From NCBI GenBank assembly GCA_949358305.1, contig OX442315.1, positions 34,684,427 to 34,748,426 of the forward strand: 64,000 nucleotides of DNA, written 5' to 3'. The position numbers were made by a program, and so were the translations under genes. Under the pieces are notes generated by a model. That model was not told the origin of the DNA. It did not search any database and saw nothing but the letters and a program-made list of their open reading frames with translations. Below are positions 1 through 64,000 of the stretch, piece by piece (within the stretch, counting starts at the first letter, position 1; each line of letters begins with the position of its first letter). The DNA comes from Strigamia acuminata (lineage: Eukaryota > Arthropoda > Chilopoda > Geophilomorpha > Linotaeniidae).

Positions 1-2
1 TT

Positions 3-1670
3 CCACCGACTCGAGAAGAAATTATAAAAGCTCAACTAGCCGACAAAGAGTGTAGAATAATAATCGATCATCTGAAACGAGATGAAATCGAACAAAGAAA
101 GTTTAAGAAAACTAAAGAATGGATGAAAGCAGTCCAAGGTTACCAATTAGATTTTCAAGAAGAAAATGGTAATGAAATGCTGATTTATTTCAAACCAACG
201 TTTGAAGAGGAATTGAATGACTCTGGAAACGGATTTAAAGCTGTCATTCCACCGTCATTAGTACGAAGAGTACTGTTTGCCTGTCACGGACATCCATTAA
301 GTGGACATGCAGGGATGAGTAAGACGCTCGAACGAGCAAAACTTATATATTACTGGCCGAAGATGAATAAAGATACTCGCAATTACGTCCGAAGTTGTAT
401 TCATTGCCAGCAATACAAGCCCTGTCAACATAAAAAGCATAGAGCGAGTTACACTCCTCATAACATGTCTTACCCGTGGGAAGTAATCTGCATTGATTTA
501 ATGGGTCCCAAACCGACAGGAAGAAGCCAATACAGATTTGTATTAGTAATTATAGATCAATGTACTAAATGGGTAGAATTATTCCCTTTAAGTAAGGCAT
601 CTAGTGAATCTATTGTGAATAGGTTAGGAGAAGTGATTCATAGATGGGGATACCCAAAGAAAATTGTTAGTGATAACGGGAGCCAATTCATATCCACGAT
701 TTATGAAGAGTTTTGTAAAAAACACAACATCAGAATGGCTCATGTGAGTCCATATCACGCTCAGGCCAATCCTACGGAAAGGGCCAATAGAGACATCAAA
801 ATAATGCTGGCTCTTTATTCAGACATTCACTCCCATTGGCCGAGATTCTTAAACGAATTTGCATTTGCCTCGAGAACGGCTAAATCAGAAGCTACAGGCG
901 CAACGCCATTCTTATTGAACACAGGAAGAAATGTACCTCTTCCCTTTGATCCTCGGATCATTCAACATGCAAATGCATTTGACAAGAATAACCCGGAAGA
1001 ATACGTATATAATTTACTTGGAATTTTACGTCGAGCACATCAAGAGATGCATTTGCGTATTCAAGCAAATTATGAGAGACACGACAAGATTCACAGAAAT
1101 AAATTTCACATTTGTGAATATACTGTCGGTGATTTGGTATGGAAAGCCACTCACATCCTTTCAAATAAAGAGAAAGGAATTACTAAAGGTTTCGCCGAGA
1201 AACGAGATGGACCGTGGGAAATTACGGAAGTTTTACCTGGAGGTGCTTATAAGTTGAGAAAATTAGTTGATGGATCAATAGAACCATCCATAAATACTGA
1301 TGATCTCTCACCTTATATCCCATCTTACCCGATTGAGACTTGGACACTCGACCAAAAGAATGGAAGAGTAGAGAATCACCCAAACCCTGATTGGATGAAC
1401 GAAAGTTCAACCGTAAATAATTCAAGTAAATTAAATAATCAAGAATTAGGAAATAATTCTGCTAATATGGAATTAGATCCCGAAGAAGTTACAACACCCG
1501 CTTCAAAAGAAAGCGACATCGTAGTTAATAATCCAAAACATGATTATAACCTTAGGAAAAGGAAAAGAAGTTGTGAACTTTCACAACTGCAACCTCGTAC
1601 GAAGCGAATTTCTACGACAGATCAAGAATGCACAACAGATTTTATACATCTGATTCAAGATCGCCGCTAG
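3..1670 (+). CDS. Ty3/gypsy-type Pol C-terminus: integrase (5' end outside window)
   Basis: This is the 3' part of a retroelement polyprotein. The frame is open from base 3, so the gene starts upstream; the first ATG at 123 is only an internal Met. Counting from that Met, there is an HHCC zinc-binding region (His at about 55-62, CIHC at 92-95) and a DDE integrase core at D125, D184 and E219. The 35-residue spacing between the second Asp and Glu is the DD35E arrangement of Ty3/gypsy and retroviral integrases. A GPY/F-like stretch follows at about 330-400, then a basic, Asn-rich tail. No chromodomain is visible and there is no frameshift. The stop is TAG at 1668-1670. Integrase inserts element cDNA into host DNA. 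It is a different family from the element at 11269-21609. Its LTRs are not identifiable here. Confidence 0.88.
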   Translation, partial: PPTREEIIKAQLADKECRIIIDHLKRDEIEQRKFKKTKEWMKAVQGYQLDFQEENGNEMLIYFKPTFEEELNDSGNGFKAVIPPSLVRRVLFACHGHPLSGHAGMSKTLERAKLIYYWPKMNKDTRNYVRSCIHCQQYKPCQHKKHRASYTPHNMSYPWEVICIDLMGPKPTGRSQYRFVLVIIDQCTKWVELFPLSKASSESIVNRLGEVIHRWGYPKKIVSDNGSQFISTIYEEFCKKHNIRMAHVSPYHAQANPTERANRDIKIMLALYSDIHSHWPRFLNEFAFASRTAKSEATGATPFLLNTGRNVPLPFDPRIIQHANAFDKNNPEEYVYNLLGILRRAHQEMHLRIQANYERHDKIHRNKFHICEYTVGDLVWKATHILSNKEKGITKGFAEKRDGPWEITEVLPGGAYKLRKLVDGSIEPSINTDDLSPYIPSYPIETWTLDQKNGRVENHPNPDWMNESSTVNNSSKLNNQELGNNSANMELDPEEVTTPASKESDIVVNNPKHDYNLRKRKRSCELSQLQPRTKRISTTDQECTTDFIHLIQDRR

Positions 1671-2480
1671 TGATAGCGTATTTTTTTAAATAAAAATTTA
1701 AAAAAGATAAAAAATCGGGTCACTTTTTGACCCACAAATTAGTCATGGTTAAATCATAAACCTATAGGAGAATAGGGTGAAAATACCCCGGGTAGAGAGT
1801 AGAGGATTTGTTCTCTCACAAGCTTCACACACATGTGCGAGTCAACTTTGACACCTGCGTCGATAGAAAAGTTCGTCGCGATTTCTTTCAAGAAAACCTC
1901 GAGATTCGTGGTAAGACTCATGTATTACCAGTAAACTCGGAAATTATGTGTCAGGACTTAATGTTATAATCCTTTCATGATAGAAAAGGACGAGAGAAAA
2001 CTTCGGTGATTAATTTCGTCTGAAAGAGACGAACACGTGACCTCGGCGTGAAGAAGAAAATTTCTCCTTCGAGAAAATTCGAAATATCATCACGACAGTT
2101 CAACGTTTACTAGAGTGTTACGTGTAAGTAATGATAAATTTAATATATCAAGAGATATTCACGGCTATTTTATATATAAAATTAGGATTTCTACGTTGGC
2201 GGAGAACACCTTCGCTAAAAACAACGAGTTTTGTCAATTAGAAAATCGGCACCACATCATTTTGAATACTTAAGTGGATTCCGGAGATTCCTAGTGTAAG
2301 TATTCTAAAGATAATTCTATCGAATATTACGAATAGTAAAAAAGCCGCACGTAAAATCCCGATATAAAAATATATCGAAACCATCGATAAAGTTGATAAA
2401 TTTTCACGATAGATGGCGGTATAAATTTTGTTAAATAAATCGTATTGATAAGATTCTCTATATTATTTTCTCTAGAAAAA
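1671..2480. other. Non-coding stretch downstream of integrase ORF
   Basis: About 810 bp of AT-rich sequence lies between the integrase stop and the next ORF. It has two good splice-donor-like sites (GTAAGTAA near 2125, GTAAGTAT near 2296). It may hold an LTR or untranslated leader, but no repeat partner is in the window and I see no clear TG...CA boundaries. Confidence 0.4.
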
Positions 2481-4157
2481 ATGGGAAAAAAGATCGAAAA
2501 AAAGAGAAAATACGTGTTGGTCGAATCCTCTTCCTCCGATGAAGAAGTAACGGCACCTCCTTCGGCCGCTGCCGTATTCGTAGAAGGGTGTCCCAAAACA
2601 CCCGTGATTATCAACGCCAGAGGCTGGGATATTTTGAGTTGGGCTCGCCAACATCCCGAATTGCTCCCCGCTGAGCTTGGTCCACCCGGAACCCCCACGT
2701 TACAGGAGGAACCGGCCAAAAAAGAATCAACGGCGAAGCCATTTGTTATTCCAAAGATAAAAGCGGATGATTTCGCCAGAAATAATCCGCCAATTGCAAA
2801 AAACCAGCCAAGTACCAGTAAACCGCGAAAGGTGGAAATTGTGTACAACCGAGTCAAGTCGCCCGAACGAAGAAGGAAATCCCCACCAATGGAAGCTAAA
2901 CGCCGCCGAAATTCGGAAGACGCTACACCTTCCTCTTGTACTGGCCAAGAGCGTCCAAAAAGAGAATACGTTAGATTTAACGATTCACCAGACCGAGACC
3001 GGGAAAAAAGGTCGTATTCCTCCTACCGAAGGTCCGACCAACCTAGGAATAGGTCAAATACCAGCGCATGGTCAGATCGCCAAAAGTTGGCAAATAAAGT
3101 TCGTCAGATCCAGAAAAGACGAGAACAGTGTAAACAAGATAAAGAGAACGGAAAACCACATGATGATATGGTACTCTCGAAGGACGAAGTGCCATGTCCT
3201 TTTTGTTCCGCCGTCGGGTGGGTCTCGGGATCGGGAACCGGAGGCCACCTGGCGCAATGTTCCAATTGCGAGGGCACAAAGAAGCGGCCCAAAGGCCAAC
3301 CTTGGCGCCCCAGCTTTCTGCCGTTTGTGGTCATGGGAATTCACCCTCCCCCGGCCAGGTTGTGGGCAACTTGCCCGGAGTGTAAAATTGTCCTCTCCAG
3401 TGACGGAAGATCGCCGTACATCAGCCCGGAGTTCTTGAACGCCATAACCACTCCACTAGGAAGGGAAATGCAAGATCTGAGAATTCCGCCAGAAGCTCTA
3501 GAGAGTTCCCGAAAACCACAGAGTACGACAGTCATCGATAAAGGATGTCAAACGGTATCCAAGGAGAACGAAAAAGAAGCCGAAAATGAACTTCTTGTGG
3601 AACCCTTTTTCCCTCCACCAGGAGCGAAAATAGCGCATCTATTCGAATACGAGGTGAGCTACTATTTTCCGACGCTTTTTAGAATTGCCGAGAAAATCAC
3701 GGAACAAATGCGCTCAGACTCTACCGATCCCTCGAATATCAATTATGCTGTCCATGTGATGAAATTGATATTTAACGCCAATCGAGGCGAATCTTTTGCT
3801 GTGCTGGAGCACATATGGACACTGTTAATTGACAGAGTCAACACCGACGGAAAAGGATTAATAAACCCTTCATGGTTCTACGGACTCCCCTGCATTGCGG
3901 AGATATACGACGCTTCGAAGAAGGCTATTGAAGAAAGTTATGAGTTAGTTGAGAAGACTCCAGAATATGAACCAAGGTCTCCGGAGTACGCGCCGAAATC
4001 TCCACCCGCAGAAGATATAGGTGAAGAACCCAATTTCGTCATCGACCGAAGACCAGCGGAATTTCTTCCCCTAGAAAAGTCCGAAGTCGGTGAGTCCAGT
4101 GAGACTCTTAAGAAAGAGAGTGAAGGATCGGAGTCTGATGAAGAAGAAGTCAAGTGA
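2481..4157 (+). CDS. Hypothetical 558-aa protein with CxxC pairs, possibly retroelement-associated
   Basis: This is an intact ORF. I start it at the ATG at 2481, which has a strong context (A at -3, G at +4); the frame extends slightly upstream but without an ATG. The N-terminus is Lys-rich followed by an acidic Ser/Glu patch. The middle third is basic and Arg/Ser-rich. It then has CPFC...GGHLAQCSNC, a C-x2-C...H...C-x2-C arrangement, and a further CPEC pair, which together suggest zinc binding. A C-terminal globular stretch is followed by repeated PEY(E/A)P-type motifs and an acidic tail. I do not recognise the family. It lies 0.8 kb downstream of a gypsy integrase on the same strand, so it could be a third ORF of that element, the gag of an adjacent element, or an unrelated intronless gene. 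No transmembrane segment is evident, which argues against an envelope. Confidence 0.6.
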   Translation: MGKKIEKKRKYVLVESSSSDEEVTAPPSAAAVFVEGCPKTPVIINARGWDILSWARQHPELLPAELGPPGTPTLQEEPAKKESTAKPFVIPKIKADDFARNNPPIAKNQPSTSKPRKVEIVYNRVKSPERRRKSPPMEAKRRRNSEDATPSSCTGQERPKREYVRFNDSPDRDREKRSYSSYRRSDQPRNRSNTSAWSDRQKLANKVRQIQKRREQCKQDKENGKPHDDMVLSKDEVPCPFCSAVGWVSGSGTGGHLAQCSNCEGTKKRPKGQPWRPSFLPFVVMGIHPPPARLWATCPECKIVLSSDGRSPYISPEFLNAITTPLGREMQDLRIPPEALESSRKPQSTTVIDKGCQTVSKENEKEAENELLVEPFFPPPGAKIAHLFEYEVSYYFPTLFRIAEKITEQMRSDSTDPSNINYAVHVMKLIFNANRGESFAVLEHIWTLLIDRVNTDGKGLINPSWFYGLPCIAEIYDASKKAIEESYELVEKTPEYEPRSPEYAPKSPPAEDIGEEPNFVIDRRPAEFLPLEKSEVGESSETLKKESEGSESDEEEVK

Positions 4158-4340
4158 CTCGCGGAGTTAATTTTCGAATTTAATAGAATTTAAGGAAAAA
4201 ATGTTAGAATTAACGAAAAACTCAAAAGTATTCTGTTTAGTATTTAATAAGCGGTTGTGATATGCAAAAGTCATGTTATTTTTAAAAAAAGGAAAATCGA
4301 GAGATAATCCTATAAATCAAAAGAAATCTTTTAATAATTG
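4158..4340. other. AT-rich spacer
   Basis: Short AT-rich sequence between the ORF stop and the foldback element. No feature recognised. Confidence 0.4.
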
Positions 4341-4790
4341 TTAACCTTCGGAAGCGAGTGCACCCGCAAAATCCGCACTTTGGGAGTGACTATTCCTCGG
4401 ATTCCGGCCGGACCAAACTCTTCCGGAAAATGTCCGGGGGAATGCTGAGAGTGCCGATAGACGACATTCGATTTTATGTCGTGGATTTTTGTGCGGTTTG
4501 CGCCGTGTTTATTATTCGTACGAGATTTGGTATTTTCGCAGGGTTGTTGTCGCGCGAGATTCATCGGGGTAAAGCGAGTTCATCAACGACCTCGCCGGTG
4601 AATGTTGCTAAAAATCTGTGCAAGTGTTGTCAAATATTGCCGTGATTCGATGGAATTTTTGTCAGACATTGGGAAATTTTTTTTGACTTGTCCAACGCGC
4701 CAGTAAATCGAGCGTCCACACGCGCCCACATGCGTGAACAGTGCACTCGCCCTCCGCGCCCCGTCGGCGTAGGCGCCGGCCGTCCCCCCT

Positions 4791-4810
4791 TTCTCTCTCT
4801 CTCTCTCTCT
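4791..4810. repeat. CT microsatellite
   Basis: A run of about ten CT dinucleotides inside the left flank of the foldback element. Confidence 0.85.
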
Positions 4811-4837
4811 TCCGCCCGGGAATCGCCCTTCCGCCCG

Positions 4838-5225
4838 TCACCGAATTTTGTCAATATCTGATAAATTTCCACAGAATTGCAGCGACATTGTACGGGATAT
4901 TTCTGCCCGATTTGACGGACTTATGTAAAACATTGTTGAAATTCCGTGGAAATTTATAAAATATTGACAAAGGTTGGTGACCGACCCACGGCGCGTTGCG
5001 GCGCGGTCGGAGCACGCGACCCAATCCCCCCCTCCCCCCGTCCCCAAAAAACCACGCCCCGAGGAACCCCGAGGTTCGGTTTCCGACCGGGTCGCCTCTT
5101 GATCCGACCCGGGGCGCGTCACGGCGCGGTCGGAGGACGGCCCTCGCCCCCAAAAACCACACTCCGGGTCACGTGGTCTCGCACCCGACTCTCTCAGTTA
5201 TCCCGTTACGGCCCTTGGCCGTAAC
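4838..5225. repeat. Left inverted arm of foldback element
   Basis: Reverse complement of about 7795-8215. The outer part (4838-4982) is itself a smaller palindrome: TTTGTCAATATCTG... at its start mirrors ...AATATTGACAAAGG at its end, with GTGGAAATTT/AAATTTCCAC inside. The inner part is GC-rich with CCCCCTCCCCCC. Confidence 0.8.
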
Positions 5226-7800
5226 GGGCCGTTACGGGATCGTGACGGGACCGTCGGCGGCCCGTTAACGGCCCGCACGGGCCGTGACGGGATCGTGACG
5301 GGACCGTTGGCGGCCCGTTAACGGCCCGCACGCGCCGTGACGGGACCGTGACGGGACCGTCGGCGGCCCGTTAACGGCCCGTACGACTCCATGCGGGCCG
5401 TTGACGGGCCGTTAACGGGCCGTTAACGGGCCGTTAACGGCGTAAATCGAAAAAATCAACAACCGACAACACGTACGTGAAAACGCGTACAACATTCATA
5501 GACATTAATCTCGAATCCTGTTTTTGGTTTTACGCCGTTAACGGGCCGTTAACGGGCCGTTAACGGCCCGTTAACGGCCCGTTAACGGCCCGCGTGAGGT
5601 CGTACGGGCCGTCGGCGAGCCGAAGTCCGGGAACGAAGGCCGTGACGGGATCGTGACGGGACTGTCGGCGGCCCGTTAACGGCCCGCACGCGCCGTGACG
5701 GGACCGTGACGGGACCGTCGGCGGCCCGTTAACGGCCCGTGCGGGCCGTTGCGGGATCGTGACGGGATCGTCGACGGCCCGTTAACGGCCCGTGCGGGCC
5801 GTTGCGGGCCGTTGACGGGCCGTTGACGGGCCGTTAACGGGCCGTTAACGGGCCGTTACGGCGTGAATCGAAAAAATCAACAACCGACAACACGTACGTG
5901 AAAACGCGTACAACATTCATAGACATTAATCTCGAATCCTGTTTTCGGTTTTGCCCCGTTAACGGGCCGTTAACGGGCCGTTAACGGGCCGTTAACGGCC
6001 CGTGCGGGCCGTTGCGGGATCGTGACGGGACCGTCGACGGCCCGTTAACGGCCCGTGCGGGCCGTTGCGGGATCGTGACGGGACCGTCAGCGGCCCGTTA
6101 ACGGCCCGTGCGGGCCGTTGCGGGATCGTGACGGGATCGTCGACGGCCCGTTAACGGCCCGTGCGGGCCGTTGCGGGATCGTGACGGGACCGTCAGCGGC
6201 CCGTTAACGGCCCGTGCGGGCCGTTGCGGGATCGTGACGGGATCGTCGACGGCCCGTTAACGGCCCGTGCGGGCCGTTGCGGGCCGTTGACGGGCCGTTG
6301 ACGGGCCGTTAACGGGCCGTTAACGGGCCGTTACGGCGTGAATCGAAAAAATCAACAACCGACAACACGTACATGAAAACGCGTACAACATTCATAGACA
6401 TTAATCTCGAATCCTGTTTTTGGTTTTACGCCGTTAACGGGCCGTTAACGGGCCGTTAACGGCCCGTTAACGGCCCGCGTGAGGTCGTACGGGCCGTCGG
6501 CGAGCCGAAGTCCGGGAACGAAGGCCGTGACGGGATCGTGACGGGACCGTCAGCGGCCCGTTAACGGCCCGTGCGGGCCGTTGCGGGATCGTGACGGGAT
6601 CGTCGACGGCCCGTTAACGGCCCGTGCGGGCCGTTGCGGGATCGTGACGGGACCGTCAGCGGCCCGTTAACGGCCCGTGCGGGCCGTTGCGGGATCGTGA
6701 CGGGATCGTCGACGGCCCGTTAACGGCCCGTGCGGGCCGTTGCGGGCCGTTGACGGGCCGTTGACGGGCCGTTAACGGGCCGTTAACGGGCCGTTACGGC
6801 GTGAATCGAAAAAATCAACAACCGACAACACGTACATGAAAACGCGTACAACATTCATAGACATTAATCTCGAATCCTGTTTTTGGTTTTACGCCGTTAA
6901 CGGGCCGTTAACGGGCCGTTAACGGCCCGTTAACGGCCCGCGTGAGGTCGTACGGGCCGTCGGCGAGCCGAAGTCCGGGAACGAAGGCCGTGACGGGATC
7001 GTGACGGGACCGTCAGCGGCCCGTTAACGGCCCGTGCGGGCCGTTGCGGGATCGTGACGGGATCGTCGACGGCCCGTTAACGGCCCGTGCGGGCCGTTGC
7101 GGGCCGTTGACGGGCCGTTGACGGGCCGTTAACGGGCCGTTAACGGGCCGTTACGGCGTAAATCGAAAAAATCAACAACCGACAACACGTACGTGAAAAC
7201 GCGTACAACATTCATAGACATTAATCTCGAATCCTGTTTTTGGTTTTACGCCGTTAACGGGCCGTTAACGGCCCGTTAACGGCCCGTTAACGGCCCGCAC
7301 AGGCCGTGACGGGATCGTGACGGGACTGTCGGCGGCCCGTTAACGGCCCGCACGAGCCGTGACGGGATCGTGACGGGACCGTCGGCAGCCCGTTAACGGC
7401 CCGTACGACTCCATGCGGGCCGTTGACGGGATCGTGACGGGACCGTCGGCAGCCCGTTAACGGCCCGCACGGGCCGTGACGGGATCGTGACGGGACCGTC
7501 GGCGGCCCGTTAACGGCCCGCACGAGCCGTGACGGGATCGTGACGGGACCGTCGGCAGCCCGTTAACGGCCCGCACGGGCCGTGACGGGATCGTGACGGG
7601 ACCGTCGGCGGCCCGTTAACGGCCCGCACGGGCCGTGACGGGATCGTGACGGGACCGTTGGCGGCCCGTTAACGGCCCGCACGGGCCGTGACGGGATCGT
7701 GACGGGACCGTCGGCGGCCCGTTAACGGCCCGTGCGGGCCGTTTTCGACCCGTTGCGGCCGTTTTCGACCCGTTGCGGCCCGTTTTCGACCCGTTACGGT
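5200..7800. repeat. Tandem array of CCGTTAACGG-bearing repeats
   Basis: Some 2.6 kb is built from units of roughly 53-55 bp containing GACGGGATCGTGACGGGA and the palindrome GGCCCGTTAACGGCCC. In places the unit collapses to runs of GGGCCGTTAAC. The perfect palindrome, with GTTAAC at its centre, occurs dozens of times, so single strands can form many hairpins. CpG density is extreme. Confidence 0.85.
5441..7250. repeat. Five ~90-bp AT-rich spacers embedded in the GC-rich array
   Basis: Nearly identical spacers begin near 5441, 5862, 6336, 6800 and 7156. Each starts around AATCGAAAAAATCAACAACC, runs through CATAGACATTAATCTCG and ends in GTTTTTGGTTTTACG. Their spacing of about 356-474 bp defines a higher-order repeat, so the core grew by amplification of a compound unit. 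Confidence 0.85.
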
Positions 7801-8215
7801 CCTTGGCCGTAACGGGCCGAAAACGGGAAAACTGAAAAAGTCGAGTGCGAGACCACGTGACCCGGAGTGTGGTTTTTGGGGGCGAGGGCCGTCCTCCGAC
7901 CGCGCCGTGACGCGCCCCGAGTCGGATCAAGAGGCGACCCGGTCGGAAACCGAACCTCGGGGTTCCTCGAGGCGTGGTTTTTTGGGGACGGGGGGAGGGG
8001 GGGGGGGGGGGGATCGGGTCGCGTGCTCCGACCGCGCCGCAACGCGATGTGGGTCGGTCACCAACTTTTGTCAATTTTTGACAAATTTCCACGGAATTTC
8101 AGCAACATTTTACGAGACGTTTCTGCCCGACTAGACACGTTTCCGCAGGTTTTAGCAAAACAACGTTAAATTCTGTGGAAATTTATCAAATGTTGACAAA
8201 ATTCTGTGCAAGTTT
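7795..8215. repeat. Right inverted arm of foldback element
   Basis: Reverse complement of the left arm. It includes a 16-G-type homopolymer tract near 7996-8012 and the inner palindrome near 8070-8210 (TTTGTCAATTTTTGACAAATTT... and ...AAATTTATCAAATGTTGAC). Confidence 0.8.
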
Positions 8216-8316
8216 TGTCAGATACTTACTTACTTACGATATAAACTCGAACGTCGTCCATCGACACTCTCAACATTCCACCGGACATTTTCCGGAAGAG
8301 TTTGTCCCGATCGGGA

Positions 8317-8558
8317 CCACGCCTCGACGAAGCCCGGGACCCGGTTTCCGACCGGGTCGTTTTTGGCCCAAGTCACGGCGCGTCGCGGCGCTTTCGGAGC
8401 ACGCGACCCGATCCCCCCCTCCCCCCGTTCTCAAAAACCACGCCTCGACGAAGCCCGGGACCCGGTTTCCGACCGGGTCGTTTTTGGCCCAAGTCACGGC
8501 GCGTCGCGGCGCGTTCGGAGCACATGAACCGATCCCCCCTCCCTCCCGTCACAAAAAC
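8317..8558. repeat. 121-bp direct tandem duplication
   Basis: Two copies, 8317-8437 and 8438-8558, each start CCACGCCTCGACGAAGCCCG and contain GACCGGGTCGTTTTTGGCC. The second copy has several substitutions. It lies in the right flank of the foldback element. Confidence 0.85.
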
Positions 8559-8775
8559 CACGTTTTAGCGAAACCCTTGACCGGTCACAAAACCCACCGA
8601 ACACCGAAAAGCAACGAACAAAACGCGCTCGGTCGCACGAACTACTCGGCCAAAACAACATCCGCAAATTCCGCATCACAGTCGCGATCAACGAAACAAC
8701 GTATAGGCCGCCGTAATGTTAAAAAGCGGGACCCTTTCGCCCCCGACAAAATCCGCACACATACCCCAAGGTTAA

Positions 8776-9323
8776 GCTAAAAAGAAATAATTTACCAAAA
8801 AAATTATGTTAAGATTCCCGTTATTTGAAATAATAATTGTGTGAAGAAATGAGGCTAAGTGTTGTAAAGTTCCAAGTTTGTTTTATTGTAACCAAATAAT
8901 ATTTTATTCTTGATAATTCATTAAAAAAAGAATTGTTGCGCACATCAGAAATATGAAATTTATTTTGAGTCACCCGCATACGCACTCAGCTGTTCGGGAT
9001 GAAAAAAGTCCTGTTTTGAGATATTAATAAAATCATTTCGCAAGAATAACATAAACTTATGAATAAAATTTATAAGTTGAGTAATTAAGGGGGATGTATG
9101 ACGGTTTATAAGTGCTATTTATTAATAACACGGCCGAATTTTAAGTGTTTTTTGCGAAACCCGCATTTGTCAATGCTCCGAGTCGCCACTAGATGGCGCG
9201 ATTATAATTCAGCGGTAAATTCGAATTGCGAGTTAAGAAAACTGGTAAATAAATATAAGAATATATTTATTTGTATGAAACGACACTTTATTAGGATTAA
9301 TATAAATATATATTAATAATTAT
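8776..9323. other. AT-rich non-coding stretch
   Basis: No gene, repeat partner or transposon end recognised. Only short spurious ORFs are present. Confidence 0.4.
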
Positions 9324-10841
9324 TGTTCACACTAAGTGATGGGAATCTCTAGTTCAGCAGAAATGGAGATTTGATAATCCATCGATCAACCGATCGATGT
9401 GATTGGTGGATCCATTTCCGGTCCTGGGTATCCAGTTCCGGTTGTGGTGTGAATTAGCATATTGCTCCTCCGTATCCACTTCCGGCGATACGGGATTGGA
9501 GGGATTCGTGGAACCCATGTTCCAATTGGTTGATTGGATTAATCTCTAATCCAGTCAGGTTATATAAACCCAAACAACCGGCCATCCGGCAGCTCTGTTT
9601 GATTATTTTCTGTTTGGTATTGTTACTTAAGAAATATGATTCGTTGTTCACGTAAAAAAACCTTTTGGTTCTTTGTTGATTTATTCGCAAAGAACCGTTG
9701 CATGATTCTACAGAATCATGCCACCGCCGGCAATTGAAGTCGAAGTGCTGGGATCATTATGTTGCATAAATGTTACAGTTTACGGTTGCGACGCCGAAGG
9801 AGAACCCGCCGTTGTGCAATTCAGTATCCTCCGGACAGGACCAAGTTGTCTTTTTCGGTATGAACGTATTCCGTTACCACGAGTAGCATCGGTATTGTTG
9901 AGAATCGGTTCCTTCACCTGATGGTGCCAAAGCAGTCTGTTTTACAGTAACCACGAGTAGCACCAAGTGTTTGGCAAGCTGATTCTCATGGTATTCGATG
10001 CCAAAGCAGTCGGTCTATTATTAGTACCGCGAGAGATAAAACTGCTGTGCGGAGCCGCGAGCTATCGACCCCTGTGTACGTGGTACCGTCAACCACTCGA
10101 TGGACGACCGTGCTGCGACGCCGGGGACGCTTGATACCGTTCTGCATGGCAAGGCGTATATTCTAATCGATGGCAATTGTGTGTTGCGACGGGAAGCTTA
10201 ATCTTCATTTTATTTATAACAGCAAAACTTAAACTCGACAACCAGTTGGACCAAAATCAAGTCAGAAGACTTAATCTCATATTGAACTCAATATAACCGA
10301 TAAGTTGACGACAACTTATTCCCGAAATATCTAAATAAGAATTCACAACGATATGAATTAAATATAATTCATAAGTGGAATATTGATAAGTAAATGAATA
10401 CATTTACTTACACCAATATCCTCCCAAAGTTGTGGCGGTGCAGACAAAGTCAACCGCAATGCTCAGATCATTCGATTTATCGACGTGCGATAGTTTACAC
10501 AGCGAACCAAGGAAACCAGCGAAGCCGTATCGGACTCCAGGACACAGCCATCCGGCTTAAGATGACATCTATAATCAGGTCGAGCGATGGGGAAACCGCT
10601 CCCATATTCCAGACCCGTAGTGATATTATTCTAGGGCCAGTTGGCCAATTCTTTGTATAGTTTAATAGCTGATTTAACTTGCCAAATGTCGGCATTAGTC
10701 CTATGTATAATTTAGCCTTGATATTATTGTTTACCAACAATAAACTGTCTTGTATTTATCTCGTATTGTATTCACTGTTTATTTATTGCGATCTCTTCCC
10801 GGTACCATTGTTAAATGGGAGTTGTGGTCGTCACCGTCACA
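9324..10841 (+). other. Unclassified segment, possible solo LTR or promoter-bearing repeat
   Basis: This 1.5-kb stretch starts TGTTCAC and ends GTCACA. It has a TATATAAA-like box at about 9560, AATAAA near 10736 and direct repeats (CCACGAGTAGCA at about 9880 and 9950; TGCCAAAGCAGTC at about 9927 and 10001). The TG...CA ends would suit an LTR, but I see no target duplication or second copy. Confidence 0.25.
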
Positions 10842-10965
10842 AACGTATTATAATGTATTGTAATACATTGCAACGTATTATAATGTATTGTAATACATTG
10901 CAACGTATTATAATGTATTGTAATACATTGCAACGTATTATAATGTATTGTAATACATTGCAATG
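10842..10965. repeat. 30-bp tandem repeat (about 4 copies)
   Basis: The unit contains CGTATTATAATGTATTG and TAATACATTGCAA and is partly palindromic. It abuts the 26-bp satellite. Related TACATTGCAATGTATT sequence recurs near 59580, upstream of the paralogous lectin exon. Confidence 0.9.
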
Positions 10966-10967
10966 TA

Positions 10968-11268
10968 TATGTTTTAAAATACATTTTACAAAATATGTTT
11001 TAAAATACATTTTACAAAATATGTTTTAAAATACATTTTACAAAATATGTTTTAAAATACATTTTACAAAATATGTTTTAAAATACATTTTACAAAATAT
11101 GTTTTAAAATACATTTTACAAAATATGTTTTAAAATACATTTTACAAAATATGTTTTAAAATACATTTTACAAAATATGTTTTAAAATACATTTTACAAA
11201 ATATGTTTTAAAATACATTTTACAAAATATGTTTTAAAATACATTTTACAAAATATGTTTTAAAATAC
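10968..11268. repeat. 26-bp satellite, left part (about 11.6 copies)
   Basis: The unit is TTTTAAAATACATTTTAC plus AAAATATG. The array is broken by the LTR retrotransposon and resumes at 21610; joined, it would be about 30 copies. Confidence 0.93.
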
Positions 11269-12403
11269 TGTCACGGCCCGGTGTTACGCGTACAAAACGT
11301 ACGCATTGTTAACCCCGTGTTTTGTTCCAAGTTAAACCTAATTTTGTCATCTTCCTACCTTTGTTGTTTTGTTTATGTTTGATTCGTGAGTTTTCCTCAT
11401 TTTTCTCTCTATCTTATCTCTTACTCTCTCCTAACTTTCTCTTCATTCTCTCACTTTTCTCTTATCTACTCCTAGTTTTTCTTCTTTAGTTTATGATTTC
11501 GATGCAAGTCTATTTGCATATCTATTCTGGTCAGTACGCGTCGGCGTTAGTCATACACTTAGTATGCACCGACTGTACTGATTGGCTCTTGACTCTTCTG
11601 TGATTGGCCAAGCTTGGTTGAGTCCAAGTTTACCTCTCACCCTATTTTTCCTCTTTTGCTTCAGTTGATCTCAGTATCCCGAACGCGTAGGTGCTCCTTT
11701 GGAGCCAGTGCTCATGGCTGAGGTTTAACTCCGAAGCTCACTTGTAGCTTTGCTTTCGCCCTAGAATTCTGCAACACGGTTTCAGGCTTTCATTTCATTT
11801 CGCGTGTTAACTCACGGTTTTACACCACTCGTTCACCATTTGTTTTCCTGCTCCTTTTTGTTCATGTTTTATCGCCGTGACGCGTTATCCAAGGCCAAAC
11901 AGGATTTGTTGGCCATAAATTCGAAGTTTGTGTCGTTTATTTCGCGTGCGCGTGCATTTAGCTTAGTTTAGCCGCCTGCCATTTGGGCTTTAGCTTTAAT
12001 TAAGCATTAAGTCAGGTTTAGAGTTAGGTTTAGGGCCCGTGCGTTGTATAAGCACGAGTAAATTGCCCATCCTCGTTCAGACTCGACAGTTTGGGGTTGC
12101 TTATGAGCCACTACGAGACGTGCATTCGTTTGCCTTCGTGTGAAAACACGATTGTTGGCGGGTCACGCGTTGGGTTTTGGTTCAGACGCGACTACCGGAC
12201 ATTCTGTCCCCGAGTTTTACAGCTCGGGATACCCGGCCACAAATAAATATTAGTGTGGTGCACAGTATCTGAGAGTGTGTTAGCTGCCACTTCCTGCGCA
12301 CATTCGATTTACGGCAGGTACGAAACTACCAGGGTGTGTGAATTTACTGTTTCGCGGCGTCTTTCAAACGCTTCTAAACCACCTAGACTCGCGATCCATC
12401 ACA
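11269..12403 (+). repeat. 5' LTR (1135 bp)
   Basis: It runs from TGTCACGGCCCGG to CCATCACA. A TATAAG box at 12047-12052 and AATAAA at 12242-12247 place transcription start near 12075 and the end of R soon after 12260. The only difference from the 3' LTR that I can find is A at 11763. Confidence 0.95.
12047..12052 (+). promoter_or_regulatory. TATA-like box of the LTR
   Basis: TATAAG, about 195 bp upstream of the LTR AATAAA. The matching copy in the 3' LTR is near 21253. Confidence 0.5.
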
Positions 12404-12405
12404 CT

Positions 12406-12423
12406 TGGTGCCGAAACCCGGGA
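12406..12423 (+). promoter_or_regulatory. Primer-binding site, tRNA-Phe type
   Basis: TGGTGCCGAAACCCGGGA begins 2 nt after the LTR. Its complement ends TTTCGGCACCA. This matches the 3' end of eukaryotic tRNA-Phe, whose acceptor stem starts GCCGAAA, over all 18 nt. The tRNA match is from memory of the conserved tRNA sequence. Confidence 0.85.
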
Positions 12424-12579
12424 TTATCCCGTAGCTTTTCGATTGCTAGCCATATAAACTGTTTCCAGTGGGCTAGTAATCATTATTCGGAAAACAAAGG
12501 TCGAGTGGTATCGTTACTCGCCTTTTTTAGAGTGGATCATCCATTTGAGTTTTGCTGCGAAATTGCTTGAGTTGACGCA

Positions 12580-14694
12580 ATGGCAGAGGGAGGGCATCCT
12601 AAAGAGGATAACTCCAAGAGTGTGTGGCCTAGCTGGATGCGTAGAGTTGGGGAGCGCTTGTGTGATGAAACTCCACGGCGTCCCCTTGATGCGCGTCCTC
12701 CGAGAACCCGCTCAGAGTATGGCTTGCCCGTGGCAAGAGGCGGTGGGCCGCCGTATCTTTTGCGACCACACGGGGATGCCACAAGAGTAAAAGTAGAGAA
12801 TAAATCCACTTCAACGGATAGTACCTACTGCCTGGACACTACTCCGTCCACGCGTGAGTCGCATATCGACGCGTCTGCTTCGGACCTGCGAACGCCCATG
12901 TTGCCGTTGAATCCCTCGGCGCCACCTCAATCAAGGAGTAGTCCTGAGGATAACGTCGAGGAAGAGGAAGGAGAGGCTGGTCAACAGCCTCCAGAATGGC
13001 TACCGTATTTGCAAAATGCGGAATTGGCCATGAATGAGCGTATGGTCCGAGCATTAAACCAGTTCAGTCAGCATGTTGACTACCGACTGGGAAATTATAG
13101 AGATGAGACTCTTGTGGGAGTGAGACAAGTGATTAGGGCCGAAATAGTGGCATTAGCTGTACAACCGGAAGAGGGGGTAATTCCACCAGCTCAGCAAAGA
13201 CCTCATAACCCTTTGCCTGGTGACGGACCTCGTTCTGACGGTCAGAGGGGACCTGAGGGAAGTGTTCAGTCTTCACGCATTCTGACGCCTAGCGAGTTGA
13301 ACAGGCAAGGAATTGCAGCAGTAGGAAGGTTACAAGGGGATGTAAATCCTCGTTTACCTTCAAATGAGAGACCATCGGACGTGACAGCTCGCGCGGGGTC
13401 TCGAATGGGTACGCCCTCACAGTGTAACAGTGAGGTGATGAGGAGTATTATACGCTCGAAGTCGACAGCTGTTAGCTTGCCGGATACAGCAAGTGTTGAT
13501 CGCGCAGCGGCTGCGCGGGGGGATTCGGTAAATACGCGTTTGCAACGGGCGCGGGACGCCCAAGCAGCAGCGGTAACGCCGACGCCCCGGCAGCGGCCGC
13601 AGACGCGATATGATCAGTATGACTTGTCGCACGTGAGGTCGGAACATGTGCCGATATTTGATGAGGATGATCAATCCTATAATGCGGTCGAAAGATTCCT
13701 CGCGAAATTGCGCGCCCACTATATCATGACGCGCATTCCGGATGAGGCGTATATTGACTTGTTCATTCCTTTGGCGCTGTGTGGGAAGCCCTTAAATTGG
13801 TACTTGCACTTACGCCATAAACCAAAAACATGGGATGAATTTGTTATGCGTTTCCGGAAACGTTATTCCCTCAAGGAGGCCGAAGCAACGGTCCTCCTGA
13901 CGGATGCCTGGCAGGAAGTAGGGGATGATACGGCCGAATTTCTTTGTGAGATCAGTCGTTACCTCGAAATGATAGGTATTCGGGGGGATAGGCAACAATG
14001 GAATATGGCGAAACATCGCCTTCAACCGCAGATAACGGATGCAATGACTCGGTACGGAGTCCGCTTCATGTCGCAGGCCATAGAGATGGGGCAGGAGGCT
14101 GACAGCGAATTGGCGTTGCGTTCTCTTCAGCAGTATAAGTTCGATGAGCGCGGAGTGAGAAGAGGTCCGGTGCCTCGACCTCAATCCAAGGACAAGGATA
14201 AGCAAGCTGTTAAGGCAACCAAAAAGGTGGTAGAGCCTGCCAAAACAAAGGCGGCAGAAAAGCCTCCGCCCGGTCGCTTCCAGTTTGATAAACGGAAATT
14301 GGTTGCGTTGGCTGAAATGTTTGGGGCTACGAGTGAGGACCTGCAGAGTGTTGCTGGGCAGTCCGTTGTTAGTGTGGAACCTTCGAGAGTGCCAGAGCCG
14401 CAAATAAACGCGTCTGTAAAGGTTTCGGAGAATAAGCCTACTCCGGCTGTGGGGGCGGCACAATGTGGGCATTCTGCCCATACATTCGCCAATACGGCTA
14501 ATCCTCCGACAACACCGTTGCCACCCGGAGCTGAGTGGGTGCGCAATCGGAAGGACAGATGGTATATGCGGGATATTGAAAAACGCATTGCATTATGTCC
14601 CCACTGCTTTAAGCCCTGGCAGTTTCCGGGAAACGACCAGGGTCCACTGTCCAAACCATCCAACGGAAAGGCAGCGGACCCGAAATCCAAATAA
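12580..14694 (+). CDS. gag: Gag polyprotein of LTR retrotransposon (704 aa)
   Basis: This is the first ORF after the primer site. The start ATG sits in GCAATGG. The N-terminal third is low complexity and acidic. A Retrotrans_gag-like capsid region spans roughly residues 365-470, with LNWYLHLRHKPKTWDEF and FRKRY. A Lys/Ala/Pro-rich basic segment follows (about 530-570). The C-terminus has a CPHC pair and a CGHSAH segment but no canonical CCHC zinc knuckle. Gag packages element RNA and forms the particle. The stop at 14692-14694 lies 82 nt inside the open pol frame, so pol is probably made by -1 frameshifting at 14628. Confidence 0.9.
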   Translation: MAEGGHPKEDNSKSVWPSWMRRVGERLCDETPRRPLDARPPRTRSEYGLPVARGGGPPYLLRPHGDATRVKVENKSTSTDSTYCLDTTPSTRESHIDASASDLRTPMLPLNPSAPPQSRSSPEDNVEEEEGEAGQQPPEWLPYLQNAELAMNERMVRALNQFSQHVDYRLGNYRDETLVGVRQVIRAEIVALAVQPEEGVIPPAQQRPHNPLPGDGPRSDGQRGPEGSVQSSRILTPSELNRQGIAAVGRLQGDVNPRLPSNERPSDVTARAGSRMGTPSQCNSEVMRSIIRSKSTAVSLPDTASVDRAAAARGDSVNTRLQRARDAQAAAVTPTPRQRPQTRYDQYDLSHVRSEHVPIFDEDDQSYNAVERFLAKLRAHYIMTRIPDEAYIDLFIPLALCGKPLNWYLHLRHKPKTWDEFVMRFRKRYSLKEAEATVLLTDAWQEVGDDTAEFLCEISRYLEMIGIRGDRQQWNMAKHRLQPQITDAMTRYGVRFMSQAIEMGQEADSELALRSLQQYKFDERGVRRGPVPRPQSKDKDKQAVKATKKVVEPAKTKAAEKPPPGRFQFDKRKLVALAEMFGATSEDLQSVAGQSVVSVEPSRVPEPQINASVKVSENKPTPAVGAAQCGHSAHTFANTANPPTTPLPPGAEWVRNRKDRWYMRDIEKRIALCPHCFKPWQFPGNDQGPLSKPSNGKAADPKSK
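14628..14681 (+). promoter_or_regulatory. -1 ribosomal frameshift signal (GGGAAAC plus stem)
   Basis: The heptamer G GGA AAC at 14628-14634 is in register with the gag codons, as X XXY YYZ slippage needs. A 5-nt spacer follows. Then GGGTCCACTG (14640-14649) pairs with CAGCGGACCC (14672-14681) at nine of ten positions around a 22-nt loop that could support a pseudoknot. The -1 frame is open from 14613 and leads into pol. SRV-1/MPMV-type gag-pro junctions use the same heptamer. Confidence 0.8.
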
Positions 14695-17600
14695 GTCGGA
14701 CGTTGGAAGCTTTAGATAGCACAAGCGGTTGGATGGTACCCCCTGCGTTGCAGAAGACCAGTACCACCGCGTTAGCGGCTTTTAAGCCGAAAATGACAAA
14801 TTTCATTATGTTGTCACCACCCGAATTTTTGGCTTCCAAAGAGCCGAAATTGATAATCGGGTTGAAGGACCGTTGTCGGCGAGACGCGGCCTTTGTTAAA
14901 ATCGCCTGGATCAATATCGAGTTCATTGCAATGATGGACAGCGGTGCACAGACGTGCATAATGACCATGGCATTGTATGAAAAACTCGCAAAAGAGATAG
15001 GCATAGAAATGGTGAAACTGGACGAAACCATCCGGACAGCCGACAATCATATCACCAAAGTGGTTGGCTGTGCACAACTAGCCGTCCGTGCTCCTACGGC
15101 GGTAGTTTGCTTTACTTGCCTCATCATAGAGGAGGGGTCTCAAGAGCTCCTCTTGGGGCTGGATTTCTGCAAGGCAGTTGGTCTTTGTACAGACCACGCC
15201 AACGAATACTGGTTCCTCTTAGGGGATGGCACGAGGCACCCCTTCCTCACGGAAGAGCAAGCTAGGGCATCTGATCCAGTGATCTTATTCCCTTTAACAA
15301 AGGAACAACCTTCCCTTCCGGAGGGAATTGCGGTTAAGGGGCCCCCTCTTTACAACCTTCCGGCTTTGCGAAATCTGCCGGTCCCCAAGCCAGAGGAAAC
15401 GGCGGTGCCCGTCAAGCTGGTCGGCCAAAAGGAGCGGGAACTGACCCCCGAGATTCCTGCAAAGGAGGAGAAGGCAGAGGAGAAGCCTGGGGTCATCACA
15501 AAACCACCAATTAGTGAAGCTAACTGCGTCTTGCTGGGCAAACGTGATTTGGAGGTGGAGTTATTTGAGCCTCCACATGAAGACAATCCTTGTATTGTCA
15601 AAGTGGTTGTCGCTCGAAGAGGGCAAGACGCTCAAAAATGGACCTTCATATGGTCACCTAAGAGACGTGAAAAAACCGCACGTAAGCGCATCGTGCGAGT
15701 TACGCGTAAACTTGGGAGAAAGGCCATGTGTTTGAGTCAGATGCGTCGAGCCATTAAACTGCGTAAAGCAAGAGGTAAAGCGGTAGCTAAACGAACGTTG
15801 GTTGAGACTGCAGATTCTCCGAGTGGAGAGAGAAATGTCGTCGACAACGTGGAGCCCTCTTCTGCTTGTCAAAAGGCGGAAGGTACTCCAAGACAGCATG
15901 ATGTTAATTTCGTCCAATACATCCCAAACAGAGATCCTACCAACCTCGCTTGGGTGTATGATCAGCTGTGTAATCAGTTGGAGCCGAAACGCATTAATCA
16001 CGTAATGGATGCGTTGAAACCAGTTGCTCACATCTTTCGTGAGGAACTGGGGCTCTGTAATAACACACAGTTTGAAGTGAATCTGAAGCCTGATTTCCGA
16101 CCTATTCATGTCCCGGTACGTCCGGTGAATCCGGCAAAAAGGGAAATAATCGATGCCTATATCGACCAAAAGTTGGCGCAAGGAGTAATCAAGCGCTCCA
16201 AAAGCGACTGCGCCGTGGCGCCCGTAGTTGTCCCCAAAAAGGACGGACGCTGGCGCTGCGCAATGGATTTTAGGCCGATCAACTCCCAAACTTTGCCTGA
16301 TGTTTACCCCCTCCCAGATATCAACAACATCTTTGCATATCTGGGTGGGGCAAAATGGTTTTCCATTATCGACGGAAGGGAAGCGTTCCACCAAATAGGA
16401 GTCCGACCTGGAGATGAACGATATCTCGCGTTTATCACCCACAGGGGACTCTTTGAGTATACGCGTATGCCCTTCGGTCCGATCAATGGCCCTGCCACCT
16501 TACAAAGGGCCATGAATTTGACTCTAGCTGAGCATCTCTACAAGTTTGTCTTTGTGTACATCGACGACATAATCGTGTTTAGTAAGACCTTCGAAGAGCA
16601 TGTGACCCACTTGCAAAAAGTGCTCACTTTGCTCGACCAAGCGGAGTTTACAATGAACGCAGGAAAAACGGAGTTGTGCAAGACAAGTCTTGAGGTGCTC
16701 GGACATATTGTTGAGGAGGGACTTATTCGTCCCAACCCAAAAAAGACCGACGCGATCAGCAAGTACCCGGCCCCCACTAACTTGAAGGAATTACAACGCT
16801 TCAAGGGCATGATCGGGTACTACTCGTCGTTCTTTCCAGGATATTCCAAGACCTGTGAAGTCTTTCGAGTTCTTATGCGTAAGAATGCGCCATGGAACTG
16901 GACGGCGGCGCACCAGGCAGCTTTTGAGTATCTCAAAAATCAAGTGTCGCTATCTACTTTGCACAGGAACTTCCCGGACTGGAGTAAACCTTACATCTTA
17001 CAAACCGATGCGAGTTATTCTGGTCTAGGGGCTGCGTTGATGCAGATCAACAATGACGGCGTACGCGTCCCAATTGCCTTTGCGTCACGAGCCTTAAACA
17101 GTGCAGAGAAAAACTACACGGCAACGGAAATTGAGTGCCTGGCCGCCGTCTGGGCCGTTAAACGCTTTAGAGCATACCTCGAGTTAATGGATTTCTATCT
17201 AGAGAGTGATCACAAGTCTTTAACATGGCTGTGGGCCCAGCGCGAGCCAAAGGGCCGGCTGGCGAGATGGATTCTTTCACTATCGGAATATCGATTCACA
17301 TTCCTCCACTGTAGTGGTACGAAGAATCGGGTTGCCGATGCGTTGAGTCGAGCGCCAGTTGACCCGCCGATCGAGCTGGATGACGAAGACTGTCCAGCGT
17401 TGGATGACACGTACTACTGTGCGTACTTCGATGATTTCAACGACTGGCCAGTACCCAAAATGGAAGAGTTAGATGAGGTGACTCATTGGAAATCACCCAA
17501 CTGTAAGATCGTTAGAGCGGTAACAATGCGTAAGCAGAAACGTGCGTTCCTGGCGAGATTGAACGCCTTGTCGGCTACGACAGTGGATGTATGTCCGGTT

Positions 17601-19862
17601 GAGGACGAGCCCCCTCCAAAAAGAGGACCAGGCCGTCCACGGAAAATTCCCATTGCAAAGGGGCCGACTCAGGCGGGACCCTTGCCGGGAGCACAGCCTA
17701 CTCTGCCAATGTCGGACGAAGAATCTGTGGCGGTGTCTTTGCCTAAGGAAGACGTTCCTGTGAAAAGGAAAAGAGGTCGTCCGCGGAAGACTCCGGCCAG
17801 CGGGGACATGACGCAGCCTAAATCCTTACCCGTAACGCGTCCTATTCCACCAACTTCGGAAGAAGAGTCAGGTGCAGTTTCTTTGCCAATTGACGTTCCT
17901 GAGAAGAGAAAACGAGGGCGACCAAAAAAGGTTGTGGAGAAGCGACCGGTCGGAAGGCCGAAAAAGATTCCCATCATCTTCGATCGCTCTACGGGCTCGG
18001 AAGCCAGTGAAATGTCGTTGGACAGTGAGGAGCTGCCGGGAGACACGGACTCCGAGGAGTTTCAAATTCCTGTGATTCCACGGGACTTGTCACCGAGGAC
18101 CCAACCACGGCGAGGTTTGGTTTCACCAACACCCTCTATCGATGCGGAGTTGCTTGACCACTCTGAGCACTCGTCTGACGAGAGTTTCTACTCACTTCCG
18201 GCGGATCATCCGACAATTGAGATTCTCCCAACACAGAAAGCCGTTAAAGAAGCCCAACTAGCCGATGAATGGTCTAAGGGACTTATATTATATCTCAATT
18301 CAGGGTCTCTGCCGCCAGGTGAGATGGAGGCTGCAGAAATGAAGAAACGAGCAGTGGACATGGCGTTACACCGCGGTCTGCTGTGCAAGTTTCCACCAAC
18401 TAAGATCGGTCAACGAGCTCCTACGCGTCGTATTTACCTCCCTCAATCCCTTCGTTACAAGTATTTTCATTGCTTACATTTCCCACCAACCTCCGGCCAT
18501 CTCGGGATCGAGAAAACACTAATGCGTCTAAAAACCCGTGTGTTTTGGCCGGGGATGAAAAAAGATGTAGCAAATTGGATTAAAGTTTGTGAACCTTGTC
18601 AAAGGGCGAAGGTTGAGCGGAGGCTACCGTATGGCGAGATGGAGACCGCGAAACCGAGACGGTTGTTTCGGACCATTTACGTCGACTACTTCGGGAAAAA
18701 GTTGAAGTCCACTGGCGGACACTGCTACGCGTTCGTAATGGTGGATGCAGCCAGTCGCTGGGTGGACGTTAGACTCACCGAAAAGGCAGACGTTTCAACC
18801 ACAGTGAAACAACTTAAAAAGTTCACTTATAGATGGGCTTATCCAAAAACTATAATAAGTGATAACGCCCCAACCTTTCGCTCTGCCAAGTTCCAGGCAC
18901 AGTGTGCCGAGATGGGAATGGTAAATAAATATATTTCCGCCTATCATCCGCAAGGGAACTTGGCGGAAAGACTGAATCAATCCTTAAAAACGTGCATCCT
19001 CGCGTATATAGACGAACATACGCGTTGGGATAAGCACATTGGTTCTTTCATTTTAGCGATTAACACTGCCTACCAGACTTCACTCAAATTTTCACCTTAC
19101 ATGATGGTCACAGGACAAGAAGCACGTTTTCCAGGAGATGTCGACTCTGACACTGACGACGGAGAACCCCTGCCGCCAGATGAATCGCGTTTTCTTCATC
19201 GATATTTATTACGCATCCGTGAGGAGGCGAGGAAAAATCTGGATGCCGCACATCTACGCCATAAGCGTTGGTATGACCGAAAAAGGCGGCCCCATACGTT
19301 TAAACCCGGGGATTGGGTCACCGTCAAAAGTCGTGTCTTGTCATCAACTGATAAACAAATAAGTTCGGGTTTCCAACACCGAACTGAAGGAGTTTATATG
19401 ATTCATCGACTCCTTGGACTAAATACGGTGCTCCTGATGGACCAAGACGGGAAAATTTCCCAACCTATTCATGTGTCAGATCTTCGCCATTGGTACCAGG
19501 CTGAAGAGCCGGAAATTGAAGTTTCCGATGTCTCCAGCATGGTTAAAGGGCTAGAGGATCAAGAAGAATTGGATTCTGAGCTGGAAATCGATGAGGACAT
19601 TCCCCAGGAAGATTTGGACGACATTTCTGCACGCGTGGTCAAGTTCCAGACTGAAGTTCGGTCCATTTGCATCAATTTCGATAAGGAACGGAAACAACGC
19701 GTAAGAACATCGGAAAATGCAGCGGGAATCACCCCTTATCGCGGCCGTCTTGACGCGATATCATCCCAAGACGGAGCAGCAAATGGAGGACATCCTTGTG
19801 TATCGCGTCGTTGGAATCGTGGAAGAGCTTCTCCAGCTGATGTTCCCGGACGGCGCCAGTGA
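14634..19862 (+). CDS. pol: Pol polyprotein: protease, RT, RNase H, AT-hook linker, integrase
   Basis: Read in the -1 frame after the slip; the first in-frame ATG is 14733, but an independent start is unlikely. Residues here count from 14703. Protease: DSGAQ at 79-83 and LLLGLDF near 150. RT: YIDD at 619-622, preceded by the DFRPIN and MPFG-type motifs. RNase H: QTDAS (D769), TEIE and ESDHKS. A long Pro/basic linker then carries four AT-hook cores (GRPRK/GRPKK) at about 977, 1025, 1072 and 1084. Integrase: H-x6-H, CEPC, then D1328, D1387 and E1422 (DD35E). A GPY/F-like tail ends in an acidic region. There is no chromodomain. All catalytic residues are present and there are no stops. Confidence 0.93.
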   Translation, partial: RPGSTVQTIQRKGSGPEIQISRTLEALDSTSGWMVPPALQKTSTTALAAFKPKMTNFIMLSPPEFLASKEPKLIIGLKDRCRRDAAFVKIAWINIEFIAMMDSGAQTCIMTMALYEKLAKEIGIEMVKLDETIRTADNHITKVVGCAQLAVRAPTAVVCFTCLIIEEGSQELLLGLDFCKAVGLCTDHANEYWFLLGDGTRHPFLTEEQARASDPVILFPLTKEQPSLPEGIAVKGPPLYNLPALRNLPVPKPEETAVPVKLVGQKERELTPEIPAKEEKAEEKPGVITKPPISEANCVLLGKRDLEVELFEPPHEDNPCIVKVVVARRGQDAQKWTFIWSPKRREKTARKRIVRVTRKLGRKAMCLSQMRRAIKLRKARGKAVAKRTLVETADSPSGERNVVDNVEPSSACQKAEGTPRQHDVNFVQYIPNRDPTNLAWVYDQLCNQLEPKRINHVMDALKPVAHIFREELGLCNNTQFEVNLKPDFRPIHVPVRPVNPAKREIIDAYIDQKLAQGVIKRSKSDCAVAPVVVPKKDGRWRCAMDFRPINSQTLPDVYPLPDINNIFAYLGGAKWFSIIDGREAFHQIGVRPGDERYLAFITHRGLFEYTRMPFGPINGPATLQRAMNLTLAEHLYKFVFVYIDDIIVFSKTFEEHVTHLQKVLTLLDQAEFTMNAGKTELCKTSLEVLGHIVEEGLIRPNPKKTDAISKYPAPTNLKELQRFKGMIGYYSSFFPGYSKTCEVFRVLMRKNAPWNWTAAHQAAFEYLKNQVSLSTLHRNFPDWSKPYILQTDASYSGLGAALMQINNDGVRVPIAFASRALNSAEKNYTATEIECLAAVWAVKRFRAYLELMDFYLESDHKSLTWLWAQREPKGRLARWILSLSEYRFTFLHCSGTKNRVADALSRAPVDPPIELDDEDCPALDDTYYCAYFDDFNDWPVPKMEELDEVTHWKSPNCKIVRAVTMRKQKRAFLARLNALSATTVDVCPVEDEPPPKRGPGRPRKIPIAKGPTQAGPLPGAQPTLPMSDEESVAVSLPKEDVPVKRKRGRPRKTPASGDMTQPKSLPVTRPIPPTSEEESGAVSLPIDVPEKRKRGRPKKVVEKRPVGRPKKIPIIFDRSTGSEASEMSLDSEELPGDTDSEEFQIPVIPRDLSPRTQPRRGLVSPTPSIDAELLDHSEHSSDESFYSLPADHPTIEILPTQKAVKEAQLADEWSKGLILYLNSGSLPPGEMEAAEMKKRAVDMALHRGLLCKFPPTKIGQRAPTRRIYLPQSLRYKYFHCLHFPPTSGHLGIEKTLMRLKTRVFWPGMKKDVANWIKVCEPCQRAKVERRLPYGEMETAKPRRLFRTIYVDYFGKKLKSTGGHCYAFVMVDAASRWVDVRLTEKADVSTTVKQLKKFTYRWAYPKTIISDNAPTFRSAKFQAQCAEMGMVNKYISAYHPQGNLAERLNQSLKTCILAYIDEHTRWDKHIGSFILAINTAYQTSLKFSPYMMVTGQEARFPGDVDSDTDDGEPLPPDESRFLHRYLLRIREEARKNLDAAHLRHKRWYDRKRRPHTFKPGDWVTVKSRVLSSTDKQISSGFQHRTEGVYMIHRLLGLNTVLLMDQDGKISQPIHVSDLRHWYQAEEPEIEVSDVSSMVKGLEDQEELDSELEIDEDIPQEDLDDISARVVKFQTEVRSICINFDKERKQRVRTSENAAGITPYRGRLDAISSQDGAANGGHPCVSRRWNRGRASPADVPGRRQ
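17625..17970 (+). other. Four AT-hook motifs within Pol, between RNase H and integrase
   Basis: GPGRPRKIP, KRKRGRPRKTP, KRKRGRPKK and VGRPKKIP, encoded near 17631, 17775, 17916 and 17952. AT-hooks bind the minor groove of AT-rich DNA. They could tether integrase to AT-rich target chromatin, which would fit this insertion into an AT-rich satellite; that role is inferred. Confidence 0.85.
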
Positions 19863-20474
19863 CAGTGACTAATGTGAGGAAGTACCATTGCGAACTTGGT
19901 GAACGGTTTTCTCGAACGTGACTTTTGTTTTTTGCGCAACTTTTAAGTTCAAATGGATAAGTCTCCATTTGGACGCGTGTTTAATTTTATTGTTTGTGTT
20001 TAGCATTTCGAGTGATATTTGGTAACATTGCTTTTTACCCGACTGTGATATATAATTTATTTTGTTTGTTTTCTAGTGTTTTCCGAGGCTTGCTGCAGCT
20101 ATCCGCGTGCCCGAGAGATGCTTCATTCCTCCTCCGGTAATCATAGGCCGGTGGAGATGACCCCTTAAATTCTTTCCTCACGGGTGTGCGGATGGATGCA
20201 GTGAGTTCGGAGTTTCCAGCAATCAAGGATTGCAAGGCTAAGTATTTTTGTGTTAGTTTTAGATTTTCAAAGTGTAAGATTACCTTTTTGAGATTTGAGT
20301 GTATATTTTAACGCGTCTCACGCGAATGTTTTAATTTGCATCATGTTTACTTTTGATTTCATTTACTTCGCTAATGTTGCGATCGATTATGTTGTTGATT
20401 TTTATTATGTTTATAATTGTATCGTTTCATTACTTTCATTTAAACAGAGTAATAAAACTCTGGCTGTGGGGGCG
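19863..20474 (+). other. Retrotransposon 3' untranslated region with short polypurine tract
   Basis: 612 bp without a convincing ORF. GTGGGGGCG immediately precedes the 3' LTR and is the best polypurine-tract candidate for plus-strand priming. Confidence 0.6.
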
Positions 20475-21609
20475 TGTCACGGCCCGGTGTTACGCGTACA
20501 AAACGTACGCATTGTTAACCCCGTGTTTTGTTCCAAGTTAAACCTAATTTTGTCATCTTCCTACCTTTGTTGTTTTGTTTATGTTTGATTCGTGAGTTTT
20601 CCTCATTTTTCTCTCTATCTTATCTCTTACTCTCTCCTAACTTTCTCTTCATTCTCTCACTTTTCTCTTATCTACTCCTAGTTTTTCTTCTTTAGTTTAT
20701 GATTTCGATGCAAGTCTATTTGCATATCTATTCTGGTCAGTACGCGTCGGCGTTAGTCATACACTTAGTATGCACCGACTGTACTGATTGGCTCTTGACT
20801 CTTCTGTGATTGGCCAAGCTTGGTTGAGTCCAAGTTTACCTCTCACCCTATTTTTCCTCTTTTGCTTCAGTTGATCTCAGTATCCCGAACGCGTAGGTGC
20901 TCCTTTGGAGCCAGTGCTCATGGCTGAGGTTTAACTCCGAAGCTCACTTGTAGCTTTGCTTTCGCCCTGGAATTCTGCAACACGGTTTCAGGCTTTCATT
21001 TCATTTCGCGTGTTAACTCACGGTTTTACACCACTCGTTCACCATTTGTTTTCCTGCTCCTTTTTGTTCATGTTTTATCGCCGTGACGCGTTATCCAAGG
21101 CCAAACAGGATTTGTTGGCCATAAATTCGAAGTTTGTGTCGTTTATTTCGCGTGCGCGTGCATTTAGCTTAGTTTAGCCGCCTGCCATTTGGGCTTTAGC
21201 TTTAATTAAGCATTAAGTCAGGTTTAGAGTTAGGTTTAGGGCCCGTGCGTTGTATAAGCACGAGTAAATTGCCCATCCTCGTTCAGACTCGACAGTTTGG
21301 GGTTGCTTATGAGCCACTACGAGACGTGCATTCGTTTGCCTTCGTGTGAAAACACGATTGTTGGCGGGTCACGCGTTGGGTTTTGGTTCAGACGCGACTA
21401 CCGGACATTCTGTCCCCGAGTTTTACAGCTCGGGATACCCGGCCACAAATAAATATTAGTGTGGTGCACAGTATCTGAGAGTGTGTTAGCTGCCACTTCC
21501 TGCGCACATTCGATTTACGGCAGGTACGAAACTACCAGGGTGTGTGAATTTACTGTTTCGCGGCGTCTTTCAAACGCTTCTAAACCACCTAGACTCGCGA
21601 TCCATCACA
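20475..21609 (+). repeat. 3' LTR (1135 bp)
   Basis: Matches the 5' LTR except for G at 20969. AATAAA lies at 21448-21453. It ends CATCACA and is followed by the target duplication ATAC and the resumed satellite. Confidence 0.95.
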
Positions 21610-22085
21610 ATACATTTTACAAAATATGTTTTAAAATACATTTTACAAAATATGTTTTAAAATACATTTTACAAAATATGTTTTAAAATACATTTTACAA
21701 AATATGTTTTAAAATACATTTTACAAAATATGTTTTAAAATACATTTTACAAAATATGTTTTAAAATACATTTTACAAAATATGTTTTAAAATACATTTT
21801 ACAAAATATGTTTTAAAATACATTTTACAAAATATGTTTTAAAATACATTTTACAAAATATGTTTTAAAATACATTTTACAAAATATGTTTTAAAATACA
21901 TTTTACAAAATATGTTTTAAAATACATTTTACAAAATATGTTTTAAAATACATTTTACAAAATATGTTTTAAAATACATTTTACAAAATATGTTTTAAAA
22001 TACATTTTACAAAATATGTTTTAAAATACCTTTTACAAAATATGTTTTAAAATACATTTTACAAAATATGTTTTAAAATACACTT
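21610..22085. repeat. 26-bp satellite, right part (about 18 copies)
   Basis: Continuation of the array at 10968-11268. Copies are near identical except at its right end, where AAAATGTATTTTAAATTATG variants begin. Confidence 0.93.
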
Positions 22086-22584
22086 TGTAAAATGTATTTT
22101 AAATTATGTTTCTTATCTTTCTAAAAACATTTTTCAAAATATGTTTTTAAATACATTTTGTAAAATGTATTTTAAATTATGTTTCTTATGTTTCTAAAAA
22201 CATTTTTCAAAATATGTTTTAAAATATATTTTATAAAATCTCTTAAAATACATTTTAATATACAGGGTGTCCCAAAAGTCTGAACCACCCCAAATAATTT
22301 TATGAATATATATATTTTCAATTGAATTATGAAATGCATTATGAAATGCATTATTAAATGCATTATGAAATGCATTATGAAATGTATTATGAAATGTATT
22401 ATGAAGTGCATTATGAAATGCATTATGAAATTAAGCAAAAAGTAATACATTTTGGAATGCATTTTGTAATGCATTAATTAATGGCAAAGCAAAAAAGCAA
22501 AACAAAAAAAAATTTAAAAAAAAATTTCGAACCATATGGGAATGCTAATGATAATATGTTATTTACATTCAATTCAATTTTTAG
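22086..22584 (+). other. Intron sequence with degenerate AT repeats and a transposon terminus
   Basis: Diverged satellite copies, then ACAGGGTGTCCCAAAAGTCT at about 22262 (a terminus like those of the ACAGGGTG elements at 37445, 44523 and 60846, with no partner end seen), then GCATTATGAAAT repeats. It ends in TTTTTAG, the acceptor of the first visible lectin exon. Related AT repeats precede the paralogous exon at 59866. Confidence 0.5.
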
Positions 22585-23010
22585 ATTATTGGATTGGCAC
22601 AGAGAGTTTTATCATGAAACAACAGCTAAATGAGGATGTGTATTGGAGGTGGAACAACACCGGCCTCGATATAACATATGAAAATTGGTGTCCAAACCAG
22701 CTGGCCACATACGATCTTCATTGTGGATTTGCTAACGCTGCAGAAACAAATGCTTGTTGGATGTATTCAAATTGTCAAAAAAGTAATAAGGTTACAGGCT
22801 TCATTGGTGAAGATAGAATGAATCACACGTCCGATTATAATATTGTGAAGTACAAAGGTCATGAATACTTGGTTTACAATAAAAATCATAAAAAAAGAAG
22901 TTGGTACGAAGCAAAAGATGTATGTCGAAGTAAGAACAAGTATCTTCTTACTCTTGACAGCAATGAAAAAATTGACTTCTTCAACCGAATATTCCGAACT
23001 AAAAATATGA
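22585..23010 (+). CDS. Gene 1 exon a (type A)
   Basis: Acceptor TTTTTAG, donor GTAAGT. Starts YWIGTE, then WRWNNTG, NWCPNQ, ACWMYSNC and GFIGED (glycine where the last CTLD cysteine is expected). After a 13-residue linker it starts the next CTLD (HEYLVYNKN, WYEAKDVC). Closest relative is 59866-60291. Confidence 0.88.
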
Positions 23011-26000
23011 GTAAGTTACTGATTTCTATTAATTAGTAATATTAATAATGTAATTGTATTGAATATCTCCTACAGATGTTTGGGTAGGATTAGAAACTTA
23101 TGGTACAACAGAAAACGGGAACAAGAATATGCATTGGCGCTGGACTGGATCAGGAAACGATATAACTAACGAAAATTGGTGTCCGCACAGCACATTACTG
23201 AAAGAAGGAATGTGTGGCTATGTTACATTTGATTCCACCTGTTGGAAGGCTGAAAGTTGCTTTCAAAATGACATAATGTGCTTTGTTTGTGAAGATAAAA
23301 ATGCCATTTCCAAAACCCCTACCACTATCTCAATTCAAGGTCCAACCTATATCATCCCAGGCCAAAGCACCACATACACAAAAAGAACAGATGATGGTAC
23401 TCGCTATTACTTCTATGACAATACAGTAAGTCAAGCAGAGGCAAATGCAATATTACGAAAAAATGGACACAACCTTGTCACTATTGATGATGCGCACACA
23501 GATGAATTTCTTATGGCTGAAATTAGTAAGAAGCATAAGAGTAAGTACACGAAATCCGTTAATTGTAATGTCGACCAATTATTCAATTTAATTCAATGTT
23601 TAGATTATTGGATTGGTGCAGAAGCTTATACAGCTAATTCAGTGAAACATCAGCAGAATGAGTATATGTATTGGAAATGGAACAACACAGGCCTCGACCT
23701 AGCATATGAAAATTGGTGTCCAGGCCAGACACCAACTAAGAATAATAATTGTGCATTTTACAAAGCTGCAAAAACAGATGCTTGCTGGATGTTTTCCAAT
23801 TGTAAAAAGACGGATTCAATAACAGGTTTCATCGGTGAAGATAGAATTGAGCAAACAACTGATTATACTATTACAAAGTACAAAGGTCATGAATACTTGG
23901 TGTACAATAAAGATAATAGTAAGAGAAGCTGGTACGAAGCTAGAGATGCTTGTCGCAAGAAGAATAAGAATCTTCTCACTCTTGACACCCATGACAAAAT
24001 TGACTTTTTCAACAGAATATTACAAACTAAAAATATGAGTAAGTTACTAAATTTTATGGTATACTAATTTTTTTACATCTTAACTGTTTGCACTATCTCT
24101 TACAGATGTTTGGATAGGATTAGAAACCTATGTTCAAACGGTAGGCGGTAAGAGGTACATTTATTGGCGCTGGAGTGGAACAGAACATGATATCACTTAC
24201 AACAATTGGTGTCCACACAGCACTATGCTAAAAGAAGCTATGTGTGGCTATATCATGATTGAACATACGTGTTGGATGGCAGAACAGTGTATAAAAAATG
24301 ACATAACGAGTTTTATTTGTGAAGATAAACATGCCATTACCAAAACCCCTACCAGTACCTTAGATCATAGTGCAGTCTCCAGCATTAGTACATCTGATGG
24401 TATTCGCTATTATTTCTATGACAATAGAGTAAGTCAAACGGAAGCAAATGCAATATGTAGACAAAATGGGCACAACCTTGTCACTATCGATGATGCAGAC
24501 ACAAGTGATTTTCTTACAGCAGAAATTAAAAAGAAAAATAGAAGTAAGTGTATAATGAAACTCAGGGCTGGACTGGGAAATCTGAATAGATCGGGCTACA
24601 ACAAAAGGAAAAATGGAAACTTACAGCACATACTTCCACATCTCACTCGTCTGGTAATCTTGGTCTCAGAGATCTTGATTTCTTTTACTCTCAGAATCTC
24701 AGTCTCGGCAAAACGAGATTTTATTATTATGGGATATAATAAAAAACATACAATTCACGTTACTAGTCGTAACGTCATTTGTACGATTTTTACTGTATCT
24801 AGTAACGGCTAAAATCTTTAACATTTACTTTAAGTTGTAGACACCTTTTATCCTAAAAAATGACAGTTTCTTTCAAAAGCCCGCCTGATAGCGCATCTCG
24901 GTCTCATACGAGATCTCATCTCGGGAACTGGATCTGGTATCAGAAAACCGAGACTTGAAAATGGCAGGAGATGCTGGAAGCATACTTACAGCATCACGAG
25001 CCAACGGGGAGGTCCAGCACTGATTAGACTTTGAATAAAAAATATAAAATCTGCTAATTGCAAAATTAATATTTAAATTCAATTTAAATTAATTTTCAGA
25101 TTATTGGATCGGCGGTGAAGCTTATTCCATAAAACAAGACCATAATCAGTATGTGTATTGGAAGTGGAACAATACAGGCCTAGATGTAGCATTTGAAAAT
25201 TGGTGTCCCAACCAGATAGCAACAGACGATCTTCTTTGTTCGTATGTTAACGTTGCGGACGAAAATGCTTGCTGGATGTATTCCACTTGTCAGAGATCTG
25301 AGATTGTTACAGGTTTCATCGGAGAAGATAGAATGCATCACACGGCTGATTATGATATTGTGAAGTACAAAGGTCATGAATACTTGGTGTACAACAAAAA
25401 TCATAGAAAGGGTAGTTGGTATGAGGCAAGAGATGCATGTCGTAGCAAGAACAAAGATCTTCTAATTCTTGAAACCTATGAAAAAATTGACTTTTTCAAT
25501 AGAATATTCCGAACAAAAAATATGAGTGAGTTATTTTTTTTTATTTAGTCATTCTTTTCATCTTAATTGTTTTACCTATCTCTTATAGCGATTTGGATAG
25601 GATTAGAAACCTACTTTCAAACAGTAAACAATAACCAGCTACTGTATTGGCGATGGGCTTCAACAGGACAGGATGTAACTTACTACAATTGGTGTCCTCA
25701 GAGCACTCAGATAAAACAATCATTGTGTGGCTACGTCGCACTTGATACAACGTGTTGGATGGCAGAAACATGCACAGAACGAGGCATAATGAGTTTTGTT
25801 TGTGAAGACAAAAAGGCAACTACATTAGTTTCTACTACTACTACCACAACTACGACCACTACAAAAGCCCCTACCACCTCTAGCGTTAGTAAAGTTGATG
25901 GTAGCCATTATTATTTCTACAACAATAGAGTAAGTCAAGTAGAAGCAAATCAAATATGTCATAAAAATGGGCACAACCTTATCACAATTGACGATGAGCA

Positions 26001-26891
26001 GACAAACGTATATCTTACATCTGAAGTTAAAAAAAGAAACAAAAGTAAGCACCAACACAATGGGATATATGATGTTTAATTCAATATCATTAAATTTTTA
26101 GATTATTGGATTGGCACAGAAGCTTATAGTGTGAAACTTGGACCAAATGAATACATTCATTGGAAGTGGAATAACACTGGCCTTGATATATCTTACGAAA
26201 ATTGGTGTCCAAACCAAATTGCAACAGGGGATCTTCCTTGTGCATATATTAATTATACAGATATAAATGCTTGCTGGATGTTTTCAAATTGTCTTCAAGC
26301 TCAAGACATTACAGGCTTCATTTGCGAAGATAAAATACAGCACACGGCTGACTATGATATTATAATGTACAAAGGTTATGAATACTTATTGTACTATAAA
26401 AATCATGTTAAGAACAATTGGTTCGAAGCTAAAGCCGAATGTCGGAGTAAGAATAAGGAACTTCTTACTCTTGACAATAATGATAAAATTTATTTTTTCA
26501 ATGGTGTATTGCAAACAAAAAATATAAGTAAGTTAATGATTTTAATGATTTAGTAATTTTTCTTGTATCGTAATTGTTTTTAATTTCTCCTGTAGCTGCT
26601 TGGGTAGGATTAGAAACCTATGTTCAACTTGTAGATGGTAACAAGTATATGTATTGGCGGTGGACTGCAACAGGACAGGATATAACTTACAAGAATTGGT
26701 GTCCAACCAGCAACCTACAAAAAGAATCTTTGTGTGGCTACATTACGCTTGATCCCATGTGTTGGATGGCAGAAAGGTGCACAAATAATATCGTAATGAG
26801 TTTTATTTGTGAAGACAAACGCGCCCTTCTGTATAATACAGGTCAAAATTTTCAGCACTATTTGGCAATTCCCTACCAAAAAACAAGTTAG
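22585..26891 (+). CDS. C-type lectin array gene 1 (5' end not in view; 8 exons, 7 full CTLDs)
   Basis: Joined exons: 22585-23010, 23076-23540, 23604-24038, 24106-24543, 25100-25525, 25589-26044, 26102-26527, 26596-26891. All introns are phase 1 and the join keeps one frame for 1122 residues plus stop. The first exon holds the back half of a CTLD whose front half must lie in an exon further upstream. Seven CTLDs are then formed across exon junctions. The last exon completes a CTLD (FICEDK) and adds a short tail before TAG, with no membrane anchor, so the product should be secreted or extracellular. AATAAA signals lie at 26916 and 26937. C-type lectin domains act in recognition or adhesion; the usual EPN/QPD and WND residues are missing, so sugar binding is unproven. 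Symbol and species orthologue are unknown. Confidence 0.85.
23076..23540 (+). CDS. Gene 1 exon b (type B)
   Basis: VWVGLETY, WRWTGSG, CWKAESC, FVCEDK, then a linker containing ISIQGPTYIIPGQS rather than a Thr run. The next front half reads ANAILRKNG: Leu replaces the first conserved cysteine. Paralogue: 60357-60821. Confidence 0.88.
23604..24038 (+). CDS. Gene 1 exon c (type A)
   Basis: YWIGAEAY, YWKWNNTG, NWCPGQ, ACWMFSNC, GFIGEDRIEQ. Its domain lacks both the first and last canonical cysteines (see exon b). Paralogue: 61665-62099. Confidence 0.88.
24106..24543 (+). CDS. Gene 1 exon d (type B)
   Basis: VWIGLETY, YWRWSGTEHD, NWCPHS, CWMAEQC, FICEDK, linker ITKTPTSTLDHSA, then RYYFYDNRVSQ and AICRQNG. 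Paralogues: 62167-62604 and the dead copy at 34038-34984. Confidence 0.88.
24563..25022. mobile_element. hAT-like non-autonomous element in intron
   Basis: Ends are CAGGGCTGGACTGG and GGTCCAGCACTG (inverted), flanked by imperfect 8-bp duplications ATGAAACT / ATTAGACT. CAG...CTG ends and an 8-bp target duplication are hAT traits. Copies also at 35004-35539 and, shortened, 41480-41597. Confidence 0.65.
25100..25525 (+). CDS. Gene 1 exon e (type A)
   Basis: YWIGGEAYSIKQDHNQ, YWKWNNTG, NWCPNQ, ACWMYSTC, GFIGED, then HEYLVYNKN. Donor GTGAGT. Paralogue with matching upstream intron: 35617-36042. Confidence 0.88.
25589..26044 (+). CDS. Gene 1 exon f (type B)
   Basis: IWIGLETY, YWRWASTG, NWCPQS, CWMAETC, FVCEDK, then a run of about ten Thr ending KAPTTS, a mucin-like O-glycosylation linker. 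Front half has QICHKNG. Confidence 0.88.
26102..26527 (+). CDS. Gene 1 exon g (type A, keeps last cysteine)
   Basis: YWIGTEAY, HWKWNNTG, NWCPNQ, ACWMFSNC and GFICED: one of only three A exons retaining the canonical cysteine. Paralogue: the truncated exon 36763-37001 plus relic 39432-39603. Confidence 0.88.
26596..26891 (+). CDS. Gene 1 terminal exon (type B back half only)
   Basis: AWVGLETY, YWRWTATG, NWCPTS, CWMAERC, FICEDK, then a tail of about 20 residues ending QKTS and TAG. No linker or following half domain. Confidence 0.88.
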
Positions 26892-26915
26892 GAAAATAAG
26901 ATTGTGACAATAATT

Positions 26916-26942
26916 AATAAATCTGACAATCGCGTAAATAAA
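26916..26942 (+). terminator. Polyadenylation signals of gene 1
   Basis: AATAAA at 26916-26921 and again at 26937-26942, 25-46 bp after the stop. Confidence 0.6.
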
Positions 26943-27880
26943 GATTTTGTTTCAGAAATAAGTTCAATTTATCATTTTGTAGAATTCAGAAAAGTCGATT
27001 AAATAGCTTTTAGAAGTTAGATGGGGATGGATGCAAATCGATTTTGTCGAATTGTAAAAGAGATACACGCTTACGCCAAAGTTACATTTGAAAAAGTGAT
27101 TTTATTTACACGAAAAGGAAATATGCAAATATTGCTCCCCTCCCTTTTTACACTCAATTGACTCGACCCATCTACATTGTGGGTCATCGAAGTGACCCCC
27201 TAGTGGCCAAACTTGGCGCCACTTTCAATTCTCCCCTCCTTGGCGTGTTCCTTTTAAACTTCAGTTTCAACACATTTAAACTTGTTACGAAGAAAAGAAA
27301 AAGCAGAGAAAAATTAATGAAAATCAAAATGTTCTCATACCGTCTATCTTGAAATCTACGACATGCTGTTTAAAGTTAGAATCTCAACAAATAATTAGAA
27401 ATTAATATGCTAACAGTAAAACTTATCCATTTTCACTTCAATTTCAAATAAAACAACGCAAATTTCTTTGAAATATTTTCGTCCTGAATTACTAAATAAT
27501 TGATGGTTCTGTCAAAAAAGTGTCATTATTTCATCATCTATTTCATCGTCCTTGCTAATCTTGAACTCTGTGATGTAGAGACAAAGTCTGTAACCAGTGC
27601 TAAAATGGCCAGGCAGGATACCGGGAATTTCTCTGTGATTTTTTCTCTCCTTTTGTTGAGGCCCGACCTGTCCATAATTCCCAGTACAAATTTGTTCTCG
27701 TGGCTCGACCTGCTTAGGTTTCCTCGGACTAAGTTTGTTCCCAATCCAGCCCTGGCCCGGGACCAGGGTCGGCTCTAAAAGTAAGAAGGTTTTCAACTTT
27801 TGCTAACCCTAAAATTTAAAAATCATGTAATTTCTAATATAAATAAGCTATTAACTTAATAATTTAGTGCAGTCTAAATC
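26943..27880. other. Intergenic region between lectin genes 1 and 2
   Basis: AT-rich. About 27600-27775 resembles a diverged, reverse-oriented copy of the CTGGACTGG hAT-like family (CCAATCCAGCCCTGG near its end). No gene recognised. Confidence 0.4.
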
Positions 27881-27882
27881 AT

Positions 27883-28130
27883 ACAAAAACTGAATTTTTG
27901 GTCCAAAAACTGAATTTTTGGTCCAAAAACTGAATTTTTGGTCCAAAAACTGAATTTTTGGTCCAAAAACTGAATTTTTGGTCCAAAAACTGAATTTTTG
28001 GTCCAAAAACTGAATTTTTGGTCCAAAAACTGAATTTTTGGTACAAAAAACTGAAGTTTTGGTTCTAAAAACTGAATTTTTCCTCCAAAAATTGAATTTT
28101 TTTTTCCAAAAACTGAATTTTTGCTCCAAA
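27883..28130. repeat. 20-bp promoter-proximal minisatellite (about 12 copies)
   Basis: The unit is AAAAACTGAATTTTTGGTCC, eight near-perfect copies then degenerate ones. The same repeat, much longer, lies at the same place upstream of gene 3. Confidence 0.92.
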
Positions 28131-28300
28131 AAATGATTTTCTGAAGAATAAAGCATGGACAAAATGCAAAAATTTTCTTGGGGAGGGGCCGGCCAAAGAC
28201 CTGGCCTGTGGGCTCGCTTCAGGGTGTGGTGATCATAGTTAAAATATCATTTTTAACATTCTTATTTTAGTACTGTGTAAAAATAACAAAGAAATATTAT

Positions 28301-28307
28301 TATAAAA
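28301..28307 (+). promoter_or_regulatory. TATA box of lectin gene 2
   Basis: TATAAAA, 135 bp upstream of the start codon. The homologous box of gene 3 (40697) is also exactly 135 bp from its ATG. Confidence 0.65.
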
Positions 28308-28435
28308 CACTTCATTCATCTTGTTGAGTATCTACATTTGAAATGAAGCACATTCATATTACACTGTTAATTGCATCCGACATAAATATTCAATACCATG
28401 AAATATTATTTTCACTTGCACACAGTGAATCTAAA

Positions 28436-28664
28436 ATGAGTTCCAATCTGAAATTCAGTTTCTTAGTTCTGGCAAATTTGTTCATAGTGTCTCTCACTTT
28501 TGATGTTTTAACGTTTGAAGGACGTACATACTATATTGATTATGCAAGACCAGTTAGTTGGGCAGAGAGTGCCACTATTTGCTTGGAAAGAGGTTTGCAA
28601 ATAGTCAATGCAAATACAAAAGCAATCAATGACTTTCTTAAAAAGGCAATTCGCAAAGATGAAG
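28436..28664 (+). CDS. Gene 2 exon 1: signal peptide plus divergent CTLD front half
   Basis: Signal peptide, then TFEGRTYYIDYARPVSW, AESATICLERG: a front half unlike the A/B types. Donor GTATCA leaves one G; exon 2 completes Gly. Confidence 0.8.
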
Positions 28665-31600
28665 GTATCATAAAATACATTCACAAAATACATTATGGTA
28701 AAGAATCATTTCAAAATATATAATTTATTTTGCAGGATTTTGGTTAGGCTTAATGTCCTTTGTAAAATGGAAGAGGAATTTAGCGTTATCAGCGGTAGAC
28801 TCAACTAAACACCTGGCCTGGTATAGCCCAGTAACTCCATTGATTTTTGATAATTGGTGTGCAAACCAGCCAGTCGATAGACAATTGGGTTCTTATATAT
28901 CCAAAGAGAAATGTTGGAGGAGTTCACATTATAATTCACCAAAGTATACTATTTGTGAAGAAAAGACAATTAAAGTTAAAACTTCACTTTTCTTCGACGA
29001 CAGACTATACTTTTTCTACGAAAGTACAGGAGTTAGTTTTTTTGATGCCTACAGAATGTGTAAAATGAATGAACAGAACTTAGCCAACACTGCTGATAAG
29101 AAATTAGCTATTCATTTGATCAACGAGGCCAAAAAACTAAATAAAAGTCAGTGTTTAAGTTTTGAAATAGACTTTGCTAATTTCTAAGTTTTTAATTTAA
29201 ATAGTAATATTTTTTAAAGTACAAAATTTCAATACTTTTAAAAATGCGTTGTATTTATTAATGATTATAAATACTTCAAACATTTTTATAGATTTCTGGA
29301 TAGGATTGAAAAGCTACGATCCATATGGAAATCCAATATTCAAATGGCACTGGAATAGCACTCGCAATGACTTGTCTTACACAAATTGGTGTGCCCCAGA
29401 AGGCTACAAAGCGGGAAAACGATTCAAGTATCAGTGGTGTGCTTTCATTGATGCGAACAAACAGTGCTGGCAAACAGGAGTATGTGACAGAGACTCAGGA
29501 AATGTGCATGGATTTATTTGCGAAAGTAAGACTCTGAGAACTACTACAACCACAACTCCAAAACCTACAACCACTACCACGATTCCAAAACCTACAACCA
29601 CTACCACAACTACAAAACCTACAACCACTACCACAACTACAAAACCTACAACCACTACCACAACTACAAAACCTACAACAACAACTAAAACTCCAATCAC
29701 CAGTACAGTTCATACCACAGCTGATGGTACCCACTATTATTTCTACGACGGCTCAGTAAGTCAACCAGAGGCAAATGCAATATGTCGACAAGCAGGACAC
29801 AGCCTTGTCACTATTGATGATGTGCAGATATCTGCTTTTCTTACAGCAGAAACTAAAAAGAAAGATAAAAGTAAGTATACAATAGATAATGAATAAATTT
29901 AAATTCAGTTAATTACAATGTTCACGTTTGATCTCAATTTTCAATTTTTAGATTATTGGATTGGCGCAGAAAAAGTGATAAACAGCCATAATGATTGGAA
30001 ATGGAGCAACACCGGCCTTGGTGTAGAGTATCAGAATTGGTGTAGACATGACATAAAAGCAGACGATATCTGTTCATTTCTAAACGCTAAAGAAAAAAAT
30101 GATTGTTGGAGGTATTCAGATTGTAAGCAAACGGCTTCTGTTGGAGGTTTCATTTGTGAAGATAGACTAAAACACACGCCCGACTATGATATTATAATGT
30201 ACAAAGGTCATGAATACTTGTTGTACTACAAAAACCACAAAAAGTATAGTTGGTACGAAGCTAGAGACGTATGTAAAAGTAAGAATAAGTATCTTATCAC
30301 TTTTGACAATGATGAAAAAATGCACTTTTTCAACGGAATATTCCGAGCTAAAAATTTAGGTAAGTTTGTGATTTTCATGAACTGTTCATTTTCTTATGTT
30401 ATAATAATTGTTTTGAATTTCGCTTACAGATGTTTGGATAGGATTAGAGACAGTTGACAATAATAATAACATGTATTGGCATTGGGCTGGAACAGGATAT
30501 AATTTAACTTCCACCAAATGGTGTACTAGCAGCACTCTGCAGAAAGAAGCAAAGTGTGGTTATGTGAAGCTTGAAACCTTGTGTTGGATGGCAGAAAGGT
30601 GCATTCAAAATTACATAACAAGTTTTGTTTGTGAAGATAAAAATGCCAGTAACAAACCTCCTCCTCCTTCCGAAGTTCAAAAGCCAACCACTAGCATTAC
30701 CACACCTGACGGTACTCGCTATTATTTCTATGACATACTGTTTGCAAGTCAACTAGAAGCAAATGCAATATGTCGACAAAATGGGCACAATCTTGTTACT
30801 ATTGACGATTTGCAGATATCTGATTTTCTTACAGCAGAAATTAAAAGAAAGAAAAAAAGTAAGTGCAAAATTAAATATGATTTAGTTGTTGGTTTCATTA
30901 ATCAAGGCAATCTTATAATTTTGAAATCTTAGCAATTTTGCACTTTTGGATTTGTCACGTGGTATCAGTTCCACCAATCATGTGCATAATTGCAAAAACA
31001 CAAAAGAGGAAAAATAAACAATCACAAAATCAAAAGTAGTTTTGCGATTTTAGCAAAATGGCAGCAGCCAAACTCAATCCAAGTGGCCATCACAAATTGT
31101 GATTAACAATTAGTTGCAAAAACAATGTCATGATTTTGCAATTTTGCAATTATTTAAATAGTCACATGACTTCCTATCCACCCCATATTGGGTTTTAGTT
31201 GTACCCTACCAAATTTAAAATGTGATGCAAAATAACTAGTTCTATTTGTGTAATGGAACAAATTTTTTTTAATAAGGTGTATAAACATAAGTTGCACAGA
31301 TTGCACCAGAGTCATTACTTAAGTTTCCTAGCTGTTATACAGTCATGGATGCATCAGCATGTTGATGATACACAAGAATACAAGTTGGCCACTTAGATAG
31401 AGCTTTTATGCCTCCATTTTGTTTTGAGTTTCACAAGCCTCAAAATCACTTCTTATCAAAATCACAAAAACTACCTTTTAGAAGTTTTTAAGATTTTATG
31501 TTTTCACTCTCTTGTAATTTAGTGAATGAGAATGTGATATGTAGAACAGATATCATGTAATCACCTTTTTGGAGGCATCAATAAATACTTAGTTTGTGAT

Positions 31601-34600
31601 TATTGCAAAATCACAAATTTCCAAAATCAAACATATAATGAAACCCCCTAATAAGCATATAAGCTTATATTCATACACACGTTTCCAGAGTTTTGTGCTT
31701 TTGGTCCAAAAAGCATTTTTATTTGGTGTAAAAAATATATTTATGAAGAAAAATGAATTTTTAAACCTGCAAAAATGTATTCAAAAGACCTAAAATAAAG
31801 ATGCATTTTTAGACAAAAAATGCATTTTTAAACAAAACGTGCATTTTTAAACAAAAATGCATTTTGAAACAAAACATGCATTTTAAAACATGCATTTGTG
31901 GGTCTGCAAAATACACGTTTCGATACGGACAGACATTTTTACAGAAATCACAAAAGCGCGTTCTTTCGACTGGGGGCTCATTAAATGCAAAGTAAACGTT
32001 TAATTGAAATGTCTTTCAATTTTTAGATTATTGGATTGGTGCAGAGGCTTATACAGATGACAATGGGTATGTGCATTGGAAGTGGAACAACACCAACCTC
32101 GATATAGCATATGAAAACTGGTGTCCACACCAAACGTCAACAAAAGATCGTCCTTGTTCATACGCTGATGCTGTAGAGAGAGATGCTTGCTGGATGTTTT
32201 CATATTGCGGAAGAAGTAATATCGTTACAGGCTTCATAGGTGAAGATAGAATAAACCATACCCCTGATTATGATATTGTAAAGTACAAGGGTCATGAATA
32301 CTTTGTGTACAATAAAAATCCTAAAAAACGTAGTTGGTACGAAGCTAAAGAAATATGTCGAAGTAAGAACAAGTATCTTCTTATTCTTGACAGCAATGAA
32401 AAAATTGATTTTTTCAACAGAATTTTCCGAACTAAACATATGAGTAAATTAGTGATTTTTTTTAAATAAGTAGTATTATTACATTTTAATTGTTTTTTGA
32501 TATCTTTTACAGCTGTCTGGATAGGATTAGAAACCTACAATAATCAGAACACGAACTGGCGCTGGTCAGGAATAGAAAATGATATAACTAATAATAATTG
32601 GTGTGATCAAGGCAGTATGAAGCAAGATGGAATGTGTGGTTATATAACCCTTGATTCCTTGTGTTGGAAGGCAGTGAAGTGCATGCAAAATGACATACAG
32701 AGTTTTGTTTGTGAAGATAAAACTGCCACTACCAAACTTCCAACCATTATTACAACTCTTACCACTACCACACCTACTCCTGCTACTCCAGTTCTAAAGC
32801 CGAGCTCTAGCGTTACCACTCCTAATGGTACTCGCTATTATTTCTATGAAGGGACAGTAAGCCAACCAGAAGCAAATGCTATATGTCGACACAATGAACA
32901 GAACCTTGTCACTATTGACGATATGCAGACCTGCACTTTCCTTTCAGCAGAAGCTAAGAAAACAAATGGAAGTAAGCCTACAATGGGACAGGATTAAATA
33001 GATAAAATTTATTAATTGCAAAGTAAGCATTTAATTTTGGTTTTGTTCAATTTTTAGATTATTGGATTGGTGCGGAACTTTCTACAGTTCAATACGATCC
33101 ACATAGCAATGAGCATTTATATTGGAAGTGGAACAATACCGGCCTCAATCTAGCGTATGAAAATTGGTGTCCAAACCAAATGGTAAAAAAGGATTTTCCT
33201 TGTTCATTTCTTAATGCTGGAGAAAGAAATGCTTGTTGGAAGTTTTCAAATTGCCAAAGAAGTAATGTTGTTACAGGCTTCATCGGAGAAGATAGAATAA
33301 ATCATACACCTGATTATGATATTGTAAAGTACAAGGGTCATGAATACTTCGTGTACAATAAAAATTCTAAAAAACGTAGTTGGTACGAAGCTAAAGAAAT
33401 ATGTCGAAGTAAGGACAGGTATCTTCTTATTCTTGAAAGCAATGAAAAAATTGATTTTTTTAACAGAATTTTCCGAACTAAACATATGAGTAAGTTAGCG
33501 TTTTTTTCTTGTTTTACTTTTGTTATAATTTAATTTTCTGGAATCTCTCTTACAGCTGTTTGGCTAGGCTTAGAAACCTACTTTCAAATGGTAGATAATA
33601 ACCAGTACACGTATTGGCGCTGGGCGGGAACAGGATACAATGTAACTACCAACAATTGGTGCGATCAAAACACTTTGCAGAAGGAAGGAATGTGTGGTTA
33701 CGTGGCACTTGATTCCATCTGTTGGAAGCCAGAGAGGTGCATTCAAAGTGACGTAACGTGCTTTGTTTGTCAAGATAAGGATGCAACTCCTAAAACCCCA
33801 ACCACTATTTCACTTCAAAAGCCTACTCCTAAAACCCCTACCACTATTCCACTTCAAAAGCCTAGCTCTACGATTACCACTCCTGATGGTGTTCGCTATT
33901 ATTTTTATGACAACACAGTTAGTCAAGCAGAAGCAAATGCAATATGTCGACAAAATGAGCACAACCTCATCACTATTGATGATCTGCACATATCATCTTT
34001 TCTTACGGCAGAAATTAAAAGAAAAAATAAAAGTAAGTAGCACTGTGCTATGTGTGGCTATATCATGATTGAACATATGTGTTGGATGGCAGAACGGTGT
34101 ACAAAAAAATGACTAATACTATGTTCACACTTAAACCACTTTTGTAGAAAACCTGTGTTCACATTACCAAAGGTTTTCTAGTTCTTAAAACAAGTGGGCG
34201 GACTTTTCTACAACTCAAGTTGTAGAAAGGTTTTCTTAAACATGACGTCACAACTGCAAAACACGCCCCCATTGTGTCATGTGACTGATCCTAGAAAAAT
34301 CCAAAAAATAAAATGGATGCCAATTAAACTTTTAAGGCAACTTTCGGCATTAAAATAAAGCACTTTCAAATGCATCAAAAAATTAATACAATACATTAAA
34401 AAAAGAACGTATTTCTAGTCCTAATGGTTCGTGAAATACAAACGGAAATGTGTTTTGTTTGTTTCGATAGTGGAAATAGATCGCGCACTTTCGTTTCGAC
34501 CCCAAAATTGTCAACTTTTAATCTGGAAAAAAAAATTAAAAAAATATGTCGGTTTACTAAACTGGTATCCCTCTTGTTTTCTATCTTTAATAGATCATTA

Positions 34601-37001
34601 GCTACAAGCAACAATGTAAACCCCTAACAATCTGACACTTGTACAAAACTATCCTTAAGTGTGAACAATTGATTTCAGATTTGTAGAACTTAGACTTGTA
34701 GAAAATGATAAGTTCTAGAAAAGTGGTTTAAGTGTGAACATAGCATAATAATAATATTTGTGAAGATTAACGTGCCATTACCAAAACCCCTACCAGTACC
34801 TTAGATCATAGTGCAGTCTCCAGCATTAGGCCATCTGATGGTATCCGCTATTATTTCTATGACAATACAGTAAGTCAAACGGAAGCAAATGCAATGTGTA
34901 GACAAAATGGGCACAACCTTGTCATTGTCGATGATACATAAACAAGTGATTTTCTTACAGCAGAAATTAAAAACAAAAATAGAAGTAAGTGTACGATGAG
35001 ACTCAGGGCTGGACTGGAAACAAATTTATTACCAGGAAATCTGGACAGGTCGAGCCATGGTAACAAATTTATACCTGGTAATCTGAATAGATTGGGCCAC
35101 AACAGAAGGAAAAATGGAAACTTACAGCATATACATTCCAGATCTTGCTCGTCTCGTAATTTTGGTCTCGGAGATCTCAGTTTCTTTTACTCTCAGGATC
35201 TCGGTCTTGGCAAAACGAGATTTTATTATTATAAGATATAAAAAAAAATGTGTAATTCACGTTACGAGTCGTAAAGTCATTTGTACGTTTTTTATTGTTT
35301 CTCGTAACAGCTAAGCCCTTTAACGTTCACTTTGTGCTATAACAGTTCTAGAAATTTTTTACCCTAAAAAATGTTGGTTTCTTTCAAAAGCCCGCCTGAT
35401 AGCGCTTCTCGGTTTTGGGACCTTCTGATCTCGTCTCGAAAAACCGAGACTTGAAAACGACCCATACGCTGGAAGTATACTTACAGCATCACAGGCCAAT
35501 GGAAAATTCCTGGTATTTCGCCAGGCAGGTCCAGCACTGATTAGACTTTGAATGAAAAATATAAAATCTGCCAATTGCAAAATTGCTATTTTAATTCAAT
35601 GTAAATTAATTTTCAGATTATTGGATCGGCGGTGAAGCTTATTCCATAAAACAAGACCATAACCAGTATGTGTATTGGAAGTGGAACAACACCGGCCTTG
35701 ATATAGCATTTGAAAATTGGTGTCCAAACCAGATGACCACAAAAAATCTTCCATGTGCATATGTTAATGCTGCAGTAACAAATGCTTGTTGGATGTATTC
35801 AAACTGCCAAAGAACTAATGATGTTTCAGGTTTCATCGGCGAAGATAGAATAAATCATTCGCCTGATTATGATATCATAATGTACAAAGGTCACGAGTAC
35901 TTGTTGTACAATAAAAATCAGAAAAGAAGTAGTTGGTATGAAGCTAGAGAAACATGTCGAAGTAAGAACAAGAATCTTCTTATTCTTGACAGCAATGAAA
36001 AAATTGACTTTTACAACAGAATATTACGAAACAAAAAAATTAGTAAGTTCATAGCCATATTCAAAAAGTCATGTTTTAAATGGCGTAGGTGTTTGTATTT
36101 TTGGTTTTGTATTTTTTACGACACAAAACAAAAACCCAAACACCTAAACACTTGTTACACAACTTGTTGAAAGCAGCTAGTGATTTTTTTGTAAAGAAAT
36201 AATTTTGTTACATTTTAGTTGTTTTGAACTTCTCTTACAGCCATTTGGATCGGATTGGAAATCTACTCTCAAATGGTAGATAATAACAAATATTTGTATT
36301 GGCGTTGGGCTGGAACAGGAGACAGTGTAACTTTCAACAATTGGTGTGATCACAAGACTCAGCAGACAGACGGAATATGTGGTTACATCACACTTGATAC
36401 CATGTGTTGGATGGTAGAAAAGTGCATACAAAATAATATAATGGGTTTTGTTTGTGAAGATAAAATTGCTATCTCCAAAACTCCTACCATTATCAAACCT
36501 ACAACTTCTATCAAATGGCATCGTCCAAGCAATAGTAATACTCCAGATGACGGTACTTACTATTACTTCTATGACAATACAGTCAGTCAATCAGAAGCAA
36601 ATGGAATATGTCGACGCAATGGGCACAACCTTGTGACTATTGACGATGTACAAACATGTGACTTTCTTACGGCAGAAATAAAAAAGAAAAAGAAAAGTAG
36701 GTATTAGGTAGGACTTGACAATGGGACACAAGATGTTTAATTCAATTCAATTAAACTTTTAGATTATTGGATTGGTGCAGAAGCTTATAATGTGAAACAA
36801 GGACAGAATGAATACATTCATTGGAAGTGGAACAACACTGGCCTTGATATATCTTACGAAAATTGGTGTCCAAACCAGGTTGTGACAGGGAATCTTCCTT
36901 GTGCATATATTAATTATGCAGATATAAAAGCTTGCTGGATGTTTTCCAATTGTCAGAAAAGTGAAGACATTACAGGCTTCATTGGTGAAAATAAAATATA
37001 G
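28436..37001 (+). CDS. C-type lectin array gene 2 (12 exons, 1653 aa, 11 CTLDs, secreted)
   Basis: Joined exons: 28436-28664, 28736-29146, 29292-29870, 29952-30359, 30430-30858, 32027-32443, 32513-32971, 33058-33489, 33556-34032, 35617-36042, 36241-36696, 36763-37001. The sum is 4962 nt, exactly 1654 codons with the stop, and every intron is phase 1. I start at 28436 because the earlier in-frame ATG at 28343 is followed by a stop in the duplicated gene 3 leader. Residues 1-20 or so form a signal peptide (FLVLANLFIVSL core). Eleven CTLDs are assembled across junctions. The first two exons are divergent; from exon 4, A and B types alternate. There is no membrane anchor. A broken B exon at 34038-34984 must be skipped. 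The gene ends at a stop inside an A exon. Confidence 0.85.
28736..29146 (+). CDS. Gene 2 exon 2 (divergent)
   Basis: FWLGLMSF, DNWCANQ, KCWRSSHY, YTICEEK, then LYFFYESTG, FFDAYRMCKMN. Recognisable CTLD halves with reduced internal conservation. Donor GTCAGT. Confidence 0.8.
29292..29870 (+). CDS. Gene 2 exon 3: CTLD back half, long Thr/Pro linker, CTLD front half
   Basis: FWIGLKSY, WHWNST, NWCAPEG, QCWQTGVC, GFICESK, then about 45 residues of repeated TTTTTTTKP, a mucin-like linker. It ends HYYFYDGSVSQPEANAIC. Its latter part is the source of gene 3 exon 1. Confidence 0.87.
29952..30359 (+). CDS. Gene 2 exon 4 (type A, keeps last cysteine)
   Basis: YWIGAEKVINSHNDWKWSN, QNWCRHD, DCWRYSDC, GFICED, HEYLLYYKN. 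Shorter than other A exons (136 codons). Paralogue: 43555-43962. Confidence 0.88.
30430..30858 (+). CDS. Gene 2 exon 5 (type B)
   Basis: VWIGLETV, YWHWAGTGYN, KWCTSS (Asn of NWC changed to Lys), CWMAERC, FVCEDK, Pro-rich linker, RYYFYDILFASQ. Paralogue: 44029-44466. Confidence 0.88.
30890..31650. mobile_element. Candidate TIR element in gene 2 intron 5
   Basis: GGTTTCATTAATCAAGG at the left and ATAATGAAACCCCC at the right are inverted and resemble the termini of the elements at 41163 and 46282. The paralogous gene 3 intron lacks this block. Internal sequence has many GCAAAATCACAAA motifs. Confidence 0.4.
32027..32443 (+). CDS. Gene 2 exon 6 (type A)
   Basis: YWIGAEAYTDDNGYVHWKW, NWCPHQ, ACWMFSYC, GFIGED. 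Donor GTAAAT. Paralogue 45328-45744, with about 280 bp of upstream intron also duplicated (31740-32026 versus 45085-45327). Confidence 0.88.
32513..32971 (+). CDS. Gene 2 exon 7 (type B)
   Basis: VWIGLETY, NWRWSGIEND, NWCDQG, CWKAVKC, FVCEDK, Thr/Pro linker (TTTTPTPATPV), RYYFYEGTVSQ, AICRHNE. Confidence 0.88.
33058..33489 (+). CDS. Gene 2 exon 8 (type A)
   Basis: YWIGAELSTVQYD, YWKWNNTG, NWCPNQ, ACWKFSNC, GFIGED, HEYFVYNKN. Confidence 0.88.
33556..34032 (+). CDS. Gene 2 exon 9 (type B)
   Basis: VWLGLETY, YWRWAGTGYN, NWCDQN, CWKPERC, FVCQDK, then a duplicated linker block (LQKPTPKTPTTIP twice), RYYFYDNTVSQ, AICRQNE. Confidence 0.88.
34038..34984 (+). pseudogene. Dead type B lectin exon, split by a MITE
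   Basis: Left piece 34038-34113 matches the middle of exon 24106-24543 (GYIMIEHMCW). The right piece from about 34750 continues it (TPTSTLDHSA) but carries in-frame stops at 34768 and 34939. A 625-bp MITE lies between. The intact B exon 33556-34032 precedes it and an A exon follows, so skipping it preserves alternation. Confidence 0.85.
34119..34743. mobile_element. MITE inside dead lectin exon
   Basis: Inverted ends CTATGTTCACACTTAAACC and GGTTTAAGTGTGAACATAG, each extending to AAAAGTGG/CCACTTTT. No coding capacity. Flanking TAATA-like sequence may be the target duplication. Confidence 0.75.
35004..35539. mobile_element. hAT-like non-autonomous element in gene 2 intron 9
   Basis: Same family as 24563-25022. 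CAGGGCTGGACTGG...GGTCCAGCACTG is flanked by ATGAGACT / ATTAGACT (7 of 8). It was probably duplicated along with the exons around it. Confidence 0.65.
35617..36042 (+). CDS. Gene 2 exon 10 (type A)
   Basis: YWIGGEAYSIKQDHNQ, YWKWNNTG, NWCPNQ, ACWMYSNC, GFIGED, HEYLLYNKN. The front part resembles gene 1 exon e; the downstream intron resembles that after 56045-56470. Confidence 0.88.
36241..36696 (+). CDS. Gene 2 exon 11 (type B)
   Basis: IWIGLEIY, YWRWAGTGDS, NWCDHK, CWMVEKC, FVCEDK, short linker with KWHRPSNS, YYYFYDNTVSQ, GICRRNG. Donor GTAGGT. Confidence 0.88.
36763..37001 (+). CDS. Gene 2 terminal exon (truncated type A)
   Basis: YWIGAEAYNVKQGQNE, HWKWNNTG, NWCPNQ, ACWMFSNC, GFIGENKI then TAG at 36999. 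In its paralogue 26102-26527 the same codon is CAG. The stop falls just after the CTLD is complete, so the protein still ends cleanly. Confidence 0.85.
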
Positions 37002-37109
37002 CACACAGCTGACTACAATTTGAAAATTCGCAAAGTTAATTTATATTGTAACATATCTTGATTGAAACCGATAATATTTACTAATTTTGTTGGTTTTCTG
37101 GATCCTCAA

Positions 37110-37115
37110 AATAAA
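37110..37115 (+). terminator. Polyadenylation signal of gene 2
   Basis: AATAAA 109 bp after the stop, in sequence that replaced the missing half of the exon. Confidence 0.5.
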
Positions 37116-37444
37116 ACATGCCTTTTTAGGTTAAGAACAATTTTTTTGTAATTTCTTGGGGTTACATTTCAATATTCAAGGTAACAAAAGAAATTTTAGC
37201 ATAATTTACAACCCTTTTAGTTGACTTCGTGTTATGCGTCATTCATCATAGCTCAAAAACTCCTGCTGAATGTTGGCTTTTCCATACATCAATGCCTCAT
37301 TCCACTCGAACACGCAAGTCCCTGCGTCTTACTGTACTAAAACACCCAGGGGCGTATCTAGCTTTTTGGGGGCCCTGTGCATGAGGTTTTTTCGAGGCCC
37401 CTTTATCAAAATATATATATATATATATATACATCCTATATATA

Positions 37445-39173
37445 CAGGGTGAACAAAAAGTCTGTATCTTTACTTAATATTTCTGAAAGTGCTGATAATG
37501 CATCTAATCTGATGATGGCAAAGTACTAAAGTTGGGTGGGGAAATCTTTTGGTGACCCGAAATTTGACCTTGGCATGTTCCTTCAAGGTCATTGGGAAAT
37601 TATCTCGGAAACCGTTAGAGATAAACAGAAATTTCCAATTGTTAACTTGTAGACCATCATTTGTTTAGTCTAAAAATGACTAATCCTCAAATCTTTTGTA
37701 CTAAAATTTTTTAAGAAAATTGCAATTTTCTAAAGTAGTCACAAATCAAAGAAAAAATGCCCCAAATTAAAAAAGTGTCAAAAACGTGCTGATTAGACGT
37801 AAAATAACCCAAAAAATCGATTCCCCTAGTTGGAATTTGCATATCTGGCATCGTTGCAGAGATATGGGCAGAAAACTGAATTTTTGAAAAGAAATTTTAA
37901 GAAATTTTAAGAAATGTGACCGGCTGCCCACACAGTCTGTCACTTCACTGCAACACACGGCGCTTCCCAGCTCTCGCGCACCTCGTGTGTTTCTCGTGCG
38001 CGACCTGGCGCGGTCCCCCGCACTAGGTGGAGCTGTCGGTTGTTGGCTCCGGCCAATTGGGAACCGGAAGTGCCCCTTCCGGAAGTGGTGGGCCCCGCAG
38101 TAGCCCGACAGTTGATTCTTGACCAGCATGGCGAACGGTCGTGTTCCGACCTTCTTCGCAATGCCGATCGTAGGAGAGACCCGAAGGACCGACGCAGCAA
38201 TGCTGTCGCCGGTCGGGACCTGAGCGTCCAACACGCCGTGTTCGCCGCACGTTTCTAAAGAACGTTGCGACGACGCGGCACAAACTGCAATAACCGATCT
38301 CGCGTGTCATGGCAATCTACCGATTGCCGTGACACGTGGTCAATCAGGAATAGCGGCAAAACCGCTATTACATTTGGGAAATACACCTTGAGACACCATA
38401 TCATACCCCTAGACAACAATAAAGCAATAACCAAAACCTAAACTTGTGTCTTTTGTGTATTTCGTGGGATTATTCATCGTGTGTGTTGCGTCCAGCGCCT
38501 CGCGGTCCTCCCCAGACCACGTGGCGTCCGTCCGAACACTCACAGAAAATTGGCAATTTTCTAAAGTTGACACAAGTTTTTCATAAAAAAGGATTTCCTA
38601 TTCCAATTCCAATATCCGATCCCAATCCCAATCCCTTTTTTGTGTTGTGTGTGCTGTATCCTTATTTATGAAAAACTTGTGTCAACTTTAGAAAATTGCC
38701 AATTTTCTTAAAATTTCTTAAAATTTCTTTTCAAAAATTCAGTTTTCTGCCCATATCTCTGCAACGGTGCCAGATATGCAAATTCCAACTAGGGGAATCG
38801 ATTTTTTTGGTCATTTTACGTCTAATCAGCACGTTTTTGACACTTTTTCAATTTGGAGCATTTTTTCTTTGACTTATGTCTACTTTAGGAAATTTCGATT
38901 TTCTTAAAAAATTTTAGTACAAAAGATTTGAGGATTAGTCATTTTTAGACTAAACAAATGATGGTCTACAAGTTTACAATTGGAAATTTCTGTCTATCTC
39001 TAACGGTTTCCGAGATAATTTCCCAATGACCTTGAAGGAACATCCCAAGGTCAAATTTCGGGTCACCAAAAGATTTCCCCACCCAACTTTAGTACTTTGC
39101 CATCATCAGATTAGATGTATTGTCAGCACTTTCAGAAATATTAAGTAAAGATACAGAGTTTTTGTTCACCCTG
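37445..39173. mobile_element. ACAGGGTG-family foldback element with ~480-bp inverted arms
   Basis: Starts CAGGGTGAACAAAAAGTCTG, ends GTTTTTGTTCACCCTG, flanked by TA on each side. Arms 37445-37914 and about 38690-39173 are near-perfect reverse complements. The inner part (about 38550-38690) is another palindrome (GGCAATTTTCTAAAGTTGAC). It is inserted in the hAT element. Confidence 0.85.
37915..38544. repeat. Solo LTR (630 bp) nested in the foldback element
   Basis: Starts TGTGACCGGCTG, ends ACACTCACA, with 4-bp target duplication GAAA (37911-37914 and 38545-38548). AATAAA lies near 38418. TG...CA ends and a 4-bp duplication fit a Ty3/gypsy LTR left by recombination. It is GC-rich relative to its host. 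Confidence 0.8.
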
Positions 39174-39431
39174 TATATATAGTTAAAAAGACACAATGAC
39201 TTAAATACAGCAGTTTCCGTTCCGGAAACCACCAAATGACATAACCACCGAATGACATAAGATGCTCAACGACAACAAAGATGTCAAGATGGATGTCAAA
39301 TTTTTACACTTATACGTTTTATTGCTTCATAAAACATAACATACTAGCACATTGTGTTGTGTCTTGGGGGCCCCCTAGAACTATTTGCGCTTATGTAGAT
39401 CCGCCCCTGAAAACACCAGTTTTTACACATG

Positions 39432-39603
39432 ATATTATATGATATTATGTACAAAGGTTATGAATATTTATTGCACTATTAAAATCATGTTATGAACAAT
39501 CGGTTCGAAGCTAAAGCCGAATGTCAGAGTAAAAATAAGGAACTTCTTACTCTTGACAATAATGAAAAAATTGATTTTTTTCAATGGTGTATTGCAAACA
39601 AAA
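39432..39603 (+). pseudogene. Relic of the lost half of the gene 2 terminal exon
   Basis: Matches the second half of exon 26102-26527 (MYKGYEYL..., CRSKNKELLTLDNN) but has an in-frame TAA after HY and an extra T in the run before FNGV. It is separated from 36763-37001 by the hAT nest and about 330 bp of other sequence. It abuts the minisatellite. Confidence 0.8.
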
Positions 39604-39607
39604 AATA

Positions 39608-40523
39608 TAATTTTTCCTCCAAAAACTGAATTTTTCCTCCAAAAACTGAATTTTTGCTCCGAAAAATGAATTTTTGCTCCGAAAAATGAATTTTTGCTCC
39701 GAAAAATGAATTTTTGCTCCGAAAAATGAATTTTTGCTCCGAAAAATGAATTTTTGCTCCGAAAAATGAATTTTTGCTCCGAAAAATGAATTTTTGCTCC
39801 GAAAAATGAATTTTTGCTCCGAAAAATGAATTTTTGCTCCGAAAAATGAATTTTTGCTCCGAAAAATGAATTTTTGCTCCGAAAACTGAATTTTTGCTAA
39901 GAAAACTGAATTTTTGCTCCGAAACTGAATTTTTGCTCCGAAAACTGAATTTTTGCTCCGAAAACTGAATTTTTGCTCCGAAAACTGAATTTTTGCTCAA
40001 AAAACTGAATTTTTTTCCGAAAACTAAATTTTTGCTTCTAAAACTGAATTTTTGCTCCGAAAACTGAATTTTTGCTCCTAAAACTGAATTTTTGCTCCAA
40101 AAACTGAATTTTTGCTCCAAAAACTGAATTTTTGCTCCAAAAACTGAATTTTTGCTCCAAAAACTGAATTTTTGCTCCAAAAACTGAATTTTTGCTCCAA
40201 AAACTGAATTTTTGCTCCAAAAACTGAATTTTTGCTCCAAAAACTGAATTTTTGCTCCAAAAACTGAATTTTTGCTCCAAAAACTGAATTTTTGCTCCAA
40301 AAACTGAATTTTTGCTCCAAAAACTGAATTTTTGCTCCAAAAACTGAATTTTTGCTCCAAAAACTGAATTTTTGCTCCAAAAACTGAATTTTTGCTCCAA
40401 AAACTGAATTTTTGCTCCAAAAACTGAATTTTTGCTCCAAAAACTGAATTTTTGCTCCAAAAACTGAATTTTTGCTCCAAAAACTGAATTTTTGCTCCAA
40501 AAACTGAATTTTTGCTCCAAAAA
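39608..40523. repeat. 20-bp minisatellite upstream of gene 3 (about 45 copies)
   Basis: Unit AAAAACTGAATTTTTGCTCC, with a block of GAAAAATGAATTTTTGCTCC variants at the left. It is the same family as 27883-28130, expanded about fourfold. Because 20 is not a multiple of 3, all reverse frames give long artefactual ORFs with a 20-residue period. Confidence 0.95.
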
Positions 40524-40696
40524 ATGATTTTCTGAAAGATAAAACAAGGACAAAAAGCAAAAATTTTCTTGGGGAGGGGCCCGCCAAAGACCTGGCCTTT
40601 GGGCTCGCTTCAGGATGTGGGGGCCATAATTAAAATACAATTAACATTTTTAACATTCTTTTTTTAGTACTGTGTAAAATAACAAAGAAATATTAT

Positions 40697-40703
40697 TATA
40701 AAA
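40697..40703 (+). promoter_or_regulatory. TATA box of lectin gene 3
   Basis: TATAAAA in the 300-bp promoter block shared with gene 2, 135 bp upstream of the ATG. Confidence 0.65.
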
Positions 40704-40831
40704 CACTTCATTCATCTTGTTGAGTACCTACATTTGAAATGTAGCACACTCATATTACACTATTAATTGCATCCGACATGGATATTCAATACCATAAAAT
40801 ATTATTTTCACTTGCACACAGTGAATCTAAA

Positions 40832-41135
40832 ATGAGTTTCAATCCGAAATACTGTTTCTTAGTTCTGGCAAATTTGTTCATAGTTTCTCTCACTACCACA
40901 ACTCCAAAACCTACAACCACTACCACAACTAAAAAAACTACAACTACAACTAAGACCCCAATCACCAAAACAGTTCATACTACAGTTGATGGTGCTCACT
41001 ATTATTTCTACGACGGCTCAGTAAGTCATCTAGAAGCAAATGCAATTTGTCGACAAGCAGGACACACCCTTGTCACTATTGATGATGTGCAGATATCTAC
41101 TTTTCTTACAGCAGAAACTAAGAAGAAAGATAAAA
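40832..41135 (+). CDS. Gene 3 exon 1: signal peptide fused to Thr linker and CTLD front half
   Basis: The signal peptide matches gene 2 exon 1, then switches within codons to TTTTPKPTTTTTT of gene 2 exon 3. This is a deletion fusion that removed the first two CTLDs. Ends HYYFYDGSVSHLEANAIC. Confidence 0.86.
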
Positions 41136-44100
41136 GTAAGTATAAAATAGGTAATGAATAACTAAGGGGTTTCATTAAATGAGCGATTGTTGTGATTAGT
41201 TGATTATTGCAATAATCGTAATCACTTAATTATTGAGGGCCCAACAAAAATCTGATTATGTGATTATTGCTCCGATGGGCGGTATTGTTTAAATTGGGTG
41301 ATGGTACTACGAGCGACATGGGTTGGCGCGACACTCAAATTCGCACCTATGCATCGGGGTAGTTGCGTAACGAATGATTTAGCGCGACGTCGCTATTACG
41401 CATGGCGGTGGTATGACCTGGCGCGACATGTGTACGTATTACGTGGCGCGACACGTCTTTTCCGCTTTGGAGTCATTTTCAGTGCTGGACTGGCCCAGCG
41501 GGCTACCGGGTGGCCCGTCCCTGTCCACCCTAGCCTGTTCCTGTGGCCCGACCCATCCCGATTTCCTGGTACTAAATTTGTACCCAGTCCAGCCCTGGTC
41601 ATGTTTTGGACTCCTAAGCATAAGGGGGGGGGGCACTACCACCAAGTAGCTGAAATTAGTAGTAAATTGGTAAAAATGAGTTAAAACGTGCAAAAATAAG
41701 TTTAAAACGTGCAAAAATGAGTGAAAATGGGCTTGAAACGTGCAAAATTGGTTTAAAACGTGCAAAATTGGTTTAAAACGTGCAAAAATAGGTAAAACTG
41801 TGTTTGAAACAAGCAAACACGGTTAAAAACGCGCCAACCAATACGTCTGTCGCGCCAACAGATACACACGTTATTCGTTGTAGCGACGTCGCGCCAACCA
41901 ATACGTGTGTCGTGCCAACCAATGTCGCGCCCAGTACAGCAGCCCTTAAATTGTAACCTAGGTTAAAAAATAGTTCCTACAAATAATAATTGCAACTACC
42001 TAACTCGTTTCATATATTCAGTTTAACCTACCGTATTACCTCACATAAAGCGGCATGCCGTTGGGCATGGGTTTAGCCGGTTTTTAAAATTTTGTCCAAA
42101 AAGTGTATACCGGCATGCCGATATAAAACGAAACATGCCGGTGTAAGTGAAAAAACCTTTTCTTCTTGTTTTTTTTTAAAGAGCCCAGATGAATAATTAT
42201 ATTGAATTTTGGGTCTGAAATTTAAGTTTTATTGATATTCTGAAAATTACTACTAAAATTTGGGAAATGTTATACAAATTTCCTACATTTTGGACATCAA
42301 AAAATGATTTTTTTGGTTGTTTTGTCTAAATTCTTTAAAAAAAAATTCGTACTTACTTACACCGGCATGCCGTTATAAACAAGGTTTATCGGCATGCCGG
42401 TATAACTCGAATTATACCGGCATGCGGCTTAATGTGAGGTAATACGGTAAACTGAGCAGACTTTGTTATATTATGACCTTGTGTAGTTTAAGCGGGTCTG
42501 GCGCCGCCATGTTGGTTTCAGTTGAGAGAACACTTAAAATCGGCCCAAGTCAGCAGAAAATGGGGCGCATTTAGAGTCGCGAAAATGGGAATCGCGAATC
42601 CCGAAAACGCGAATTTTATTTTTGTTTGGCAATGTGTCGCGAATCTGATATAACGCGAATCTGATATGTCGCGATTACGTACTGCCGCAAATCCGGGAAT
42701 CGCAAAATTCGCGATTTAATTGGCTATCCAATTAAATCGCGAATCCGGGAATCGCGAATCGAGAAATTCGCGATTTAATTGCATAGCCAATTAAATCGCG
42801 AAACAACAACAAAACACCGAAAGAATCCCCGAAACCCTCGAAACGAACGTCCCAGAGACCAACAACAACATCAGGAACAACTATAACAACACCAACAACA
42901 ATAACAACAATACCAACAACGACGACGACGATCGAATCGAATCGAAACTGCGGGTGCGGCGCAAAAAGCCGCTCGCTGCACCCGAACAGCCCGACAACGG
43001 CAAAACGTGCTCCGTTTGCAACCGGACGTTCATCAACTCGCCGTACCTGCGCATCCACATTCCGTTCAGCTTCGACGGCTGACGATACAAGAAAGAAACT
43101 GACACATTCGCGAATCCAAAAATTGCTAATAACATTTCGCAATTACACCGATTCGCGATACGTCACACTAGCGATTTTTCGCGATTACACAGATTCGCGA
43201 TACGTGACTTTTGCGATTCTTGGATTCGCGAATGTGCCAGTTCGCGATACAATTCTTTAAATTCAGCAATCGCGAAATTAGCGATTACTGAAATTTGCGA
43301 TTTCTATTTTCGCGACAATAGCGCCACCCCCAGAAAATCATGGTTTGGGGTGATTACTTGATTAGTTGCGGAGTTGCTTATTTGATGAAATGATTATTCT
43401 CGGGATTCGTTGAATCCAGTCACATGACACATTAAGTATAATCGACTAATCAAAGTAATCAAAGTAATCAACTAATCGTTCATTTAATGAAACCCCTTAA
43501 CATAAATTCTGTTAGCTACAATGTTCACTCTTAATCTCAATTTTCAATTTTCAGATTATTGGATTGGCGCAGAAAAAGTGATAAACAGCCATAATGATTG
43601 GAAATGGATCAACACTGGCCTTGGTGTAGAGTATCAGAATTGGTGTACACACGACATTAAAGCAGACGATATCTGTTCATTTCTTACCGCTAAAGAAAAA
43701 AATGAGTGTTGGAAGTATTCAGATTGTAAGCAAACGGATTCTGTTAAAGGCTTCATTTGTGAAGATAGACTGAAACACACGCCCGAATACGATATTATAA
43801 TGTACAAAGGTCATGAATACTTGTTGTACTATAAAATTCACAAAAAGAATAGTTGGTACGAAGCTAGAGACATATGTCGAAATAAGAATAAGTATCTCAT
43901 CACTTTTGACAATGATGAAAAAATTCACTTTTTCAACGGAATATTCCGAGCTAAAAATTTGGGTAAGTTTGTAATTATTATAAACTAGTCGTTTTCTCAT
44001 ATTAGAATTTTTTGAATATCGCTTACAGCTGTTTGGATAGGATTAGAATCTTACTTTCACACAGCAGGCAATAATAAGTACATGCATTGGCATTGGGCTG

Positions 44101-47100
44101 GAACAGGATACAATTTAACTTCCGCCAATTGGTGTACTAGCAGCACTCTGCAGAAAGAAGCTATGTGTGGTTATGTGACGCTTGATACCTTGTGTTGGAT
44201 GGCAGAAAGGTGCATTCAAAATCACATAACAAATTTTGTTTGTGAAGATAAAACTGCCACTAACAAACCTCCTCCTACCGAAGTTCAAAAGCCCACCACT
44301 AGCGTTACCACACTTGACGGTACTCGCTATTATTTCTATGACATACAGTATGCAAGTCAACCAGAAGCAAATGCAATATGTCGACAAAATGGGCACAATC
44401 TTGTTACTGTTGACGATGGACAGACATTTGCTTTTCTAACAGCAGAAATTAAAAGAAAAAAAAGAAGTAAGTACAAAATTAGATATGGGTTAATATAAAT
44501 TCATAGACCCGTTTCTAGAATACAGGGTGTTCTAAAAGTCTGTACCCCTCCAAATATTTCCTGAACAATTGCATCTAGGCCAACTTTGATGAAGCGACCG
44601 TATAGGAAGTTGGGTGAGAGCAATCCAATGACGTTATCAAATTTGACCTTGAAGGTCATTTTCAAGGTCATTCACTCGCTAACTTCTAAACCAATCGGGT
44701 TAGAGCAAAAAAGTCAATTACAAAGTTGTAAAGCACCATCAAATTAGTACTATCCAACGTATCTTAGTTATCTTAAGTTAAATGTTTTCTTTTTAAAAAG
44801 GAGACAAATCAGCTAAAATAAAGCCAGTCATTGTGACAAAACGTAAATTTCTACTCCAAAAATATTGAATTACTGAAATGAACTTATTCAAATGTGCATT
44901 ATTATGCAAGTAAACAAGAAAAACCACTGCCTTTTTTTATTGCCTCAATAATTATTTTATCACAAGAATAAAAAATTTCACTTTGCTGATTTTTTTTTCT
45001 GATTTGTCTCCTTTTTAAAAGGAAAACATTTAACTTAAGATGACTAAGATAAGTTGGATAGTACTAATTTGATGGTGATTTATAAAAAAAAATGAATTTT
45101 TAAACCTATAGAAAAATGTAATCAAAAGACCTAAAAAAAAGCATTTTTAGACAATAAATACATTTTTAAACAAAAAATGCATTTTAAAACATGCAATTTT
45201 GGGTCTGCAAATACATATTTCGGCACAGACAGACATTTTTACAGAAATCATAAAAGCGCGTTCTTTCGACTGGGGGCCCACCTTAATACAAAGTTAGCGT
45301 TTAATTAAAATGTATTTCAATTTTTAGATTATTGGATTGGTACAGAAGCTTATACAGATGACAATGGGTATGTGTATTGGAAGTGGAACGACACCGGCCT
45401 TGATATATCATATGAAAACTGGTGTCCAAACCAAATGTCAACAAGAGATCTTCCTTGTTCATATGTTAATGCTGCAGAGAGAGATGCTTGCTGGATGTTT
45501 TCAAATTGCAGAAGAAGTAATATCGTTACAGGTTTCATAGGTGAAGATAGAATAAAGCATACACCTGATTATGATATTGTAAATTACAAGGGTCATGAAT
45601 ACTTCGTGTACAATAAAACTCCTAAAAAACATAGTTGGTACGAAGCTAAAGAAATATGTCGAAGTAAGAACAAGTATCTTCTTGTTCTTGAAAGCAACGA
45701 GAAAATTGATTTTTTCAACAGAATTTTCCGAAATAAACATATAAGTAAATTATTGTTTTTTTTAAATAAGTAGTATTATTATATTTTAATTGTTTTGAAT
45801 ATCTTTTACAGCTGTCTGGATAGGATTAGAAACCTACTCTCATATAGTAAACAATAATAAGAACACAAACTGGCACTGGACTGGAATAGAAAATGATATA
45901 ACTAATGATAACTGGTGTGATCAAGGCAGTATGAAGCAAGAAGGAATGTGTGGTTATATAACCCTTGATTCCTTGTGTTGGAAGGCAGTGAAGTGCATGC
46001 AAAATGACATACAGAGTTTTGTTTGTCAAGATAAACATGCAACTCCTAAAATTTCTATCACTAACAATGCTCAAAAGCCGAGTTCTAACATTACCAGTCC
46101 TACTGGTATTCGCTATTATTTCTACGAAGGCACAGTAAGTCAACCGGAAGCAAATGCCATATGTCGAACCAATGGGCAGAACCTTGTCACTATTGACGAT
46201 GAGCAGACCACTGCTTTTCTTACAGCAGAAATTAAAAAGAAAAATAGAAGTATACAACGAGACATAATTGAATAGATAAACTAAGGAATTTCGTTAAATA
46301 AGCGATTATTGTGATTAGTTGATTATTGCAATGATCATAATTACTCAATTATTGAGGGACCAACAAAAATCTGATTATGTGATTATTGTTACGATGGGCG
46401 GAATTGTTTAAATTTTAACCTAAATATGTAGCAATTGTTTAAAAAAAAATTCCTACAAATAATAATTGCAACTACCTAACTTTCGTGTGTTCAGTTTAAC
46501 CTAAACTGAGCAGACTTTGTTATATTAAGACCTTGTGTAGTTGGAGCGGGTCTGGCGCCGCCATGTTGGTTTCAGTCGAGAGAGCACTTATAATCGACCC
46601 AAGTCAGCAGAAAATCATGGTTTGGGATGATTACTTGATTAGTTGTTTTATTTGCTTATTTGATGAAAAGATTATTCTCGGGATTGGTTGAATCCAGTCA
46701 CATGACACATCAAGTAATCAACTAATCAAAGTAATCAAAGTAATCAACTAATCGCTCATTTAATGAAACCCTTTAATGTATTAATTGCAAAGTTAATGCT
46801 TAATTTTATTTGTATTCCACTTTTAGATTATTGGATTGGTACGGAAGCTTACACAGTTCAGTACAAAGCACGTGACACTGAGTATGTGTATTGGAAGTGG
46901 AACAACACCGGGCTCGGTGTAACGTATGAAAATTGGTGCCCGGATCAAATGTCAACAAAGGATCTTCCTTGTTCATTCGCTATTGGTGGCCGACCAAATG
47001 CTTGCTGGATGTTTTCAAATTGCCAAAGAAATATTGCCATTACAGGCTTCATTGGTGAAGATAGGTTATATCATACGCCTGATTATGATATTGTAATGTA

Positions 47101-50100
47101 CAAAAATCACGAGTACTTGCTGTACAATAAAAATCATAAGAAAGGTAGTTGGTATGAAGCTAAAGAAATATGTCGAAGTAAGAACAAGTATCTTCTTATG
47201 CTTACCAGCAATGAAAAAATTGAGTTTTTCAACAGAATATTCCGAACTAAAAATATGAGTAAGTTATGATTTTTTACAAATAAGAACTCTAGTTACATTT
47301 TAATTGTTTTCAATACTTATTTCTTACAGCTGTCTGGATAGGATTAGAAACATATTCTCAAATAGTAAATGTTAACAAGTTGGTAAATTGGCGCTGGGCT
47401 GGAACAGGAGATGATATAACTAACGATAATTGGTGTGACCAAAGCACTTTGAAAAAAGAAGGGATGTGTGGTTACATAACAGTTGATTCTCTGTGTTGGA
47501 AGGAACAGAGGTGCATACAAAATGACATAATGAGTTTTGTTTGTGAAGATAAAAATGCCACTACCAAACTTGCAACCACCACAAAACCTCCTACCACTAT
47601 TACAACTCCTACCACCACCAAACCTACTCCCGCTACTCCAGTAACAAAGCCGAGCTTTAGCGTAACCACTCCTAATGGTACTCGCTATTATTTCTACGAA
47701 GGCTCAGTAAGTCAACCAGAAGCAAATGCCATATGTCGAACCAATGGGCAGAACCTTGTCACTATTGACGATGAGCAGACATATGCTTTCCTTTCGGCCG
47801 AAGTTAAGAAAAAAAATAAAAGTAAGCCTACAACGAGACAGAATTGACTAGATAAAATTTATTAATTGCTAAGTAGCCATTTAATTTTGATTTTATTCAA
47901 TTTTTAGATTATTGGATTGGTGCTGAAGTTTATACAGTTCAATATGGACTTAGTATTGAACATGTGTATTGGAAGTGGAACAACACCGGCCTCACTCTAG
48001 CATATGAAAATTGGTGTTCAAACCAAATGCCAAAAAAGGATCTTGCTTGTTCATTTGTTAATGCTGGAAAAACAAATGCTTGCTGGATGTTTTCGAATTG
48101 CCAAAGAAATAATGTTGTTACAGGCTTCATTGGAGAAGATAGATTAAACCACACACCTGATTATGACATTGTTATGTACAAGGGTCACGAATACTTGCTG
48201 TACAATAAAAATCATAAGAAAGGTAGTTGGTACGAAGCTAAAGAAATATGTCGAAGTAAGAACAAGGATCTTCTTATTCTTGAAAGCAAGGAAAAAATTG
48301 GCTTTTTCAACAGAATATTCCGAACTAAAAATATGAGTAAGTTAGTGATTTTTTTTCTAGTTGTACTTGTGTTAAAGTTTAATTTTCTGTAAATGCTCTT
48401 ACAGCTGCTTGGATAGGATTAGAAACCTACTTTGAAATGGTAGATGATAACCACATCGCGTATTGGCGCTGGGCTGGAACAGGATACAATGTAACTACCA
48501 ACAATTGGTGTGATAAAAGCACTGTGCAGAGAGAAGGAATGTGTGGTTATGTCACACTTGGTTCCATGTGTTGGAAGGCAGAGAGGTGCATCCAAAGTGA
48601 CATAATGAACTTTGTTTGTCAAGATAAGAATGCAACTCCTAAAACCCCTACAACTATTCCACTTCAAAAGCCTAGCTCTTCGATTACCACTCCTGATGGT
48701 GTTCGCTATTATTTCTATGACAACACAGTAAGTCAATCAGAAGCGAATGCAATATGTCGTCAAAATGGGCACAACCTCGTCACTATTGATTATCCGTACA
48801 CATCATCTTTTCTTACGGCAGAAATTAAAAGAAAAAATAAAAGTAAGTAGAAAATGAGACATGATTAAATGTAAAATCTTTAATTGCCAGTCTTGTATTT
48901 AGTTCACTAAATTGTAAACGCGTTCAAGTTCGTGTTCGTGACCATGTGAACACGTTCGTGTTCAAGTATTGTTCACTCTAATTTTTTCCAAAGTGAACTA
49001 AGTTTAAGTTCTTACCTTGAACAAATAGTTTACATTCACTTTTTAGAATTTTTTTAAAAAATTAACATGTTTTTTGTCACATTTTGTGAATTTCAGATAA
49101 AAAAACAACACTTTTTACAGTTAAATAGTCATTTTCATCGCTGTTTATAACGAAAGAAGCCGTTTTTGTCATAAAAAGCTATCAGAAATGTCATCAAAAC
49201 GTTTAAAATGTCATCAAAACGTTTAAAATGTCATCAAAACGTTTAAAATGTCATCAAAACGTTTAAAATGTCATCAAAACGTTTAAAATGTCATCAAAAC
49301 GTTTAAAATGTTATCAAAACGTTTAAAATGTCATCAAAACGTTTAAAATGTCATCAAAACGTTTGAACGTGAACTTCATTCACGTTCACCATGTGAAGGG
49401 AACTAAGTTCAATTTTTTCGTACACTTTGACAAGTGAACGAACGAACTTTGTTAACACTGTTAATTGCAATTGAGAAATTCTTGAATACTGCCAGTCGCA
49501 AATACTACTGGTAATAGCCACTCTCTGCTTGTTGCCAGTTTAAAATACTACTGGAATTACATTCGCCATTTTTAAATCTCTGTTGTTAATTGCGATATAT
49601 TATGGTTACGTTTCACAAGTGACGTCGGGACACTACAAAAGTACCTCACAAGTCAGTATCGTCACGTGAAAGCAATAGAAATTTCAACCAAATCTGTGAA
49701 AGCATATGCTTGAAAATTCACTGTTCCGCCACCAGGGTGTACCATTGAAGCAGACTGCCTCCCCAAATGGCTCAAAATTATAGTTTAGAATATATTTTTA
49801 GACTTTCTTAATTAATGTATAGCATTATGTGAAATTTATTTAACGTCTGCCATCAATGTGAATACCCACTACACTTCCATAAAAGTCCCGTGGAAGTGTG
49901 TATTCATTTTTCTGGCAGATTCTGTTCACATTCGCACATCAAAAATTGAATTTCATAAGGCAATTGAAATAATATATTGTGACAATACATTTACATTTGA
50001 CAAATATCACGGAATGCTTTTCGTAATACATTTAAAAAAATGTATTATTACGTACTTGCAAATCGTTCGCATGCTAAAATGTAATATTACTTGCAAATCA

Positions 50101-53100
50101 TTGGCATGCTAAAATGTATTATTACTTGCAAATCATTGGCATGCTAAAATGTATTATTACTTGCAAATCAATTGCATGTTAAAATGTATTACAAAATGTA
50201 CATTACTGTAAGCTAGGGGCGGCATGTCCCGTATGTCGTGATTCCTACTTATCATCCTTCTGCTTCAGGGTGCGATCGAGTCTGTAGGTTGTCCTGAAAA
50301 TTCGTTGGGTGAGGAAATATTTCATCAATTGTGGAATACGCAACATTATTCATTGAACACTTACTCACTTACATTGTTATATAGAATTCGCAAGAAACCG
50401 TAGAGTAATGATAATAATAGTTGGCGCTCTTTGTCCGTGACTTTGTTGTCGATAAAAGCATGGTTGCATCATGAATCGTCATATGAATGGAGGCGCCCTC
50501 GTGTGGTTGAGCTGCAAAATGATGTTGCTTAGATACCAAACAGCAATGTATTAGAACTATGTCCTTAAATATCTATATCTTGCTTTTTTGTTCCCAAAAA
50601 GCAAGACAATTTAGGAAAAAAACATTTAATCAAAGAAAAGTTCCGATACATGGTAAGCAAAGAATTCAATTATTTTAATCAGTTATGAGTTAAGTTATTT
50701 TTTTTATATTTTTTTAAGCTTTTTTACTAGTATGGTTTTTCTTAATTATGCTGTTTTCTTATTATATTGTGTTTAATTGGCATTTGTAAATTTAGAGATG
50801 TAAGTGTAACTAGTTGATCAAAACAATTGTTCGCAATTCCACCACCACCAGCGGAAGTGTTTCTGGGGGATTGGAGGCGTGGCTTGATTACAACGTAAAC
50901 GGGGAACGCAGGCTCTTATTATCCTTACTCTATGGTGAAATTCTGCATGAGTCAGCCCCCCCCCCCCCCCCCAATACAAACTGGCGCCACAAGCAAATCA
51001 TTTTTGGCACCCTTAGAACTTAAAAATTGTTTGTGAGTTTAGTGTGGCCCACAAAAGCATTTGGTGAGTTCCTAACCTGTCGAAACTTTCAGGTTAGATT
51101 ACCGTAAAGCTTCAAATTGGCGCCGAGTCCGGATAAGTGCCGAGGGAGAAAAATTTCACAAATTTCTTAAAAAAATCAGTGATTTCTTAATAATAAATTA
51201 CTGGATTCGTCAGTAATTGCTTAAACAATAAATAATATGTACACTGAACTGTAAATTTCTTTTAAAAAAATTGTGAATTCTCTCTTGACTCAAATAGACG
51301 CGGAGGGGTCGGGTCCAAAAAACAAATAAGCGCCTTGTTGCTTATTTGAAGCTTTAAGGTGGGCACCGCACCTGTGAACCGCACCCATATGCTATGCATG
51401 TAGTCACGATTTGGAAAAGCAACACTGAAGTCTCAAGCGACTTTTTTGTTTTTCTAATTATTTCATTTAAGTCCTAAGGATGCCACCATTAATTTGACAC
51501 TACAGGTGGCTGCTTTTCTGCCCGTACATTTGTGTAAAAAAACTGCTCTTGGTGTATGCTGATTGAACAGTGCTCAAGGAAGCTTTTTTTTGTCCACAGT
51601 CGTATGTTACGGCGCCAGTAGCAACGATACAAAGATGTAAATTTGGCATATAAGGTTGCATAAATAAATTGGTTTCGGGTGAAATTTTTTTTTAGGATCA
51701 AAAATGGAGTATTTTCATTTCTTTGCCATTTTTTGACAACAAAATGGTTGTTAGATTGATCTTTTTCACTCCCTTTTGCTTTGTGTGTCCCAGTTAAGGC
51801 ACAGTAAGCTCAAACTAAACAGAGAACTTGCCTCTCTGCATTAACAATTACGTTAGAAGCCAGGTAAAATAGCCCTACCAGCTCAAAAATTGGTCTTTGT
51901 GGGGGAATTTATGCACTTATTGCTGAAAACAGAATTCATTTCTTGCTGAAAAATGTTCTTTTTCCATTATAAACACCTGCAATCAATAGCAACAACTGTT
52001 AGCACTTATTTAGTAAAGAACTAAGCCTTACTGTAATCAGTAGCAATTGTCTTGAAACATTAGTAACTGTTATATGTCAGTACCACTTGTACTCTGTAAG
52101 TACAACTAGCAGTAACATCTACCATAGAAATTTTATTTAATTTTTAGATTATTGGATTGGTGCAGAAGTCTATGTTGTTCAACATGGACAGGCTCAATAT
52201 GTATATTGGAAGTGGAACAACACCAACCTGGATGTAGCTTATGAAAATTGGTGTCCAAACCAGATGCCTACAAAGGACCATCCTTGTTCATTTATTAATG
52301 CTGCAGAAAAAAATGCTTGCTGGATGTTTTCAAATTGCCAAAGAACAAATACTGTTACAGGCTTCATCGGCGAAGATAAAATAAATCATACACCTGATTA
52401 TGATATCATAATGTACAAAGGTCACAAGTACTTGCTGTACAATAAAAATCAGAAAAGAAGTAGTTGGTATGAGGCTAGAGAAACATGTCGAAGCAAGAAC
52501 AAGTACCTTCTTATTCTTGACAGCAATGAAAAAATTGATTTTTTCAACAAAATATTCCGAAGCAAACAAATAAGTAAATTAGTGATTAAGATTATGAAGC
52601 ATTTTCCTTTTATCTTAATTGTTTTCAATGTCTTATAGCTGTTTGGATAGGATTAGAAACCTACTTTCAAATAGTAGACAATAACAGATATATGTACTGG
52701 CGCTGGGATGGAACAGGATCCAATGCAACTTTCACCAAATGGTGTTCTAGCAGCACTCAACAAAAAGAAGCAATGTGTGGTTACGTGTCACTTGAACCCA
52801 TATGTTGGATGGCAGGAAAATGCATACAAAATAACATAATGAGTTTTGTGTGTGAAGATAAAAACGTCACCACGAAACTTCCAACTGATACTACCACTAC
52901 TGCAGTTCAAAAGCCAGTATCTAGCATTACTACACAAGATGGAATTCGTTATTATTTCTATGAAACCTCAGTAAATCAACCAGAAGCAAATGCAATATGT
53001 CGAAAAAATGGGCACAACCTCGTCACTATTGATGATCCGCAAACATCTTCTTTTCTTACTGCAGAAATTAAAAGAAAAAAGAAAAGTATGTATAAAATTG

Positions 53101-56100
53101 AACATGATTTAATAGAAAATCTGTAAATTGCAAAGTTAATGTTTAATTTGAATTTTGTTCAATTTTTAGATTACTGGATTGGTACTGAAGCTTCTCAATA
53201 CCAACAATATGGCCATGAAAATTTGTATTGGAAGTGGAACAACACAGGCCTTACTATATCGTATGAAAATTGGTGTGCGAACAAAATGACCACAATGGAT
53301 CTTCCTTGTTCATTTGTTAATGCCAATGAAACAAATGCTTGCTGGATATTTTCAAACTGCCAAAAAACTAATACTGTTACAGGCTTCATTGGTGAAGACA
53401 GAATTAATCATACACCTGATTATGATATTGTCAAGTATAAAGGTCATGAATATTTGTTGTACAATAAAAATCAGAAAAGTAGTAGTTGGTATGAAGCTAG
53501 AGAAATATGTCGAAGTAAGAACAAGTATCTTCTTATTCTTGACAGCAAGGAAAAAATTGACTTTTTCAATAGAATATTCCGAACAAAACATATGAGTAAG
53601 TCAGTCAACTTTTAAAAGTAATAACTTTGTTCCATTTTAATTGTTTGAATATCTCTTACAGCTGTTTGGTTAGGATTAGAAATCTACTTTCAAACAGTAG
53701 ACGATAATAACAAGCTCACATATTGGCGCTGGGCTGGAACAGGATACAATGTAACTTACAGCAATTGGTGTGATCAGAACACTTTGCAGACAGAAGGAAT
53801 GTGTGGTTACGTCAAACTTGATTCCATGTGTTGGAAGCCAAAGAAGTGCATACAAAGTGATGTAATGAGCTTTGTTTGTCAAGATAAGGATGCAACTCCT
53901 AAAACCCCTACCACTATTCCACTTCAAAAGCCAGTCTCTTACATTACCACTCCTGATGGTGTTCGCTATTATTTCTATGACAACACAGTAAGTCAACCAG
54001 AAGCGAATTCAATATGTCGACAAAATGGGCACAACCTCGTCACTATTGATTATCCGCACATATCTTCTTTTCTTACGGCAGAAATTAAAAGAAGAAATAA
54101 AAGTAAGTAGAAAATGAACATTATTAAATGTAAAATCTATAATTGCAATTGAGAAATTCTAAGTGAATATTCAGTCGCAAATAATACTGTTATTAGTCAT
54201 TTTCAAACCATTGCCACTAGTAGCAAATATTATTGGCATTCAATAAATCGTCTTTAAATTTCTGCTGCCATTGTGGTACATCATGGTTATCATGGTACCT
54301 CATAAGTAGCATCACAAAATACCACAGTATTGTCCAATTAAGAGATGAATATCAGCAATAATATACTGAATTCAATGTGTGATGATTAGATTAGTACAAA
54401 TATTCTTGCCCGATAACATCACGAGTCACCTACACAGACTCTTGATCTTATCTTGAGTGATGGACATACATGTAATCCCGACAATTTATATTTTTTATGT
54501 ACTGGTACTGGCGGCAGTCATCTGGCAACAGGTCATATTACAGTCATATTACAGTCATATTACAGTCATATTACAGTCATATTACAGTCATATTACAATC
54601 ATATTACAGTCATATTACAGTCATATGACAGTCATATTACAGTCATATTACAGTCATATTACAGTCATATTACAGCCAATCTAAAAAGTTTGGAATAATT
54701 CTAAATATTACGCGTTGGGAGTGTATCATTGTTGAAGTCATTTTGGAATCACAGGAAACCTAACACAATAAATGTACCTTTTTTGGAAATTGTGCGATGT
54801 TGCTCAATTAAAAGATATACAATATTACAAACTTTTTGAAAATGATTTTTATTATTTCAAACATCAGATCCCCCAACACTTCAAATCTGCGAATATTCAC
54901 TTAGCATAATTGTTCATTGATTCCAATCTTAAATCCCTGTTCTTCTCTAGTATCAATAATCTTTTGGTGGCAACTCTTACACTTAATCATTTATTCTTTA
55001 TTTAATTATGTACTAATACTCCGTTTTAAGTGGGATTTTAAGTCGGTAACAATTGTTAAAAGAGATAAATATTTAGTTTGGTCCAGTAGCGTATCTAGAC
55101 ATTAATGAGCCAGTGTGCAAGTTGGATGATGGGCCCTTAGCAGAGCCATAGCTAGGATTTTCATCCTCCAAAACCTGTCAAAAAAGGTTTCTTTCATCCT
55201 TCATGGGCCTCCTAAAGCTCGCGGACCCGTGTCCACACACTCACTGCATCCCAATTGCTACACCACTGGTTTGGTCATTACGTATCATGTAAATTGGCTT
55301 GGTTGTCACTCATTTGACTTTTGTCATTGTAGCAATATACATACACACTTTCCCAATCATGTTTAAAGAGACTAGCTATTGAGCATTCATTTTTTTGTCA
55401 TACGGTATGTGGGCAAGAAATAGAGACATCAAAAATAAGGCGATTAATTGTTTGATCTAAAAGTTTGAAAATTTTTTTTATTTTCAACCAAGTTTGAAAG
55501 TTTTTATTTATTTTCAACCAAGTTTGAAAGTTTTTATTTATTTTCAACCAAGTTTGAAAGTTTTTATTTATTTTCAACCAAGTTTGAAAGTTTTTATTTA
55601 TTTTCGACCAAGTTTGAAAGTTTTTATTTATTTTTGACCAAGTTAAAATATCATTTATTTTTTTAAACTGTAAGTGGATAAAAGTATTATCAGCCGGTAA
55701 ACTTTTATTTCCATTCATTATACAGTTTTTGAGTTACATCTAACTAAAGTGAACAACTAGTGATGGGGTGAATAATTTATTTAGTAAGTAAAGGTTACTT
55801 TTCAGCAGAAACTTCCCTGCAAAGCCAAAATTACTTCAAACAATAATGTGCTCAAAAGAATTTGGATTGATACAAACTTTTTGGATTGACTCTAATACAA
55901 GTAATTCTTCCAGTTAGTAGCAACTGGCAACAATCATTTCGCACATCCTCCAGTCAAAATCAAGAGTAGTTTAAAACTGTTATAAGCAAGAAGGAAATAA
56001 AAATAGCAGGACAAACTTTCATTTAAATTTAAATCAATTTTTAGATTATTGGATTGGCATAGAAGCTTATGTAGTTCAAGGCGGACGTAGTGAGATTGTA

Positions 56101-59100
56101 TATTGGAAGTGGAACAACACCAACCTGGAAGTAGCATATGAAAATTGGTGTCCAAACCAGATGACAACAAAAAATTTTCCTTGTGCATTTGTTAATGCTG
56201 CAGAAAAAAATGCTTGTTGGGTGTTTTCAAACTGCCAAAGAACTAATGCTGTTACAGGTTTTATCGGCGAAGATAGAATAAATCATACACCTGATTATGA
56301 TATCATAATGTACAAAGGTCACGAGTACTTGCTGTACAATAAAAATCAGAAAAGGAATAGTTGGTATCAAGCTAGAGAAACATGTCGAAGTAAGAACAAG
56401 AATCTTCTTATTCTTGACAACAATGAAAAAATTGACTTTTTCAACAGAATATTGCGAAACAAAAAAATCAGTAAGTTCACAGCTATATTCAAATAGTCAT
56501 GTTTTAAATGGCGTAGGTTTTTTATTTTTGGTTTTGTGTTTTTTACAACACAAATCAAAAACCCAAACACCTAAAACACTTATTACATAACTTGTTGAAA
56601 GCAGCTATCGATAGTGATTTTTATAAAGAAATAATTTTCTTACCGTATTACCTCACATAAAGCGGCATGCCGTTGGGCATGGGTTTAGCCGGTTTTTAAA
56701 ATTTTGTCCAAAAAGTATACACCGGCATGCCGATATAAAACGAAACATGCCGATATAAAACGAAACATGCCGGTGTAAGTGGAAAAACCTTTTTTTCTTG
56801 TTTTTTTTAAAGAGCCCAGATGAATAATTATATTGAATTTTAGGTCTGAAATTTAAGTTTTATTGATATTCTGAAGATTACTACTAAAATTTGGGAAATG
56901 TTATACAAATTTCCTACATTTTGGACATCAAAAAATGATTTTTTTGGTTGTTTTGTCTAAATTCTTTAAAAAAAAAATTCGTACTCACTTACACCGGCAT
57001 GCCGTTATAAACAAGGTTTATCGGCATGCCGGTATAACTCGAATTATACCGGCATGCGGCTTAATGTGAGGTAATACAGTACATTTTAGTTGTTTTATAC
57101 TTCTCTTACAGCCGTTTGGATAGGATTGGAAATCTACTCTCAAATAGTAGGCTATAACAACTATATGTATTGGCGTTGGGCTGGAACAGGATACAATGTA
57201 ACTTCCAACAATTGGTGTGATCACAAGACTCAGCAGAAAGAAGCAATATGTGGTTACATCACACTTGATACCATGTGTTGGATGGCAGAAAGTTGCACAC
57301 AAAATAATATAATGGGTTTTGTTTGTGAAGACAAACATGCCACTACCAAACCTCCTACCACTACAAAAAACCCTACTACTGCCAAACCTCCTACCACTAC
57401 AAAAAATCCTACCACTGCCAATACTCCTAGAATTCCCATTGCTCAACGCCCGAACTCTAGCATAAAAACAGATGATGGTATTTCCTATTATTTCTATGAC
57501 AATACAGTCAGTCAATCAGAAGCAAATGAAATATGTCGACAAAATGGGCACAACCTTGTTACTATTGATGATGTAGAAACATGTGCTGTTCTTACCGCAG
57601 AAATTAAAAGAAAAAATAGAAGTATGTATACCTTAGTTTAAAATCTGTTGATTGACAATTTTAACATTTAATTTGAATTTCATTCAATTTTTAGATTATT
57701 GGATTGGTACAGAAGCTTATACGGTTCAATACGAACATGGCTATCAATATGTGTATTGGAAGTGGAACAATACTGGTCTCAGTATAGGATATGAAAATTG
57801 GTGTCCAAACCAAATGACCACAATAGAACGTCCTTGCTCATTTGTCAATGTTGCGGATAAAAATGCTTGCTGGATGTTTTCAAACTGTCAAAGAACACAA
57901 ACTGTTACAGGTTTCATCGGTGAAAACAGAATTAATCATACACCAGATTATGATATTGTAAAGTACAAAGGTCATGAATACTTATTGTACAATAAAAATC
58001 GCAAGAAAACTAGTTGGTATGAAGCTAAAGAAATATGTAGAAGTAAGAACAAGTATCTTCTTATTCTTGAAAGTATCGAAAAAATTGACTTTTTCAATAG
58101 AATACTCCGATCAAAAAATTTGAGTAAGTAAGTAGCTGTATTCAAAAAGTCATGTTTTAATTTTAGTGCCTTATGCTGGGTTCCCACTCAACTGAAACAG
58201 AGCAGAAAACCTAGTTTTCTGCCCAGTTTATTTTTTGCTATAACGTCATTCCCTCTTATTTGTACAGAAATAGACACTATTTCTGTTTTTTCTGATGTAG
58301 AAAATACCACAAGCTAATCAAAATCCTTTTTGCCCAATGAAATCATCTTGACCTCTGGTCAACACAATACAATTTTAAACAAAATGGCTCCTGATTTAAA
58401 TGTAACAATGAATTGTTGACAGAAATTGTTGGGTTTTCCAATTTTGTACTACACAAGAGTTAATTTGTATTTTGTATTGATAACTTTATTGTGTGCGATT
58501 TTGGTTCAGGATTTAGATACTTTTTAACTGCATTCGATCGCACAAAAACTGCAAAAATATGCTTGGTTTTTCATCATAACCAAGCAAAGTTAATCAGCTG
58601 AAAACTGGCCGTGTTTGAGCAATCAAATGCGGGCAGTGTTCTGTCGATTATCCATGCTTGGTTTTGACAGCATACAAAGAATTTCTTGCGTGGGAGAATA
58701 TATTCTCCCACGGGAGAATATATTTACTGATGTATAAATAAATTTACAAGTTTGGGCACACATGTTTTACTTATTTTTAGCTATTCTGTGGTATTTACAG
58801 CTGAGTTTTTTAAAAAAAAATTTGCCCACCTTCCTGCCCACTTTAATGTCAGATGGGAACCAGTTGCAGACAAAAAAAATTTTTAATTCTGAATATTTTC
58901 TGCTGCAGAAACATTCAGTCAAGTGGGAACCCAGTACTGTATTATGGTTATTTGTTTTTTTTATACCACAAAATAACTTTTTGAATTCAGATAGTAATTT
59001 TTATCAAATTTTAATTTTGTTATAATTTAATTGTTTGCAATTTCTCTTACAGCTGTTTGGCTAGGATTAGAAACCTATGCTCAAATAGCAGACGATAACA

Positions 59101-62100
59101 ACTACATGTATTGGCGCTGGGCTGGAACAGGAAACAATGTAACTTCCAACAATTGGTGTGATCGCAGCACCTTGCAGAAAGAAGAAATGTGTGGTTACAT
59201 TACACTTGATACAATGTGTTGGATGGCAGAGAGATGCATAAAAAATAATGTAATGAGTTTTGTTTGTGAAGATAAAAATGCTACTGTCAAAACTCCTATC
59301 ATTATCAAACCTCCTACAACTACCAAATGGCATCACCCAGACACTAGTATTACTACAGATGATGGTATTTCCTATTATTTCTACGAGAACACAGTCAGTC
59401 AATCTGAAGCAAATGAAATATGTCGACACAATGGGCACAACCTTGTCACTATTGACGATGTACGAACATGTGCTTTTCTTACGGCAGAAATAAAAAATAA
59501 AAAGAAAAGTACGTATTTGATAGGACATGTAAAATTGTAAATATATAAAATGTGTTAACCCATGTGGTTCTATTGCAAAAATACATTGCAATATATTGCA
59601 ATGTATTATAATGTAGTATGAAATGTATCGACTTTAACAATGTACATGAAAATGAATTTTATTGTACATTTTGTAAAATGCATTTTGAAATGCATTATTT
59701 AATACGTGGATAATATATTCAAATTCTGACAAAAATGAAACATTTTAGAATGCATTTTAAAATGCATTAATTAGACAAATCAAAAATATATTGCAAAATG
59801 TATATTTTCGAAGCATATGGGAATCCCAATGATGATATTATATTTACATTCAATTCAATTTTTAGATTATTGGATTGGTACGGAGAGTTTTGTCATGAGA
59901 CACGATCACGATGAGGTTGTGTATTGGAAGTGGAACAACACTGGCCTCGATATAACGTACGAAAATTGGTGTCCAAACCAGATGACCAAACAAGATCTTC
60001 ACTGTGCATTTGCTAATGCTGCAGAAACAAATGCTTGTTGGATGTATTCAAATTGTCAGAAAACTAATACTGTTGCAGGCTTCATTGGTGAAGATAGAAT
60101 GAATCACACGTCCGATTATAATATTGTGAAGTACCAAGGTCATGAGTACTTGGTTTACAATAAAAATCGTAAAAAGCGAAGTTGGTACGAAGCAAAAGAT
60201 GTATGTCAAAGTAAAAACAAGCATCTTCTGACTCTTGACAGCAATGAAAAAATAGACTTCTTCAACAGAATATTCCGAACTAAAAATATGAGTAAGTTAA
60301 TGATTTCTATTAACTAGTAATATTAATATTGTAATTGTATTGAATATCTTCTACAGATGTTTGGGTAGGAATAGAAACATACATTACACAAGAAAACGAA
60401 AACAAGAATATGCATTGGCGATGGGCTGGATCAGGAAACGATATAACTAACAACAATTGGTGTCCTCAAAGCACTTTACCGAAAGAAGGAATGTGTGGCT
60501 ATGTATCAACCGAACCCACCTGTTGGATGGCTAAAAGTTGTTTTCTACATGACATCATGTCCTTTGTTTGTGAAGATAAAAATGCCACTACCAAAACCCC
60601 TACCACTATCTCAATTCAAGGTCCAATCGATATCATCCCAGGCCAAAGCACCACGTACACGAAAAGAACAGATGATGGTACTCGTTATTATTTCTATGAC
60701 AATACAGTAAGTCAAGCAGAGGCAAATGCAATATTACGAAGATATGGACACAACCTTGTCTCTATTGGTGATGTGCATACAGATGAATTTCTTATCACAG
60801 AAATTAGAAAGAAGTATAAGAGTAAGTATATATATAATGTATATACAGGGTGGTCAGAAAGTCAGGTTCTCAGTAAATAATTCCCAAACTGTTTTAGATG
60901 TTGATTTAGCAAAATGATTGTAAGATGAGTATTTTGGGGGAAATCCAATTATGACATCCAATTTGATCTCAGAGGTCAACTTTAAGGTCATCCGTATTGT
61001 AACTCGAGAACCGTGTCAGATAGAGAGAAAAAGTGAATTAGAAAGTTGTAGAGAACCATCTAATTAATCTAGAACTGTTCATAAAAAAATTATCTCTTTC
61101 TGAAAAGTTTTGAGAAAAAGAGGTTGGAAACATTAGTCTACACAGCTTGTAACCTAAAACTATCATGTTGGAATGTATTTCCAAAATAAATTATTTCTTT
61201 TCTTTTGTGTTTCCTCTCTTCCACTTGCAAGTATGACCCAATAAAGTGTCCTAATTGAGAATTAGTTTGGTTGCCTCAATAGTTTTAGGTTACACAGCTG
61301 AGTTACAAAGCTGAGTAGACTAATGTTTCAAACCTCTTTTTCTCAAAACATTTCAGGAAGAGATAATTTTTTTAAAAACAGTCCTAGACTAATTAGATGG
61401 TGCTCTAAAACTTTCTAATTCACTTTTTCTCTCTATCTGTCACGGTTCTCGAGTTACAATACAGATGACCTTGAAGATGACCTCTGAGGTCAAATTGGAT
61501 GCCATAATTGGATTTCCCCCAAACTACTACCCTTACAATCATTTTGCTAAAATAGCATCTAAAACAGTTTGGGAATTATTTACTGAGAACCAGACTTTCT
61601 GACCACCCTATATAATCTGTTAATTGTAAATTCAACAAATAATTCAATTTAATTCAATGTTTAGATTATTGGATTGGTGCAGAAGCTTATACAGCTAATT
61701 CAGTGAAACATCAGCAGAATGAGTATTTGTATTGGAAATGGAATAACACAGGCCTCAACTTAGCATATGATAATTGGTGTCCAGGCCAGACTTCAACCAT
61801 AGATACTAATTGTGCATTTTACCTTGCAGGAAAAACAGATGCTTGCTGGATGTTTTCCAATTGTAAAAAGACGGATACAATTACAGGTTTCATCGGTGAA
61901 GACAGAATTGAGCAAACAACTGATTATACAATTGCAAAGTACAAAGGTCATGAATACTTGCTGTACAATAAAGATAATAGAAAAGGAAGTTGGTATGAAG
62001 CAAGAGATGCTTGTCGCAAGAAAAACAAGGATCTTCTTACTCTTGACAGCCATGACAAAATTGACTTTTTCAACAGAATATTACACAATGAAAATATGAG

Positions 62101-62604
62101 TAAGTTACTAAATTTTATGGTATACTAATTTTCTTACATCTTAACTGTTTGCACTATCTCTTACAGATGTTTGGATAGGATTAGAAACCTATGTTCAAAC
62201 GGTAGGTGGTAAGAGGTACATTTATTGGCGCTGGAGTGGAACAGAACATGATATCACTTACAACAATTGGTGTCCACACAGCACTGTGCTAAAAGAAGCT
62301 ATGTGTGGCTATATCATGATTGAACATATGTGTTGGATGCCAGAACAGTGTACAAAAAATGACATAATGAGTTTTATTTGTGAAGATAAACATGCCATTA
62401 CCAAAACCCCTACCAGTACCTTAGATCATAGTGCAGTCTCCAGCATTAGTACATCTGATGGTATTCGCTACTATTTCTATGACAATACAGTAAGTCAAAC
62501 GGAAGCAAATGCAATATGTAGACACAATGGGCACAACCTTGTCACTATCGATGATGTAGACACAAGTGATTTTCTTACAGCAGAAATTAAAAAGAAAAAT
62601 AGAA
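40832..62604 (+). CDS. C-type lectin array gene 3 (21 exons in view, at least 20 CTLDs, continues past window)
   Basis: Exons: 40832-41135, 43555-43962, 44029-44466, 45328-45744, 45812-46249, 46827-47258, 47330-47821, 47908-48336, 48405-48842, 52148-52573, 52639-53085, 53170-53595, 53662-54102, 56045-56470, 57112-57621, 57695-58123, 59053-59508, 59866-60291, 60357-60821, 61665-62099, 62167-62604. Together they encode about 3040 residues in one frame, all introns phase 1, with strict A/B alternation. Exon 1 has a signal peptide directly followed by a Thr-rich linker and a CTLD front half. The last visible exon ends in an open half domain, so at least one more A exon lies beyond 64000. The product is predicted to be a very large secreted lectin-like array; function is unknown. 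Many introns carry transposons. Confidence 0.82.
41296..41945. mobile_element. Insertion 1: GGGTGATGGTACT element
   Basis: Flanked by the 7-bp duplication TTAAATT (41289-41295, 41946-41952). Ends are roughly inverted (GGGTGATGGTACT, AGTACAGCAGCCC). TTGGCGCGACA and TGTCGCGCCAA repeats occur inside. It contains degenerate AAAACGTGCAAAA repeats (41680-41800). Confidence 0.7.
41480..41597. mobile_element. Short CTGGACTGG hAT-like copy nested in insertion 1
   Basis: CAGTGCTGGACTGG...CCAGTCCAGCCCTG, flanked by GTCATTTT / GTCATGTT (7 of 8). 118 bp. Confidence 0.65.
42031..42447. mobile_element. Insertion 2: CCGTATTACC MITE
   Basis: Perfect inverted ends CCGTATTACCTCACAT / ATGTGAGGTAATACGG with TA duplication. 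Several CGGCATGCCG palindromes inside. Second copy at 56643-57079. Confidence 0.85.
42561..43330. mobile_element. Insertion 3: TCGCGAAT-rich TIR element carrying a gene fragment
   Basis: Starts TGGGGCGCA, ends GCGCCACCCC, flanked by the 7-bp duplication CAGAAAA (42554-42560, 43331-43337). The empty site is preserved at 46608-46625. Both arms are dense in AATCGCGAAT / ATTCGCGATT. A non-repetitive, higher-GC centre encodes the zinc-finger fragment. Confidence 0.75.
42795..43082 (+). pseudogene. Captured C2H2 zinc-finger gene fragment
   Basis: An ATG-less open frame of 95 codons. In order it has an Asn-rich stretch with NNTNNNNNN, an acidic DDDD, a basic LRVRRKKPL, then TCSVCNRTFINSPYLRIH, the first three zinc ligands of a C2H2 finger. 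It stops at TGA before the second His. Codon and base use differ sharply from the surrounding element. It looks like a piece of a host gene picked up by the transposon. Confidence 0.6.
43555..43962 (+). CDS. Gene 3 exon 2 (type A, keeps last cysteine)
   Basis: YWIGAEKVINSHNDWKWIN, QNWCTHD, ECWKYSDC, GFICED, HEYLLYYKI. Paralogue of 29952-30359. Confidence 0.88.
44029..44466 (+). CDS. Gene 3 exon 3 (type B)
   Basis: VWIGLESY, HWHWAGTGYN, NWCTSS, CWMAERC, FVCEDK, short linker, RYYFYDIQYASQ, AICRQNG. Paralogue of 30430-30858. Confidence 0.88.
44523..45078. mobile_element. ACAGGGTG-family foldback element, right arm truncated
   Basis: Starts CAGGGTGTTCTAAAAGTCTG. Inner arm GAGACAAATCAG is mirrored by CTGATTTGTCTCC near 45000, running to AGTACTAATTTGATGGTG. 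The outer ~200 bp of the right arm are missing. Inserted next to the duplicated intron block 45085-45327. Confidence 0.75.
45328..45744 (+). CDS. Gene 3 exon 4 (type A)
   Basis: YWIGTEAYTDDNGYVYWKW, NWCPNQ, ACWMFSNC, GFIGED, HEYFVYNKT. Donor GTAAAT. Confidence 0.88.
45812..46249 (+). CDS. Gene 3 exon 5 (type B, weak donor)
   Basis: VWIGLETY, NWHWTGIEND, NWCDQG, CWKAVKC, FVCQDK, RYYFYEGTVSQ, AICRTNG. Donor is GTATAC where paralogues have GTAAGC: four bases lost. Read-through adds SIQRDIIE and a stop at 46273. Confidence 0.82.
46282..46775. mobile_element. TIR element, uninterrupted copy
   Basis: TAAGGAATTTCGTTAAATAA ... TCATTTAATGAAACCCTTTA. Serves as empty-site reference for the three insertions in the copy at 41163-43499. 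A related intron (47822-47907) lacks it. Confidence 0.8.
46827..47258 (+). CDS. Gene 3 exon 6 (type A)
   Basis: YWIGTEAYTVQYKARDTE, YWKWNNTG, NWCPDQ, ACWMFSNC, GFIGEDRLYHT, HEYLLYNKN. Confidence 0.88.
47330..47821 (+). CDS. Gene 3 exon 7 (type B, long linker)
   Basis: VWIGLETY, NWRWAGTGDD, NWCDQS, CWKEQRC, FVCEDK, about 35-residue Thr/Pro linker (TTITTPTTTKPTPATPV), RYYFYEGSVSQ. Confidence 0.88.
47908..48336 (+). CDS. Gene 3 exon 8 (type A)
   Basis: YWIGAEVYTVQYGLSIE, YWKWNNTG, NWCSNQ, ACWMFSNC, GFIGEDRLNHT. Confidence 0.88.
48405..48842 (+). CDS. Gene 3 exon 9 (type B)
   Basis: AWIGLETY, YWRWAGTGYN, NWCDKS, CWKAERC, FVCQDK, TPKTPTTIPLQKPSSS linker, RYYFYDNTVSQ. Confidence 0.88.
48888..49460. 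mobile_element. hAT-type element with internal minisatellite
   Basis: CAGTCTTGTATTTAGTTCAC ... GTGAACGAACG...AACACTG, flanked by a perfect 8-bp duplication TTAATTGC (48880-48887, 49461-49468). The paralogous intron at 54103 shows the empty site. Confidence 0.85.
49187..49365. repeat. 20-bp tandem repeat (9 copies)
   Basis: Unit ATGTCATCAAAACGTTTAAA, one copy with a T change. Inside the hAT element. Confidence 0.95.
49469..52147. other. Rest of gene 3 intron 9
   Basis: The first 150 bp match the intron after 54102. A 35-bp repeat lies at 50041-50190, a 16-C run near 50957, and a small inverted pair (ACCGTAAAGCTTCAAAT near 51102, ATTTGAAGCTTTAAGGT near 51343) that may bound a MITE. No gene seen. 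Confidence 0.45.
50041..50190. repeat. 35-bp tandem repeat (4 copies)
   Basis: Unit TATTATTACTTGCAAATCA plus TTGGCATGCTAAAATG, the first copy with 4 extra bases. Confidence 0.9.
52148..52573 (+). CDS. Gene 3 exon 10 (type A)
   Basis: YWIGAEVYVVQHGQAQ, YWKWNNTN, NWCPNQ, ACWMFSNC, GFIGEDKINHT, HKYLLYNKN. Donor GTAAAT. Confidence 0.88.
52639..53085 (+). CDS. Gene 3 exon 11 (type B)
   Basis: VWIGLETY, YWRWDGTGSN, KWCSSS, CWMAGKC, FVCEDK, TDTTTTAVQKPVSS linker, RYYFYETSVNQ, AICRKNG. Donor GTATGT. Confidence 0.88.
53170..53595 (+). CDS. Gene 3 exon 12 (type A)
   Basis: YWIGTEASQYQQYGHE, YWKWNNTG, NWCANK, ACWIFSNC, GFIGED, HEYLLYNKN. Confidence 0.88.
53662..54102 (+). CDS. Gene 3 exon 13 (type B)
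   Basis: VWLGLEIY, YWRWAGTGYN, NWCDQN, CWKPKKC, FVCQDK, TPKTPTTIPLQKPVSY linker, RYYFYDNTVSQ, SICRQNG. Confidence 0.88.
54531..54675. repeat. 11-bp tandem repeat (about 13 copies)
   Basis: Unit CAGTCATATTA with rare substitutions, in intron 13 of gene 3. Confidence 0.95.
55084..55268. mobile_element. 185-bp hAT-type MITE
   Basis: CAGTAGCGTATCTAG ... TTGCTACACCACTG with a perfect 8-bp duplication GTTTGGTC (55076-55083, 55269-55276). Confidence 0.85.
55459..55645. repeat. 30-bp tandem repeat (about 6 copies)
   Basis: Unit CAAGTTTGAAAGTTTTTATT plus TATTTTCAAC. It creates a false reverse-strand ORF because 30 is a multiple of 3. Confidence 0.93.
56045..56470 (+). CDS. Gene 3 exon 14 (type A)
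   Basis: YWIGIEAYVVQGGRSE, YWKWNNTN, NWCPNQ, ACWVFSNC, GFIGED. Downstream intron parallels 36043-36240. Confidence 0.88.
56643..57079. mobile_element. CCGTATTACC MITE, second copy
   Basis: Same family as 42031-42447; TA duplication at 56641 and 57080. The paralogous intron of gene 2 near 36209 reads through the empty site. Confidence 0.87.
57112..57621 (+). CDS. Gene 3 exon 15 (type B, longest linker)
   Basis: VWIGLEIY, YWRWAGTGYN, NWCDHK, CWMAESC, FVCEDK, then repeated PPTTTKNPTTA blocks, YYFYDNTVSQ, EICRQNG. Donor GTATGT. 170 codons. Confidence 0.88.
57695..58123 (+). CDS. Gene 3 exon 16 (type A)
   Basis: YWIGTEAYTVQYEHGYQ, YWKWNNTG, NWCPNQ, ACWMFSNC, GFIGENRINHT, HEYLLYNKN. Confidence 0.88.
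58176..58934. mobile_element. TIR element in gene 3 intron 16
   Basis: Inverted ends CTGGGTTCCCAC and GTGGGAACCCAG, with AGAAAA/TTTTCT similarity continuing inward. 759 bp, no ORF. No clear target duplication. Confidence 0.65.
59053..59508 (+). CDS. Gene 3 exon 17 (type B)
   Basis: VWLGLETY, YWRWAGTGNN, NWCDRS, CWMAERC, FVCEDK, linker with KWHHPDTS like gene 2 exon 11, YYFYENTVSQ, EICRHNG. Donor GTACGT. Confidence 0.88.
59866..60291 (+). CDS. Gene 3 exon 18 (type A)
   Basis: YWIGTESFVMRHDHDE, YWKWNNTG, NWCPNQ, ACWMYSNC, GFIGED. Duplicate of gene 1 exon a. Confidence 0.88.
60357..60821 (+). CDS. Gene 3 exon 19 (type B)
   Basis: VWVGIETY, HWRWAGSGND, NWCPQS, CWMAKSC, FVCEDK, ISIQGPIDIIPGQS linker, ANAILRRYG (first cysteine replaced by Leu). 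Duplicate of gene 1 exon b. Confidence 0.88.
60846..61610. mobile_element. ACAGGGTG-family foldback element in gene 3 intron 19
   Basis: CAGGGTGGTCAGAAAGTC ... GACTTTCTGACCACCCT with about 300-bp inverted arms (GAGGTCAA/TTGACCTC, AGAAAAAGTGAATTAGAAAG) and TA-rich flanks. Gene 1's matching 63-bp intron (23541-23603) is the empty site. Confidence 0.87.
61665..62099 (+). CDS. Gene 3 exon 20 (type A)
   Basis: YWIGAEAYTANSVKHQQNE, YWKWNNTG, NWCPGQ, ACWMFSNC, GFIGEDRIEQ. Duplicate of gene 1 exon c. Confidence 0.88.
62167..62604 (+). CDS. Gene 3 exon 21 (type B, last in window)
   Basis: VWIGLETY, YWRWSGTEHD, NWCPHS, CWMPEQC, FICEDK, TSTLDHSA linker, AICRHNG. Donor GTAAGT. Duplicate of gene 1 exon d; the partner A exon must lie beyond 64000. 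Confidence 0.87.
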
Positions 62605-62744
62605 GTAAGTGTTTGATGAAACCAGGATTGCACAAGTTGCTGTAATTATAGAACTAGTTACCGCTAGTTATTTAGCCAAGAAATTAACTAGTTGCTAACT
62701 GTTACTGTTACTTCTTAGTGAATCTAGTTACCACTACCGTTATA

Positions 62745-63700
62745 CCTTGTTTGAACCAGAAAGTTTGGGCTAGCCCAAAGTTTAAATATAGTTCTGATTC
62801 TTGGTGCGAATGCATCTAGCCAAAAATTATCTGGTTTAAAAATTTTTATAGTAGATAATTCTACTACATTTGTGTGAACTAGATAATTGGCAAAAAACTA
62901 GATAACTGCCAAGATCACTTCCCATAATTCAGTGCATAACATGGCCAGTTGATTGTCTATAGGCTGCATACTGGCCTAGATATGTGGCTTTTTGCTTTTT
63001 GGTGCGAATGCTCTAGTTTGAACTTTTTAAGCCAATATCAGGGTTTTCCTACCGGTATTTACCAGTATCAAAAACCGGTATTTCTTTAAGAAAATATCGA
63101 ATATCGAATACCGAATACCGTCTTTAGTTCGGTATTGGAACCAGTTTCTTCCGTTAGAGGTCACTGCGTTAGTGATTTTTATAACGCACATTGAATGGCA
63201 TTTTTTTAAACATAAAAATGCGAAGTTATGAATTTTTTAACTTAACAATGTGAATTTTTCGTTTTTTATACGTAAAAATTAGAAATTAATCGATTTTTTT
63301 TCTACACAAAAATGAGAATATATCTATTTTTTAACTTAAAAATGACAATTTATCGAATTTCTTAGCTTTAAAATCTTATAAACTCTTAAATTTATAAATT
63401 TAAAAAAATTCAATTTTAATTGATAAAACCACCTCTTTCATCCAACTGATACAAACCATTAAAACAAATATTAAAAAAATAAACCAAAATTTCAATCAAA
63501 ATATTACAATCAAAAAAAAATATTTAACATTGTAGCTGTTTTATTCTATTAAATTATCAAAATATACTGGTTTACTGGGTTTTGGAATATTGAATACCGA
63601 AATACCAGTTTTACCAAAAGTCCCGATTTGGAGAAAACCTAATCAGGCCAGAACCAGATTTAAACTTTGGGCTATGCCAAATTTTCTGGTGCAAACAAGG
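62745..63700. mobile_element. TIR element with TA duplication
   Basis: CCTTGTTTGAACCAGAAA ... TTTTCTGGTGCAAACAAGG, flanked by TA (62743, 63701). AGCCCAAAGTTTAAAT is shared by both arms. A further inverted pair inside (GGGTTTTCC near 63040, GGAGAAAACC near 63630) suggests a nested element bearing ACCGGTATTT repeats. Confidence 0.65.
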
Positions 63701-64000
63701 TAAAACGTTATGTTACCATCACATTTATCAATTTATAATTAAAAAAAAAATTTGGTTCCAAATAAAATTCACAATTTTTATCAGAAAAATGCAAACTTAG
63801 GTCCAAAAACATATTTCTTAGACAAAAAATTGAAAATTTTGGCCTGAAAATGCATTATATTACTGTACGTCTGAAACACAATTTGAGATGTAACGTTTTT
63901 GCTACATAATGGTAACGGGATTAGCAAATCGTTATTTCTAAAATAAAGAACAAAATTTCGTTACTTTACATTGTCATCAATATGTAACGTGTTATCATTA
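63701..64000. other. AT-rich sequence to window edge
   Basis: Intron of gene 3, or intergenic if the gene stops soon after. Repeated GTAACG/CGTTA motifs; no exon seen. Confidence 0.35.

What the first reader, a model, noticed from the sequence alone, without database searches (positions are those of the whole stretch)
22585..62604. Giant lectin arrays built from two alternating half-domain exon types
Seen: 41 exons in three genes, all phase 1-1, every intron cutting a CTLD just before WIGxE. Exon types A and B alternate without exception, and no exon holds a whole domain. Known: multi-CTLD proteins such as the mannose receptor exist, but 20 or more CTLDs in one protein is far larger. Inference: any A+B pair can be added, lost or skipped without changing frame, and skipping a single exon would make a chimeric CTLD. 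The locus could therefore diversify by recombination or splicing.
Basis: partly seen in the sequence, partly recalled or inferred. Interest (0 to 1): 0.9.

Follow-up and report, generated by a model that had tools for sequence, protein, structure and literature searches.

The report
Giant seventy-domain centipede lectin locus
In a centipede's genome, two alternating exon types that each carry two half-domains are strung together into predicted secreted lectin-like proteins of up to about 70 domains, and neighbouring gene copies differ by in-frame gain, loss and fusion of these exons, which makes the locus a natural test of how giant repeat proteins grow.

Summary
[quoted passage not shown] The genome matches Strigamia acuminata (centipede), chromosome 2. 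The window is a slice of a ~245 kb cluster. Gene models: gene 1 has 29 CTLDs (4,258 aa), gene 2 11, gene 3 70 (71 exons, 10,723 aa, ~1.24 MDa), and an upstream gene F 16. All 126 introns of these models are GT-AG and phase 1; no model has an internal stop; dN/dS is 0.34-0.46 in frame, 0.6-1.2 in shifted frames. Exons fall into 12 ordered subtypes: gene 1 has each A subtype once, in order; genes 2 and F lack stretches; gene 3 has block a8-a12 three times and amplified one A+B unit (neighbouring copies up to 99.9% identical). Three exons switch subtype inside the exon, so exchange is homologous unequal crossing-over, not only intron-to-intron shuffling. Six A/B-fused exons upstream break strict alternation. 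No RNA was available: the joins are models, and splicing diversity is untested. Function is inferred: probably secreted, calcium-site motifs lost; an adhesive or barrier secretion is my first guess.

The parts
22585..23010 (+). Gene 1 (G1) exon 23 of 30, type A, subtype a9
23076..23540 (+). G1 exon, type B, b9
23604..24038 (+). G1 exon, type A, a10
24106..24543 (+). G1 exon, type B, b10
25100..25525 (+). G1 exon, type A, a11
25589..26044 (+). G1 exon, type B, b11
26102..26527 (+). G1 exon, type A, a12
26596..26891 (+). G1 terminal exon (b12): beta C-half, tail FQHYLAIPYQKTS, stop
   Evidence: similar tail in S. maritima P0001 (FQHYLAVPYHKGK) and inside P0005
28436..28664 (+). Gene 2 (G2) exon 1: signal-peptide-like start and N-half of CTLD 1
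   Evidence: similar head in S. maritima P0005
28736..29146 (+). G2 exon 2: C-half of CTLD 1, N-half of CTLD 2
29292..29870 (+). G2 exon 3 (b0): C-half of CTLD 2, Thr-rich linker, N-half of first alpha domain
   Evidence: 27-bp repeat 29549-29679
29952..30359 (+). G2 exon, type A, a1
30430..30858 (+). G2 exon, type B, b1
32027..32443 (+). G2 exon, type A, a2
32513..32971 (+). G2 exon, type B, chimera: b2 front, b3 back
   Evidence: 49 of 51 diagnostic sites fit one switch between exon positions 187 and 201
33058..33489 (+). G2 exon, type A, a4
   Evidence: an a4/a2 mosaic was tested and not supported
33556..34032 (+). G2 exon, type B, b4
34047..34983 (+). Broken B exon (front piece reads like b10) in pieces, between two G2 exons; left out of the model
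35617..36042 (+). G2 exon, type A, chimera: a11 front, a7 back
   Evidence: 60 of 60 diagnostic sites fit one switch between exon positions 94 and 119
36241..36696 (+). G2 exon, type B, possible b7/b8 mosaic, similar in gene F
   Evidence: 38 of 42 sites fit one switch (gene F 36 of 42); grouped with the gene F exon in the B tree
36763..37001 (+). G2 last exon (a12, truncated): alpha C-half ending GFIGENKI, stop; same ending in gene F
37436..39182 (.). Inserted element with 479-nt inverted arms (96% complementary), between the truncated a12 exon and its decayed back half
39438..39609 (+). Decayed back half of the truncated A exon
39609..40531 (.). 20-bp minisatellite, 46 copies, upstream of the gene 3 head
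40832..41135 (+). Gene 3 (G3) exon 1 of 71: signal-peptide-like start joined directly to a Thr linker and alpha N-half (exon 1/exon 3 fusion)
   Evidence: 600 nt upstream plus 63 nt coding 86.5-89% identical to the other three heads
43555..43962 (+). G3 exon A, a1
44029..44466 (+). G3 exon B, b1
45328..45744 (+). G3 exon A, a2
45812..46249 (+). G3 exon B, b2
46827..47258 (+). G3 exon A, a3
47330..47821 (+). G3 exon B, b3
   Evidence: used as a chimera control, where it also scored (60 of 76 sites)
47908..48336 (+). G3 exon A, a4
48405..48842 (+). G3 exon B, b4
   Evidence: both halves; in the tree it lies with the b4 exons of genes 1 and 2 and with gene 3's b6
52148..52573 (+). G3 exon A, a5
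52639..53085 (+). G3 exon B, b5
   Evidence: both halves; gene 1's b5 (34667276) pairs with it in the tree
53170..53595 (+). G3 exon A, a6
53662..54102 (+). G3 exon B, b6
   Evidence: both halves; the tree groups it with b4 exons, not with the b6 exons of genes F and 1
56045..56470 (+). G3 exon A, a7
57112..57621 (+). G3 exon B, b7
57695..58123 (+). G3 exon A, a8
59053..59508 (+). G3 exon B, b8
59866..60291 (+). G3 exon A, a9
60357..60821 (+). G3 exon B, b9
61665..62099 (+). G3 exon A, a10
62167..62604 (+). G3 exon B, b10; 50 more G3 exons follow beyond the window to contig position 34779382
11269..21609 (+). LTR retroelement with two 1,135-nt direct repeats 99.9% identical, inside the 31-kb intron modelled for gene 1
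   Evidence: reverse transcriptase, RNase H and integrase zinc-binding pieces

Best explanation
This is a tandem cluster of genes for giant, beads-on-a-string CTLD proteins in the centipede Strigamia acuminata. Shown from the sequence: one phase-1 intron sits inside every CTLD of the models, so each exon carries the back half of one domain, a linker and the front half of the next; type A holds alpha-back/beta-front, type B beta-back/alpha-front; gene copies carry the same ordered subtypes with runs missing, repeated or fused. Inferred from that: because units share length modulo 3 and phase, homologous unequal crossing-over anywhere in the unit, in introns or inside exons, adds, deletes or fuses units without breaking frame or fold order; an ordered 12-subtype gene (like gene 1) was trimmed to genes F and 2 and inflated to gene 3 (70 CTLDs). 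Inferred: constitutive joining of the intact exons to one mRNA per gene, and secretion. Inferred, weaker (about 0.35): the products are multivalent extracellular polymers, part of an adhesive or barrier secretion of epidermal glands.
For: 130 exons, 126 introns, all phase 1 and GT-AG; four models without internal stops, 1,653-10,723 aa. Pfam: 11 Lectin_C stretches in gene 2. Purifying selection: 12 matched A exons G1/G3 dN/dS 0.34 in frame, 1.06 and 0.98 in shifted frames; 11 matched B exons 0.46 against 1.03 and 0.64. Ordered subtypes shared among genes (trees; half-exon mapping). Intra-exon switches. Tandem A+B units: four neighbouring pairs of 1,035-bp units at 99.7-99.9%, four pairs of 1,095/1,167-bp units at 99.4-99.7%. 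Hydrophobic signal-peptide-like start at all four heads, judged by eye and hydropathy (no predictor run); elsewhere the highest 19-residue mean is 1.08 (gene 3 scanned without its last A exon). S. maritima relatives P0001 and P0005 share A, B and tail, P0005 also the head. Calcium/sugar site-2 motifs: EPN/QPD-like in 1 of 123 C-halves, ND after the CW in 0 of 123 (the three exon-2 halves not included). Secretion hint: telopodal glue of the centipede Lithobius forficatus contains CTLD proteins with large disordered parts (PMC11170834, passages); two left-end exons of this cluster have long low-complexity repeats next to CTLD halves.
Against: No RNA or protein evidence: every join is a model, and broken exons were left out by choice. 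The 31-kb intron of gene 1 (repeats and a young LTR element) might split it in two. Gene 2 and gene F share a premature stop in a12 and could be decaying. Chimera candidates were picked; one of three controls also scored (60 of 76 sites, p<=0.0005), so the weaker mosaics (b7|b8, b9|b7) are not secure. In the B tree b4 and b6 exons are partly mixed. The 99.9% repeats rest on the public assembly. Nothing at the locus itself points to a gland.
Confidence: 0.7

Rival explanations
1. Diversity generator: exons are chosen or skipped during splicing, so one locus makes many lectins with chimeric CTLDs, a lectin counterpart of Dscam.
For: Every single-exon (69 of 69) and adjacent-pair skip (68 of 68) of gene 3 stays open; many introns are only 55-90 nt. 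Duplicated Dscam exons of S. maritima are described as possibly mutually exclusive (PMC4244043, passages).
Against: Open frames follow from phase-1 symmetry and show no usage. Purifying selection across matched exons fits constitutive use but does not exclude choice. No docking or selector elements were looked for.
Confidence: 0.15
2. Humoral immune lectins: giant opsonins or agglutinins selected for binding many microbes.
For: CTLD proteins are often reported as arthropod immune factors (search listing and starts of abstracts only); subtypes differ, and B exons have higher dN/dS than A (0.46 against 0.34).
Against: Canonical EPN/QPD and WND motifs are nearly or wholly absent; no matched set has in-frame dN/dS above 1, and over all pairs only 0.6% of B pairs and no A pair do, though averages cannot exclude single selected sites; the newest units are near-identical copies, which adds valency, not diversity.
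Confidence: 0.25
3. Largely a decaying or misassembled repeat array in which only short genes are expressed.
For: Broken exon pieces (window 34047-34983, 39438-39609; gene F 34629712-34629978), premature stop in gene 2 and F, many repeats and transposable elements.
Against: Genes 1 and 3 contain no broken exon at all, and matched exons are constrained. The broken pieces of F and gene 2 can be skipped with A/B order kept; that they are skipped is assumed. The assembly is described as 98-fold HiFi with QV 59.6 (PMC10556566), and the near-identical stretches (5-6 kb each) are shorter than usual HiFi reads (recalled).
Confidence: 0.12

Closest known systems
Mannose receptor family (group VI: MRC1, MRC2, PLA2R, DEC-205)
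   Same: One chain with many CTLDs. Best PDB sequence matches are PLA2R and MRC1 for the S. maritima beta domain and a yolk-sac IgY receptor, PLA2R, MRC1 and MRC2 for an alpha domain that I composed from several exons; distant database hits are 'macrophage mannose receptor 1-like' (21-24% identity).
   Different: Group VI has 8 or more CTLDs; the largest in the passages seen is a predicted Fugu DEC-205-FUSE gene with 15, or 12 in a later assembly (PMC514892). Here 11 to 70, no ricin-type or fibronectin II domain found in gene 2, no second hydrophobic segment, two alternating domain types split over half-domain exons.
S. maritima T1JH15 and T1JGV9 (P0001, P0005), uncharacterised
   Same: A and B exon products and FQHYLA tail, in P0005 also the head, 45-58% identity.
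Lithobius forficatus telopodal glue lectin-PGs
   Same: Centipede secreted proteins with CTLD and large disordered parts (PMC11170834, passages).
Flatworm adhesive proteins Mlig-ap1/ap2
   Same: Giant secreted repetitive proteins (5,407 and 14,794 aa; [quoted passage not shown] PMC6410801, passages).
   Different: The repeat unit there is not described as a CTLD; no sequence relation was tested.
Arthropod Dscam
   Same: Tandem duplicated exons that encode part of a domain (PMC4244043, passages).
   Different: Immunoglobulin fold and membrane receptor; here order and phase suggest joining of all exons, splicing choice untested.

Membership tests
C-type lectin-like domain (PF00059) | Pfam Lectin_C profile matched over the domain | tested here: met
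   11 stretches in the gene 2 protein, E 8.4e-91; the other gene models were not scanned with Pfam
Canonical calcium-dependent sugar-binding C-type lectin | EPN/QPD and WND motifs of calcium site 2 (motifs recalled) | tested here: not met
   EPN/QPD-like in 1 of 123 C-halves, ND after CW in 0 of 123
Mannose receptor group VI | At least 8 CTLDs in one chain | tested here: met
   11, 16, 29 and 70 in the four gene models; gene models only, no cDNA
Mannose receptor group VI | N-terminal ricin-type and fibronectin II domains (recalled) | tested here: not met
   Pfam scan of gene 2 shows no such domain; other genes not scanned
Mannose receptor group VI | Transmembrane segment | tested here: not met
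   Hydropathy scan of four proteins: maximum 1.08 after residue 40 (gene 3 without its last A exon)
Dscam-type exon choice | Mutually exclusive splicing of duplicated exons | not testable with these tools
   No RNA data; only frame compatibility computed
Centipede glue lectin-PG | CTLD together with large disordered regions in one secreted protein | tested here: inconclusive
   Long low-complexity stretches in two neighbouring cluster exons; linkers of 22-101 residues, 31% Thr, in 55 of 57 B exons; disorder, secretion and homology not shown
Centipede glue lectin-PG | Presence in the gland secretion | not testable with these tools
   No expression or proteome data

The most novel reading that the evidence does not exclude
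The locus is a lectin hypervariability machine: unit number and exon chimeras differ between individuals through frequent unequal crossing-over, and half-domain exons are also combined by splicing, so that each animal makes its own set of giant chimeric CTLD chains.
Probability: 0.17. Interest if true: 0.92.

Novelty: new variant of a known kind. Interest (0 to 1): 0.72.

Why it matters
It gives a readable record of how a giant repeat protein grows: an ordered 12-subtype gene, shorter and longer relatives next to it, exon fusions caught with their breakpoints, and near-identical new units. It shows that exons need not match domains to be modular: one phase-1 intron inside the domain makes recombination frame-safe across the unit. 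If unit number varies between individuals, the locus allows direct measurement of unequal crossing-over in a coding array, and the products (up to 1.24 MDa, predicted) may be a new class of bioadhesive or barrier polymer.

Tried and rejected
A bryozoan origin was considered from genome size and COI and dropped when the protein search found S. maritima and the published S. acuminata assembly matched in span, mitochondrial length and chromosome length. An AlphaFold2 model of P0001 failed (mean pLDDT 37.9), so no fold search was made; an earlier alignment meant for it (A1) placed the A exons on the wrong half and was replaced by A2. The idea that genes 2 and 3 are one gene broken by insertions was rejected when the gene 3 head with its own signal-peptide-like start was found. 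The first gene 3 model missed the last A exon through a range cut of mine; one search corrects it (71 exons); others (hydropathy; all-pair dN/dS) were run without that exon and not repeated. An a4/a2 mosaic in exon 33058 was not supported, and one further candidate seen (gene 3 exon at window +77584) was not tested. The linker numbers printed at the end come from a faulty pattern and are not used; one search replaces them. Pfam also lists LonB_AAA-LID above its cut-off in the Thr-rich stretch with no passing stretch; taken as noise. Two broad literature searches gave nothing on topic.

Full report
Origin. The window is contig C3, 34684427-34748426 + strand, of a 237,517,015-base genome. C3 is 37,788,348 bases and the mitochondrial contig 15,068 bases, with COI open under the invertebrate mitochondrial code (other codes that read TGA as Trp are open too). 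Strigamia acuminata qcStrAcum1.1 has span 237.5 Mb, mitochondrion 15.07 kb and chromosome 2 of 37.79 Mb (PMC10556566, first of three parts of the text read). The identification rests on these matches and on S. maritima being the nearest protein hit.

Exons. Profiles of the four half-domains (A front, A back, B front, B back) made from window exons were run over six frames of the window and of 308 kb of the chromosome. There, 300 hits over 12 bits remained after overlap removal, all on the + strand, between 34534572 and 34779301, about 245 kb. In the window they give 41 intact exons. Exon A is the back half of domain alpha and the front half of beta; exon B the back half of beta, a linker and the front half of alpha. 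A whole-genome search with one B exon (153 matches, list cut, best candidates only) placed all listed matches but one in this cluster; the exception is a weak C5 hit with a stop.

Genes. Gene F 34624598-34636601 (17 exons, 2,347 aa), gene 1 34646048-34711317 (30, 4,258), gene 2 34712862-34721427 (12, 1,653), gene 3 34725258-34779382 (71, 10,723). All four start with a hydrophobic, signal-peptide-like stretch (no predictor run); 600 nt of 5' DNA with 63 nt of coding sequence are 84-94% identical among the four. Gene 3's head joins that stretch straight to the Thr linker of exon 3. Left of gene F, five further head exons and one with a stop, and four tail motifs, were found; these small genes were not modelled in full. 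Two exons there carry long low-complexity repeats beside CTLD halves. The models leave out two broken exons inside gene spans (F 34629712-34629978; gene 2, window 34047-34983) and remnants behind the stops of F and gene 2; genes 1 and 3 contain none. Gene 1 spans a 31-kb intron (window 1-22584 plus 8.4 kb upstream) in which lie an LTR element with 99.9% identical repeats, a GC-rich 53-bp satellite and other repeats. That gene 1 continues across it is inferred from the subtype order, b8 before and a9 after.

Reality of the protein. For 12 matched A exons of genes 1 and 3, dN/dS is 0.34 in frame and 1.06 and 0.98 in the shifted frames; for 11 B exons 0.46, 1.03 and 0.64. Gene 1 against F (5 A exons) and against gene 2 (3 A exons) gives 0.35; two B exons against gene 2 give 0.46. 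Over all usable pairs the medians are 0.33 (A, 1,454 of 1,485 pairs) and 0.47 (B, 1,549 of 1,596); 0.6% of B pairs exceed 1 (made before the last A exon of gene 3 was added). Pfam counts 11 Lectin_C stretches in gene 2.

How it grew. The A-exon tree (64 rows) and B-exon tree (62 rows) give subtypes; mapping each half-exon to gene 1 gives gene 1 = a1 to a12 in order; gene F = a1 a2 a3 a6 a7 a12; gene 2 = a1 a2 a4 a7 (an a11|a7 chimera) a12; gene 3 = a1 to a11, twelve a12-like units, a8-a11, three a12-like, a8-a11, a12. Not every label is firm: in the B tree gene 3's b6 lies with b4 exons, although its halves map to b6, and the B exons of the a12-like units map only weakly (0.81-0.87 in most halves). 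That gene 1 shows the older state is inferred. Where stretches are missing, the join can lie inside an exon: gene F b3|b5 is followed by a6, and gene 2 b2|b3 is followed by a4, as expected if one crossing-over removed what lay between. Seven candidate chimeras picked were tested with sites fixed between the parent subtypes: 49 of 51 (b2|b3), 100 of 102 (b3|b5) and 60 of 60 (a11|a7) fit a single switch; b7|b8 fits 36 and 38 of 42 (F, gene 2), b9|b7 70 of 82, each p<=0.0005 by shuffling sites; a4|a2 was not supported (46 of 59, p=1). Of three controls two were not significant and one was (60 of 76, p<=0.0005), so only the first three are claimed. Fusions of A front with B back, three each in gene F and gene 1, repeat an alpha-only unit. 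In gene 3 the units starting at 34749538 to 34753678 are 99.7-99.9% identical over four neighbouring pairs, those starting at 34755898 to 34760422 99.4-99.7% over four pairs with length differences of 72 nt; the pairs joining and ending these runs are 93-97%, and the next ones outside about 76%. These are recent and predict copy-number variation, which I could not test.

Relatives. Three searches of 5.8 billion proteins found two S. maritima proteins (45-58% identity) and otherwise four distant mannose-receptor-like proteins (21-24%). The two S. maritima A exons branch with five of the six left-end A exons (support 80/90, below the starred level, with long branches), so the short gene (head, A, B, tail) may be older than the arrays. 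Whether S. maritima has long arrays is open: candidates are limited by length and its models are automated.

Function. The proteins have a signal-peptide-like start and no further strong hydrophobic segment, Thr-rich linkers (22-101 residues, 31% Thr, 55 of 57 B exons measured) and lack calcium-site motifs in nearly all C-halves. Multivalency without diversity in the newest units fits a structural or adhesive polymer better than a repertoire. Centipedes offer a precedent: lectin-PGs in the telopodal glue of Lithobius (PMC11170834, passages), and sternal defensive glands in geophilomorphs (PMC11170834 and PMC8056527, passages). I put about 0.35 on the adhesive or barrier reading; it is a lead, not a result.

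Novelty. Searches for multi-CTLD, tandem-CTLD and centipede lectin papers showed no title or abstract start about this locus or a protein with tens of CTLDs; the listings were cut (12 of 158; 15 of 28; 12 of 80; 10 of 17), and one search found none. The largest number seen is 15 in a predicted fish gene (PMC514892, passages). The S. maritima genome paper has no word beginning 'lectin' in its main text. Most subscription papers and all preprints are outside that library.

Noticed in passing
window 11269-21609: LTR retroelement with two 1,135-nt repeats 99.9% identical, set in a 26-bp AT-rich tandem repeat on both sides, inside the modelled gene 1 intron; looks like a young insertion.
   Followed up: partly
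window 4925-8113: GC-rich 53-bp/463-bp satellite (5224-7743) flanked by inverted arms (90-97% complementary) in an AT-rich window; perhaps a transposon with an internal satellite.
   Followed up: no
window 27884-28140 and 39609-40531: The same kind of 20-bp minisatellite lies just upstream of the gene 2 and gene 3 heads; similar repeat translations precede the heads of genes F and 1. Possible recombination or expression element.
   Followed up: no
contig C3 34585170-34587340 and 34594686-34595821: Cluster exons with CTLD halves beside long repeats (NKDPNS and KPEVGPPEDKFDAAHPSN), resembling the described lectin-PG architecture.
   Followed up: no
window 36763-37001 and contig C3 34636363-34636601: Genes 2 and F end at the same premature stop in a12, with decayed remnants behind it; both would still close a complete last alpha domain.
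   Followed up: partly
window 123-4157: Long open frames in the gene 1 intron: 515 aa with integrase domains, and a 570-aa frame with no Pfam match at E 0.001.
   Followed up: partly
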